Positions 1-44,728 of a stretch of DNA of 44,728 bases are shown here, one piece after another. Below the pieces are notes generated by a model that saw only the letters and a list, made by a program, of their open reading frames with translations, was not told where the DNA came from and searched no databases. Source of the DNA: Hyphococcus sp. (GTDB taxonomy: Bacteria; Pseudomonadota; Alphaproteobacteria; Caulobacterales; Parvularculaceae); the NCBI GenBank assembly GCA_021776245.1, contig JAJFGF010000017.1, positions 1-44,728 of the forward strand, written 5' to 3'. Both the position numbers and the translations under genes were made by a program. The first letter of the stretch is position 1, and each line of letters starts with the position of its first letter.

Positions 1-388
1 AAGAGAAAGGATAAAAAGGCAAACACTCGAACAACGCCGCTTGCAACATCGTGAAGCAGCGGCGTAAACTGAAACAACAGATGAGCCAGATACTCCGGTA
101 ACTCAAACCAAAATCTGTTCCATTTTATTTGATGACGGACAGTTCTCTAATTTCGCGCACTGGTACTATTTTCAGATCGGTGCGCGACTGTAACGATTGG
201 GCTATCTCAGCCTCCCGCTTGAATCGCCTTATTGCTTCCTTGGATGCGCCTTTTCTTAATCGCTTGATTGCATTTGTGCCGTCTGACCAAACTATTGCGT
301 TTCCGCCCGACCCAATTTGTTTCCAAGCGATAGGAACTCCGGGATGATTGGGATTCGATTGAAGGGCAGTTTTGTCGTTTTCGGTCAT
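1..388 (-). pseudogene. Ser/Thr protein kinase, N-lobe fragment, probably frameshifted and cut by the window edge
   Basis: The ORF from 388 to 125 gives 87 residues that look like a kinase N-lobe. There is a glycine-rich loop (GSGGNAIV), a beta-3 lysine in AIKRL, and an alpha-C glutamate in RFKREAEI. It then stops at TAA 127-125. In-frame after the stop the codons read NGTDF. One base further along the open frame reads WFELPEYLAHLL and stays open to base 1, which resembles the hinge segment that follows the N-lobe in kinases. I infer a full kinase gene broken by a stop plus a one-base shift, or a sequencing error. An AAGAAAG run before ATG 388 could serve as ribosome binding site. The kinase fold call is good; the pseudogene call is less certain because the rest lies outside the window. 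Confidence 0.55.
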
Positions 389-466
389 TTTGCACTTTCT
401 TCATTCAATCGCCCATATTCGTCTAATGCAGGGTGTCTTCAAGGGCTTAGAAGCGCCTCTGGCGTA

Positions 467-485
467 GGGCGGGATTCACCCCGCC
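467..485. repeat. REP-like palindrome, copy 1
   Basis: GGGCGGGATTCACCCCGCC is a GC-rich palindrome with a five-base centre, lying between the kinase fragment and the PD40 gene. Close relatives occur at 2459-2477 and, inverted, at 31087-31105. It could also fold at a transcript end, but no T-run follows. Confidence 0.5.
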
Positions 486-554
486 ATAGGAGTTCATACG
501 TATAGGGAGCATGATTGACGGGTAACCCCGCTCTACACGACAATAGCCGCATGC

Positions 555-1424
555 TCACTCTTTCGGTCTCAACGCATCAATTATATTTGCGCTTACCCAG
601 TAGATATCCACATTGTCATTGTCTGGGTCTACGCCCCTGTTGAACAGGATGTATTTACCGTCGGGGGTGACGCTGGCGTAAGCATCCCATTTGTCGGAGT
701 TCACTTTGTCGCCCATATTGACAGCAGGGCCCCAGGATCCGTCGTTTTGGCGGAAGCTGATATAAAGGTCGGATTCTCCAAAGCCGCCTTCCCGCTCACT
801 ATCCCAGATCAAATAACTTTCATCTGGCGCGATAAAGGGATGGGCTGTCCATTCGCCCGTGTTGACCACCGGACCCATCTCTTTGGGCGCCTGGAGCTTG
901 CCGTCTTTGAACGTTGACATGCGGATCACATCGCCGCTTTTGTAATCATCAAACACATAAGTCCCCGTCGCGGACGCGGTCAGGCGCATAATGCCCCAAT
1001 CCTCTCGCTCAAACATGGGCCCAAGGCTTTTTCGCTCTGACCAGCCGCTTCCAACACGCTCCTTGTAACCTTCCGCCATATGCATGCGCCTGCCATCAGG
1101 CGAAAACGTCACTTCACCGTTCCGCGTGAACTCGATATATTTTTTCCAGATATTGTTTTCCTGGCGGAAGCCGAAGACGGTGGGCCTGGTGTATTCGCCG
1201 CCCCTTGTGGTGACGTAAAATTCATCCATGCCCGGTGCAAAAACGCCTTCGACTTCCCAGGCGTCAGTGGAAACAATACCCGGCGCAAAAACCTCTGCTG
1301 TCATGCCCGGGGGTGTTTGCCCCATATAGGGGCCTTCAAGCATGGGGAAATCCCGGGCGTGGCTGCCGCTTGTGGCAGCCAGCGCTGAAAAAACCAGTCC
1401 GATAAAAGCAAAAGCAAATTTCAT
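555..1424 (-). CDS. Exported PD40 beta-propeller protein, paralogue 1
   Basis: This 289-residue protein starts with a clear signal peptide (MKFAFAFIGLVFSALAA, cleavage after SHA or nearby). It carries PD40/WD40-like propeller repeats, seen as ApDESYLIWDSeR, SDLYIS and tPDGKYILFNR motifs. Such domains occur in TolB and related periplasmic proteins and usually bind proteins or glycans; no catalytic residues are evident. An earlier in-frame ATG at 1475 would add 17 residues in front of the signal peptide, so I prefer 1424. The gene lies 13 bp after a diverged paralogue (1438-2325) and is probably cotranscribed with it. Both proteins end in a similar VDIYWV...LRPK motif. The exact ligand is unknown. 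Confidence 0.8.
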   Translation of the reverse strand: MKFAFAFIGLVFSALAATSGSHARDFPMLEGPYMGQTPPGMTAEVFAPGIVSTDAWEVEGVFAPGMDEFYVTTRGGEYTRPTVFGFRQENNIWKKYIEFTRNGEVTFSPDGRRMHMAEGYKERVGSGWSERKSLGPMFEREDWGIMRLTASATGTYVFDDYKSGDVIRMSTFKDGKLQAPKEMGPVVNTGEWTAHPFIAPDESYLIWDSEREGGFGESDLYISFRQNDGSWGPAVNMGDKVNSDKWDAYASVTPDGKYILFNRGVDPDNDNVDIYWVSANIIDALRPKE

Positions 1425-1440
1425 CTTTTTCGTCTCATTA
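1342..1440 (-). repeat. 99-bp near-identical 5' cassette, copy 1 (stop-leader-signal peptide)
   Basis: Bases 1342-1440 match 2243-2341 at 97 of 99 positions by eye. The block covers the TAA that ends the upstream paralogue, the 13-bp leader and the whole signal-peptide coding region. The mature coding regions beyond it are far more diverged. Confidence 0.85.
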
Positions 1441-2325
1441 TGGCTTGGGCCTGAGCGTCTCAATAATTTGTGCATCTACCCAGTATATATCTACCTGTTT
1501 TTCACCGTTTACAGGTTCCCCAATACGTCGATCAAAAAAGAGAAACTTTCCATCGGGAGACACACTCGGATAGTTTTCGGCGTCGGTGGTATTTATCTTG
1601 TCGCTTAAGTTAATGGCAGGGCCCCATGAGCCATCACTCGCTCGATAGCTGATATAGAGGTCAGATGTGCCATATCCACCTTTTCTTCTGCTATCCCAAA
1701 TCACGTAGGATTCATCAGGTGCAATGAAGGGGTGGGCATTGTATCTGCCGATGGCAAACTGCGGGCCCAGTGACTTCGGTTGTTCATATTTGCCGTCTAT
1801 CAAACGCGAATAACGCAGAGGGATATCCAGCTCTTCGCTATAGGTATCAAAATAATAGGCGCCGTTGGAAGTAACCGAAAGCCGCATGATGAGGATGTCT
1901 TTGAAAGGCGTCCCAAGGCTTTTCAGGGCCGACCAACCCGCGCTGGTGCGCTCCATATATTTATTTGCAAAATAGAGGGTCATCCCATCGGGAGAGATAG
2001 ATGGTTCACTCTCACCCTGTTTGACAACAGACTCCCGCCATTGATTGTTTTTATATTCAATGACAGCCAATACATTGGACGTCGATTCCTCACAAAGTGG
2101 TCTCCGGATAAAATAAAAGGCCTTCATATCCGCCGCGAACATGCCCTCAAATTCACGATACTCTTCTGTATTAACAATGCCGGGAGCAAAAATCTCAGGC
2201 GTTGAACCCGGTGGCGTTTGACCGAGATAGGGACCATCAGGGATGGGGAAATCCCGGGCGTGGCTGCCGCTTGCGGCAGCCAGCGCTGAAAAAACCAGTC
2301 CGATAAAAGCAAAAGCAAATTTCAT
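1438..2325 (-). CDS. Exported PD40 beta-propeller protein, paralogue 2
   Basis: This 295-residue exported protein has a signal peptide almost identical to that of its downstream neighbour, followed by the same series of PD40 blades (FIAPDESYVIWDSrR, SDLYISYR, SPDGKFLFFDRR). It is first in the leftward pair, and the stop codon lies 13 bp before the next start. An upstream extension to 2442 adds 39 residues before the signal peptide and is unlikely. The role is probably an envelope protein that binds a partner; the substrate is not predictable. The two mature proteins have clearly diverged, so the duplication is old or has been under diversifying change, while the 5' ends stayed alike. Confidence 0.8.
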   Translation of the reverse strand: MKFAFAFIGLVFSALAAASGSHARDFPIPDGPYLGQTPPGSTPEIFAPGIVNTEEYREFEGMFAADMKAFYFIRRPLCEESTSNVLAVIEYKNNQWRESVVKQGESEPSISPDGMTLYFANKYMERTSAGWSALKSLGTPFKDILIMRLSVTSNGAYYFDTYSEELDIPLRYSRLIDGKYEQPKSLGPQFAIGRYNAHPFIAPDESYVIWDSRRKGGYGTSDLYISYRASDGSWGPAINLSDKINTTDAENYPSVSPDGKFLFFDRRIGEPVNGEKQVDIYWVDAQIIETLRPKP

Positions 2326-2341
2326 CTTTTTTGTCTCATTA
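2243..2341 (-). repeat. 99-bp near-identical 5' cassette, copy 2
   Basis: This is the partner of 1342-1440, exactly 901 bp away, with differences seen at only two positions. The similarity falls off sharply at both ends. Confidence 0.85.
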
Positions 2342-2458
2342 CGGCGAAGAGCCGTTTCTGTTGCCCATTTTGTTTCTGTGTAACGGATGGCAAATGCAAT
2401 GGAGATTACGCTGAGAGGACCCATAGGGGCGATAAGCAGCACCGCGGTTCGCGCGGAA

Positions 2459-2477
2459 GGGCGGGCTTCAGCCCGCC
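2459..2477. repeat. REP-like palindrome, copy 2
   Basis: GGGCGGGCTTCAGCCCGCC lies in the 2443-2826 intergenic stretch. That stretch also holds an imperfect palindrome at 2500-2519 (GTTGATT, six-base centre, AATCAAC). Otherwise I see no gene or clear promoter there. Confidence 0.5.
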
Positions 2478-2826
2478 GCTTGAATTATGATGCCGGGGTG
2501 TTGATTCAATTCAATCAACCCGCCCTGCACCAGAGGCGCCTACTAACCGAGTCGATGCTCACTATCTCATTATTTATAATTGAAAGCGCAAATAGTTGTG
2601 CAATAATGTTTGCCGCAACGGGAAAACGCCCGCGCGAACTGCCGATCGGTAAATAATTGAAGGCGTAAGGACCAGCGCGTTGGGGTCTGACGGCGTCAAG
2701 GCGATCAAATAAGATAACCGCGCTTGTTGGTGGATCCTGAATCAAGTCCGCAATGACAGCTGTTTATTTGTCCTGCGGAGCGCCAAGTTTTTACCGCCTT
2801 TCGGTTGAACACAGTATCGCAAAACC

Positions 2827-3201
2827 ATGACACAAAAACCAGAAACGCCCGGCGACTTCATCGCGCAAATCTCGCCCTGACTGCCAATCGATATGGTCGT
2901 CTGGTCATCTTCCGGCGACAGCCTTGTCTTGCGCGCCGGGCGCGATTCGAGCGCTTGGTCCGACTTTGAACTGATCTTTAACGATGTCTCTTATATGGCG
3001 CTGCCCGCCTGTATGAATTCAGTGACCATCAACCTTGGCGGCGCAGTGTTGCGCAAGGAATTGCAGGCGCGCTTTAACGCCATGGAGCCAGACGAAACAA
3101 TCTTTGAATTGATCGAAGACGAAGATTGGCAAGACGGCGCGAAACGCCATGTCATTGTCGCCAGAAACGCTGTGTTCAAGCCATTAGAGCCCACGAATTG
3201 A
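2827..3201 (+). pseudogene. Small conserved-looking ORF interrupted by an in-frame TGA
   Basis: An ATG at 2827 opens MTQKPETPGDFIAQISP, then meets TGA at 2878-2880. The same frame continues with LPID and the 102-residue ORF that starts at ATG 2893 and ends at 3201. Neither ATG has a convincing Shine-Dalgarno sequence, and the region before 2893 has none at all, so the 5' part looks like the true N-terminus. I do not recognise the family. The product would be a soluble protein of about 124 residues without membrane segments. The break could be a recent nonsense mutation or a sequencing error; otherwise a shortened protein starts at 2893. A membrane protein gene follows 65 bp downstream on the same strand. 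Confidence 0.4.
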
Positions 3202-3266
3202 TCCGGCGTCAAAACGCAACTATTCTCTGGCGGCTCTTTGCGGATGATTTATTCAGCGAGTCTTAA

Positions 3267-3785
3267 ATGCCGCTATCGCCAACGCCCAACGGATTTAACG
3301 TCACCTACGACCGGGTTAAGTGTGCTGTGGCAGGCCTTGGCGCTTTTATCTTTGCCGGCCTGATGATTGCTGTCGGCATTGACGCCTATATTCCCGTGCT
3401 TGACGGCACAGTGCTTGAAGATTTCATCATCACACGCCGGCCGGTCTGGCTGCTTGCTGGCATTATGATCATCGGCGGCATTGTTTTGTCCGTAGTCGCC
3501 GCATGGAATGGAAGAAATGCGTTTGCGCGAGCTGCTGCAATGATCTTTGACGCCGAAGGCGTTGACGCCCGCAGCCTGATCGGCCGGCGCATCATCAAAT
3601 GGCAAGATGTTGGCGCAGTTGATGTCATTAACGGGACGGTCTTCCTGACCCCCTCCCCGGGATCAATGGCGAAACCCACGCCGCTGCAGACTTTTTTGAC
3701 GTCGGTCAAACCCGATGAATTAACCCGCACCATGGCGCAGCACCGGCCGGAACTTTTCGGCGCCGTGGAAGAAACGCGCATGTAA
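3267..3785 (+). CDS. Two-helix membrane protein with PH-like C-terminus
   Basis: The 172-residue product has two hydrophobic segments, at roughly residues 20-42 and 58-80, separated by a short polar loop. A soluble tail of about 85 residues follows. In the tail, a basic stretch then IIKWQDVGAVDV resembles the first strand of small membrane-anchored PH-like domains. That is a similarity of pattern only, and the function is unknown. The gene follows the interrupted ORF and meets the giant exported-protein gene tail to tail across 19 bp. The start codon is the first ATG of the frame, and the ribosome binding site is weak. Confidence 0.6.
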   Translation: MPLSPTPNGFNVTYDRVKCAVAGLGAFIFAGLMIAVGIDAYIPVLDGTVLEDFIITRRPVWLLAGIMIIGGIVLSVVAAWNGRNAFARAAAMIFDAEGVDARSLIGRRIIKWQDVGAVDVINGTVFLTPSPGSMAKPTPLQTFLTSVKPDELTRTMAQHRPELFGAVEETRM

Positions 3786-3804
3786 TTTCGCGCGTCCTGC
3801 TTTT

Positions 3805-6800
3805 TTATCGCGCGGCCTCCGTAAACATCGACGCCATTTGTTTATCAGCCTGCGCGCCTGACGGATTGAAATCAAAATCATCGAGCCTGTTAACGCCCAG
3901 CTTTTCGATGTCGTCAATCTGATCGCGATAGATTGCGATGAATGCATCCCTGCGCCGGCGCGAGTCTTCCAATATTTTCGCTTCGACGGCAAGATTGGAC
4001 TTGCCGTATTTCCCAAGGATCCGGAACGCCTCTTCCGCTGGTCCGGAAAGAAAGTTTTGCATTTCTCTGGCGAGCGCCGGGTCGCCGCCTTTGGCGCGAA
4101 TAAAGCCGCCATAGTCAAAAAACCCGATCTTTACCGCGCTGTCCCGCTCGACCCGCGCCATATTGTTCAGCTTGTAGTCCGCCATCACGACGCCCGATTT
4201 GTTGAGATCGTCCAGTGCGCCTTTCAACGATTTACGGATCGCCGCGCGTTCCGCTTCGGTGGTTGCTGCTTTCGCCAATATTTGCTCAATCGATTGACCA
4301 AGATCTTCGACAAGATAGGCTTCTGAAAATAACCGCAACTGCCCCGCAACATCTTTGGGAATCGGCAGCCTGACGCTTTCTCTTGGCAGGACAAAATGCT
4401 GCGAGGGAACGGCCTTGAGATAGGCCTTGCCGGCGACCGCCGCCTGGTCGGTCGCCCCATAGCCCAGCTTTAACAGCGTTTCAAATTCTGCGAATGGCTT
4501 TTGCGTTTCAATCGTCAGCGCGTAAGTGCCGCCGCCCCGATAGGGGCCAAGATGCATATTAAAGGGTTTGGCGCCGGTCACCGATGCCGGAATGGTCAGC
4601 GGCTTGTTCATCAGGTGCAGCGCTTTATCCTGCGCTGTTTCAGACAGAAACCGCTGAAACTCGCGGGCTTCTAATATTGCGGGATTTTCGACCTGACCGC
4701 CCTTCACGATTGCGGTGCCCAAATCGTCCTCAAGGCGGCCGCCGCGAAGAATTTCCGTCTCGATAAAATCATCGGAGAGCCCGCCGCCTTTAAGGATTGA
4801 TGTCTCAGACAACTCACCGGCGCGAATAATATCCGTACCGATATCGTCCGCCGCGCGCAGCATTTTTACCGGCTCTTCAAGGGTCCATGCGGGCAACAGA
4901 TAATTTCCGGATCCCGGCGGCGAGATTGGTTTTGGAACAAACCGAACCCGCGCCTCATTCAAACTGAACGGGAACGGAAGCGCGACCTCTTCGCCAACGC
5001 CGAGCGGCTTTGATGCGTTCGCATTGCGGATCAGCTCAGTGCGCGCAAACCTGATGTCCTCATTGACCGCGGCGATGGCGCTGCGCTCCACCGCGTCAAG
5101 CGCTTCTGCCCCGCGCACCGCCTCGCGCGCTTTCGATCGCACGGCAAAAAGCTTGATGCTGCGCTGATCGGCTTGCGACATGGCGCGCACGCCGCCGCGC
5201 GGCATATTTTGCGCCGCTGTGCGGCCTTTCGCGACCACGCCGTCGCCGCGCAACAATCCGTTCGCAATATGTTGACTGGCGCCGGCGACCGTAAGCGCGC
5301 CAAAACCAAGATCGACGGCCATGCGGGTGCTCGCATTGACCCATGTATAGGCATTTTTGACGGCCACATCGTTGCGATCAAAGCCAATGACCACGGCGGC
5401 GTCCCGGGAAAAATCGATTTCCGCATAGCTGTGATACGCTTTTGCCCAGCCTTCGACCGCATCGGCGCCCAACAGCGTCAGGTCAACGGCGGTCAGGCTC
5501 AGGGCGATCGATGTTGAGCCATAGATCATCGCCGGCAGGCTCGCGAGGCCGAAGGCGGCCGTCAGATAAGCATTATCCTGTTGGGCGGCCTGCGCCTGGG
5601 CGCGATAGCGCGCCGCCGTATCATCCACATTATCAACCCATTCCCGTGCAACATCATCGGGCTCCCAGTAAAGATAGGTCCGTCCGCCGGCCTCTTCTTC
5701 GGTAAGACGCATCAGCCGGGGATTGAGTTTATCGGCGACAGCGCCGAATCCGGACCCCGTCAGTTTCAGCAAACCTTCAATGTCGCAATGATCGATCTGC
5801 TGCGCTTCGGATGCAGCGTCTGCGGCGCCGGCATTGATCTTGACGATCGCTTCCGCGGTCGCCTGAAGGCGCCAGCGCGCCGCCGCCTCCGGCGTTGTTT
5901 TAAAGATTGCCGCCAATGTTTTGAGATCTTCCATCAGCGCAAAGTCGCCATAGGCCACTTGCGATCCGTCGGGCGCGGTCACCTTGATGCGATTGACCGG
6001 GATATTTTTATTGTCTAGCTCAAGGCGCATTGCATCGAGAAACCCCGATAGCGCGACTTCCGTCTGCAAAACGTCACTGTTCCGCGATATCTGCTCATTC
6101 AAAAGATCGACAAATGTTTTGCGGAGCAACAACATCGCCGCATGATGGCCAAAGGTGACGACTGTTTTGCGGATATGCTCATCTTCAAAGGAAAACACCA
6201 CCAGGCGGCGAAAGGCCTCCGCCTGGGCATTGGAAAGATCGTCCCAATCGCCGAATGCAACATCATTGCGGCATTGCGCTGCTTCGGCGAGCGCGCTTTT
6301 GAACAGGTAATCTCTTTGCTGATTTTGAAAACGCATCGACCGGTGCGCGGCGGGCGAGCGTGACACCGGCAGCGCGCCGCCAGCCGGCAAAATCGGCATC
6401 GCAAACGACTTTACTGCGTATGCCGGATCAATCTCGGCGGAGAGCTGGTCCGCACCGGCGCCATTGGCGTAGATGGTGACCGGTATATCGCGATGTTCCG
6501 GCGGCGGACTCAAACGCCGATTGCCTTTGTTCACCAGTCTGATCGGCGGCGAATAAAAATAGCCCTGGCTGGTTTTTGTTGCGGTAAATTTTCGTTTGCT
6601 GATCGTCACCGCCGTAAAGCCCGATGCAATCAGCGCCGGATCGCGCACGGTGCGCTTGATATGCAGCACCATCGGCAGGCGAGCGACCGGCAGCGCCGAC
6701 GAGGTTTTTACACGAACATAAATTTGCTCAGGCACATAAGCGCTGGTCAGGACATCGTCATCAGCGTCATCTTCGTCGTCTCCATCGGGATCGTTTTCCC

Positions 6801-8634
6801 GTACGAATTCGATATCCGCCTTCAGACCCCCATAGCGCAAATCCCAGCTTGCAATCTTTCCATTCAGCTTGAGCGATTTCTCGCCAGGCAGCGGGCTTTT
6901 CATCTGCGCTTCCAAAACCAGAATTTCAAATTTTCCTTTCAGTTCCTCTTTCGGCGTGAAAAAGCGCTTGGCCATCGCGTCCCAGGCTTCCTCGTAAAGA
7001 TCGCTGTAAACAGCGCCGGTCCGGGGCACATAGGCGATCGCCGGATCGAGACTTTCAATTTGCGGCGATGCGCCGATGTATTTTTCAGACAGGTGCTGAC
7101 CGAACAGAATAATTTGCCGGGACTGCGCCGCCCCCGCCTCCGGATAAGGATATTTGAAAACGCCGGTTTGCCGGAAATCGCCGGCCTGGTCGCCAAGAAC
7201 AGAGCTGTGAATGACTGTCGGCGCTGTATCAACGTCGATCACGCCCGAGCGCGCCGACGCATCCGGCGCGCCGTCCGTTTTCCAGTCTGCAAACCACTTG
7301 AGGCCCCCTTGGGGCATGGGTATTGAAAACTCAAATTCCTGCTGTTTCGAAACCGGCGTATTCTCAAAATAGCAGGTCACTGCGCCGTCATCATGGACGG
7401 TGCAAGCCTCATCAAAAACCTTGACGCCTTTTGCGGGTTCATCGCTCCTCGCATCGACAAAGGAAAGGTTCAAAGACGTGGCGCCGGCTTTGTGGTCCGG
7501 TACATTGGCGAGACGAAAGCCAATTTGTGTCGGCGCGCCGATCCGCGGCTTGTCCGGATAATGGCCTTCGACCAGTTGAAATTTTGTCGGATTGAGCGCG
7601 AAGTCATAAACCGGCTTCACATAATAATCGAAATTGATCGGCGCGCCGTCATAGTAAATCGTTTTTGGTCCCCATTTGCTGCCCGGCCAGATATTGATCC
7701 ACACGCGCTGGCCAATCACCCTGCCGGTCGGTGTGCCGGCCGCGTCCATTTCAAAAATCCAGTCCGGCGAGGATGAATCAATTTCAAGTTTTGTCGCCGG
7801 ATCGATCCATATTTTGTAATGACCGCCCCGGGTCAAATTGTCTGAATAGATTTCAACCGCAAATCCCGGCCGATTGCCACGCATGTCGTTTCCGGGACCC
7901 CACCAGCTGGAATAATCCATCGCGACGCAGCCGGTATCGCTCGCAAGGGTTTCATCGGTAAGCGTCGATGTGTATTTGATGCGTTTTATTTTTGGCCGCG
8001 AGCGCGTAAATATCGCCGCGCCGGATTTCTCCTTGCCATCGATGAAGATGGTCCAACGGCCCGTCATCCTGCCGGGACTGGCCGGATCGAAACGGAACGT
8101 TATCTCCGGAAAAATATAATATCCGGGCTTGGGCATTTTAACCGCGCCGTCTGCGCCGACGGTGATATAGCCTTGCGCTACATCTTCGGGATTATCCTTT
8201 GTGTGCAGCCCGTAATTTTTGTGCCCCCAACGCTGGCCTGACATCAGCCATTTCGCATCGGCGGCGCCGGGCTTGTAACCGCAACCGATTTCCACGCTGC
8301 AATCATAGCCTTCGCCTTCCTGATAAAAAGTCACATGGCCGTTGGTTGCAACATCGCCGCCCTGCAGAATGCCTTGCAGTTCAAAATTCCAGATACCGGA
8401 AAGTCCGCCCGCGGGATGCGCAGAAACCAGCGCAGGCTTTGCCCAGTCTGACGCCTTTTTAATATTGTCTGCGCGATGATCGAATGCATCATTGCGGCGC
8501 CATGGCGCCTCCGTTTCGCAGATATTTGGCGCCTGTTGATCGCCCGGATCCGGATTTACCGCCTCTTGCGCCGCCGCGCCAACAACGCCAGCGGCAAAAA
8601 CTGTTGTGAAAATAATGAGCCTGATCAATCGCAT
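3805..8634 (-). CDS. Giant exported protein with C-terminal kinase-like domain
   Basis: The product has 1609 residues. A signal peptide (residues 1-22, ending GAAA) is followed by a long beta-rich region (about 60-560) with Trp/Gly-rich motifs, an Asp-rich stretch near 613-630 that could bind calcium, and a helical region. A hydrophobic Ala/Leu-rich segment lies near 1018-1063. Tandem degenerate repeats with an I-L-[KR]-G-G core fill about 1255-1315. The last 250 residues resemble a protein kinase: a Gly-rich loop near 1362-1372, a hinge-like YLVEDLG, a catalytic loop with Asp1486, Lys1488 and Asn1491 in MADYKLNNM, and a DYG metal motif at 1507-1509. I infer an exported or surface kinase, possibly an effector. 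The start at 8634 is supported by AAAGGA seven bases upstream. The promoter carries a CRP-like site. No homologue is recognised for the N-terminal two thirds. Confidence 0.7.
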   Translation of the reverse strand: MRLIRLIIFTTVFAAGVVGAAAQEAVNPDPGDQQAPNICETEAPWRRNDAFDHRADNIKKASDWAKPALVSAHPAGGLSGIWNFELQGILQGGDVATNGHVTFYQEGEGYDCSVEIGCGYKPGAADAKWLMSGQRWGHKNYGLHTKDNPEDVAQGYITVGADGAVKMPKPGYYIFPEITFRFDPASPGRMTGRWTIFIDGKEKSGAAIFTRSRPKIKRIKYTSTLTDETLASDTGCVAMDYSSWWGPGNDMRGNRPGFAVEIYSDNLTRGGHYKIWIDPATKLEIDSSSPDWIFEMDAAGTPTGRVIGQRVWINIWPGSKWGPKTIYYDGAPINFDYYVKPVYDFALNPTKFQLVEGHYPDKPRIGAPTQIGFRLANVPDHKAGATSLNLSFVDARSDEPAKGVKVFDEACTVHDDGAVTCYFENTPVSKQQEFEFSIPMPQGGLKWFADWKTDGAPDASARSGVIDVDTAPTVIHSSVLGDQAGDFRQTGVFKYPYPEAGAAQSRQIILFGQHLSEKYIGASPQIESLDPAIAYVPRTGAVYSDLYEEAWDAMAKRFFTPKEELKGKFEILVLEAQMKSPLPGEKSLKLNGKIASWDLRYGGLKADIEFVRENDPDGDDEDDADDDVLTSAYVPEQIYVRVKTSSALPVARLPMVLHIKRTVRDPALIASGFTAVTISKRKFTATKTSQGYFYSPPIRLVNKGNRRLSPPPEHRDIPVTIYANGAGADQLSAEIDPAYAVKSFAMPILPAGGALPVSRSPAAHRSMRFQNQQRDYLFKSALAEAAQCRNDVAFGDWDDLSNAQAEAFRRLVVFSFEDEHIRKTVVTFGHHAAMLLLRKTFVDLLNEQISRNSDVLQTEVALSGFLDAMRLELDNKNIPVNRIKVTAPDGSQVAYGDFALMEDLKTLAAIFKTTPEAAARWRLQATAEAIVKINAGAADAASEAQQIDHCDIEGLLKLTGSGFGAVADKLNPRLMRLTEEEAGGRTYLYWEPDDVAREWVDNVDDTAARYRAQAQAAQQDNAYLTAAFGLASLPAMIYGSTSIALSLTAVDLTLLGADAVEGWAKAYHSYAEIDFSRDAAVVIGFDRNDVAVKNAYTWVNASTRMAVDLGFGALTVAGASQHIANGLLRGDGVVAKGRTAAQNMPRGGVRAMSQADQRSIKLFAVRSKAREAVRGAEALDAVERSAIAAVNEDIRFARTELIRNANASKPLGVGEEVALPFPFSLNEARVRFVPKPISPPGSGNYLLPAWTLEEPVKMLRAADDIGTDIIRAGELSETSILKGGGLSDDFIETEILRGGRLEDDLGTAIVKGGQVENPAILEAREFQRFLSETAQDKALHLMNKPLTIPASVTGAKPFNMHLGPYRGGGTYALTIETQKPFAEFETLLKLGYGATDQAAVAGKAYLKAVPSQHFVLPRESVRLPIPKDVAGQLRLFSEAYLVEDLGQSIEQILAKAATTEAERAAIRKSLKGALDDLNKSGVVMADYKLNNMARVERDSAVKIGFFDYGGFIRAKGGDPALAREMQNFLSGPAEEAFRILGKYGKSNLAVEAKILEDSRRRRDAFIAIYRDQIDDIEKLGVNRLDDFDFNPSGAQADKQMASMFTEAAR

Positions 8635-8744
8635 CGTAACGTCCTTTTCCGGCGACAATTACTGGCGGTCCGATGGCCGTAATATAACCCGCATCGATTT
8701 GCCTGTCGAACGCATGATCGCGTTCGCCCAAGTTCAGTAAATAC

Positions 8745-8788
8745 AAATTAACCGGGATTATTGGCGGCGGGCTGTGACCGGGACCACA
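8745..8788 (-). promoter_or_regulatory. CRP-like operator plus -10 of the giant exported kinase gene
   Basis: TGTGACCGGGACCACA at 8773-8788 is a near-perfect inverted repeat of the CRP class (TGTG-N8-CACA). On the minus strand a TAATTT hexamer lies at 8750-8745, 22 bp beyond the box. This puts the box centre near -42 from the expected start of transcription, a class II activator position. The arrangement matches 12857-12899 and 26888-26930. No good -35 hexamer is visible, as expected for an activator-dependent promoter. Confidence 0.6.
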
Positions 8789-8826
8789 CCGCGCATCAGA
8801 TACGCTGTTGCTCACGCCAACAGGCG

Positions 8827-9504
8827 TCAGCGACCGGGGCCTGCAACCTTGCGGCAGGAAATATTGCCCGTATTGACAGATTTATCATCGTAGACACTGT
8901 CTGACTTCCACTCGAAACCGTCATCCTTGATATCAAAGAATGTAATGGTGCGCATGAAGTCGATGCCATTAGCGTCCGTTGAAGGCGTCGTCATCACCAT
9001 ATGACCCTTGTCATTTTTGACCGCCGTGAACGAGCCGCGCTGGGGCTTTGGTTCCGGCGTCAGCTTGACCACGCCAGGAACCGAGGCAAATGTCACCCAC
9101 CATTCCCTGGCAAATGAATCATAGGCGCGGGTCTGCTCGCCATTGCCGCCCATGCTGTAATACTCATCGCGGATCGCGCGCCCGTCGAGCGCATAATAGG
9201 CGAGCCACAAAAGGTCGCCTTCAAGTTTTTGTGCCGGATTGTTCGGGTTCATCCCGGTAAAATACTGTGTGCAGTCGTGACGGCCGACCATGAACGCAAA
9301 TTGCTGCAGTTCCGGCGCGGCGTCAGGGTTAGGCGATCCCCACGGGCCATCCAGCGCCGGATGGTGTTCAAGCGTGACCCCCAATGTGGAGATTTCCTTG
9401 AACCGTTTTTCAAACGCTTGATCTTCCGGTGAGAGCGAACCGGCCGCCATTGCACATGGCGCGGCAAGCACTGATAAAAGCATGGTTGCGATAAAACTCT
9501 TCAT
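8827..9504 (-). CDS. Exported DUF1579-like protein
   Basis: The 225-residue product begins with a signal peptide (MKSFIATMLLSVLAAPCAMA). The mature part resembles the DUF1579 type of lipocalin-like barrel, with a GRHDCTQ motif after a hydrophobic strand, then DGRAIRDEY and EWWVTF strands. Such proteins are secreted and of unknown function, and none has an assigned catalytic role. AGGGGG lies five bases before the ATG, which supports the start. It lies 192 bp before the start of the giant kinase-like protein gene and on the same strand. That gene has its own operator in the gap, so the two can be transcribed separately. Confidence 0.65.
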   Translation of the reverse strand: MKSFIATMLLSVLAAPCAMAAGSLSPEDQAFEKRFKEISTLGVTLEHHPALDGPWGSPNPDAAPELQQFAFMVGRHDCTQYFTGMNPNNPAQKLEGDLLWLAYYALDGRAIRDEYYSMGGNGEQTRAYDSFAREWWVTFASVPGVVKLTPEPKPQRGSFTAVKNDKGHMVMTTPSTDANGIDFMRTITFFDIKDDGFEWKSDSVYDDKSVNTGNISCRKVAGPGR

Positions 9505-9688
9505 TTCATCCCCCTGTTGAAATTGCCCCTTATTGAATTTCGGGGTCCCATAGACGCTTGAACGATGCGACCCTTGTTAGACAATCGAAAGCGCTAAAGC
9601 CTCAGTTTTCGTACACACCACGCCTGCCGTCATCCCGAACTTGGTTCGATGGTCGAAAGCATGGGCATGCAATGACAAAAATGCGGCG

Positions 9689-10306
9689 CTAATTTCTCAA
9701 AGTTTTGTACTTCTTCCACGACTTATAGTTTTTCGGCATGTCGAGTCGTTTCAGTTCTTTCCAGGCATCTCGCGCTTGTTTATGGGTTGCGTTGTGGTTT
9801 TCACTCAAAAAATCGGAGAGAAAGTTAATGTATCGCCCCGACGGCTCCTGCGCAAATTTCGTCTTTGGTCGGCATAAGACGATATATTGCGCTGCCAAAT
9901 CGCCATATGATATTTTGTTTCCTTTTGCGAGTTGTTCTTCGCGCCATCTATTGAGGCGATAGCGAGCGCCTGATTTTATCTTGAAGTTGGAATCCAACGA
10001 CAATGCCGCTTTGTCGATGAAATCCTTGGTCGCTCTGTTATCAGTGTAGTTATTGACCGGAAGCGAAAGCGTCAGACCCAAATCAACATCTTTGCGCCCG
10101 GAAGGCGTTAGTGTTCGTTTTGTCGGACGTTTACATTTCCCGGTTTTCAAAAAGCCTTTGATGGCCTTTTCCAGCTCATCTTTTCGCAATCTGCTTGCGC
10201 CCTGAATACCGATTTCGCGCGCGAATTTTTTTACTTCAACTGCATACCAATAGCCGTTGTCGAACTCTTCAACCGTCATTTTTCTGGATAGTTTTTTTGA
10301 CGCCAC
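9689..10306 (-). CDS. SAP-domain DNA-binding protein
   Basis: The 205-residue basic protein begins with a SAP-like module (about residues 10-58: TVEEFDNGYWYAVEVKKF, then GIQGASRLRKDELEKAI). That module is a helix-turn-helix fold known to bind DNA. The rest is a Lys/Arg-rich helical region of a kind seen in small bacterial SAP proteins, whose role is unknown. The start codon is GTG at 10306, supported by GGAGGAGA directly upstream; no in-frame ATG is near. The gene begins 43 bp after the MDR oxidoreductase stop and is probably cotranscribed with it. The 9505-9688 gap downstream contains GTCAT...ATGAC ends of a short inverted element and no gene. Confidence 0.7.
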   Translation of the reverse strand: MASKKLSRKMTVEEFDNGYWYAVEVKKFAREIGIQGASRLRKDELEKAIKGFLKTGKCKRPTKRTLTPSGRKDVDLGLTLSLPVNNYTDNRATKDFIDKAALSLDSNFKIKSGARYRLNRWREEQLAKGNKISYGDLAAQYIVLCRPKTKFAQEPSGRYINFLSDFLSENHNATHKQARDAWKELKRLDMPKNYKSWKKYKTLRN

Positions 10307-10349
10307 ATTCTCCTCCGTCGCAGGAACGGGGCAGGTTCAAGGATTCCCG

Positions 10350-11348
10350 TCAAACGTCCGCCACAACCTCAATCACAACATTGCCGATTTTTTGCCCGGT
10401 CTCCACATAGCGATAGGCCTCGACAATGCCCTCAAAGGAATAGCGCCGGTCGATCACCGCATGCCAGCCGCCCTTTTCCATCAGCGCCTTGATCACCGAC
10501 ATGAAGGCGACAAGACCCTCTGCTGTCGGCGTCGGAAAAATAACACGGCGGCTTTTGGTCAGCGACGACCACATCGCCAGTAACACAACATGGCCCCAGG
10601 CGCCGAGATCCGTCGCTGAATAAACGCCGCCTGGCTTGATCAGCGGACGGCATTGAAAATAACTCACTTTGCCGACCGCGTCATAAACATAATCAAACAT
10701 CTCGCCGCATTGCGTAAAGTCTTGCGTCTCGTAATCGATTACCCGGTCCGCGCCGAGCGATTTAACCAGCGCCACATGGGCGCCGGGGCACACCGCCGTT
10801 ACGCGCGCGCCGGCGGCTTTCGCCAGCTGCACGGCCGCCGAGCCGATAGCGCCGGTGGCGCCATAGATCAAAATCGCCTCCCCCGGCTTCACGCCAAAGG
10901 CTTTCAGACTGCCATTGGCGTAAAATGCGCCCTCTAACGGCGCGGCTTCAACAAATGAAAGCCCGCTGGGCATCAGCGCGATGGCGCCGTCCGCCGGCGC
11001 TGCGAAATATTCCGCATGGGCGCCATAAGCAAAGACGCCGGCCAATCCGAATACCCGGTCGCCGGTCTTAAACTTTGTCACGCCCTCGCCCACACGTTCG
11101 ACTGTGCCCGCATAGTCCATCCCGAGAATCTGGATTTTTGGTTTGAAGAGCCCGGTGAAAGCCCGCGCGAAAAACGGATAAGGCGTGCGCATGCCGCAAT
11201 CGGTGCGGTTGACCGTTGTCGCATGCACTTTGACCAGCACCTCGCCCGCGCCCGGTTCCGGTGTTGGAACCTCGCGCAGCGAGACCACTTCCGGCGGACC
11301 GTATGTTGTATTGACGGCGGCTTTCATGCGAGGAGGCGTCTTGTTCAT
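10350..11348 (-). CDS. Zinc-free MDR-family NAD(P)-dependent oxidoreductase
   Basis: The 332-residue product is a medium-chain dehydrogenase/reductase of the quinone-oxidoreductase type. The GroES-like N-terminal domain includes the NRTDCGMR and LGMDYAGTVERVGEGV motifs. The nucleotide-binding Rossmann motif GATGAIG lies at about residues 163-169. The cysteine cluster that binds structural zinc in classical alcohol dehydrogenases is absent. It should reduce an alpha,beta-unsaturated carbonyl or quinone with NADPH in the cytoplasm; the substrate is not predictable. The start at 11348 is preferred because a longer frame to 11441 adds a non-homologous extension. The SAP-domain gene follows by 43 bp. 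Confidence 0.8.
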   Translation of the reverse strand: MNKTPPRMKAAVNTTYGPPEVVSLREVPTPEPGAGEVLVKVHATTVNRTDCGMRTPYPFFARAFTGLFKPKIQILGMDYAGTVERVGEGVTKFKTGDRVFGLAGVFAYGAHAEYFAAPADGAIALMPSGLSFVEAAPLEGAFYANGSLKAFGVKPGEAILIYGATGAIGSAAVQLAKAAGARVTAVCPGAHVALVKSLGADRVIDYETQDFTQCGEMFDYVYDAVGKVSYFQCRPLIKPGGVYSATDLGAWGHVVLLAMWSSLTKSRRVIFPTPTAEGLVAFMSVIKALMEKGGWHAVIDRRYSFEGIVEAYRYVETGQKIGNVVIEVVADV

Positions 11349-11659
11349 GGCGTCACGACCCTGGTTTGCACTTGTAAAAGCCGGGCGCGCCACAGATAGG
11401 CATGTTCCAGGCGCTACGCCAGTGGCTGCAGAACCGCCCAAACAGCCGCGCAGGCTGAATTTCTATCCGGTGCAAAATCGTCAAAGATGATCTTTCGGTG
11501 AGATTGTGTTCAATGGCGGTTGTGTCTGCCCAGAGCGGACAGTGTCGTTGACAATGCCTGGATTTGCCAATTTCCATTAGATTTGCAATACACCAGCCGT
11601 CATCGATTAGAACCAACATGGAAAGGACGCGGCGGCAAAGCGGGCGCGTACCAATTATT
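11349..11659. other. Divergent intergenic region without a recognised gene
   Basis: This stretch separates the MDR gene from the methyltransferase gene. A TTGACA hexamer at 11548-11553 is a possible -35 for the rightward gene, but no well-spaced -10 follows. I see no RNA gene or repeat. Confidence 0.4.
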
Positions 11660-12436
11660 ATGACATTCAGGCATCGGGTTAAGTTTTCGCCGATCGAAGG
11701 CCACAACTTAAACCAGGACGAAGTTTATTTCTTTCTTGTGGAGGATAATCATGACCTCAGAATTCGGTTTCATGATTATCATGAAATCTATAGCAGACCC
11801 GGCCTGTATGAACAAATTTTCTATGACAGATTGAAATGTTCCTCGCCAAAGAAAGTTGGCGAAAATCTGAAAAAGGTTTTGGATGCGAACGAGCGGCCAA
11901 TAACAGAACTCCGCGCCTTGGACCTTGGCGCCGGAAATGGAATTATGGGCGAGGTTTTACGCTCATATGGCGTTTCCAGACTGGTCGGCGTGGACATTAT
12001 TCCGGAAGCAAAAGACGCTGCAGATCGGGACCGCCCGGGGATCTATGATGAATATTATATCGCCGATTTTTGCGACCTAAAAGATGACATGCGCGAGGAG
12101 CTTGATGATTGGTCAATTAATTGTCTGACTTCAGTTGCGGCGCTGGGTTTTGACGATATCCCGGTAAAGGCGTTTTTCGAGGCGTTAAATTGCGTGCAGG
12201 ATGGCGGCTGGGTCGCATTCAATATCAAGGAAACGTTCCTCGACAATTCGGATAACTCCGGATTTTCACTATTCATACGGGAGTTGATATTTTCCAAATT
12301 TTTGAACATCCATCATCTAGAGCGCTATCGGCACAGGCTGTCGATGGAGGGCGTGCCGCTCTACTATTTTTCATTAGTGGCGCAAAAAATGTCCGACATT
12401 CCAGAAGAATTTCTTCGGGACGGTGAGGTTCTTTAG
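11660..12436 (+). CDS. Class I SAM-dependent methyltransferase
   Basis: The 258-residue product has the SAM-binding motif DLGAGNG at residues 88-94. The acidic end of the second strand (GVDII) and a later GGWVAFN segment fit strands 2 and 5 of the Rossmann-like fold. The N-terminal segment IRFHDYHEIYSRPGLYEQ is typical of a set of uncharacterised bacterial methyltransferases with a short helical lid. The methyl acceptor is not predictable. I chose ATG 11660. The frame stays open upstream to a TTG at 11564 with another ATG at 11618, and none of the three has a good ribosome binding site. The gene ends just before a transposase relic. Confidence 0.7.
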   Translation: MTFRHRVKFSPIEGHNLNQDEVYFFLVEDNHDLRIRFHDYHEIYSRPGLYEQIFYDRLKCSSPKKVGENLKKVLDANERPITELRALDLGAGNGIMGEVLRSYGVSRLVGVDIIPEAKDAADRDRPGIYDEYYIADFCDLKDDMREELDDWSINCLTSVAALGFDDIPVKAFFEALNCVQDGGWVAFNIKETFLDNSDNSGFSLFIRELIFSKFLNIHHLERYRHRLSMEGVPLYYFSLVAQKMSDIPEEFLRDGEVL

Positions 12437-12499
12437 ATTAAGCGCTTTCCAGCGTTTGTTCATGACGTCACAATATTCGTTTGAACCCGTAAAAAAACC

Positions 12500-12649
12500 G
12501 GGCGCGTCATTTGCGCACCGTCTTTTGATTGATCTCGCCTGTTCTGCTAATTTCGAGACCGCAGCTTGCGCTTGCTGTATTGCAGCTCTGACGGCGTGCG
12601 TGGTCGTCGCGCAGTCATGTAAAATTTGCCCCACAGGCGTTTCCGCCAT
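12500..12649 (-). pseudogene. IS481-type transposase relic (N-terminal HTH only)
   Basis: The frame from ATG 12649 reads GQILHDCATTTHAVRAAIQ, then KLAEQ, a very good match to the start of IS481-family transposases. The similarity then jumps to another frame as EINQKTVRK, followed by TGA at 12509-12507 where the family has tryptophan, then RAR. A one-base deletion and a nonsense change have therefore destroyed it. No DDE catalytic domain and no terminal inverted repeats are seen nearby. The rest of 12437-12949 holds only the promoter of the next gene. Confidence 0.7.
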
Positions 12650-12856
12650 GACGGATCACTGCATAATGCGATTCCATCACTCCGCCGGACTAAACAGCTG
12701 GGATGCATCAACTACTCTTGATCCTGACGTTCTCGCCCTTTTGGGCGGGCTTCGACGGGCGGGAAAAGAGCAAAAACAAAATCCCGGCCATCCCGGCGAA
12801 AGGTTGGCGCCTTACGTCACACCCTCCCGCCCCCCGGCGCTGAATCGCCCCCCGCC

Positions 12857-12899
12857 TGTGACCGGGATCACACCCCGCCCGCGCGACCGCGCCTAGTCT
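12857..12899 (+). promoter_or_regulatory. CRP-like operator plus -10 of the exported coiled-coil gene
   Basis: TGTGACCGGGATCACA at 12857-12872 fits the CRP consensus TGTGA-N6-TCACA exactly. TAGTCT at 12894-12899 follows after 21 bp. If transcription starts seven bases beyond the hexamer, the box is centred at -41.5, the classical class II position. The palindrome is almost the same as at 8773 and its arms recur at 26915. Confidence 0.65.
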
Positions 12900-12949
12900 G
12901 CCGGTTAACCATGAAACAACGCAGATCAGGCGTTCCGCAGGAGGCAACA

Positions 12950-15121
12950 ATGACCGTCATTAATCATAGCAGCAGCAACCCAAAGATCTCAAAAAAATCG
13001 CCAATGTCGCGACAGAAAATGGCGCTGCTTTTTACAACGGCCATGTTTTGCGTCTCAACGCCGCTTGCCTGGGCTGAAGACGGACCGCCCGCGCCGCAAA
13101 ATCACAATGCCTCACTCAATGCTGAACGCGACCGGCTGCGCGGCGAATTTGAAAATTTGGGCGCCCGCCAGGATAAAATGAATGAAGCGCGCGCGCATTA
13201 TGAAACCCTTCTCGATGAAGCCATCGACGATGGCGACACAGATCGCGCGGCGGACATTCGCAAAATTCTGCAGGAAACCCTCGAACTGCAGACCGCAATC
13301 CACAGCCAATCGACGGATGTGGGCGAGGTTCTGGTGGAACTGGAAAAGCCGGAAATTGAAGCGAAAGCCGAAGAGCTCCACGACATCAGCCAGGAAATCA
13401 ACGACCGTACGGCTGAGGAAATCGCCGAACAACTTGAATGGGAAGGCGATCTTCAGGACGTCAAGGAATGGGTGACCTGGGTCACGCGCTGGGTCTCTAT
13501 TGGTTCAGAAATGCAATATGAAACCGATCGCGGCACGCGGTTGGGCGATTATGCGCTTACCGTAGCGAACGCAAAAATCACCGCCGTTGAAGAGATGCTC
13601 GAAGACGCGGAAGAAGGATCCTACCGCCACTCCGTCCTTACTTGGAAGCTCGATTATTATGTGTCTCAGCGCAACGCAGCGCAGGAATATCTCGACGCCA
13701 TGGAGACGCTCACCCAGATCGGATACACGCTGGATGTTATCCTGCTCGCCACAGGCGCAGCGGCGGTCAATCTCGGAAAGAAGATCGCAGCCTCAGCGGT
13801 CAGTCGCGCTTTTGGCAGAAAAGCCGCAGAGAAGACTGTCGTCGTGTTGGAAAAAGGCCTGACGGAAATTGGCTCTGATGTGATTGGACGCGCCGCCGGC
13901 CGCGAAACTGCCGAATCTGGCGGCCAAGCTGTTGCCAATAATGCGTTGCGGGAATCCGGCGAGAGCGCGGCCGCCAACTCTTCTGAAATGGCGACGCAAG
14001 CTTTGGCCCATCAAGGCGCTGACCAAGTACTTGATCTTGGCCTAAACCTTACGGACGAAGGCTTTGAAGCGGTCTCCAACGCGTTTCAGCAATATCTCAC
14101 ACGCAACAACATTCCGTCCCCAGGCCGGCTTGGGGATGCGAGCCCGCAATGGGTCGCCGCATGGAAACAATTCGTCAACCAGCATCTCGACGAGGTGGTT
14201 GGCGCGGCCGACGATGTTATTCCCCGCGCGGCGGAAATGACATCAGAGCAACTCGCCATGCGGATTCTGGAAGAAGAGGCGGCAATGGCGGGGCGGCAGG
14301 CATTTCGCTCGCCGGCGGGACAGGCGACGGCCAGTTACTGGAATAATTTCTGGCGCGGATTAGCGCAACAAACAGATGAAGTCGCCGCCTATAACACGGC
14401 GCGCGCCGTCGCCGGGATGCGCGGCGTCAAAGCATTACAACAGGCGCGAAAAGCGGCGGCGGATGGCTGGCTCGACGATGTGCTGGATGGTTCAACATTT
14501 TTCAGCGCCGCCCCGGTTTTGTTTGGCCTCTTCGGATTTGGCGCCAGCGAAGCCCACGCTGAAGAAACATCATTTAATGGGAATGCGGCTGGCCCGGGCC
14601 AGAGTCAGCAAACGTCAATAGCGCTGCAAAACGCCATCGGCGCCAAGCCCCGTTTCGGAACGAATTCTTCCGGGTATGGCGGACAATATGGCGGCGGATT
14701 TGGTAACATCGGCGGCGCCGGCAATAGCCTCGCCAATCAAGCGCAATATGAAGCGGAGCGCGCCCGCGAAGAAGCAGGCCGCTATGAGACATTCAATTAT
14801 CAACCCGGCGTGGAATATAATGTCAGCGATCAGATATCCGTTCCCGCGACGGGCAGTCGCCAAAACGCAATGCAATATGGCGTCAGCGATCAGATTTCCA
14901 TTCCTTCCGCGGGCGGCGGGCAGAACCCGTCGAGTGGCGGCGCCCGTTCTCCGAACAGCGCGCCGGCCCGGCCAGCGGGACATGAAAATTGTGAAGATCC
15001 AAATCACGGCCATGCGGTTTCGAGCGGCGCGGGCGCCGGATCTTCTTCTCAATCAAGGATCATGCATACGCCCACAGGCTTATACGCGCCGGGCCAGAGT
15101 TCATCCGGTTCGTCGAATTAA
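12950..15121 (+). CDS. Exported coiled-coil protein with Gly/Ser-rich tail
   Basis: The product has 723 residues. AGGAGG six bases before ATG 12950 fixes the start. A long N-region leads to a signal peptide core (about residues 22-43, ending PLAWA). Residues about 50-170 are Glu/Ala-rich and look like coiled coil. A hydrophobic Ala/Leu segment lies near 255-280, followed by an Ala-rich helical region. Near residue 530 a second signal-like segment (FFSAAPVLFGLFGFGASEAHA) occurs inside the protein. The last 180 residues are Gly/Ser/Asn-rich and contain two copies of a VSDQIS unit. No enzyme motif is seen. I infer a structural or secreted surface protein. Its promoter matches that of the giant kinase-like protein, which suggests joint expression. 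Confidence 0.7.
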   Translation: MTVINHSSSNPKISKKSPMSRQKMALLFTTAMFCVSTPLAWAEDGPPAPQNHNASLNAERDRLRGEFENLGARQDKMNEARAHYETLLDEAIDDGDTDRAADIRKILQETLELQTAIHSQSTDVGEVLVELEKPEIEAKAEELHDISQEINDRTAEEIAEQLEWEGDLQDVKEWVTWVTRWVSIGSEMQYETDRGTRLGDYALTVANAKITAVEEMLEDAEEGSYRHSVLTWKLDYYVSQRNAAQEYLDAMETLTQIGYTLDVILLATGAAAVNLGKKIAASAVSRAFGRKAAEKTVVVLEKGLTEIGSDVIGRAAGRETAESGGQAVANNALRESGESAAANSSEMATQALAHQGADQVLDLGLNLTDEGFEAVSNAFQQYLTRNNIPSPGRLGDASPQWVAAWKQFVNQHLDEVVGAADDVIPRAAEMTSEQLAMRILEEEAAMAGRQAFRSPAGQATASYWNNFWRGLAQQTDEVAAYNTARAVAGMRGVKALQQARKAAADGWLDDVLDGSTFFSAAPVLFGLFGFGASEAHAEETSFNGNAAGPGQSQQTSIALQNAIGAKPRFGTNSSGYGGQYGGGFGNIGGAGNSLANQAQYEAERAREEAGRYETFNYQPGVEYNVSDQISVPATGSRQNAMQYGVSDQISIPSAGGGQNPSSGGARSPNSAPARPAGHENCEDPNHGHAVSSGAGAGSSSQSRIMHTPTGLYAPGQSSSGSSN

Positions 15122-15233
15122 TGCGTTCGGCCAGCAAAACCGCGCCAATCCGTCAGCGGAGGATTATTGAGGCGCCGCCAAATATTTTCCAGCGTTTCGT
15201 CGCCTTTCGACGTTGAACCATAAATCCTGGATT

Positions 15234-15261
15234 ATCGGGCGAATAAAAGGAATCGCCCGAT
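15234..15261. repeat. Perfect 9-bp hairpin after the coiled-coil gene
   Basis: ATCGGGCGA at 15234-15242 and TCGCCCGAT at 15253-15261 enclose a ten-base loop. It lies between two convergent genes. No T-run follows on either side, so it may be a weak terminator or an mRNA-end stem. Confidence 0.45.
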
Positions 15262-15368
15262 GATTCACGCTGTCACCGAACCAAAAGCGTACAAAAGCGG
15301 CGCATTTCAGTTTTTCGCCGGCCGCGATCATTGAGATTATCGCAGCAGATATCTGTGTCAGGATTTCG

Positions 15369-16340
15369 TCAGTTGCTCACATCGGGCGGCGATCCGTTCT
15401 CGCCCAGCCAGTTTCTAACCGCTGCACGAAGTTGGTCGTGCTGACCGATCAGGAAGTGCCCGCCTTTGGAAACAAGGATCAACGCCGCGCCGGGAATACC
15501 GTCTGCGCTGTACGCGGCGTGTACAGGCGGAACAAGCGTATCGTCCTCAGCATGAATCACCAGCGTCGGCCTGGAGATATCGCCAAGTGGATAGTCACGA
15601 GGCAACTCCAAAGTCTGATCATTTGAAATGCCGGCGAGGCGGCGGCTAAGCGGAGACATTTGTTCGAGGACGGTTCGCAGAATGTTGAGTTCCTCTGAAG
15701 TCAGGTTTCGCTGCGCCTCATTCGGCGCGCCAAACAGCGCACCCATGCGCCGCCAGGTAAACTTGCTCAAAGCCCAATAGACGAAGTCATTCGCAATGAT
15801 GCGATTGATGCCCGATATGCGGTCATCGTCGGAGGCCTCCTCGTCATCAATGAAGCTGACAGCGCTTGCCAGAATGAGAGCGGACGCTCTTTCCGGATGA
15901 ATCCGCGCAAACTCTATTCCGGGCGGACCGCCCGCTGATACGCCGACGATCGCAGCCCTGTCTATCTCCAGCTCATCGAGCAGGCACGCGAACGCTTCTG
16001 CCTGGGCGCGCAATGAAACATCCTCCGGAAGAGCGCCAAGATATCCAAATCGAGATGGGGCAATTCGACGATAGCCGTCGCCAACGAGCATCTCGCCCAA
16101 TAACAAGCCTTGATCGTATCCTCCGCCAGCGCCGTGGATGACCAAAATGGGCGGCCCGCTCCCGCGCTCCCCATAGCTAATGGGGCCACATGCGGTTTCG
16201 ATGATTGTTCCCGTTGCAGCAAGCCGGGCGCGTGCCGCTTGCATATCGCGCTGATAAGCGAATACCGCCCAAAGAGCGAACGCCATAATGGCTGCGAGCA
16301 GGAAAAGAAGCGTCGCCGAAATGGTTCTCGTCTTGCGCAT
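15369..16340 (-). CDS. Membrane-anchored alpha/beta hydrolase
   Basis: The 323-residue product begins with one hydrophobic segment (about residues 9-29) that acts as a signal anchor, so the enzyme should face the periplasm. The hydrolase core follows: the oxyanion strand LVIHGAGGG at about 66-74, the nucleophile Ser135 in GVSAGG, an acid in HAEDDTLV and the histidine of KGGHF near the end. This is the classical triad. It resembles small esterase or haloperoxidase-like hydrolases, and the substrate is unknown. GGTAAGGC lies before the ATG. A box fitting the FNR/FixK consensus lies 67 bp upstream of the start codon, which suggests control by oxygen or redox state. Confidence 0.8.
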   Translation of the reverse strand: MRKTRTISATLLFLLAAIMAFALWAVFAYQRDMQAARARLAATGTIIETACGPISYGERGSGPPILVIHGAGGGYDQGLLLGEMLVGDGYRRIAPSRFGYLGALPEDVSLRAQAEAFACLLDELEIDRAAIVGVSAGGPPGIEFARIHPERASALILASAVSFIDDEEASDDDRISGINRIIANDFVYWALSKFTWRRMGALFGAPNEAQRNLTSEELNILRTVLEQMSPLSRRLAGISNDQTLELPRDYPLGDISRPTLVIHAEDDTLVPPVHAAYSADGIPGAALILVSKGGHFLIGQHDQLRAAVRNWLGENGSPPDVSN

Positions 16341-16379
16341 GCCTTACCGCGACCTGCAATGGAAACGAAGTGAAGCGTC

Positions 16380-16420
16380 AGCTTAGGGGCGCCATCAATC
16401 AAATCGTTGACGTAGATCAA
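16380..16420 (-). promoter_or_regulatory. FNR/FixK-type box before the alpha/beta hydrolase gene
   Basis: TTGACGTAGATCAA at 16407-16420 fits the FNR/FixK consensus TTGAY-N4-RTCAA at every fixed position. On the minus strand a weak TAAGCT hexamer at 16385-16380 would put the box near -41. Regulation by oxygen or nitrogen oxides is inferred from the consensus alone. Confidence 0.45.
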
Positions 16421-16514
16421 TTGGAGGCGCCAGACATTCAGATCGCATATAGTGAATCACCGCCACACTGGTAATTTCATCATTGCATATGAACAACGGG
16501 TCGCCGCCGCCCAT

Positions 16515-16552
16515 AAAAAACCTCCACCGCCGCGAGGCGATGGAGGTTTTTT
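16515..16552. terminator. Bidirectional Rho-independent terminator
   Basis: A run of six A, the stem CCTCCA, a 14-base loop, the stem TGGAGG and six T form a symmetrical terminator at 16515-16552. On the minus strand it lies just beyond the end of the DUF885 gene, which it should terminate. It also insulates the hydrolase promoter. Confidence 0.85.
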
Positions 16553-16588
16553 GTCCGCGTTTTTAACGCCGCCAAAAAATGCAGATAC

Positions 16589-18481
16589 TTAACCCGCATT
16601 GACCTCGGCGATCCAGTCATTGACCCGGCGTTCGAGAATAGTCAGCGGCAAGGCGCCGCCGCCCAGCACCGTGTCGTGGAAGGCGCGGATATCGAACTTG
16701 TCGCCAAGTTCGCTTTCAGCTTTCGCACGCAATTCCTGGATCTTCAGCATGCCGATCTTATAGCTGGTCGCCTGCCCTGGCAGCACCATGTAACGGCGCA
16801 CCTCAGATTGCGCCTGATTGCCGGTCACCGCTGAATTTGCCTGAAAATAGTCAATGGCGTCCTGCTCGCTCCAGCCTTTGGCGTGAAGACCGGTATCGAC
16901 CACGAGACGGATCGCGCGCCACATTTCGGAACCAAGGCGGCCAAATTCAGACAACGGATCTGCATAAGTCCCCGGGATTTCCTTGGCCAGCCACTCGGAA
17001 TAAAGTCCCCAGCCTTCGGAATAGGCGGTGAAGTTCGCCTGCGTCCTGAAGATTGGAATGCCTTCGAGCTCCTGTGCGATCGAAATTTGCATATGGTGGC
17101 CCGGCAGACCTTCATGATAGGCGATCACTTCAAGCTCGCGCTTTGGCATCGCTTCCATGTCCGAAAGATGCGCGTAATAAATACCAGGACGCGAACCATC
17201 TGGCGTTCCCGGGAAATAATGCTGCGCGGCGCCGTCTTGCTCGCGAAACGCCTCAACCCGCTTCACAACCAGATCAGCCTTGGGCAAGAGGCCAAAATAA
17301 TCCGGCAACACTGCCTTGATTTTATCGATCGCAGCGGTCGCGTCGTCAATGTAACCCTGACGGCCTTCATCGGTGTTTGGATAGTACAGACGCTCATCGC
17401 TTTTTTCATCGCGCAGAAAGGTGAAGAACTCCTGCAGCGATCCTTCGAAACCAAATTCGTCGCGAACTGCTTCCATCTCACCGCGCAAGCGCGCGACTTC
17501 CGCCAGTCCGATCCCGTGAATTTCATCGGATGTCAGATTTGTTGTCGTCTGGTTCGCCAGGCGTTCATTATAAAAGGCGCCGCCATTTGGCAGGGCGCTG
17601 ACGCCGGTTGCAACATCCGGCGCGTTGACGCGATCTTCTTCCTGCCAGGCAATCAGGCGCTCATAAGCCGGCTTCCACTCATTGATCAGCGCCGCACGAA
17701 TGTCCGCGGTCAGCTGGTCGGCTTTCGCCTGGTCAATTGTCCCGGCATCAAGCAAACCCGCGATCTTTGATTGCGCATCAGCCCAGATCGCGCTGTCTTC
17801 GCCGCTATCGTCGCCAATGGCGTCAAACGGCGCGCCGCCAATGATCTTCTGGGATTCTTCAATCACCTGCGCGAAGGCAAAATAAGGCGGACGCACGCCC
17901 GTTTCGGCATTCATTTTTGAAAGCGCAATCAACTGGTCGATGGCTCTGGCCGACTCGCCAATGCGGGAGAGATAATTATCCATACCCTCGCCGTCTTCGA
18001 CCTTGTGAAAGGCAATCAGCAATTGCGGGAAGAACCCATGCACGGCCTGCATCTGATCGAAGACGTAGCCATTGGTTCGAAACGGCAGGGCCGCTTCGGC
18101 CTGCTCAAGCTGGTAGACCGCAATATCCCATGAGGTTTTGGCCTCCGGGGTCAGCTTGTCATAATCAAAATTCGCCTGCATCTCGGCGTTAGCCGCTCTT
18201 GTCCATTCGAGCTGTTCGTCCTGGGCTTCAATCGAGAAATCGTCGATCTTGTCCTGATCCGTATCACGCCCAAGAAAGGTCTGCGATATGGGACTGAATT
18301 TCAGGTTTTCTTCAAATTTTTCATCGAACCACACATTGATGCGGTCGGTTTCGGCCTGGATTTCTTCGGCCGTAGCAAGCCTCACTGCGACAACTGCAGT
18401 CGGCTCGGTGGAAGTCTTCGCGCCTTGCTCGCAGGCGGAAAGGGCGAATATCGTCAATAAAGCTTTCAGCGTCAGGCGCAT
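16589..18481 (-). CDS. DUF885-family lipoprotein (putative metallo-hydrolase)
   Basis: The 630-residue product is a lipoprotein: MRLTLKALLTIFALSAC places the acylated cysteine in an LSAC lipobox. The mature part is a full-length DUF885 (COG4805) protein. Its signature HEGLPGHH at residues 456-463 and the later YSEGWGLYSEWL carry the histidines and glutamates expected for a zinc site. Family members are thought to be peptidases or amidases of the envelope, but few have been tested. GGAGAG before ATG 18481 supports the start; the upstream ATG at 18493 is less likely. A strong terminator follows at once. Confidence 0.85.
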   Translation of the reverse strand: MRLTLKALLTIFALSACEQGAKTSTEPTAVVAVRLATAEEIQAETDRINVWFDEKFEENLKFSPISQTFLGRDTDQDKIDDFSIEAQDEQLEWTRAANAEMQANFDYDKLTPEAKTSWDIAVYQLEQAEAALPFRTNGYVFDQMQAVHGFFPQLLIAFHKVEDGEGMDNYLSRIGESARAIDQLIALSKMNAETGVRPPYFAFAQVIEESQKIIGGAPFDAIGDDSGEDSAIWADAQSKIAGLLDAGTIDQAKADQLTADIRAALINEWKPAYERLIAWQEEDRVNAPDVATGVSALPNGGAFYNERLANQTTTNLTSDEIHGIGLAEVARLRGEMEAVRDEFGFEGSLQEFFTFLRDEKSDERLYYPNTDEGRQGYIDDATAAIDKIKAVLPDYFGLLPKADLVVKRVEAFREQDGAAQHYFPGTPDGSRPGIYYAHLSDMEAMPKRELEVIAYHEGLPGHHMQISIAQELEGIPIFRTQANFTAYSEGWGLYSEWLAKEIPGTYADPLSEFGRLGSEMWRAIRLVVDTGLHAKGWSEQDAIDYFQANSAVTGNQAQSEVRRYMVLPGQATSYKIGMLKIQELRAKAESELGDKFDIRAFHDTVLGGGALPLTILERRVNDWIAEVNAG

Positions 18482-18619
18482 GGGTCTCTCCAAAGGACAG
18501 GAATGTGATTGGCGGTCTCATTCGCAGGTGTCGCATTTTTCCGCAAGCGGGGCGCTGTAAAGAAAAGGTCAATAAACCCCGCGCGCGCCTTGTAACGGGG
18601 TGCATTGGGCGGATTTTGA

Positions 18620-18647
18620 CAATCGCGGCCCGCGGGCGAAGGCCCGC
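18620..18647 (-). repeat. Partial copy of the 46-bp dispersed palindromic element
   Basis: Read on the minus strand, this segment matches the GC-rich half of the tandem repeat at the right end of the window at about 25 of 28 bases. It includes the stem GCGGGC-CTTC-GCCCGC. Confidence 0.5.
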
Positions 18648-18717
18648 ATACAAAAAAGAGGGCGGCGGGCGATTTTCATTACCGCATGAGCGGCGGCGAC
18701 CGGCCCCCGCGATATGA

Positions 18718-18746
18718 TTGTTAGCCGGCCTCTGTTAGAATAGAAT
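18718..18746 (+). promoter_or_regulatory. Sigma70-type promoter of the sterol desaturase-family gene
   Basis: TTGTTA at 18718-18723 and TAGAAT at 18741-18746 are separated by 17 bp, and the start codon follows 30 bp later. The spacing is ideal and the hexamers are fair matches. Confidence 0.45.
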
Positions 18747-18776
18747 AGGCCGGCAAAATCACTGGAGTCCGCCCCG

Positions 18777-19598
18777 ATGGAGTTCATCGCACTGGAATTT
18801 GCTACGCCGGAATTTGTCACGCACTGGTTCGGCAGCGTGTTGCGTAACACGACCCGCTATGCGGTGTTTTCAATTTCCGTGTGGCTTGTTCTTTGGATTG
18901 CGCTTGACCGGATGCTCAAGGGCCGGCGGGTTCGTGATACGCGGCCGGGCAATCAACAATTAGCGCTCGAATTTTTGATCTCTCTGCGCTCAGTGGCGAT
19001 TTTTTCGACAATTGGCCTCTCGATCTATTTCATGCATCGCGCGGGGTTTTTGCCCGGACCCGATATCGCGGCCCAGTGGGGCGCCGCTTATTGGTGGTTC
19101 AGTCTTGTTGCAATGATTGTCGCCCATGACGCATATTTTTACTGGACCCATAAATGGATGCATAATCCGCGCATCTTTAAAGTCTTTCATCGCCGCCATC
19201 ACAAGAGCCACAACCCCTCGCCTTTTACCGCCTATAGTTTTGATCTTGCTGAAGCGGTAGTGCTCGCATCTTTCGTGCCGCTGTTTGTCGTCATCGTTCC
19301 GACGCCCTGGGGCGTCATCGGCTTTTTCATGCTGCACCAGATCTTCCGCAACACGCTGGGCCATTCCGGCGTTGAATTGATGCCCGCCCGCAGCGACGGA
19401 AGGCCGATGTTCGATTTCCTCACGACCACAACGCATCATGATCTGCATCACGCGCAGGCAGGCTGGAATTTCGGGCTTTATTTCACCTGGTGGGACAAGC
19501 TGATGGGCACCGAGCACCCGCAATATTACGAAAACTTCGCGCGCTCAGTCAGAAAACCGCTGATAGAAAAGAGCGACGTGGTTGCGGGCGCGCGGTAG
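18777..19598 (+). CDS. Sterol desaturase / fatty acid hydroxylase family protein
   Basis: The 273-residue integral membrane protein has hydrophobic segments near residues 28-45, 65-85, 103-122 and 158-188. The di-iron histidine boxes of the family are complete: His117 and His125 (HDAYFYWTH), HRRHH at 138-142, and HHDLHH at 220-225. Members use O2 and a di-iron centre to hydroxylate or desaturate lipids such as sterols, carotenoids or fatty acids; the substrate here is unknown. A CTGGAG element lies just upstream of the ATG. The gene ends 18 bp from the convergent GGDEF gene. Confidence 0.88.
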   Translation: MEFIALEFATPEFVTHWFGSVLRNTTRYAVFSISVWLVLWIALDRMLKGRRVRDTRPGNQQLALEFLISLRSVAIFSTIGLSIYFMHRAGFLPGPDIAAQWGAAYWWFSLVAMIVAHDAYFYWTHKWMHNPRIFKVFHRRHHKSHNPSPFTAYSFDLAEAVVLASFVPLFVVIVPTPWGVIGFFMLHQIFRNTLGHSGVELMPARSDGRPMFDFLTTTTHHDLHHAQAGWNFGLYFTWWDKLMGTEHPQYYENFARSVRKPLIEKSDVVAGAR

Positions 19599-19616
19599 AG
19601 TGAGCACGGCCCGTCG

Positions 19617-20708
19617 TTAATTGGCGTTGATCTGAATCGGGACGTCTTCGCTGTGACCGGCAGGTGCGCAATCTTCGCTTCCGGCATGAGTGTCAAAGAC
19701 AACTTCATTGCCGCCATTTTTTTTTGCCTCATCAAGACGGGCGCATGCCGCGTCCAGAAACGCGTCATGCGCGACATCCGGTTGAAGCGCCGCAACGCCA
19801 AATGACAACGTGATTTGCCCCAGCTCCTTGCCGGTGCTGCGTGACGAAAAAGTAAATTTTTCAAACGATGAACGAAGCATTTCCGCAACTTTTACAGCAG
19901 CGTTTAAGGCCGTTCCCGGCAGGGCGACGGCAAATTCATCGCCGTGAAGCCGCGCAAGAATATCGCCGCCTTTTGTGTTTCGTTTCAGCAAGTTTGCAAC
20001 ATGCACAAGAACCTGATCGCCGGCTTGATAGCCAAACGCAAAATTGAACCGCTTGAATCGGTCGAGGTTGCAGACAATCAGACAAAGCGGCGTTTTATTT
20101 TCGGCCGCCAGAGCGACATGGTCCTGAAGCAGATAATTGAACCGGCGGCGGTTATTGAGCTTTGTCAATACGTCGCATTCAACGCTTTCTTCGATTTGTT
20201 CAAGAAATGAACGGGTGGCGCTGATATTTTCAACAACGGATTCGACTTTTTGTTGGAGAACCTGGTTTTGTTGTTTGGCTTTCGTTGCCGTTTCCACCAA
20301 CGCTTGAATGACTGAACGCAAATCAGATTCGCTGGGGTTCCCGTGCATGAGTGAAACAACGGCGGATTTAATTTCCGCGCCGAACGTGCCAACCGAGCCT
20401 GACATCGCATGCGCCAGCCCGAGTAACCCGCTTGAATCCGTCGCAAGGCTTTGCATCGCCGAGCCGAGATGATCGCGTTGCTGGTCATCCTTGTGACAAT
20501 ATTTGTCAAACAGGCCTAATAGAAATTGAGAGCTGATCGCATGTTTTTGATCGAGGCGTTCAGATATCTCGTCCGCCAGAGCGCGATCGCAGCCTTCCAG
20601 ATAGCGATACCAAACCACATATTGCTCAGGTATCGCCGGCAATCCAAAAGCGGCAAGTTCCTCCAGCGTCCGCTGGGCAAGCTCGTTTTTGGCGCCTGAG
20701 ACAGCCAT
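19617..20708 (-). CDS. GGDEF protein, probable diguanylate cyclase with HGDEF motif
   Basis: The 363-residue cytoplasmic protein has a helical N-terminal region, with a PEQYVVWYRYLEG motif near residue 25 found in several alphaproteobacterial cyclases, then a coiled linker and a GGDEF domain from about residue 200. The signature reads H255-G-D-E-F rather than GGDEF. The upstream inhibitory I-site reads KGGD where RxxD is usual, so product inhibition may be weak or absent. It should make cyclic di-GMP from GTP, though the changed first residue leaves activity open. I chose ATG 20708; the frame also opens at 20762, which would add 18 residues. Confidence 0.82.
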   Translation of the reverse strand: MAVSGAKNELAQRTLEELAAFGLPAIPEQYVVWYRYLEGCDRALADEISERLDQKHAISSQFLLGLFDKYCHKDDQQRDHLGSAMQSLATDSSGLLGLAHAMSGSVGTFGAEIKSAVVSLMHGNPSESDLRSVIQALVETATKAKQQNQVLQQKVESVVENISATRSFLEQIEESVECDVLTKLNNRRRFNYLLQDHVALAAENKTPLCLIVCNLDRFKRFNFAFGYQAGDQVLVHVANLLKRNTKGGDILARLHGDEFAVALPGTALNAAVKVAEMLRSSFEKFTFSSRSTGKELGQITLSFGVAALQPDVAHDAFLDAACARLDEAKKNGGNEVVFDTHAGSEDCAPAGHSEDVPIQINAN

Positions 20709-21510
20709 CTCGTGAATTCCCAATTTACAACGCGTAAAAATAGAATATTTAAATCCTATCAACGACAGATTGAGTGAACATTAATATCTGGGGTCTGTTT
20801 TCCGGCCGGATTGGCCTTTTCAGGGGGCGGACTTGTCCTTCTTCATCAGCGCGGACTTGTCCGCCGTTCAGGATCATGCCCGGCGTTTGGGTGGTGAATT
20901 TTGAATCAAGATCGGAATGGCGGTCAATTTCAGGCGTTCCCCGACCTCAACCCGCGCTCGCCTCACCCAACCGCGTTTCACATGACAATGGTTACGCCAT
21001 TGTCCAGGCCCTGGCGGCTGTGTTGATGGTCCGCCCCATTTCGCCCATGGCCCGCCACATATCTTCACAGCGCCGTTAAAGCGCGAATAATCCGGACCGC
21101 ATGGCGTCAAGCGCTCGAAACTCGGGTCGTCGATCAGGGCAATGCAACGATCGACTACTCAAATGCGGCGATGAGGCCGAAATATTTTTGCATGAAGGCG
21201 CAAACGAATACAGAAAAATTCGCTCCCTATAGATACTTTTTATTTATTTAAATTGACGCGCCTTTTCTTACAAATAAACGAATGGCTGTCAATATTTTGG
21301 CTCAATATTTGCGCCACAAGAAAGCGCAAAAGCATTACGAACCGCCCATAAATCCGCACGCCGATCGTTGACCGGATATTCAAACCATTTTATCGTGCCC
21401 CTACGGACTAAGCGGGCGTCACAAATGAAGGCCGGGACCGAAAAGTAGAAAACTTATTTGCGCAAAGCCGAAACCAATCGCGGAAGCGAAATCAGGCATT
21501 AATAAACGCA
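20709..21510. other. Long intergenic region with a gene relic and an AT-rich promoter zone
   Basis: The left half contains two copies of GCGGACTTGTCC (near 20825-20865) and the kynureninase relic described separately. The right part (about 21220-21310) is AT-rich and is the likely promoter area of the LuxR-type gene; it has a doubled TCAATATTT(T/G) motif. No intact gene is seen. Confidence 0.5.
20935..21125. pseudogene. Degenerate, internally inverted kynureninase 3' fragment
   Basis: On the plus strand 20981-21018 encodes HDNGYAIVQALAA and is identical over 38 bp to the reverse complement of 22419-22456 in kynU. Directly after it, 21041-21125 read on the minus strand gives FRALDAMRSGLFAL, a stop, then EDMWRAMGE. 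This aligns with FRAPDAIRFGFSAL and QDVWRAMDE, which follow HDNGYAIVQ in the intact gene. The two pieces therefore face each other, so the copy suffered an inversion as well as decay. Confidence 0.75.
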
Positions 21511-22224
21511 ATGAATTACGCAAACCACAGAACGCCGGCCATCGACGAAGCACAGCTTGCGGCTGCATTGACGTCCGTTTTCAGCAAGAGTGATATCATC
21601 CATGGCGCGCTGGGATATGAACGCGCCGACGGCCACTACATGCATGGGGGACCACCTTCCGGTGTGCCATCGATCATCTACTCAATGGGCGTGCATCTTT
21701 CAGAAAGACACAGGCATCCAGGACTGCTGCTCGGAGAAAAACGCTATACGCCAATGGTGATGTCCGCCGCCAATCCGCAAATTGCAGCGCACAGCGATGT
21801 TCGGGAATTTACCGACGCCCTCAAAACCGAGGGCTTTAAAAGCGCCTACTATATCCCCATTCGAGACCATGCCGGCAGGCTATTCGTTTCGGGCATTGGG
21901 AGCCGAACGCGAAAAATAAGCGAAACCGAATCCCGCCTTATCCAATCCTATTGTTTGGAGGCGCTCGAAAATGTTGTGAAGGAACTGGAACCTGCGCCGA
22001 TTGACAACTTGCTTTTGACCTTACGAGAGCGCGAGTGCCTGGTTCAGGCGGCGAGAGGCTTTACCGAAAAACAAGCAGGGAAACACCTCTCCATCAGTCC
22101 TTTTACTGTCCGTGCGCATATTCAAAGCGCCAAATACAAGCTTGGCGCGTGCACAAAGCTCACCGCTATCCTCAAGAGTTTAAGTCTGAGTGAAATATTT
22201 CCTGCAGAATATGAGGCCGTGTAA
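21511..22224 (+). CDS. LuxR-family transcriptional regulator
   Basis: The 237-residue product ends in a typical LuxR/FixJ helix-turn-helix (about residues 170-232: LTLRERECLVQAARGFTEKQ, then SPFTVRAHIQSAKYKL). The N-terminal 160 residues resemble the autoinducer-binding fold of quorum-sensing LuxR proteins, with an AYYIPIRDHAGR strand. The usual ligand-binding Trp/Tyr/Asp pattern is not evident, and no acyl-homoserine lactone synthase gene is in the window. It is best seen as an orphan LuxR-type regulator with unknown ligand. It lies between the kynureninase relic and kynU, and its stop is 25 bp from that of kynU. No clear Shine-Dalgarno sequence precedes the ATG. Confidence 0.75.
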   Translation: MNYANHRTPAIDEAQLAAALTSVFSKSDIIHGALGYERADGHYMHGGPPSGVPSIIYSMGVHLSERHRHPGLLLGEKRYTPMVMSAANPQIAAHSDVREFTDALKTEGFKSAYYIPIRDHAGRLFVSGIGSRTRKISETESRLIQSYCLEALENVVKELEPAPIDNLLLTLRERECLVQAARGFTEKQAGKHLSISPFTVRAHIQSAKYKLGACTKLTAILKSLSLSEIFPAEYEAV

Positions 22225-22249
22225 ATGCTCCGGCTTTTCGGCCGGCGTT

Positions 22250-23485
22250 TCACGTTACTGCGTTCTTTTTCTTAAACCCGGGCGCATCCCAGCTTGCGGT
22301 TTTGACGATGCGTTCCAATTCATCCATCGCCCGCCACACATCTTGATAGCGCGTATAAAGCGCTGAAAAGCCAAACCGGATCGCATCGGGCGCGCGAAAA
22401 TCTGCGATCACACCCGCCGCCGCCAGGGCCTGGACAATGGCGTAACCATTGTCATGCAAAATACAGATATGCCCGCCGCGCATTTCGCCAATGGCCGGCG
22501 ACGGGCTGGGAAGTCCCAACGCTTCGCACCGGGCAAGACAAAGATCGCCAAGGGCGCGCGTTTTTTTTGCGGCGCCGGCCATATCGATCTGATCAAAAAC
22601 GTCGAGCGCGCCAGCCAGCGCCGACAGCGAAAGTACGGGCGGCGTGCCGGCTGCAAAGCGCGCGGCTTTTTCTTTCGGCGCATAGGCGGCGTCAAAGGCA
22701 AAGGGCGCCGCATGCCCAAACCATCCCGCAATCGGCGAACGCACCGATGCCGCAACATCGTCTCTGACATATATATAAGCCGGCGCGCCGGGCCCGCCAT
22801 TGAGATACTTATAGGTACACCCCGTCGCGAGGCGCGCGCCGCAGGCGTTTAGATCAAGGTCGATAACGCCTGCTGCATGGCTCAAATCCCAGATAACGAC
22901 GCCGCCGCAATCCGCCGCTGCGCGTTCATGGGCCGCCATATCGGCAAGCGCCGCTGTGCGGTAATTGACGGCGCTTTTAACAAGTACGCCGCCGCGTTCC
23001 CTCAAAGCAGCAAGCCCCTCGCCCGCCGGCGCGCGCATGAATTTGACGTCAGCAAGCGCGCTCAAACCTTCGACAATATATTGATCGGTGGGAAATTCGT
23101 CTTCTTCGACAATCAACACCCGCGTATTTTTCGCAAGCGGCAATGCAGCCGCCGCAAGTTTAAAAACATTGACCGAGACGCTGTCGCAGACAATCACGTC
23201 TTCCGGCGCCGCGCCGATCAACCGGGCAAGCCTGGCGCCGGTCTGGTTTGGCAAATCAATCCATCCCGCGTCATTCCACGACCCGATAAGACCGCCAGCC
23301 CATTCGCGTTTTGCCGCGTCATCGATCCGCGCCAGCGCGCCATGGGTTGCAGCGCCCAGCGAATGTCCGTCGAGATAGATGAGATCACCGGGCAAATGAA
23401 ACGCGGCGCGTAACGCCGCTAAAGAATCGGCGCAGTCGAGGGCTTTTGCCCCATCGAGCGATGTTGGAACTGAGACAGACGCCAT
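22250..23485 (-). CDS. kynU: Kynureninase
   Basis: The 411-residue PLP enzyme cleaves kynurenine (or 3-hydroxykynurenine) to anthranilate (or 3-hydroxyanthranilate) and alanine. Family landmarks are complete: YLDGHSLGA near the N-terminus, EFPTDQYIVEGL, WDLSHAAGVIDLDL with the cofactor-pairing aspartate, and CTYKYLNGGPGAPAY, where Lys226 should form the Schiff base. The length is usual. I chose ATG 23485; the frame to 23548 would run into the divergent promoter. It is divergent from a kynurenine formamidase-like gene and close to an amino acid symporter gene, so it probably works in tryptophan catabolism. Confidence 0.93.
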   Translation of the reverse strand: MASVSVPTSLDGAKALDCADSLAALRAAFHLPGDLIYLDGHSLGAATHGALARIDDAAKREWAGGLIGSWNDAGWIDLPNQTGARLARLIGAAPEDVIVCDSVSVNVFKLAAAALPLAKNTRVLIVEEDEFPTDQYIVEGLSALADVKFMRAPAGEGLAALRERGGVLVKSAVNYRTAALADMAAHERAAADCGGVVIWDLSHAAGVIDLDLNACGARLATGCTYKYLNGGPGAPAYIYVRDDVAASVRSPIAGWFGHAAPFAFDAAYAPKEKAARFAAGTPPVLSLSALAGALDVFDQIDMAGAAKKTRALGDLCLARCEALGLPSPSPAIGEMRGGHICILHDNGYAIVQALAAAGVIADFRAPDAIRFGFSALYTRYQDVWRAMDELERIVKTASWDAPGFKKKNAVT

Positions 23486-23497
23486 ATTGAGTCTTCT

Positions 23498-23569
23498 ATA
23501 TCGGATGAAAAATGCAACGCATTGAATTGCGCCGAAACGCGCTTGCAATATCTATAATATCGGACGAAA
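23498..23569. promoter_or_regulatory. Divergent kyn promoter region with repeated ATATCGGAYGAAA
   Basis: ATATCGGATGAAA at 23498-23510 and ATATCGGACGAAA at 23557-23569 are direct repeats 59 bp apart between kynU and the formamidase-like gene. TATAAT at 23553-23558 abuts the second copy and may be a rightward -10. The repeats are candidate operators for a shared regulator; no regulator binding can be named. Confidence 0.5.
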
Positions 23570-23625
23570 TAACAATGCAGCTTTTGTCAGCGTTTTCGAA
23601 TGGAAAAAGACGCGAGGAAACGCCG

Positions 23626-24489
23626 ATGCCCGCATCCCGGCCCCCGACTTATCCGATGATTTGGCCAGACCTGTTACGCCGGGCGCGCCCCGATCCCACC
23701 TGTGAAATAAGATTCGGCAAAGGAAAAACCGACCTCGCCGATCTTTGGCTGCCGGAAAACGCCGGTCCGCATCCAACTGTCCTCATGGTGCATGGCGGGT
23801 GTTGGCAAAAGAAAATCGCCGACCGCACTTTGATGAATTATGCAGCGGAAGAATTGCGGCTTAACGGTTTTGCGGTTTGGAATATTGAATATCGCGGCGT
23901 TGATGAAACCGGCGGCGGGTATCCCGGCACTTTTCTCGATGTCGCGGCGGCCGCCGACGCGCTGCGATATCACGCCGCTGAATATAATCTGGATACAAAC
24001 ACCATTATTGCTTTTGGCCACTCCGCCGGCGGACACCTTGCTTTGTGGCTGGCTGCGCGCGCGCGCCTTCCCGCAACCAGCCCACTCAGAACAGATAATC
24101 CTGTGCCAATCCGCAGCGTCATTAATACGGGCGGCCTTGCGGACCTCGAAGCGACCGCGCCCGTCACCGAAGAAGATTGTCTCTCATTGATCATGGATAA
24201 ACTCACCGGCGCACCGAGCAAAACGCGCCCCAATGTCTTTGCGGACACATCGCCGGCGGAACTCTTGCCATGCGGCGCCACGCAAATCTGCATCAATGGC
24301 GATCGCGACCCGATCGCCCCGCCCGTCCTTGGCAGGAACTACACAGTAAAGGCGAAAGCGGCCGGCGATGCGGCGACATATTGCGAGATTAAAGATACCG
24401 GCCATGTGGAATTGATTGCGCCGGGAACACGCGCCTTTGATCAGACATTATTGATTATCAAAGCTCTGCTTCCTCCACCGTCATCCTGA
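23626..24489 (+). CDS. Alpha/beta hydrolase, probable kynurenine formamidase
   Basis: The 287-residue product has the HGGxW oxyanion motif (His56 to Trp60, HGGCW) that marks the alpha/beta-hydrolase class of kynurenine formamidases. The triad is Ser133 in GHSAGGH, an Asp at 226 or 228 in NGDRDP, and His260 in TGHVEL. It should hydrolyse N-formylkynurenine to kynurenine and formate, one step before its divergent neighbour kynU. A general esterase role cannot be excluded from motifs alone. GAGGAAA seven bases before ATG 23626 fixes the start, although the frame opens earlier at 23512. It is not related to the metal-dependent KynB of pseudomonads. Confidence 0.78.
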   Translation: MPASRPPTYPMIWPDLLRRARPDPTCEIRFGKGKTDLADLWLPENAGPHPTVLMVHGGCWQKKIADRTLMNYAAEELRLNGFAVWNIEYRGVDETGGGYPGTFLDVAAAADALRYHAAEYNLDTNTIIAFGHSAGGHLALWLAARARLPATSPLRTDNPVPIRSVINTGGLADLEATAPVTEEDCLSLIMDKLTGAPSKTRPNVFADTSPAELLPCGATQICINGDRDPIAPPVLGRNYTVKAKAAGDAATYCEIKDTGHVELIAPGTRAFDQTLLIIKALLPPPSS

Positions 24490-24507
24490 ATTTACTTAAG
24501 GGTCCAC

Positions 24508-24545
24508 AGGCAAACGCCTGTTATGCCGTCGATTGAATTCAATCG
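24508..24545. repeat. Two adjacent palindromes before the NSS symporter gene
   Basis: ACAGGC-AAAC-GCCTGT is followed by the perfect 16-bp palindrome CGATTGAATTCAATCG at 24530-24545. The first may end the upstream transcript. The second could be an operator for the symporter gene. Confidence 0.4.
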
Positions 24546-24614
24546 GCCGCCAAAACGCACCGCAGCAAAAGCTGGTTGGCAATGAAGGCTTCAGCCCGTA
24601 AAGGTTTCAACACA

Positions 24615-26000
24615 ATGAGCACAGATAGTCCGAGCGAAACTCCTTTGCACGAAACCTGGTCCACCAACCGGGCATTTTTGTTTGCATCGATCGGATGCGC
24701 CGTCGGCCTCGGCAATGTCTGGCGCTTTCCTTATATCACCGGCATCAATGGCGGCGGCGCCTTCATCTTTATCTATTTGTTGTGCATCGTTCTGTTTGTC
24801 GCGCCGCTGTTAATGGCGGAACTGACGCTTGGCCGTCTGGGCCGCAAAAGCGCGGTCACAACCATGCGCGATTTAATCAAGGCCGGAAATTTATCGCGCG
24901 GCTGGATGAGCGTCGGCTGGCTTGCGCTCATCATCCCTGCGCTCGGCCTTTCCTATTACTCGATCGTCGCCGGCTGGAGTCTTGCCTATATGGTGATGGC
25001 GATCCGCGGCGTATTCGAGGGCATGACCGGCAGTCAATCGGCGGCGGCCTTTGAGGGCCTTTCCGGCGCGCCGGTTTCAACGCTTTTCTGGCACGCAGTT
25101 TTCATGATGTTGACGACCTTCATCGTCGCCAGAGGATTACATGGCGGCCTTGAAAAAGCGGTAAAACTTTTGATGCCCGCTTTATTCACGTCGCTCATCG
25201 CGCTCGTTCTTTATGCGGCGGCCACGGCGGATTTCGCCGGCGGTTTAAAGTTCATGTTCTCCGTCGATTTTACGAAAGTCACCGGCGAAACGGTGTTGAT
25301 GGCCGTGGGTCAGGCGTTCTTTTCCGTTGCGGTCGGCGTCGGCGCCATGATCACCTATGGCGCCTACCTGCCATCCTCGATTTCAATTCCCCGCGCCGGA
25401 ATCATCATCGCCGGCGCCGATACAATGGTTGCGATCCTTGCGGGATTAGCGATTTTCCCAATCCTCTTTGCCGCCGGTCTGGACGCCGGTCACGGACCAG
25501 GGCTTTTATTCGTAACCATGCCGATTGCTTTTGGATCGGTGCCGGGCGGCGTGATTTTTGGCGCGCTCTTTTTCTTTCTCATTGCAACAGCGGGCCTCAC
25601 ATCAACCATCGGCATGCTGGAGCCCATCGTCTCGTGGCTCGAAGAAAAACCCGGCTTTACCCGTCCTGTGGTCACCGTGATTTGCGGCCTTGTCATATGG
25701 GCGGCGGGCATCGGCGCTGCGCTTTCCTACAGCCTTCTTTCCGGTTATTATCCGCTCGATTTTATCGACCTGTTCGATAAAAAAACCATCTTTGATGTGA
25801 CCGATTATATCGTCGCCAATGTGCTGATCCCGCTCAGCGGCCTGTTGATCGCCCTCTTCGTTGGCTGGCGCATCGCCGCGCCTCTCGTCGCCAAAGAACT
25901 ATCGCTTGACGGCAAGCGTTTTAAGGTCTGGCAGTTTCTCATTCGCTTCGTCGCGCCGATTGCGTTGATCGCGATTTTTATTGCGAATGCGTTGGGGTGA
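24615..26000 (+). CDS. Sodium-dependent NSS-family amino acid symporter
   Basis: The 461-residue protein is a neurotransmitter:sodium symporter (SNF/LeuT family). The first helix carries the family signature around GCAVGLGNVWRFPY, the unwound region that binds sodium and substrate, followed by NGGGAFIFIYLL. About eleven to twelve hydrophobic segments follow. Bacterial members import amino acids such as tryptophan, tyrosine or leucine with sodium. Its position after the kynurenine formamidase-like gene makes tryptophan or kynurenine a reasonable substrate, but that is context only. I chose ATG 24615, which lies just before the conserved start; upstream in-frame ATGs at 24576 and 24582 are possible. 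Confidence 0.88.
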   Translation: MSTDSPSETPLHETWSTNRAFLFASIGCAVGLGNVWRFPYITGINGGGAFIFIYLLCIVLFVAPLLMAELTLGRLGRKSAVTTMRDLIKAGNLSRGWMSVGWLALIIPALGLSYYSIVAGWSLAYMVMAIRGVFEGMTGSQSAAAFEGLSGAPVSTLFWHAVFMMLTTFIVARGLHGGLEKAVKLLMPALFTSLIALVLYAAATADFAGGLKFMFSVDFTKVTGETVLMAVGQAFFSVAVGVGAMITYGAYLPSSISIPRAGIIIAGADTMVAILAGLAIFPILFAAGLDAGHGPGLLFVTMPIAFGSVPGGVIFGALFFFLIATAGLTSTIGMLEPIVSWLEEKPGFTRPVVTVICGLVIWAAGIGAALSYSLLSGYYPLDFIDLFDKKTIFDVTDYIVANVLIPLSGLLIALFVGWRIAAPLVAKELSLDGKRFKVWQFLIRFVAPIALIAIFIANALG

Positions 26001-26045
26001 GGTGAGCGAATTGCGATCCGCCGCCCCAAAAATAAACGCCGCCTC

Positions 26046-26066
26046 TATCCTGAAGGGCGCAGGATA
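26046..26066. terminator. Hairpin after the NSS symporter gene
   Basis: TATCCTG, a seven-base loop and CAGGATA form a 7-bp stem, framed by CGCCG and CGGCG further out. It stands between convergent genes. The T-run is missing, so termination strength is uncertain. Confidence 0.5.
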
Positions 26067-26078
26067 AAGACGGCGCTC

Positions 26079-26124
26079 CCGCGCGCGAAGGCGCGGTTAC
26101 TCAACGCTTGACCGCGAAGGCGGT
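26079..26124 (-). repeat. Single full copy of the 46-bp dispersed element
   Basis: Read on the minus strand, the segment aligns without gaps to the 46-bp unit at 44624-44669, with about 35 of 46 bases equal. Both small palindromes and the GCGGTCAAG core are kept. The changed bases in the first palindrome's loop leave its stem intact. Confidence 0.65.
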
Positions 26125-26156
26125 TGGGGGACGATGGAGAGATGTATCTATCAGGA

Positions 26157-26840
26157 CTACCTTTCATTGATGGGCCGGAAACTCGGCGTCACATAGATGA
26201 GCACGTCACCTCTTTGGATGCCGCTTTTTTCCGCCGGCCGGCCGAGACGGCCGTTGAGGTTTGGGATCTGGCTCAAACGGTTAGGCACATAGCCATTCAC
26301 ATTGACGCGCGCGACCTGATTTGACGTATTGAGGTTGGGCTGAATATTATTGAGGCCCTGGCCCCATTGCAGGTTTTGATTGCTGCTTGCGCCGCTAATC
26401 CGCACACCGCCGAATCGATTGACGTATCCTTGTGGTTGCGCTGGCGCGTTGATGTTTGGGCGCCGGCGAAATTCCTCGGCGGTGGGAGCGATATTCCCGT
26501 GGCGATTTGTTCCCGCAAATGTATCCCGGGATTTGTTTCGCCCATATTGCAGTTGCATTTTGATGCCGCTTTCAGCATCGATTCTCGGCGTCCAGCGCAA
26601 TTGTGTCCCAAGGGAAGCGCGCCTGATTGAGAAGCCGCTATTCTGGTTCGGCGTCGCTTGAGTCTGCGGCGGCGACTGTTGATAGGTATACTGCGGATTA
26701 TATTGCAAATTGCCATAGGAAAGGCAGCCGGCGCTGGCGGGCGCCAGTGAAGCGATCAAAAGAGATGAAACAACTGCGCCGCCCATCAGCGTGCGTCGCA
26801 TTGTGTTTTTTGATCCGGTGGATGCTTTGTGATGTGTCAT
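26157..26840 (-). CDS. Exported Asn/Gln-rich protein with a PDZ-like end
   Basis: The 227-residue product has a twin-basic N-region followed by a hydrophobic signal core ending in APASA (about residue 37). The mature protein is rich in Asn, Gln, Pro and Arg. It contains Tyr/Gln repeats near the N-terminus (YNPQYTYQQ) and no enzyme motif. The last 25 residues, with EKSGIQRGDVLIYV, match the carboxylate-binding end of a PDZ domain, where the pattern sGIQrGDvI is typical. GAGGACAAGGAC lies directly before ATG 26840. Its promoter carries the same CRP-like box as the giant kinase-like and coiled-coil genes, so it probably belongs to the same regulon. The function is unknown. Confidence 0.65.
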   Translation of the reverse strand: MTHHKASTGSKNTMRRTLMGGAVVSSLLIASLAPASAGCLSYGNLQYNPQYTYQQSPPQTQATPNQNSGFSIRRASLGTQLRWTPRIDAESGIKMQLQYGRNKSRDTFAGTNRHGNIAPTAEEFRRRPNINAPAQPQGYVNRFGGVRISGASSNQNLQWGQGLNNIQPNLNTSNQVARVNVNGYVPNRLSQIPNLNGRLGRPAEKSGIQRGDVLIYVTPSFRPINER

Positions 26841-26887
26841 GTCCTTGTCCTCGGTTGGTTTGGTTCGTGTTGAATCTCGGTAAACGC

Positions 26888-26930
26888 AAATTAACCAGGG
26901 CCACCGGCCGGACCTGTGATCCCGCGCACA
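26888..26930 (-). promoter_or_regulatory. CRP-like operator plus -10 of the Asn/Gln-rich protein gene
   Basis: On the minus strand TGTGCGCGGGATCACA (26930-26915) differs from the 12857 box at two bases. It is followed after 21 bp by TAATTT at 26893-26888. That hexamer and its flank (GGTTAATTTG) are the same as in the promoter at 8745-8788. Confidence 0.6.
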
Positions 26931-27025
26931 CCCAAGGACGGATTGGCGCTAAGCGCCTGTTTTTAAGCGTATATTTAAGGCTATTGAGCCTGGGACATGG
27001 CGCCGCCCCGCATATGCAAACGCAC

Positions 27026-27589
27026 TCAAGATTTACGCCGGTATATGCCCATGACGACGCCGTTCGATGTGCTGTCGGTTTTCACAAGCTCGAAATTTGC
27101 AGGCGTTGCGCCGCTTCCGAACAAGCGTTTGCCGGCGCCAAGCACCACAGGAAACGTCCAAAGACGCAGTTCATCCACAAGGTCGTGCGATAAAAGCGTC
27201 TGAACGAGTTGGCAGCTGCCGTGCACTTGCAAAAGCAGCCCGTCCTGTTGTTTCAGTTGGGCGACTTCCGCGGCAATATCGCCGGTAATCGCCGTAGAAT
27301 TATTCCAGCTGAGGGTCTCCGGTTCGGACGTCGCGACGATCTTGTTGAAATTATGCATGGGATGATCGCCTGCCGCATGGGCGGCGAAAACATCATAGGT
27401 GCGGCGCCCGAACAAAACATCGTAGGGAACAGCCATTGCCTCTTTACCGACCATTTCCATCACGTCGTCCCAGTAAGGATCAGCCCAACCGCCGCCGTCA
27501 AACTCGCCGGATGTGTCTTCCTCGGGCATTTTCGGGGCCTGCATCACCCCGTCCAATGTGACGAAGGTTAAAACAGCAAGTTCTCTCAT
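27026..27589 (-). CDS. Dihydrofolate reductase / RibD C-terminal family protein
   Basis: The 187-residue product has the fold signature of the RibD-C family. It starts MRELAVLTFVTLDGVMQAP, then shows LFGRRTYDVFA near residue 60, a central VHGSCQLVQTLL and a DELRLWTFPVVLGAGKRLF segment. Such proteins bind NADPH; members are related to the reductase of riboflavin synthesis, and most stand-alone forms have no assigned substrate. GGAG lies ten bases before ATG 27589. A longer frame to 27655 would add 22 unrelated residues. It is a single-gene unit, divergent from the M24 gene. Confidence 0.85.
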   Translation of the reverse strand: MRELAVLTFVTLDGVMQAPKMPEEDTSGEFDGGGWADPYWDDVMEMVGKEAMAVPYDVLFGRRTYDVFAAHAAGDHPMHNFNKIVATSEPETLSWNNSTAITGDIAAEVAQLKQQDGLLLQVHGSCQLVQTLLSHDLVDELRLWTFPVVLGAGKRLFGSGATPANFELVKTDSTSNGVVMGIYRRKS

Positions 27590-27837
27590 GGGAAAATTAC
27601 TCCGGTGATTAACGGCGCCATACAGATTTCGACCTGAAAGATACCCCGCTGGCAAGCAGAAAATCAGCAGTTTTCATTAATCGGCGCTCCCGTTTTCCTG
27701 CGCAACATGAGCCGACGGCAAATCTTTAAGCCTATCGCCGGGCTTTTTTCTGCCGGACAGGAACCTTGCTGACTGGCTATGCGGCGCAGCTTTCACTAAG
27801 TTGCATCGGCATCAATCATCGAACAAGAGGCGCAATT

Positions 27838-28698
27838 TTGCTGGTAAAGACCAAAGGTTTCACCGACGCGATGCTGACGCGCTTTAGGGACTTGCAGCGT
27901 CTTTCATTTTCGATTCTCGAAACAACAGCCGCCGAATTAGAGGAAGGTCAAACTGAAAAAGAGATCGCCCGCAAACTTGTCCTGCGCTATCGAGCGGCAG
28001 GCTTTACCTCCTTCTTTCACTTGCCGGTGGTTTTGTTTGGCGAGCGATGCGCCCTCCCCGGCGACTGGAAAATTGGAAATTTCTTTCCAAAAAAGAAAAT
28101 GCTTGGCTTTGGCGACAGCGTGATCATGGATGCATCGCCAATCTGCGACGGTTATCTGGTCGATACGTCCTATTCATTTTGTTATGGCGAAAATGCAACC
28201 CATCGTGAGATGATGGCGAACCTTGCGGAATTTCGCACCTCTATCTGCGACGCTGTGAATGAAGGGCGGACGTTCAAGGCGATCGCCGATGACGTGCTCA
28301 AAAAATTTCAATCGCTCGACTATGAGCCCGCCCATGGAAAACATCCCGGCGAAGTGCTCGGCCACCGCGCTGTGAAAATACCCAATCTTCCGTTTGCCTG
28401 GCGCATCAAAGGGTTCGACGCCGTCGCGCTTGGCTGGTTTGGCTTGAATGAAAATCTTGCGAAAAGCCCGCTTGGCGCAAAATCGCCCCTGTGGAATCAG
28501 TCCAATACTTCAGATCATCCGGCCCATGACGGCTTGTGGCTGGTTGAACCCCATGCGGGTAAAGGCGCCGTCGGCGCCAAATGGGAAGAGATCCTCGTCA
28601 TCGATCATGGCAAGGCGAGATGGCTCGACGATGAACCGCCCCATGTCCGGCAATGGGCGCAGATTGCCGGCGGCGGCGACTACGGCCCACAAGCATAA
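27838..28698 (+). CDS. M24-family peptidase-like protein (Xaa-Pro aminopeptidase fold)
   Basis: The 286-residue product has the pita-bread fold metal ligands in order: Asp in MDASP, Asp in VDTSYSF, His in GHRAV, Glu in LVEPH and Glu in KWEEILVID. These are the two-metal site residues of methionine and Xaa-Pro aminopeptidases. The N-terminal creatinase-like domain of long Xaa-Pro peptidases is absent. The substrate is unknown. The frame begins with TTG at 27766, but TTG 27838 has AAGAGG seven bases upstream and lies close to the conserved region, so I prefer it. No in-frame ATG is near either start. Confidence 0.8.
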   Translation: MLVKTKGFTDAMLTRFRDLQRLSFSILETTAAELEEGQTEKEIARKLVLRYRAAGFTSFFHLPVVLFGERCALPGDWKIGNFFPKKKMLGFGDSVIMDASPICDGYLVDTSYSFCYGENATHREMMANLAEFRTSICDAVNEGRTFKAIADDVLKKFQSLDYEPAHGKHPGEVLGHRAVKIPNLPFAWRIKGFDAVALGWFGLNENLAKSPLGAKSPLWNQSNTSDHPAHDGLWLVEPHAGKGAVGAKWEEILVIDHGKARWLDDEPPHVRQWAQIAGGGDYGPQA

Positions 28699-28783
28699 CG
28701 AGCGAAATGTACATAAAGCGCATTGAATGACCTTATATATCTTCCATGCGCCTCGACCTACGCGCCCCAGCCTTGCTCATTCG

Positions 28784-28812
28784 TTGCGCATATTCACCAC
28801 CGCGACTAGACT
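28784..28812 (+). promoter_or_regulatory. Promoter of the hydrolase lipoprotein gene, twin 1
   Basis: CATTCGTTGCGC leads into TTGCGC at 28784-28789, a 17-bp spacer and TAGACT at 28807-28812, then a CGCCCTA element. The same layout recurs at 30533-30561. Confidence 0.55.
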
Positions 28813-28838
28813 GACGCCCTAAAGCCGGGGACAAAACA

Positions 28839-30368
28839 ATGCGCCATTCTGCCCGAACAATCTGCGTGCTCATCGCATCATCCTGTCTTGCATCCTGCGC
28901 AACTGGCCCTTCGCCGGATTACGATGCGCCGCCAAGCGTTCAATACAAGGATTGCTGGGATGGAGGCAGCGTTCCGATAACATCACAGTGCCCGCCGGCA
29001 ATGGTGGAAGATGTAAGTGTTGATGACGACCCTATCACACAATGCAAAGACGAGAGCGCAATTAGCGGATCTGAATTTGCTTGCGTGCCTGTGTTATTCG
29101 GCACCAATCGGGAACTTTTGATAAGCGAAGAGGAATTAAACACAGCCGCCGCCGGCGAGACCTATGGACATATATTTGGCGTGCGTCCCGATCCTGCTTG
29201 CGAACCTTCGCAAATGCTTTCCGATAGCGGGCCGACCATATCGGAACTCAAAGACCGCGAAACAGTTTGCCATACAGGGCTGGCGGTTATCACCATTCCC
29301 GACGCTAAAAAGCGGCTTGAAGATAATATCCTGGAATTGAATCCCTACACGACGGCCGGCAAAAGACCGCAACCAAGGCATAGACAAAAACAATTCACCA
29401 TATGGGACATCGGCAAACTCAATGAGCAAGAATTCAGGGACGCAACGCAAGAGATGTTGGATGCGTTTGATCCCGGTAAAAATCACGCAATTGTCTATGT
29501 CCACGGCTTTAACGTCCCTTTCGAAGGCGCGTTATATCGCACCGCCCAGATTAAATATGATATGGAGTTTCAAGGTCCGGTATTTTCTTATTCCTGGCCG
29601 TCAAATGCAAAAGGCCAGCATTATCTATTGGATCAGGACGATGCGGATCTCAGCATCGACTCTCTTGTCAGGTTTTTACATCTCGTACAAAAATCGGTAA
29701 ACGAAGATACGCAGGTGCATCTGATTGTGCATTCTCTTGGCACACGGATAACCACGCAAGCGCTGGCGATTATGGCGGCTGACAATGCCGGCGAGAAAAC
29801 AAGACCATTTACAAATGTAGTCTTTGCCGGCGCCGATTTGGATCGCAGCCTGTTTTCAGAATGGCTGGAACAAACCGGATCGCTAACGCCGCGGGTCACG
29901 ATTTATGCAAACAGCGACGACAAGGCCTTAAAGTGTTCGAGTTTCATTCGGAAATTCTTTTCGAAAAACAGCATCGACCCAAAAGCACGCGTTGGGCTGA
30001 ACCACAAAACCCTGGGCCGAGCGATTTTCAATGACAGCAAAATCCGCGACCACACCACAATAGACATGTCGGCGCTGGCTTCCAAATCCCTGTTCTCATT
30101 CATTTGCACCAACAGAAATCACGCGACATACGTTCAGGAGCCGGAGGCGTTTCATGATTTATCATGCGTTCTGAACGGATACAGCCCTGAGTCAAAAGAA
30201 AGACGGCGATTTTTGAGCGGTCCGCATGAAGATGAGTTTTCCGGACGCAAATATTGGCGATTGATCAAAGGCGACGGCTCCAGTGCGTCCGGCGCCGATC
30301 TCGATCTCAGGGATGCGATTAGAAGAGGGCTGGGCGACGGCGCCAATAATCTTTGCAAACCTTGGTAG
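28839..30368 (+). CDS. DUF900-type alpha/beta hydrolase lipoprotein
   Basis: The 509-residue product is a lipoprotein, with acylated Cys20 in the CLASC lipobox. The first 120 residues are rich in cysteine pairs. The hydrolase domain starts near residue 210 with AIVYVHGFNVPFEGAL, the hallmark of the DUF900 (COG4782) family. Ser299 in VHSLGT is the nucleophile and His428 in NHATYV the likely triad histidine. An acid lies between them, probably in ANSDDKAL. It should act as an esterase or lipase at the envelope, and the substrate is unknown. A CTAAAG-led leader gives a start at ATG 28839 under the twin promoter. The gene resembles no neighbour. Confidence 0.82.
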   Translation: MRHSARTICVLIASSCLASCATGPSPDYDAPPSVQYKDCWDGGSVPITSQCPPAMVEDVSVDDDPITQCKDESAISGSEFACVPVLFGTNRELLISEEELNTAAAGETYGHIFGVRPDPACEPSQMLSDSGPTISELKDRETVCHTGLAVITIPDAKKRLEDNILELNPYTTAGKRPQPRHRQKQFTIWDIGKLNEQEFRDATQEMLDAFDPGKNHAIVYVHGFNVPFEGALYRTAQIKYDMEFQGPVFSYSWPSNAKGQHYLLDQDDADLSIDSLVRFLHLVQKSVNEDTQVHLIVHSLGTRITTQALAIMAADNAGEKTRPFTNVVFAGADLDRSLFSEWLEQTGSLTPRVTIYANSDDKALKCSSFIRKFFSKNSIDPKARVGLNHKTLGRAIFNDSKIRDHTTIDMSALASKSLFSFICTNRNHATYVQEPEAFHDLSCVLNGYSPESKERRRFLSGPHEDEFSGRKYWRLIKGDGSSASGADLDLRDAIRRGLGDGANNLCKPW

Positions 30369-30532
30369 CCTCACAATCTGAATCGAGGGACGTAAAGACG
30401 GCTTGGGTGCGTTGGCTTCTCTTGGCGCAATACCATTCGTGTTCCACAGTTGGCTCGGAGCCAATGCGCAACGGGCGTTTGCGGCTCTGCGACGAGGGCC
30501 GGCGGCCATAAGGCATGCCGAGTGCGCATTCG

Positions 30533-30561
30533 TTGCGCGCGATCACGCCAGGGTCTAGACT
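30533..30561 (+). promoter_or_regulatory. Promoter of the small exported-protein gene, twin 2
   Basis: TTGCGC at 30533-30538 and TAGACT at 30556-30561 are again 17 bp apart, with the same CATTCGTTGCGC approach and CGCCCTA downstream. The ATG at 30586 follows after a GGAGG ribosome binding site. Confidence 0.6.
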
Positions 30562-30585
30562 GCCGCCCTACCCGGGAGGCGCAGC

Positions 30586-30969
30586 ATGACATATGTCAAC
30601 AACGCCGCATTGTTGCTTATCGCGGCTGCATCCACTGCACTTAGCGTATCATCTGTATCTGCAAGACAAGACAGCGTCGTCGGCGTTGGCGACTTTCCCT
30701 GCGCGACGTACATCCGGTTATATGACGACCGCGATAATAATGGACGCAAGCTGCTTTTGCAGCGCGTCGAAGAATGGGCGCTCGGTTACATGTCCGGATT
30801 AAATAAACGCGCCGGCGACGGCGCCGCGCGCGATCTCAGTTTCTACGAAAATGCCGATCTGGGTTTTAGCATTTTGTCTCAATGCCGAAACCGCACTGGC
30901 GTCAACATATCGGCAATCGTCAGAGACATTTACGCCAACGCGCCGCCCGCGCTTCCCGGCTCGGCATAG
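30586..30969 (+). CDS. Small exported protein of the HdeA / Rap1a-like type
   Basis: The 127-residue product starts with a signal peptide (about residues 1-26, ending VSA). The mature part has two cysteines about 60 residues apart, the first in DFPCATYI and the second in SQCRNRTG, likely joined by a disulfide, and a central EEWALGYMSGLN motif. This pattern of WALGY with a conserved cysteine pair occurs in small periplasmic alpha-helical proteins related to HdeA or to Rap1a-type immunity proteins. No toxin gene adjoins it, so an immunity role is unproven. GGAGG six bases before the ATG supports the start. Its promoter is a twin of that of the upstream hydrolase gene. Confidence 0.65.
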   Translation: MTYVNNAALLLIAAASTALSVSSVSARQDSVVGVGDFPCATYIRLYDDRDNNGRKLLLQRVEEWALGYMSGLNKRAGDGAARDLSFYENADLGFSILSQCRNRTGVNISAIVRDIYANAPPALPGSA

Positions 30970-31086
30970 CCATAGGAACTGCAAAAGCCCGCCGCGACCC
31001 CAAGAAGCCGACCTGCAATTTGGCGCCGAAGGACTGGAGCCGGGCGCATTTTTGCCCCGGGCGCAATTTTACCAAAGTGAAAAAGC

Positions 31087-31105
31087 AGCGGGCTGACTCC
31101 CGCCC
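31087..31105. repeat. REP-like palindrome, copy 3 (inverted)
   Basis: AGCGGGCTGACTCCCGCCC reads on the minus strand as GGGCGGGAGTCAGCCCGCT, matching the copies at 467 and 2459. It lies between convergent genes and may end their transcripts. Confidence 0.5.
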
Positions 31106-31116
31106 TCATTTGATAT

Positions 31117-31602
31117 TCAAACGCCCTTGCCCTTCAACCGTTTTTCCATTTCAAATCGGTCAAACCAATGCCCGGAGATTTCAACGCGTTCATTTTTGAC
31201 AATCGCAAACCCCATGGCGGAAAAACCCGGTTGCGCCATAAGACTTGCATACGTCCAGAGCCGCTCTGCATTGTCGTTAATCGCCTTGCGCTCAATCTCG
31301 TGGTAAAGCGTTCTGAATAATCCCGATTTTTGCGCAGCAGGCCGGATAAACGCCAAATCAATATAGCCGTCCGGCGCCAAACTCATGAAACCAATGATTT
31401 GCGGCCCCACCGCCTGAAGAACAATCGAATGCCCACAAAGACGTTCCGCCCACTCGTCTCCGTGCCTCGGTTCCGGCGCCCAGGCGGCGCGTTGCGCTTC
31501 GCTATAGGCGCTGCGTCCATTTCGCACCGCATCAAACATCACCTCACCGAGCTGATCAAAGTCCGCTTCGGTGGCCCATCGAATTTTTCCGGCGCTTGTC
31601 AT
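31117..31602 (-). CDS. GNAT-family N-acetyltransferase
   Basis: The product of about 161 residues has the GNAT order: an N-terminal IRWATEADFDQL strand and helix, the SIVLQAVGPQIIGFMSL strands, DLAFIRPAAQKSGLF as the acetyl-CoA pyrophosphate-binding loop, and a YASLMAQPGFSAMGF motif near the end. It moves an acetyl group from acetyl-CoA to an unknown amine. The start is uncertain: ATG 31602 has GAGG eight bases upstream, while ATG 31620 (with AGGTG) and GTG 31632 would add a few residues. It is a single gene, convergent with the small exported-protein gene. Confidence 0.8.
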   Translation of the reverse strand: MTSAGKIRWATEADFDQLGEVMFDAVRNGRSAYSEAQRAAWAPEPRHGDEWAERLCGHSIVLQAVGPQIIGFMSLAPDGYIDLAFIRPAAQKSGLFRTLYHEIERKAINDNAERLWTYASLMAQPGFSAMGFAIVKNERVEISGHWFDRFEMEKRLKGKGV

Positions 31603-31811
31603 TTTAATGTCCTCGCCCATGACCGTGCTCACCTGTTATTACACAACCAACGCGACATTATTGAACAACAGTTTTTCCATACTATATTAAATAAGGGATT
31701 TGTAATTCCCAATTAAGCCGAACGCGGCGCTCGTCGCGGCGCATAGACTACAAGACGGGCTTGCCCTGGACAACATTACCCAAGAACGGGCTGCCCGGAA
31801 TGGGGCTCGCT

Positions 31812-32210
31812 ATGTCTATCAAAGAACGGCCGCTGATCAACGCTGTTTCAAAGCTCGGCCCGCTGCCCTCTTTCCTCTTTTCGAACATGGTTTTTGCCGG
31901 CTTTTTCGCGATGATCATGTGCGCTGTATTTTTCGCTGTCTTTATCTGGTTTCAGGCCGCCGGTCGCGGCGCCGTCGATTCGCAGGAACTGTTTGAACTG
32001 GCGCGCTGGGGCGCGATCGGCGGGCTGGCCTTTGGCGCACTCATTTATATGGGCATCGCAATCAGCGCTTTTAAAACACCGGAAGAAAAAGAAGTGCGCC
32101 TGCGTTTTGTATTGGGCGGCTTCTTCGCCATTGTCTTTCTCGCCGTGATTGATTTTTTCGCGCTGGAATCCTTGCGCGCCTGGTTCGGAAATGCCGGGTC
32201 AATTGTTTGA
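31812..32210 (+). CDS. Small three-helix membrane protein
   Basis: The product of about 132 residues has three hydrophobic segments: FSNMVFAGFFAMIMCAVFF and its extension, WGAIGGLAFGALIYMGIAI, and FVLGGFFAIVFLAVIDF. The last two are joined by a charged loop (KTPEEKEVRLR). I do not recognise the family. The frame is open from TTG 31761. ATG 31812 and ATG 31800 are both possible starts; a GGGG run precedes 31812. Another small membrane protein gene follows 72 bp downstream. Confidence 0.6.
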   Translation: MSIKERPLINAVSKLGPLPSFLFSNMVFAGFFAMIMCAVFFAVFIWFQAAGRGAVDSQELFELARWGAIGGLAFGALIYMGIAISAFKTPEEKEVRLRFVLGGFFAIVFLAVIDFFALESLRAWFGNAGSIV

Positions 32211-32282
32211 CGGTGATTAATTTTACCAATCATCCACCATCTTAACGCACTCTGCGGGCCCTATCCATCTGCCGGGGCATTG

Positions 32283-32918
32283 ATGCAAACCAACATTCCA
32301 GCGCCCGCCGAAAGTTTGAACGATGCGTCCCTGTGGGGGATCGTTGCGGGCAATATGCTGACCATGGCCTTTGCGATTGTGCAGCAATGGCCGGTCAGCG
32401 AAATCATGTGGATCTATTGGTGGCAGAGCGTTTTCATCGGCGTCGCCAATTTCTGGCGCATATGGAATCTGACGGAATTTTCAACCGAAGGCATGACGAT
32501 GAACGACCGGCCCGTTCCCGAAACGCCCGCGGGGGCGCAATCAACGGCAATCTTCTTTGCGATTCACTATGGCTTTTTTCATCTGGTCTATATGGGCTTT
32601 TTGTTTTCGATGTCGAAAATGATCGACATGCCGCCGCCGACGCTGATTGATAATATTCTCACAGCGTTCGCGGTCGCCGGGTTTGTCGCCTCACATCTTT
32701 TTTCGCTGCGATATAATGCGGCGCGCGATTTCAAATCGAAAAAGCCCAATCTCGGATCATTGATGTTTTATCCCTATCTCAGGATCGTTCCGATGCATCT
32801 GACGATTATCTTTGGCGGCGCGCCTGGCGCGCTGAACCTGATTATGTTTATTGGATTAAAGACGCTCGCCGACGCCGGCATGCATGTGATCGAACATCAC
32901 ATCTTTCGCGCAAGATAG
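32283..32918 (+). CDS. Integral membrane protein (DUF6498-like)
   Basis: The product of 211 residues has about five hydrophobic segments: near residues 15-35, 45-55, 85-110, 120-140 and 170-195. The pattern EIMWIYWWQSVFIGVANFWRI early in the chain and an AGMHVIEHH end resemble the DUF6498 family of bacterial membrane proteins, which has no known function. The conserved histidines near the end are of unknown role. A TTG directly before ATG 32283 could also be read as start. The 32919-33089 gap downstream holds a small ATTGCG...CGCAAT hairpin at 32927-32947 and no gene. Confidence 0.65.
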   Translation: MQTNIPAPAESLNDASLWGIVAGNMLTMAFAIVQQWPVSEIMWIYWWQSVFIGVANFWRIWNLTEFSTEGMTMNDRPVPETPAGAQSTAIFFAIHYGFFHLVYMGFLFSMSKMIDMPPPTLIDNILTAFAVAGFVASHLFSLRYNAARDFKSKKPNLGSLMFYPYLRIVPMHLTIIFGGAPGALNLIMFIGLKTLADAGMHVIEHHIFRAR

Positions 32919-33089
32919 AACGAGTCATTGCGGGTTTGCTTCGCAATAACGATTGTAATTGAACGGCGCCCATTATCAGCATACGGCGATACTGACGGAA
33001 AACAGCAGACAGCTTCGAATAAGCGTCTCTATTCTTCCAGCGCTATGGCCCGATAGTGTGCCGGAAAACCGTCACTGGCTGCCAGCGCG

Positions 33090-33569
33090 CTACGCATCAC
33101 CAAGGGAGATCAATGCTCGACAAGCTAATATTTCCATGGGCATCAAGTCCGGTGAAAAAAATGTACGCCTCGCTTCGGCAGAAAACAGCCTCTCTTTTGA
33201 GTAGTATGTAAGAGGAAAATCGCGTTGGCCAAATTCGGATTGGATAAATTTGTTTACAACATCAACTAAAGATCGCTTCTGATCGAGCTCACCCAGAAAA
33301 CTGTCGATGACAATCAGATAGAACTGCGTGATCGTCTCATGATATCCGCTATATTCTGAGTTCACTACACCTGTGGCAATGTTGTAAGCCTTGATGATTC
33401 CCGGAAGTTCCTTGGGCAAATCTAATTCAGGTCGCTCGAGTTGCAGATATATCGTCGCGGCGCAGTGCGCCACATGCGTCCATTCCTGTTTCGGCAAAGA
33501 GCGGTTAAGTAGTCCATTGCCGATTCGCCGAATTTCGGCATCCGATTTGAACTTTAGTATCATTTTCAT
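33090..33569 (-). CDS. Conserved hypothetical protein, last gene of the nitrogen block
   Basis: The product has 159 residues. It carries a motif set (QEWTHVAHCAATIYLQL, then YNIATGVVNS and SGYHETITQFYL) found in a widespread family of uncharacterised bacterial proteins with conserved histidines. These are often read as possible metal or nucleotide ligands, but no reaction is known. The start ATG 33569 has AAGGAAG nine bases upstream. It begins 32 bp after the glutaminase stop and is probably cotranscribed with glsA. Confidence 0.7.
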   Translation of the reverse strand: MKMILKFKSDAEIRRIGNGLLNRSLPKQEWTHVAHCAATIYLQLERPELDLPKELPGIIKAYNIATGVVNSEYSGYHETITQFYLIVIDSFLGELDQKRSLVDVVNKFIQSEFGQRDFPLTYYSKERLFSAEARRTFFSPDLMPMEILACRALISLGDA

Positions 33570-33601
33570 GGTGACCGCTTCCTTTCTTCGCGCGATGCCG
33601 C

Positions 33602-35257
33602 CTAAGTGGCCGCGCATAAGCCGGCTCGCCGTGCCCTCAATCTCTTTTCAACGTCAGGGTGTCGGTGACGCTTGGCATCATCGATAGGGGTTGCGCCCCA
33701 ACGATCCTTCGCCGTGGGCTCAGCTTGCCTCAACAACAAATAATCAACAGCTTCCAATCTTCCCTCCGCTGCCGCCAGGTGCAACGGCGTTCTGCCGTCA
33801 TAATCGGCGGCGTTAACTTCAGCGCCATGAGCCACAAGTCTCGATATCTCATTGATATCGCCGAGGCTGGCGGCGTTGATTAACTGGTAGGTCTGATCGC
33901 TGCGCTGTTGCGCCTCTCTTTTTGTCGGGTCTTTTTTCGTGGCGTGGTTCGAAATGTTGTCATAATTATGGAAGCTAAACCGTTCGACCAGCTTGCGGCA
34001 AAACTCTACGCCGCGCACGCTGTTGCCGAGCTCGTCGAGACGCGGCGACCAGATTGCAAAACCCATGACTTGCGGGATCACCACCATCAGCGCGCCCGAA
34101 ACGCCTGATTTCGCCGGCAGTCCGATGGTGAAAGCAAACTCGCCTGAAAAATCATACATGCCGCATGAATACATCAGCGACAGGCAATTCTTGACCGTGT
34201 CGTTTGAAAAGATGCGCTCATTTGTCATCGGGCAAACACCTGAATTTGCCAGCGTCGCCGCGACGACCGACATCTGCCGCGCCGTGACTTCAATGGAACA
34301 AGCCTGAAAATAAAAATCCAAAGCCTCAAGCATGTTGGTGTTTTTCGGAAAGGCGCGTTTTTCCTGCATGAAATAGGCAAGCGCGAAATTGCGGTCGGCA
34401 GTGGCTTTTTCAGACAGGAATACAGAATTGTTAAAACCGGGCGGGCTTCCCCCGCTTAACTTCGTCCAAATCTGCACGACATGATCGAAGCGATCGGCGA
34501 GCGGCATTTCCGGGTCAATCATAGAACATGACATGATCGCGCCAGCATTGATCATCGGATTATGCGGTAGGCCTTTTGGGTTGAGGGCAAGCTCGTTAAA
34601 TCCTCGCCCGCTTGGTTCGCGTCCGACATGCCCGTGAACAAACTCTTCGCCATGCTGTTCCAGCGCCATCGCATAATTGACCGGCTTGCATGATGACTGA
34701 ACGCAATAAGGCGTATCAAAGTCGCCATAGGCGGCGCGTTGACCATCTGTAGTCGTGATGGCGACAGCGAATTGCTCAGGATCGATGCGTGCTAGCTGCG
34801 GGATATAATCTGCGACCGCTCCGTCTTTCACTTGCATACATTCATCGAAGATGTTGTTTATCTCGCCGGTGAACGCTGAAAATTGTGGGACGATATACCG
34901 GTCTTTAACAGCGCATTCGATCAACGAAAAATTCGCGTCAAAAATATCCGCAATCTGAGCCAGTGTGACCGGACCAGTATGCGAGTTTAATTTTAGGATG
35001 GAATGGCGAATTCTTGGGTCATCGATCAAAATGCCATTTTTCTTGAGCGTATCTATGATGGCCTGCGCGGAAACAACGCCGGCATTGCGCCGGTCTAGCG
35101 CCCGAAAAACCTTTTCGATTTGTTCTTTCGGTTCCGCGGCGTTAACGCCCGGCGCCGACTTAACCGTTTGATTGGGCGCGCGGCTTTTGCGTTTTGTGGA
35201 TTGCAGCGGCGGACAGTTTTTTTTGTTAGTTGCACGAATGGCCTGGGGGGCAGTCAT
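33602..35257 (-). CDS. glsA: Glutaminase with EF-hand-like N-terminus and ankyrin C-terminus
   Basis: The 551-residue protein hydrolyses glutamine to glutamate and ammonia. Residues about 45-120 form an EF-hand-like module (RALDRRNAGVVSAQAIIDTL), as in animal GLS. The catalytic beta-lactamase-like domain covers about 130-440. It includes the SSCK active-site motif with the nucleophilic serine and lysine, then NPMINAGAI, where the conserved Asn lies. Two ankyrin units follow from about residue 465 (GDINEISRLVAHGAEVNAADYDG and GRTPLHLAAAEGRLEAVDYLLL). E. coli GlsA has only about 310 residues and neither extension. The gene lies 70 bp after amt and probably belongs to the glnII-amt transcript. 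Confidence 0.92.
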   Translation of the reverse strand: MTAPQAIRATNKKNCPPLQSTKRKSRAPNQTVKSAPGVNAAEPKEQIEKVFRALDRRNAGVVSAQAIIDTLKKNGILIDDPRIRHSILKLNSHTGPVTLAQIADIFDANFSLIECAVKDRYIVPQFSAFTGEINNIFDECMQVKDGAVADYIPQLARIDPEQFAVAITTTDGQRAAYGDFDTPYCVQSSCKPVNYAMALEQHGEEFVHGHVGREPSGRGFNELALNPKGLPHNPMINAGAIMSCSMIDPEMPLADRFDHVVQIWTKLSGGSPPGFNNSVFLSEKATADRNFALAYFMQEKRAFPKNTNMLEALDFYFQACSIEVTARQMSVVAATLANSGVCPMTNERIFSNDTVKNCLSLMYSCGMYDFSGEFAFTIGLPAKSGVSGALMVVIPQVMGFAIWSPRLDELGNSVRGVEFCRKLVERFSFHNYDNISNHATKKDPTKREAQQRSDQTYQLINAASLGDINEISRLVAHGAEVNAADYDGRTPLHLAAAEGRLEAVDYLLLRQAEPTAKDRWGATPIDDAKRHRHPDVEKRLRARRAGLCAAT

Positions 35258-35286
35258 AAATCACCTTTGTAAATTGTTGGCAGAAT

Positions 35287-35316
35287 GAAGGCGCGCATGA
35301 ATTACCGCGCGCCTTC
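35287..35316. repeat. Perfect 10-bp hairpin between amt and glsA
   Basis: GAAGGCGCGC at 35287-35296 and GCGCGCCTTC at 35307-35316 enclose a ten-base loop. On the minus strand no T-run follows, so it may be a processing or pausing stem inside the operon rather than a terminator. Confidence 0.5.
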
Positions 35317-35327
35317 AAAAAACTGGG

Positions 35328-36668
35328 CTATGCGGAGGCTTGCGCGAGGGTCGCGAGGGAATTGGGCTCGTCCATGCCAAGATTATAAGCGCGCACGCCC
35401 ATTTCCGAGATGTCGCCGCCCTTGTCTTCCGCAAACGAGCGAAGGCGAATACCAATTGTTACGCGCATCAGCAGCCAGATGCCGAAACTCGCGGAAAAGA
35501 CAAATGCGCCAACAGCGATGACGCCGGTCAATTGTATCCACACCGATGCCGCTTCATTTGAAAAACTGGCAATCACCGTTCCCCAAATACCTGCGACGAG
35601 GTGGACGGGAATAGCGCCCACCACATCATCGATGCGAAACCTTTCAAGCAGGCGCGCGCCGGCAATCATCACGAGGCCGCCGCTAGCGCCAATCAAGACG
35701 GCGCCGCTAATCGACGGCGCAGCGGGTTCCGCCGTGATCGTGACCAGACCTGCCAGCGCGCCGTTGAGCGTGAGAACGAGGTCGGGTTTGCCGCGAATAA
35801 TGCGCGTGGCGATCAGCGCGACAATAACGCCGCCAGCCGCCGCTGCATTTGTGTTGGCGAATATATTGGCGACAGCAATTGCGTCTTCAGCTGACGAAAA
35901 GGAAAGCTGCGAACCGCCATTAAAACCAAACCAGCCAAACCATAAAATCATAGCGCCAAGGGCGACTTGCGGCGCGGAGGCGCCGGGTATTTGCTTTGCG
36001 GTTCCGTCGGGGTCAAAGCGGCCGCGGCGCGGGCCCAGCAAGATAGCGCCGGCAAGCGCCGCCCATCCGCCAACTGAGTGAACGATCGTTGAGCCGGCGA
36101 AATCGGAAAACCCCATTCCGGCCAGCCATCCGCCGCCCCATGTCCAGCAACCCACGATTGGATACACCAATCCTGTGAGTAATGCGGAAAACAAGAGAAA
36201 CGGAAACAGTTTAATCCGCTCAGCCAGCGCGCCGGAAACAATCGACGCCGCGGTGGCGACAAACACCATTTGGAAAAACCAGAATGAGTTTGATGCATAT
36301 CCTCGCGCAAAGTCACCTGCTTGCGCTGCAGTATCATTTTGCGTCCAGATTGAAAGCTTGCCGAGAACGCCGCCGGCCTCGCCGGAAAACATCAGATTAT
36401 ATCCCACCAGGCAAAACATAACGCCCGCGATCGCGTAAAGGCTGATATTTTTCGTCAGGATGACAGCAACCGATTTTGCTCTGACCGAGCCGGCCTCAAG
36501 CATTGTAAAGCCTGCAGCCATAAACATGACGAGAGCGCCACAGACGAGAAGAAATAGTGAGTTCAGTACAAAATGCGTATCGCTTGCAGGGAGATCACTT
36601 GCGGATGAGGGCGTTGGCGTCAGTGTTATGACAGCCGCCGCGATGAGTGTGCTTGAGATGGTACTCAT
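35328..36668 (-). CDS. amt: Ammonium transporter Amt
   Basis: The 446-residue product begins with a signal-peptide-like stretch (MSTISSTLIAAAVITLTPTPSSA) followed by about eleven membrane helices. Family signatures are clear: MLEAGSVRAKS in the first core helix, WFGFNGGSQLS, and ATRIIRGKPDLVL. AmtB proteins conduct ammonium into the cell as trimers and are gated by GlnK. No glnK gene adjoins it here. The long upstream frame to 37076 overlaps glnII and is not used. The start at 36668 lies 61 bp after the glnII stop, and a hairpin (36692-36721) occupies the gap. Confidence 0.92.
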   Translation of the reverse strand: MSTISSTLIAAAVITLTPTPSSASDLPASDTHFVLNSLFLLVCGALVMFMAAGFTMLEAGSVRAKSVAVILTKNISLYAIAGVMFCLVGYNLMFSGEAGGVLGKLSIWTQNDTAAQAGDFARGYASNSFWFFQMVFVATAASIVSGALAERIKLFPFLLFSALLTGLVYPIVGCWTWGGGWLAGMGFSDFAGSTIVHSVGGWAALAGAILLGPRRGRFDPDGTAKQIPGASAPQVALGAMILWFGWFGFNGGSQLSFSSAEDAIAVANIFANTNAAAAGGVIVALIATRIIRGKPDLVLTLNGALAGLVTITAEPAAPSISGAVLIGASGGLVMIAGARLLERFRIDDVVGAIPVHLVAGIWGTVIASFSNEAASVWIQLTGVIAVGAFVFSASFGIWLLMRVTIGIRLRSFAEDKGGDISEMGVRAYNLGMDEPNSLATLAQASA

Positions 36669-36691
36669 GATGAAGCCCTTTTTTTGAATGT

Positions 36692-36721
36692 CTGGCGCAC
36701 CCCAATAGCGGAGCGCGCCAG
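36692..36721. repeat. Hairpin between glnII and amt
   Basis: CTGGCGC at 36692-36698 and GCGCCAG at 36715-36721 form a 7-bp stem in the 61-bp gap. It may partly terminate or stabilise the glnII message. Confidence 0.4.
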
Positions 36722-36729
36722 GCCGGGTT

Positions 36730-37830
36730 TTATGCAGCGGCTTTTGATGCAGACGCGTTGTCTGATTGTGACGGCAAAAGTACGCTGTCATCGACTTTGC
36801 AAACCGTCGCGGCGATGCGGGCTGCGACCAGATATGGATCTGAGTTTGCGCCGGGGCGGCGGTCTTCAAAGTAACCGCTGCCTTTCTGTTCGACTGGCAG
36901 GGGGATCCTGATAGAGGCGCCCCGGTCTGCGGTGCCAGACCTAAACTCACTGATCGAACATGTTTCATGTTCGCCGGTGAGCCGTTCGGCCAGGCCATAG
37001 CCGTAAAGCGCGATATGTTCATCATGCTTTTGCTCAAGGCGATGAACGGCCTGGAAAATCTCTGCAAGTCCGCCATTGGCTGCGCGTGTGCGGTTGGTTG
37101 AGAAATTCGTGTGCATGCCGGCGCCGTTCCAGTCGCCTTTCATTGGCTTGTTGTCGATGGACACACGAACGCCGTGCTCTTCAGCGATACGGTGAAGCAG
37201 CCAACGCGCGATCCACATGTGGTCAGAGACATTTAGGAGGGAGGGATCGTCGCCTTCACTGCCACGATAGCCCATTTGAAACTCCCACTGGCCAGGCATC
37301 ACTTCTGCATTGAGCCCATAATAAAGAAGGCCTGCTGCCGAGCAGTGTTTTGCATGGTCTTCAGCGATGGTGCGTCCGAAGGATCGGTCGGCGCCGACGC
37401 TGCAATAATAGGGACCTTGGGGGCCCGGGTAACCAAACTCGGGAAACCCGAGTGGCCGGCCGTCACGGAACAACGTGTATTCCTGTTCAAATCCGGCCCA
37501 GGGTTCATGGGCTTCGGCGCCGGCGGCTAGAATTTGCCGTAACCGCGCCCGGTTATTTGTTTCGTGGGCCGAGCCATCTGCATTGAAAACCTCGCACATA
37601 ACGAGGAAATCAGATTCCGACCGCAGGGGATCGCGGACGAAAGCAACGGGTGTCAAGAGGCAATCAGATTCGGAACCCGTCGCCTGGTTGGTTGAGGAGC
37701 CGTCAAAGCTCCAGCTTGGAAAATCTTCAACGCTCGGCTGATTGTTGGATAGTTCGACAAATCGCATTTTTGAGCGAAGTTGACTGACCGGTTCCGCTCC
37801 ATCGAGCCAGATATATTCTGCAAAAGACAT
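36730..37830 (-). CDS. glnII: Glutamine synthetase type II
   Basis: The 366-residue protein joins ammonia to glutamate with ATP. The length and motifs fit the GSII class, common in rhizobia and eukaryotes: WSFDGSSTNQA near the start, GFEQEYTLF, NAEVMPGQWEFQ, KPMKGDWNGAGMHTNFST and ERLTGEHETCSI. Unlike GSI, this type is not adenylylated and is controlled mainly by transcription. AAAGG lies before ATG 37830. It heads a leftward set with amt and glsA, and a terminator-like stem and a tiny membrane peptide gene lie upstream. A second glutamine synthetase of type I is likely elsewhere in the genome, which I cannot check. Confidence 0.93.
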   Translation of the reverse strand: MSFAEYIWLDGAEPVSQLRSKMRFVELSNNQPSVEDFPSWSFDGSSTNQATGSESDCLLTPVAFVRDPLRSESDFLVMCEVFNADGSAHETNNRARLRQILAAGAEAHEPWAGFEQEYTLFRDGRPLGFPEFGYPGPQGPYYCSVGADRSFGRTIAEDHAKHCSAAGLLYYGLNAEVMPGQWEFQMGYRGSEGDDPSLLNVSDHMWIARWLLHRIAEEHGVRVSIDNKPMKGDWNGAGMHTNFSTNRTRAANGGLAEIFQAVHRLEQKHDEHIALYGYGLAERLTGEHETCSISEFRSGTADRGASIRIPLPVEQKGSGYFEDRRPGANSDPYLVAARIAATVCKVDDSVLLPSQSDNASASKAAA

Positions 37831-37905
37831 GAGTTAGACCTTTCCTGTATGCGGCGTTGAGGGCCGCATTTTTGATTTACGTTTCTCGGGGTTGATTTTG
37901 GAAAA

Positions 37906-37944
37906 GATAGCCGCCGGGCCGGGGGAGAGGCGCCGGCGGCTATC
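37906..37944 (-). terminator. Terminator or attenuator stem upstream of glnII
   Basis: GATAGCCGCCGG and CCGGCGGCTATC form a perfect 12-bp stem with a 15-base loop. On the minus strand it is followed by CTTTTCC. It lies 13 bp after the small ORF and 76 bp before glnII, so it can terminate the peptide transcript or control read-through into glnII. Confidence 0.6.
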
Positions 37945-37956
37945 TCCTAAGCGACG

Positions 37957-38049
37957 TCACACCACAATCGATGAAACGCCGAGCGCTACACACGAAATCG
38001 CCGCTACGAACAGCAGGACCTCGACGAAGAAGTAATTATTCTTGCTCAT
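37957..38049 (-). CDS. 30-residue single-pass membrane peptide upstream of glnII
   Basis: The ORF encodes 30 residues: MSKNNYFFVE, a hydrophobic stretch of about 20 residues including VLLFVAAIS and VALGVSSIVV, then a stop at the membrane edge. AAGGAG stands seven bases before the ATG, the best ribosome binding site in this region. A strong hairpin follows the stop directly. I do not recognise the family. Position suggests a link to glutamine or ammonium metabolism, for example a small partner of Amt or a leader peptide. Both are inferences. Confidence 0.6.
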   Translation of the reverse strand: MSKNNYFFVEVLLFVAAISCVALGVSSIVV

Positions 38050-38367
38050 TTTCGTTCTCCTTATTATGTCCCGCACCAATGGGTTGCTTCGGTTTTGTTG
38101 CGCTGCCTCTGCAAAAGCGATCGGTCAGGATTACTAAGTCGCATTTGGCAAACGCACCGTGGCGCGTCGCGGCGGAAAATTGCGGAAAACGGTCTCGGGA
38201 TCATGAGAATGCGCTGATTTGTTTATGAGCTTCATTCATGAAGGCGCGTGCTGCGCCGCAACATGGCGCGAATTGTGGGCTCGAGCCGATCACCAAAAAC
38301 CTCAAAAGCGAGTTATGAGCGAGTTATGAGGCTGGGAAACGCGTAGAATTCTTGGTATTTTTGAATC
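38050..38367. other. Intergenic control region between the nitrogen block and the CadC-like gene
   Basis: GCACC-AATG-GGTTGC near 38071-38085 is a weak match to NtrC-type inverted sites and would lie upstream of the peptide-glnII transcript. No sigma54 -24/-12 promoter is visible. The right end holds the 11-bp tandem repeat listed separately. No gene is seen. Confidence 0.35.
38308..38329 (+). promoter_or_regulatory. Tandem 11-bp direct repeat before the CadC-like gene
   Basis: GCGAGTTATGA occurs twice in a row at 38308-38318 and 38319-38329, ending 38 bp before the start codon. OmpR-type winged helices bind direct repeats spaced one helical turn apart, so this is a plausible autoregulatory site. 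Confidence 0.5.
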
Positions 38368-40386
38368 ATGGGCGACAATTCGAATAATGATGGCGACATC
38401 GGCTATCTGGTCGCGCCTCCACTTAAGGTGGATGTCGTCGAGGGCCGCATTTGGCTTGACGATGAAGCCAAGCATGTAGGCCAAAAGGCGTTTCGCCTGT
38501 TATGCGCCTTAATGCAGCGCCCGGAGAAGCTCTGGACCAAGGACGAACTGATTGAAATCGTCTGGGACGGCCGCTCGGTGACGGACGCGGTTCTGACGAC
38601 TGCGATGAAGGAACTCCGCAAAGCTTTGGCCGAGCCCGCGCGCAATCCGCAATTTATTGAAACTGTGCATGGGCGCGGCTACCGGTTTTTGCTGCCGGTC
38701 AAAGCAATTCCAGCGCAAGGCGCCGAACAACAGGGATTGTCCCATACTGATCGGGAGGCAGCATCAGACGTTGAAACCGCCTTTGCGGCCAAAGCTGAAA
38801 ACAGCGGTCGCGCAGTGAGATCACGTCCGACTCCAATTGGGCAGATGGTTGTTGGGATTACGCTGCTTTTTGCTTTGGCGGTAATGCTGCTTTTCAGTAT
38901 GAGAGATTCTCTTGAAACTGGCGATGGTGAGGCGGTCGATGTGACCTACAATGGCGGCGCGACGCCCAACCAGCTCGACCCAAGATCCATCGCGGTTTTG
39001 CCTTTTGAGGATCTGTCCGGTGAAACCGCCGAAGCATGGTTTGTCGGCGGATTAACCGAAGAATTGAGCTCTACTCTTGCAAAGGCGCCTGGACTTCGAG
39101 TCATCGTTGGAAAGGAATCAAATCAGGATGTCCGGACGCTGAATGCGGCCCACATTCTTGAAGGATCAGTGAGGCGCAGCGAAAGCCGGGTCCGAATAAC
39201 CGCGCGTTTAGTTCGCGCCAGTGACCGGCAAAGTGTCTGGTCGCAATCTTATGATCGCACAAATGCTGAGATTATTGGCATTCAGGAAGATATCGCCCTC
39301 CAGATAGCCCAATCACTTCGCGTTGTTATGGAGCCCGGCCGCCTTGAACAAATGGTGGAGGCGGGAACGCGATCGGTTGAAGCCTATGAAGCTCTGCTCG
39401 CAGGCCACCATTATCTCAGGCAACAATATATCACAGGAAAACCTGAATACCGGCGGCGATCATATGAGGAATATGAACGTGCAAGAGCGCTGGACCCCAA
39501 TTTTTCCGAAGCCCATTGGCAGGCGGCGCGATACTGGTTTGAAAGATCGACTTATATATTTCCGCCGGGTGAAGAAGAGTCTATTCTCGCGACGCAGGAA
39601 GCGTCCCAGCGGTTTGAAGACCGCATCAATGCAGCGATCGAATCCGCTGCGGATGAAATTGCCGCGCAGCTTTATACGGCGACATTTTATGCCCATCGAC
39701 TGGAATATCGGACCGCTCACCGACTTCTGGGCAACTATGTGCAGCAGCGCCCACGAGATGCATACGCCTGGGTATTGAGGTTGCGTGTCGCCGCCTATGT
39801 TGGAGAATATGAAGTCGCACGCGCCGCTGCCCGGGAACTTGCAGCACTGGCGGACCAAACCTCACTATATTTTACGCGCACAATTCCAAACTTGATGTGG
39901 GCGTGGGATTTTGAAATGGCGGAACAACAGGCGTGGCGGTCGCTGGAACTGGCGCCGGAAAATGCATTTGTTCAATATCACGCGCATCGCGCGCTCCTTT
40001 GGGTCGGCAAAAACGACGAGGCGAAAAAACTCCTGCCGCAGATTGCCGCAGGCGAACTAGCCGCTCACAACAAAAAACTCGCAGCAATGCGCCAAGCGTG
40101 CGCCGAAGGCAATCAGGATGAGGCGGAGTTTTTAGCGACGGAAATACGAAATCTTACACCGCCAAGAGTCGCCGCAAACTGGTTGGCCGAAATGCTTTTG
40201 GGACGGTCCGAAAACGCAAATGCTGTGCTCGATCCCTATGACGCTGAAGGAAGTTTGCATCAGCTCGCGCCTTTTTTGATTTACCCGCATTTTGATAGCA
40301 CTGCTTTTGCAACGCTCTCAAGCAAATTGACGGCGGAAGATATTGATCGGCCTACGCCTTTGCCCCTTCCCTATACATGCTCGTGA
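38368..40386 (+). CDS. CadC-like membrane regulator: winged helix, TM segment, TolB-like domain, TPR
   Basis: The 672-residue protein starts with an OmpR/CadC-type winged helix (about residues 15-112, ending GRGYRFLLPV). One transmembrane segment follows near 157-178. The external part begins with SIAVLPFEDLSGETAEAWFVGGLTEEL near 210, the N-terminal TolB-like or FlgO-like strand-helix unit found in many such regulators. TPR-like helices with Ala/Leu/Tyr patterns fill the rest. It should bind DNA while sensing a periplasmic or envelope cue; the signal and targets are unknown. A tandem repeat just upstream may be its own operator. Confidence 0.85.
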   Translation: MGDNSNNDGDIGYLVAPPLKVDVVEGRIWLDDEAKHVGQKAFRLLCALMQRPEKLWTKDELIEIVWDGRSVTDAVLTTAMKELRKALAEPARNPQFIETVHGRGYRFLLPVKAIPAQGAEQQGLSHTDREAASDVETAFAAKAENSGRAVRSRPTPIGQMVVGITLLFALAVMLLFSMRDSLETGDGEAVDVTYNGGATPNQLDPRSIAVLPFEDLSGETAEAWFVGGLTEELSSTLAKAPGLRVIVGKESNQDVRTLNAAHILEGSVRRSESRVRITARLVRASDRQSVWSQSYDRTNAEIIGIQEDIALQIAQSLRVVMEPGRLEQMVEAGTRSVEAYEALLAGHHYLRQQYITGKPEYRRRSYEEYERARALDPNFSEAHWQAARYWFERSTYIFPPGEEESILATQEASQRFEDRINAAIESAADEIAAQLYTATFYAHRLEYRTAHRLLGNYVQQRPRDAYAWVLRLRVAAYVGEYEVARAAARELAALADQTSLYFTRTIPNLMWAWDFEMAEQQAWRSLELAPENAFVQYHAHRALLWVGKNDEAKKLLPQIAAGELAAHNKKLAAMRQACAEGNQDEAEFLATEIRNLTPPRVAANWLAEMLLGRSENANAVLDPYDAEGSLHQLAPFLIYPHFDSTAFATLSSKLTAEDIDRPTPLPLPYTCS

Positions 40387-40472
40387 GTGAATGACGATGC
40401 GCCTGACGCCCCGGAAAATTGAGGTTTTCGGCGCTCTGCACACAAGCATTGACGCCTTGCACGCCATGGCCG

Positions 40473-41375
40473 CTACTCAGCGAGCGGCCAGAAAACTTCG
40501 GTCTTCCAGTCAGCGACATCAGGATATTCCGCGGGGTCGGTTACGTAGGACTCCCAGGGGGCGCCGTCGCATCGATAGCCGTTGTCTTCTATCCACTTCG
40601 CGATCGCCGCGTTTGTTTCCGGTAATTGCTCATAGGCGCCCGAATGAACCGCAAACGCCGCAGGGCCGGCCTTCAAAAATCCGGCTTCGATCTCGCCGCC
40701 GCCTGGCGCCGGCTCGGCCATGGGTATCGCGCAATCAATCGTCCACAGCCCGGCGCCAGTCGAAACATATCGCGCAAGCGGCTGGCCGGCCATGGCGAGC
40801 CCCGCTTTCATGGCATGGCCGAATATTTTGGGAAAGCATTCCGCATATAATGGCTGAAGCTCTGTGCGAACTATGCGGCGCTGGATATACAAGATCGGTT
40901 GCGCCTCGACGTCTTTGCGGATGATGGCCGACATTGGCATCTTTTGTCTCCCGGATGGTTCTATCGATGGAACATAAAACTGGCGGATGCAGGGACCGAC
41001 CTTGCGCACCAGATTTCGATGAGTTGCGCGTTCGGACTTCGGCATCCCTGCGAATGCTTCGGCGCGATAATGTGTCGGCGAGCATCCATATTTGCGCCTG
41101 AAGGCGCGGACGAAAACTTCATGACTTTTAAACCCCGCAAGCAAAGCAATTGAAAGCACAGACGCGTCATCCGCCGACAACAGCGCGGCAGCGCTTTCAA
41201 GACGCAGGCGCAAAACATATTGTTTGGGCGTTTCGCCCATGAACCGTCGAAAACGGCGATGCAGATGAAATTTTGACCAGCCAATCTTTCCCGACAGCAC
41301 ATCAAGCGATTGATCGAATTCGAGCTCTCCCAGTACATCGCCGAGCAGGCGATAGATGTCTTGCTTTTGCGCCAT
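40473..41375 (-). CDS. AraC-family regulator with GyrI-like effector domain
   Basis: The 300-residue product begins with the AraC double helix-turn-helix (about residues 8-110: IGWSKFHLHRRFRRF, then ALLAGFKSHEVFVRAFRRKYG). From about 140 it carries a GyrI-like small-molecule-binding domain (QPILYIQRRIVRTEL, FAVHSGAYEQLPET and the C-terminal DPAEYPDVADWKTEVFWPL). Such two-part regulators, like Rob and SoxS relatives, respond to hydrophobic compounds and control efflux or detoxification. The ligand is unknown. The upstream ATG at 41375 has no close competitor. It points away from the permease remnant. Confidence 0.85.
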   Translation of the reverse strand: MAQKQDIYRLLGDVLGELEFDQSLDVLSGKIGWSKFHLHRRFRRFMGETPKQYVLRLRLESAAALLSADDASVLSIALLAGFKSHEVFVRAFRRKYGCSPTHYRAEAFAGMPKSERATHRNLVRKVGPCIRQFYVPSIEPSGRQKMPMSAIIRKDVEAQPILYIQRRIVRTELQPLYAECFPKIFGHAMKAGLAMAGQPLARYVSTGAGLWTIDCAIPMAEPAPGGGEIEAGFLKAGPAAFAVHSGAYEQLPETNAAIAKWIEDNGYRCDGAPWESYVTDPAEYPDVADWKTEVFWPLAE

Positions 41376-41693
41376 AGGCGCAAATTCATACCCTGTTTCC
41401 AGAGGCGGTTCTTGATGTTTCTTGCTCAGCCGGAAAGGAAGCGCCGTGCAACGGTTTCAGGCGTTTGACATCGCGTCGTCAGGGATGGGTTTTGCGAAAT
41501 CTCGAAAAGCCGCGCCGGTAATTCCAGATGCGGTCTCCCCCGGGCGGCGAATGCCGGAAGGGCTTTGCCGCATTGCACAACCGCGCGGGGCTCGCTAGAT
41601 TTACCGGGGACCAATAATCGGTGTATTTTGGACGACACATCCGAGCTTTTGAAATCGCTTCAGATTGACCGAAGCGCTCGCGACGCCTCCAGC

Positions 41694-42020
41694 GGCGGAT
41701 GGCGCGCGAGCGAAATTGCAACGCTGCGCATTATTGGCTTTTCCGGAATTGCCGCCTTTGCCGGCATGCTGATCGAAGCGCTGATGCTGTCGGCGTTCGG
41801 CGCGGTTCTCGGCCTTTTGCTGGCATTCGTGTTTTTTCAGGGACGGACCACGTCAACGCTTGGCTCGGGCTTCACGCAGCTGGTTTTCAAATTCGATCTG
41901 TCTCCGGCAATCATTGTCTCGGCGATTGTCATGGCGCTGGTGATCGGCCTGTTCGGCGGCATTCTTCCGGGCATTCGCGCCGCGCGTCAGCGGCCGCTAT
42001 TGGAACTTGCGGGGCAATAA
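41694..42020 (+). pseudogene. 3' remnant of an ABC transporter permease gene (FtsX/MacB type)
   Basis: From about residue 44 of an ORF that begins at 41565, the translation is WRASEIATLRIIGF, then EALMLSAFGAVLGLLLA and GRTTSTLGSGFTQLVF, ending FGGILPGIRAARQRPLLELAGQ. This is the last 110 residues of a FtsX-like ABC permease, with its two final membrane helices and the typical PaiRAAR end. The first helix, the extracellular domain and any ATPase gene are missing. The 41376-41693 stretch before it does not encode permease sequence in any frame I read. It is a decayed 3' end left by a deletion or rearrangement. Confidence 0.65.
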
Positions 42021-42071
42021 GGCGGCTGGACAGTCGCGGCCCCGCCGCTTCATAGCATCTGGATCGCAGCG

Positions 42072-42797
42072 TCACATCACATAGAAAATGGAATTGCCAA
42101 AACTGTGAACAAGGACTGGCGCTAACAGGTTCCCTGTTTTTGCCCGCAACCAAACCAGCACGAGAGCGCCCAAAAAGGTGTAACCCGCATGGGCGAGACC
42201 GAAGGAGAACACACCGTCGCTGAAGCCGACGCCATGGGCGAGACCAAACATGATTGAGGTTAAAAGAGCACCCCAACCGAACGGCGCGCCGAATACCCTG
42301 CTTGACGTCTCGAATGTCCTGTCGATCAACAAGAGCAAGAGACCGCGGAAGAAAAGTTCTTCTTCCAGTCCCGGCATGGTGAGCTGAAACGCCAGCGCGT
42401 CCCAGTCGCCGTCAAATCGTTCCGGTGGAAACTGTCCCGCGGCGAAGGTGAACGCCGCCATCAACATGATCACCGCCAGCCACCCCTGCCATGCGCCTTG
42501 CGCACGGCGTAATGTGAGTCCCACAGACTGCCGGTCAATCACCGGCACAATGGCGATAATGATCAAGAGCGCCGCAAGCGCATAGATTTTTGCGGACCAG
42601 TTCCAGGCGGATGGTTCAAAAAACGGGATATCCCAGCGCCGGCCGATCTCATAAGCAGCCTGATAGATGGCAAAAACTGCAAGGCTGAGGAAAAAATAAG
42701 GCGTTCGCACCTGTCCTTTCCGGAACAGGACGATTGCCGCCATGAATATCCCAAACAGGCCGAAAGAACTCAGCCCTTCGAGCACTTTATCGCTCAT
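42072..42797 (-). CDS. CPBP-family intramembrane metalloprotease
   Basis: The 241-residue protein has about seven hydrophobic segments. It bears the CPBP (Abi, Rce1-like) signature motifs: EEELFFRG near residue 146, FGLAHG near 180 and HSFGNS near the end, whose Glu, His and Asn residues form the active site. Members cleave prenylated or small membrane proteins and are sometimes linked to bacteriocin immunity; no such partner is adjacent. The ATG 42797 lies after GGGGTCGGA; an ATG at 42824 would add nine residues. The gene is convergent with the permease remnant. Confidence 0.88.
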   Translation of the reverse strand: MSDKVLEGLSSFGLFGIFMAAIVLFRKGQVRTPYFFLSLAVFAIYQAAYEIGRRWDIPFFEPSAWNWSAKIYALAALLIIIAIVPVIDRQSVGLTLRRAQGAWQGWLAVIMLMAAFTFAAGQFPPERFDGDWDALAFQLTMPGLEEELFFRGLLLLLIDRTFETSSRVFGAPFGWGALLTSIMFGLAHGVGFSDGVFSFGLAHAGYTFLGALVLVWLRAKTGNLLAPVLVHSFGNSIFYVM

Positions 42798-42894
42798 TCC
42801 GACCCCGCTTTGCCGCAACATCATTCGGCTGCAGCGCCAAAACTGCCGTAAAGTGCAATGTCATGCTTCTCAAATTCGAAAATGAGGACAATTT

Positions 42895-43974
42895 CTACCG
42901 CTTATCATCGCCGCCATCCGATAAAGCGCGCTTTCGATATACGCTTGGCGATTGATTTGTCGCGTTTTTGAAAAACCGGTTGAATGACGCAAGCGACGCA
43001 AATCCGGCGTCCAGCGCGATCGTCGTCACAGGCGTTTCGGCGCGGGCTTTGTCCGCCAGCGCATCCATGGCCGCTTTGAGGCGATAGGCGTTGAGGAACG
43101 TCCGAAAGTTTTTGTGACCCAGCGACCGGTTGATGAGCGCGCGCAGGCTGTGTTCACTCGCATTGATCCGCGCCGCAAGCATTCCGATCGACAATTCGGG
43201 GTCAAGAAACGCCTGTTCCACGTTCATGGCGTGATTGAGCCGTTGATGCAGCGCTTTTGCGCCCGCATCCAGGTCGGGCGGCGCGTCAAATGGTTTTGCC
43301 TGCGCCCTGGCGTTTCGGCTGTCGAAAATCCACGAATTTTTGTTAACGCCAATCGCGGAAAACAAACATAAGGCGACAAAAACCAGCAACACCCCATATT
43401 GAAGAGAGGTAAACCACAGCGGCATCGCGTGATAGCCATATATATTTTCACCGGCCTTGTTCAACAGATACAGAGCGAGCAGCGCAGCTGCAAAAAATAT
43501 CCTCGCCCGGCGCCTTCCCTCAACCAGATCCATGTTTTTTTCGCTGATCGCGACATAAACAATATGCGCAACCAGCGCATATGAAATAATCGAGCGGAGT
43601 AGATCAGCCCAGCCTGCCGAAACCGGCGAGCTCGCAACAAAATCAGCGTAGTTTATCAGGCCGAGAAAAACCCAGGCCGCTGCAACGCCCCATTCGAGAT
43701 AGCCGAGCTTGAATTCATCGTCGAAAAGCGAACGGCTGAACCACCAGACAAAGATGATCAGGCTTGAACTGATGGGCAATAAGAAAGCACGAAGCTGCAA
43801 TGGCGGCGCCATTCCCGCCGCTGTATGGATTATAAGCGCACTGGCAATCGCCAGCGCTGTCAACGCGCCAAACCGCACCGCCGCGATGTCGCGCGCATCG
43901 CGCAATGCGATCCCGCAAAGGACCAAAAGACCCGTAACGCCGGCGGCGCGAATAAAGAACTCAAAAAACACCAT
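42895..43974 (-). CDS. Membrane-anchored AraC-family regulator
   Basis: The 359-residue protein has about seven hydrophobic segments in the first 215 residues (TGLLVLCGIAL, ALAIASALIIHTAAG, FLLPISSSLIIFVWWF and others). A C-terminal AraC helix-turn-helix domain covers about 265-350 (LSIGMLAARINASEHSLRAL and ALDAGFASLASFNRFFKNATNQSPSVYR). This combination occurs in several alphaproteobacterial and bacteroidete regulators; the membrane part is probably the sensor. The signal and targets are unknown. It begins 229 bp before the MAPEG gene on the other strand, which is a possible target. Confidence 0.85.
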   Translation of the reverse strand: MVFFEFFIRAAGVTGLLVLCGIALRDARDIAAVRFGALTALAIASALIIHTAAGMAPPLQLRAFLLPISSSLIIFVWWFSRSLFDDEFKLGYLEWGVAAAWVFLGLINYADFVASSPVSAGWADLLRSIISYALVAHIVYVAISEKNMDLVEGRRRARIFFAAALLALYLLNKAGENIYGYHAMPLWFTSLQYGVLLVFVALCLFSAIGVNKNSWIFDSRNARAQAKPFDAPPDLDAGAKALHQRLNHAMNVEQAFLDPELSIGMLAARINASEHSLRALINRSLGHKNFRTFLNAYRLKAAMDALADKARAETPVTTIALDAGFASLASFNRFFKNATNQSPSVYRKRALSDGGDDKR

Positions 43975-44203
43975 GCCAGAGCCTCAGATCGAAGATGCAA
44001 TCTTCTATTCTACGACATGGCGGACGCGATCAAGCGGGAAATCAACAGATGCCGATGAGGGCGCCAAATGATGCGCGCATTATGCGCCGCTCAACGGGCT
44101 CAGCGTCAGGCTTTCGCTGTGTTGCCGGGAAGGAATCCTTGGTCCCTTGTTTACATCCTCGAAGCCCCTTAAGGCGTAGCCAGCAAATTAATGGACTCCC
44201 CCC

Positions 44204-44614
44204 ATGGCCTATGCCCTTTTATCTGTCGGTGTCTTGGGTCTTTTGGTGTTTTTCCTGGGCGCCAATGTTTCGCGGACGCGGCGCTCGGTGACGGTGACGC
44301 AGAACGAAGCGGAAGCAGACCCCAATAGCGCGCTTCGAAAGGCCATCCGCGCCCATGGCAATTGCATTGAATATGTCCCGATGCTGTCCTTGATGATCCT
44401 CGCCCTCGGTCTTCGCTTTCCGCTCATGCCACCGTGGATCGCTGCACTCATGTTCACAGCTGTGGCGTCCCGCTACGTCCACGCGATCGGTATTTTGACT
44501 GGCGGCAGCGTTTATGAGGCGAACCTCCTGAAATCGATCGGCGCTATCGGCACATATTTAACCGGAATCGTCCTTTCCGTCATTCTGATCGCGCACGCCG
44601 CCGCCTTGTTCTAG
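44204..44614 (+). CDS. MAPEG-family membrane protein
   Basis: The 136-residue protein has four membrane helices and the MAPEG signature RAHGNCIEYVPM in the first loop. The family includes leukotriene C4 synthase and microsomal glutathione transferases. Bacterial members of this short type have unknown substrates, and glutathione dependence is not certain. A CCCC-rich leader precedes ATG 44204 without an obvious Shine-Dalgarno sequence. The tandem repeat at the end of the window begins ten bases after its stop. Confidence 0.85.
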   Translation: MAYALLSVGVLGLLVFFLGANVSRTRRSVTVTQNEAEADPNSALRKAIRAHGNCIEYVPMLSLMILALGLRFPLMPPWIAALMFTAVASRYVHAIGILTGGSVYEANLLKSIGAIGTYLTGIVLSVILIAHAAALF

Positions 44615-44623
44615 ACGCCCCGA

Positions 44624-44728
44624 CCGCGAATGCGGTCAAGATATTGGTTAGCGCGCCTTCGCGCGCGGGCCGCGAATGCGGTCAAGATATTGGTTAGCGC
44701 GCCTTCGCGCGCGGGCCGCGAATGCGGT
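44624..44728 (+). repeat. 46-bp tandem repeat running off the window
   Basis: The unit starts at 44624, 44670 and 44716, giving two full copies and a third cut at base 44728. The copies are identical where both can be read. Each holds two small stems: CCGC-GAAT-GCGG and a GCGCG-CCTTC-type stem, joined by TCAAGATATTGGTTAG. It follows the MAPEG gene directly. A diverged single copy lies inverted at 26079-26124, and a partial one at 18620-18647. Confidence 0.9.

Follow-up and report, generated by a model that had tools for sequence, protein, structure and literature searches.

A candidate CRP-type promoter module before exported proteins of a Hyphococcus species, and its probable CHASE2-cyclase-linked regulator

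Exported proteins and their promoters in the window

The window, the entire 44,728-nucleotide stretch of Hyphococcus sp. DNA analysed here, carries three genes for proteins with signal peptides, each of which is preceded by a CRP-type box and a -10-like hexamer. These are P0001 (1609 residues, 3805..8634, minus strand), the coiled-coil protein P0002 (723 residues, 12950..15121, plus strand), and the Asn/Gln-rich protein P0003 (227 residues, 26157..26840, minus strand). Box 1 before P0001 (TGTGGTCCCGGTCACA in gene-ward reading, 8773..8788, minus strand) and box 3 before P0003 (TGTGCGCGGGATCACA, 26915..26930, minus strand) have one mismatch each to a TGTGA-N6-TCACA-like palindrome, while box 2 before P0002 (TGTGACCGGGATCACA, 12857..12872, plus strand) has none and consists of two perfect half-sites. 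The hexamers are TAATTT (8745..8750, minus strand), TAGTCT (12894..12899, plus strand), and TAATTT (26888..26893, minus strand), and lie 22, 21, and 21 nt past boxes 1, 2, and 3, respectively. This puts the box centres at about -41.5, as counted from the predicted -10 hexamers only. In both palindrome and predicted box-centre position the window promoters look like class II CRP-type promoters. Promoters 1 and 3 in addition have GGTTAATTTG in common (8744..8753 and 26887..26896, both minus strand), which is found nowhere else in the part of the genome examined (754,024 bases). The palindromes, the hexamers 21-22 bp behind them, the lengths of the three signal-peptide genes, and a sequence common to two promoters had all been described in an earlier note on this DNA, and every one of these observations was reproduced. 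The pattern TGTG-N8-CACA occurs three times in the whole window, compared to a mean of 0.37 in shuffled sequences, and none of 100 shuffles reached three copies.

Each of the three proteins is a near-orphan. Among 59 related genomes, weak matches to P0001 occur in two, P0003 has a single match (E 9e-4), and P0002 has none there and none in the GTDB contigs. Therefore, the window promoters cannot be footprinted across relatives. A PHROGs search with four proteins gave no match. P0001 belongs to no Pfam family, and its former description as kinase-ending goes back to sub-threshold similarities: the Pfam search of its C-terminus returned no kinase domain, the kinases matched in the PDB by this weakly kinase-like stretch are all below threshold (E 0.1-1.7), and the structure model of the C-terminus is too poor for a structure search (pLDDT 37.2). 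P0002 shares the 11-residue motif LQNAIGAKPRF (codons 14624..14656, plus strand) with an exported coiled-coil protein encoded on another contig, C69, and with some of the putative regulon proteins of relatives. The p841 profile aligns, weakly, to the motif region of P0002 alone and not at all to P0001 and P0003, and P0002 was not among the proteins retrieved when the genome was searched with the A1 profile. Several p841 homologues deviate from the strict LQ(N/D)A motif and have LENA (L173, L174), LLDA (L176), or P-x-I instead (L177).

The same note had suggested that the three genes form one secreted system. The short motif connects P0002 with the exported protein of C69, and P0003 would be tied to the regulon by its promoter alone. 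P0001 is the weakest member of the three, because its promoter is off the pattern (22-nt instead of the usual 21-nt spacer, start codon 138 nt past the box compared to 77 and 74 nt for P0002 and P0003) and no box precedes either of its two distant relatives. Thus, two of the three window genes appear to match the predicted regulon well and the third less well.

Distribution of the module and the C69 cluster

We defined the module as TGTG-N8-CACA, N19-22, TANNNT and used the reversed pattern as a control, which is crude. In the 4.14 Mb of the genome the bare box is found 23 times against 17 control matches, which is not a clear excess. In contrast, the module matches five times against one control match, three of these sites being the window promoters and the other two lying on C69, before csgG and before the gene of a short membrane protein. 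All five are intergenic and precede an ORF for an exported or membrane protein, whereas only three of the 18 other boxes are intergenic (Fisher p 0.0017). The bias towards exported proteins anticipated by the note is supported. A scan for near-matches to TGTGACCGGGATCACA with up to three mismatches gave 39 matches compared to 3 in the control; this excess was set aside as evidence because, of 38 near-matches placed, 29 are inside called genes, one partly so, and eight between genes. A type I secretion operon on contig C43 (L045, box TCTGACCGAGATCACA) was dropped as a regulon member as there is no -10 hexamer at 21-nt spacing in either direction.

C69 encodes, in one cluster, a CRP-family regulator (G000:C69:4243-4947) with a cNMP domain, a CHASE2-domain cyclase, a CsgG-domain exported protein, and the exported coiled-coil protein mentioned above. 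CHASE2 and class III cyclase domains are clustered with the CRP-family regulator in both groups of genomes. The recognition helix of the regulator, R-E-S-V-N-R, is of the TGTGA-reading type, its R-E...R residues corresponding to the DNA-contact residues of CRP. Of the CRP/FNR-type proteins aligned from this genome, the other five all lack an R-E...R helix.

Across genomes the module follows the presence of the C69-type regulator. In ten congeners with a regulator orthologue (at least 65%) there are 40 module matches against 10 in the control, in eight with a 45-50% homologue 31 against 8, and in nine in which neither was found 7 against 11. The difference between the two regulator-bearing groups and the group without regulator (p 0.0009) has to be read with the module sites in related genomes not being independent of each other, and with several congeners of both kinds being incomplete (completeness 76-89%). 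Among 49 examined sites labelled with an exported or membrane ORF, 46 have a spacer of exactly 21 nt, and at 48 the start codon is 53-94 nt past the box (starts were sought 45-145 nt on). The csgG box with its 21-nt spacer is kept in all ten congeners having a close csgG. A frequent putative output of the module in the genomes examined is a conserved membrane microprotein of 27-32 residues, for which three members each searched against Pfam and NCBIfam gave no match. The regulator is the third gene after the csgG promoter in this genome (gaps of 63 and 254 nt), and it lies 337-955 nt behind a box in all eight related cassettes examined. This location downstream of a box of its own type suggests positive feedback. 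The earlier proposal of a single CRP/FNR-family activator seems likely from the helix, the module counts, and the spacing, and can be extended to a specific protein: the activator reading the boxes, and its cyclase, are probably both encoded on C69, outside the window.

Proposed regulation and rival explanations

Judging from boxes, spacing, gene neighbourhoods, conservation, and recognition-helix residues, we regard it as quite probable that the three window boxes are class II activator sites for the C69 regulator at the end of a cAMP chain starting from the CHASE2 cyclase. An envelope signal would be received by the cyclase, which is encoded along with a small exported partner protein, and the cAMP produced would be bound by the regulator, which in turn would bind TGTG-N8-CACA and recruit RNA polymerase to the -10 hexamer 21 nt further on. 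On C69, the regulon would comprise csgG with the genes behind it and the gene of the short membrane protein. Its members in the window would be P0002, P0003, and probably P0001, and the regulator would reinforce its own expression. That cAMP is the ligand and that the regulator binds directly and activates is what we infer from this arrangement, as are the operon structure and the surface roles of the exported proteins. It is also conceivable, but rather doubtful, that this amounts to a self-contained cAMP-run system of surface export. In such a system, a dedicated pair of cyclase and regulator would jointly activate a CsgG-type exporter along with cargo proteins that are otherwise unrelated and carry LQ(N/D)A-x4-P-x-(F/Y) as a signal for export or anchoring. 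Membrane microproteins of 28 residues, encoded between the genes for cyclase and regulator and expressed from a promoter of the same type, would adjust the cyclase by feedback. Of the earlier interpretation, the common class II CRP-type module and the exported bias remain, while the single system is only partly borne out.

That the palindromes precede exported genes by accident is very improbable. The bare box is, as described, not clearly enriched, most near-matches are inside genes, and a hydrophobic N-terminus, at the cut set in this analysis, is found in 36% of 635 called genes. Accident would, however, have to account for the shuffling result, the promoter-like placement of all five composite sites, the conserved csgG box, and the nearly constant spacer. 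It is unlikely that the boxes are part of a general (catabolite) cAMP-CRP regulon under another protein of the CRP/FNR type, in which the three genes would be included only incidentally. The genome has PF00027 matches at eight places, and the R...K of the recognition helix of the protein on C42 (S-R-Q-A-I-N-K) could read a TGTG-like site. However, a general regulon does not fit with only five composite matches in the genome, with the background level of the module in the nine congeners without a close C69-type regulator found, and with the clustering of boxes, C69-type regulator, and CHASE2 cyclase in both genome groups.

GGTTAA, which we take to be a CtrA-like half-site, is present between box and start codon in all three window promoters, with the P0001 copy at slightly more than 110 nt before the start codon, compared to only nine of 325 intergenic 110-nt upstream regions in the genome DNA examined. 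It also adjoins the csgG box, on the other side, in this genome and nine of ten congeners, and promoters 1 and 3 are alone in having GGTTAATTTG within the 754,024 bases examined. A CtrA-like regulator might thus be in principal control of the window promoters, with the CRP-type box in a secondary role. Yet the distance of GGTTAA to boxes 1, 2, and 3 varies (19, 30, and 18 nt), it overlaps the -10 hexamer in promoters 1 and 3, and the csgG promoter of this genome shows no copy between box and start codon. We therefore consider this possibility improbable and prefer control by the C69 regulator. The marine bacterium then appears, by sequence, to have its own cAMP-making membrane sensor and a matching DNA-binding switch in control of a small, scattered set of exported and tiny membrane proteins. 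Three orphan exported proteins become candidate members of a defined regulon, for which a regulator is named and a sensor is probable, so that their function can be tested through the switching of one pathway. The microprotein family uncovered here has a predicted expression switch that is readable from sequence.

Comparison with known systems

Class II promoters of Escherichia coli CRP have TGTGA-type half-sites centred near -41.5, which are read by an R-E...R recognition helix. The present system resembles them in half-site type, centre position, and the helix of the C69 regulator, but its sites are few and strictly spaced and the cyclase is encoded in the cluster of the regulator. With curli CsgG and the Caulobacter HfaABD holdfast anchor (PMC6707917) it has in common a CsgG domain (PF03783, 95.8 bits, above the Pfam cut-off, E 2.8e-27) and exported Asn/Gln/Gly-rich proteins behind the same promoter type. 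Unlike HfaB, the C69 protein scores far below the cut-off of the NCBIfam HfaB equivalog (15.2 against 300 bits) and has no lipobox on inspection of the sequence by eye. Its match to CsgG in the PDB is weak (E 0.12) and its AlphaFold2 model (mean pLDDT 38.6) is unusable for channel architecture. Thus, a CsgG channel is putative here. A literature search of partial coverage retrieved no paper joining CsgG, CHASE2, and adenylate cyclase, and none joining CRP, microprotein, and "class II promoter".

The closest known system is the CyaD1/CyaD2/CyaK - Clr - smc02178 cascade of Sinorhizobium meliloti (PMC5498481, PMC13001267, PMC10127613). Both have a CHASE2-domain cyclase gene near a CRP-family regulator gene, a 16-bp palindrome, and nearby an exported target protein of unknown function, which in our case is a prediction. 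The FecR-domain gene that adjoins in S. meliloti has a counterpart by Pfam in the related cassette L217 (PF04773, 28.6 bits, cut-off 24), and none was found in the cluster itself, whose 242-residue protein has no FecR match. Clr (7PZA) is the best PDB match of the C69 regulator, with an E-value that differs little from those of other CRP structures. The Clr box is TGTTN8AACA (PMC5498481), whereas the boxes here are TGTGN8CACA and do not conform to it, and the outputs differ as well, being csgG, motif-bearing exported proteins, and membrane microproteins. Together, these features suggest that a marine lineage also has the arrangement of CHASE2 cyclase and CRP-family regulator that is known from a plant symbiont, here connected to other outputs.

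Composite sites in the window and in the genome

The three TGTG-N8-CACA palindromes are where the earlier note had placed them, in a window that is the complete contig C9 of a 4.14 Mb genome in 76 contigs. Three boxes compare with a mean of 0.37 in dinucleotide shuffles, and none of 100 shuffles reached this number. The -10-like hexamer proposed behind each box was also found, with spacers of 22, 21, and 21 nt, and the boxes precede the start codons of the 1609-, 723-, and 227-residue proteins by 138, 77, and 74 nt, respectively. The promoter of the 1609-residue protein is off-pattern in both spacer and start distance, and the upstream box is absent from relatives of this protein in genomes G006 and G007 (21-31% identity). 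The protein would be a weak member of the regulon. The C-terminus described as a kinase matches solved kinases below threshold only. Another pair of neighbouring genes in the window (555-2442, minus strand) encodes beta-propeller (PD40) proteins that have the stretch MKFAFAFIGLV in common near the start, and probably represents a tandem duplication.

The genome contains 23 boxes versus 17 matches to the reversed pattern, and according to the gene caller 15 of the boxes are located within and eight between genes. In the genome scan suggested earlier, combining the box with a -10 (TANNNT 19-22 nt after the box) resulted in exactly five sites (control: one), namely the three window promoters and two sites on contig C69. 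All five are intergenic, versus three of the 18 remaining boxes (Fisher p 0.0017). Near-matches to the box are found at 39 sites versus 3 in the control, an excess we discounted because 29 of the 38 sites checked fall within called genes. The near-box TCTGACCGAGATCACA, located between a type I secretion operon (L045:3652-15054, G000:C43) and a divergent gene for a 1963-residue cadherin/RTX protein, was rejected, having no -10 at 21-nt spacing. An ORF at about L074:8870 on the plus strand (G000:C15) starting MTWRLGIDLGTNSLGWAALKLEQ resembles a Cas9-type RuvC start.

The promoters of the 1609- and 227-residue proteins also share GGTTAATTTG-N2-TTTAC, whose 10-mer GGTTAATTTG has only two copies in the 754,024 bases examined. 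GGTTAA, which is similar to a CtrA half-site, is present between box and start in all three window promoters versus 9 of 325 intergenic 110-nt upstream regions, a comparison that is inexact because the copy in the promoter of the 1609-residue protein lies slightly more than 110 nt from the start.

The C69 cluster and its regulator

The two further sites belong to a cluster in locus L043 (C69:1-20000). One strand encodes csgG (C69:7893-8936; CsgG domain, 95.8 bits), the exported coiled-coil protein p841 (5202-7829; 841/875 residues), and a regulator of the CRP family (4243-4947; domains cNMP_binding and HTH_Crp_2), and the opposite strand encodes a CHASE2 adenylate/guanylate cyclase (9849-11780), an exported 242-residue protein, and an M48 peptidase. 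The first of the two boxes separates csgG from the 242-residue gene, and the second (at 12910) is found upstream of a 61-residue membrane ORF (L043:13000-13182, plus strand). The recognition helix of the regulator reads R-E-S-V-N-R, and R-E...R, the contact residues of E. coli CRP, is absent from the five further CRP/FNR-type proteins of the genome that were aligned. The best PDB match of the regulator is 7PZA, which is S. meliloti Clr (PMC10127613), with mycobacterial and other CRPs scoring nearly equally.

Among 60 genomes (our own and 59 relatives), ten congeners encode a close csgG (69-76% identity) and four more distant genomes have weaker matches, the best (G041) with 38% identity over part of the protein. 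In all ten congeners the box is found upstream of csgG, always with a 21-nt spacer. The MAG loci L173, L176 (which has a second p841-like gene ahead of the regulator), and L177 have the same arrangement, running from M48 through the cyclase, a protein of 230-256 residues, the box, csgG, and p841 to the regulator. These appear to be three of the ten congeners; stretches of L173 and L177 are identical to G007 and G012. The genus includes MAGs titled Marinicaulis sp., a name now listed by the taxonomy under Hyphococcus, Parvularculaceae. An exported von Willebrand-A-type protein (L173:476-2218, by Pfam) is encoded near the cluster, and another candidate (L228:1081-2862), assigned by start resemblance only, has a box at 2928, 66 nt ahead of the gene.

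Across the congeners the composite module follows the regulator. Sorting 27 congeners by regulator search gave 40 module versus 10 control matches in the ten with an orthologue (at least 65% identity, one a fragment), 31 versus 8 in the eight with a homologue of 45-50%, and 7 versus 11 in the nine with neither type (first two groups versus third: Fisher p 0.0009, with non-independent sites in related genomes and several incomplete genomes per kind).

Microproteins and exported products

Our genome and the congeners together have 83 module places, many of which are covered by a set of 67 distinct composite sites that includes two genomes of other genera. Products were labelled by a heuristic (Shine-Dalgarno-like stretch, start 45-145 nt downstream, hydrophobic N-terminus), giving 22 microproteins, 27 exported or membrane proteins (three of them microproteins as well), 7 others, and 11 sites without ORF; the exported label is indicative only because 36% of 635 called genes exceed the hydrophobicity threshold. 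Among the sites classed as other, L197 at least seems exported, and a few labelled sites, e.g. L199, appear doubtful. The spacer is 21 nt in 46 of the 49 labelled sites and the start distance 53-94 nt in 48, the exception being the 1609-residue protein, whereas the 18 remaining sites have mixed spacers (21 nt in six; p 1e-6). None of the seven sites in the regulator-free group received an exported or microprotein label. Small exported-looking proteins of 96-136 residues follow a composite box in L197, L200, and L204 (congeners G004, G009, and G020, without close csgG), two of them starting MTNRTFYAS and MSNRTIYMS.

The microproteins, membrane proteins of 27-32 residues behind the box in many relatives and represented in our genome by the 61-residue ORF, have the consensus MGxIExILIGFIGxNAALGVSSLFTxxR (16 aligned; E5, F11, I12, L18, and S22 invariant). 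Tested members had no above-threshold match in Pfam or NCBIfam. Pairwise differences between 12 related 28-residue copies number 345, 257, and 753 at codon positions 1, 2, and 3, a pattern as would be expected of a translated gene. Eight related cassettes (L217-L222, L224, L225) combine a CHASE2 cyclase with a CRP-family regulator; in seven, two or three tandem microprotein copies, each with its own CRP-type box, lie in between, and in the eighth a single copy; L221 has two further genes at this position.

The 723-residue protein contains LQNAIGAKPRF, and LQ(N/D)A-x4-P-x-(F/Y) or a near variant is found in p841 and in a family of exported regulon proteins of about 270-310 residues in relatives. 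In 1.67 million residues (ORFs of at least 60, redundant loci included) the motif has eight distinct contexts, of which seven belong to these proteins and the eighth to a reading frame that overlaps called genes of L225, and 8 of 200,000 shuffles of the 723-residue protein contain it; this protein and p841 are not independent of the motif because it was defined after viewing both. A profile comparison aligns 24 columns of the 723-residue protein (E 9e-4, probability 23%), the motif is degenerate in four p841 homologues, and a profile built from sequences of these genomes matches csgG-cluster genomes only, bar two hits at E >0.05, and does not recover the 723-residue protein. The 1609- and 227-residue proteins showed no such link when compared with the p841 profile. 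In the 227-residue protein (26157-26840, minus strand), residues 50-116 match secretin below threshold (19.7 bits versus a cut-off of 27.5), and residues 202-215 at the end are partially PDZ-like (E 0.2). We hypothesize that the motif proteins might be exported in a CsgG-type manner; the quality of the predicted CsgG structure model was unusable.

Probable signalling and comparison with the Clr cascade

The three-box finding is real. It would represent a small regulon for which a dedicated regulator and a dedicated sensor are probable. Most likely, an envelope signal would activate the CHASE2 cyclase, whose cAMP would be bound by the C69 regulator, which in turn would switch on exported and membrane products by class II activation. 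In all eight cassettes the regulator gene is located 337-955 nt downstream of a box, which suggests that the regulator may feed back on its own gene.

In S. meliloti, the gene numbers of clr, cyaD1, a FecR-domain gene, and smc02178, which encodes an exported target of Clr, are consecutive (PMC5498481) and CyaD1 contains CHASE2 (PMC13001267), a direct parallel in the arrangement of cyclase, regulator, and exported target. Next to the cyclase, cassette L217 encodes a FecR protein (Pfam, 28.6 bits against a cut-off of 24) as well as a TPR protein whose surface-barrel match is below threshold. However, the Clr box is TGTTN8AACA, compared to TGTGN8CACA here. The system would work in the manner of the Clr cascade, but because the boxes differ we do not class it as one; this kind of signalling is already known, and the microprotein output is unexpected here.
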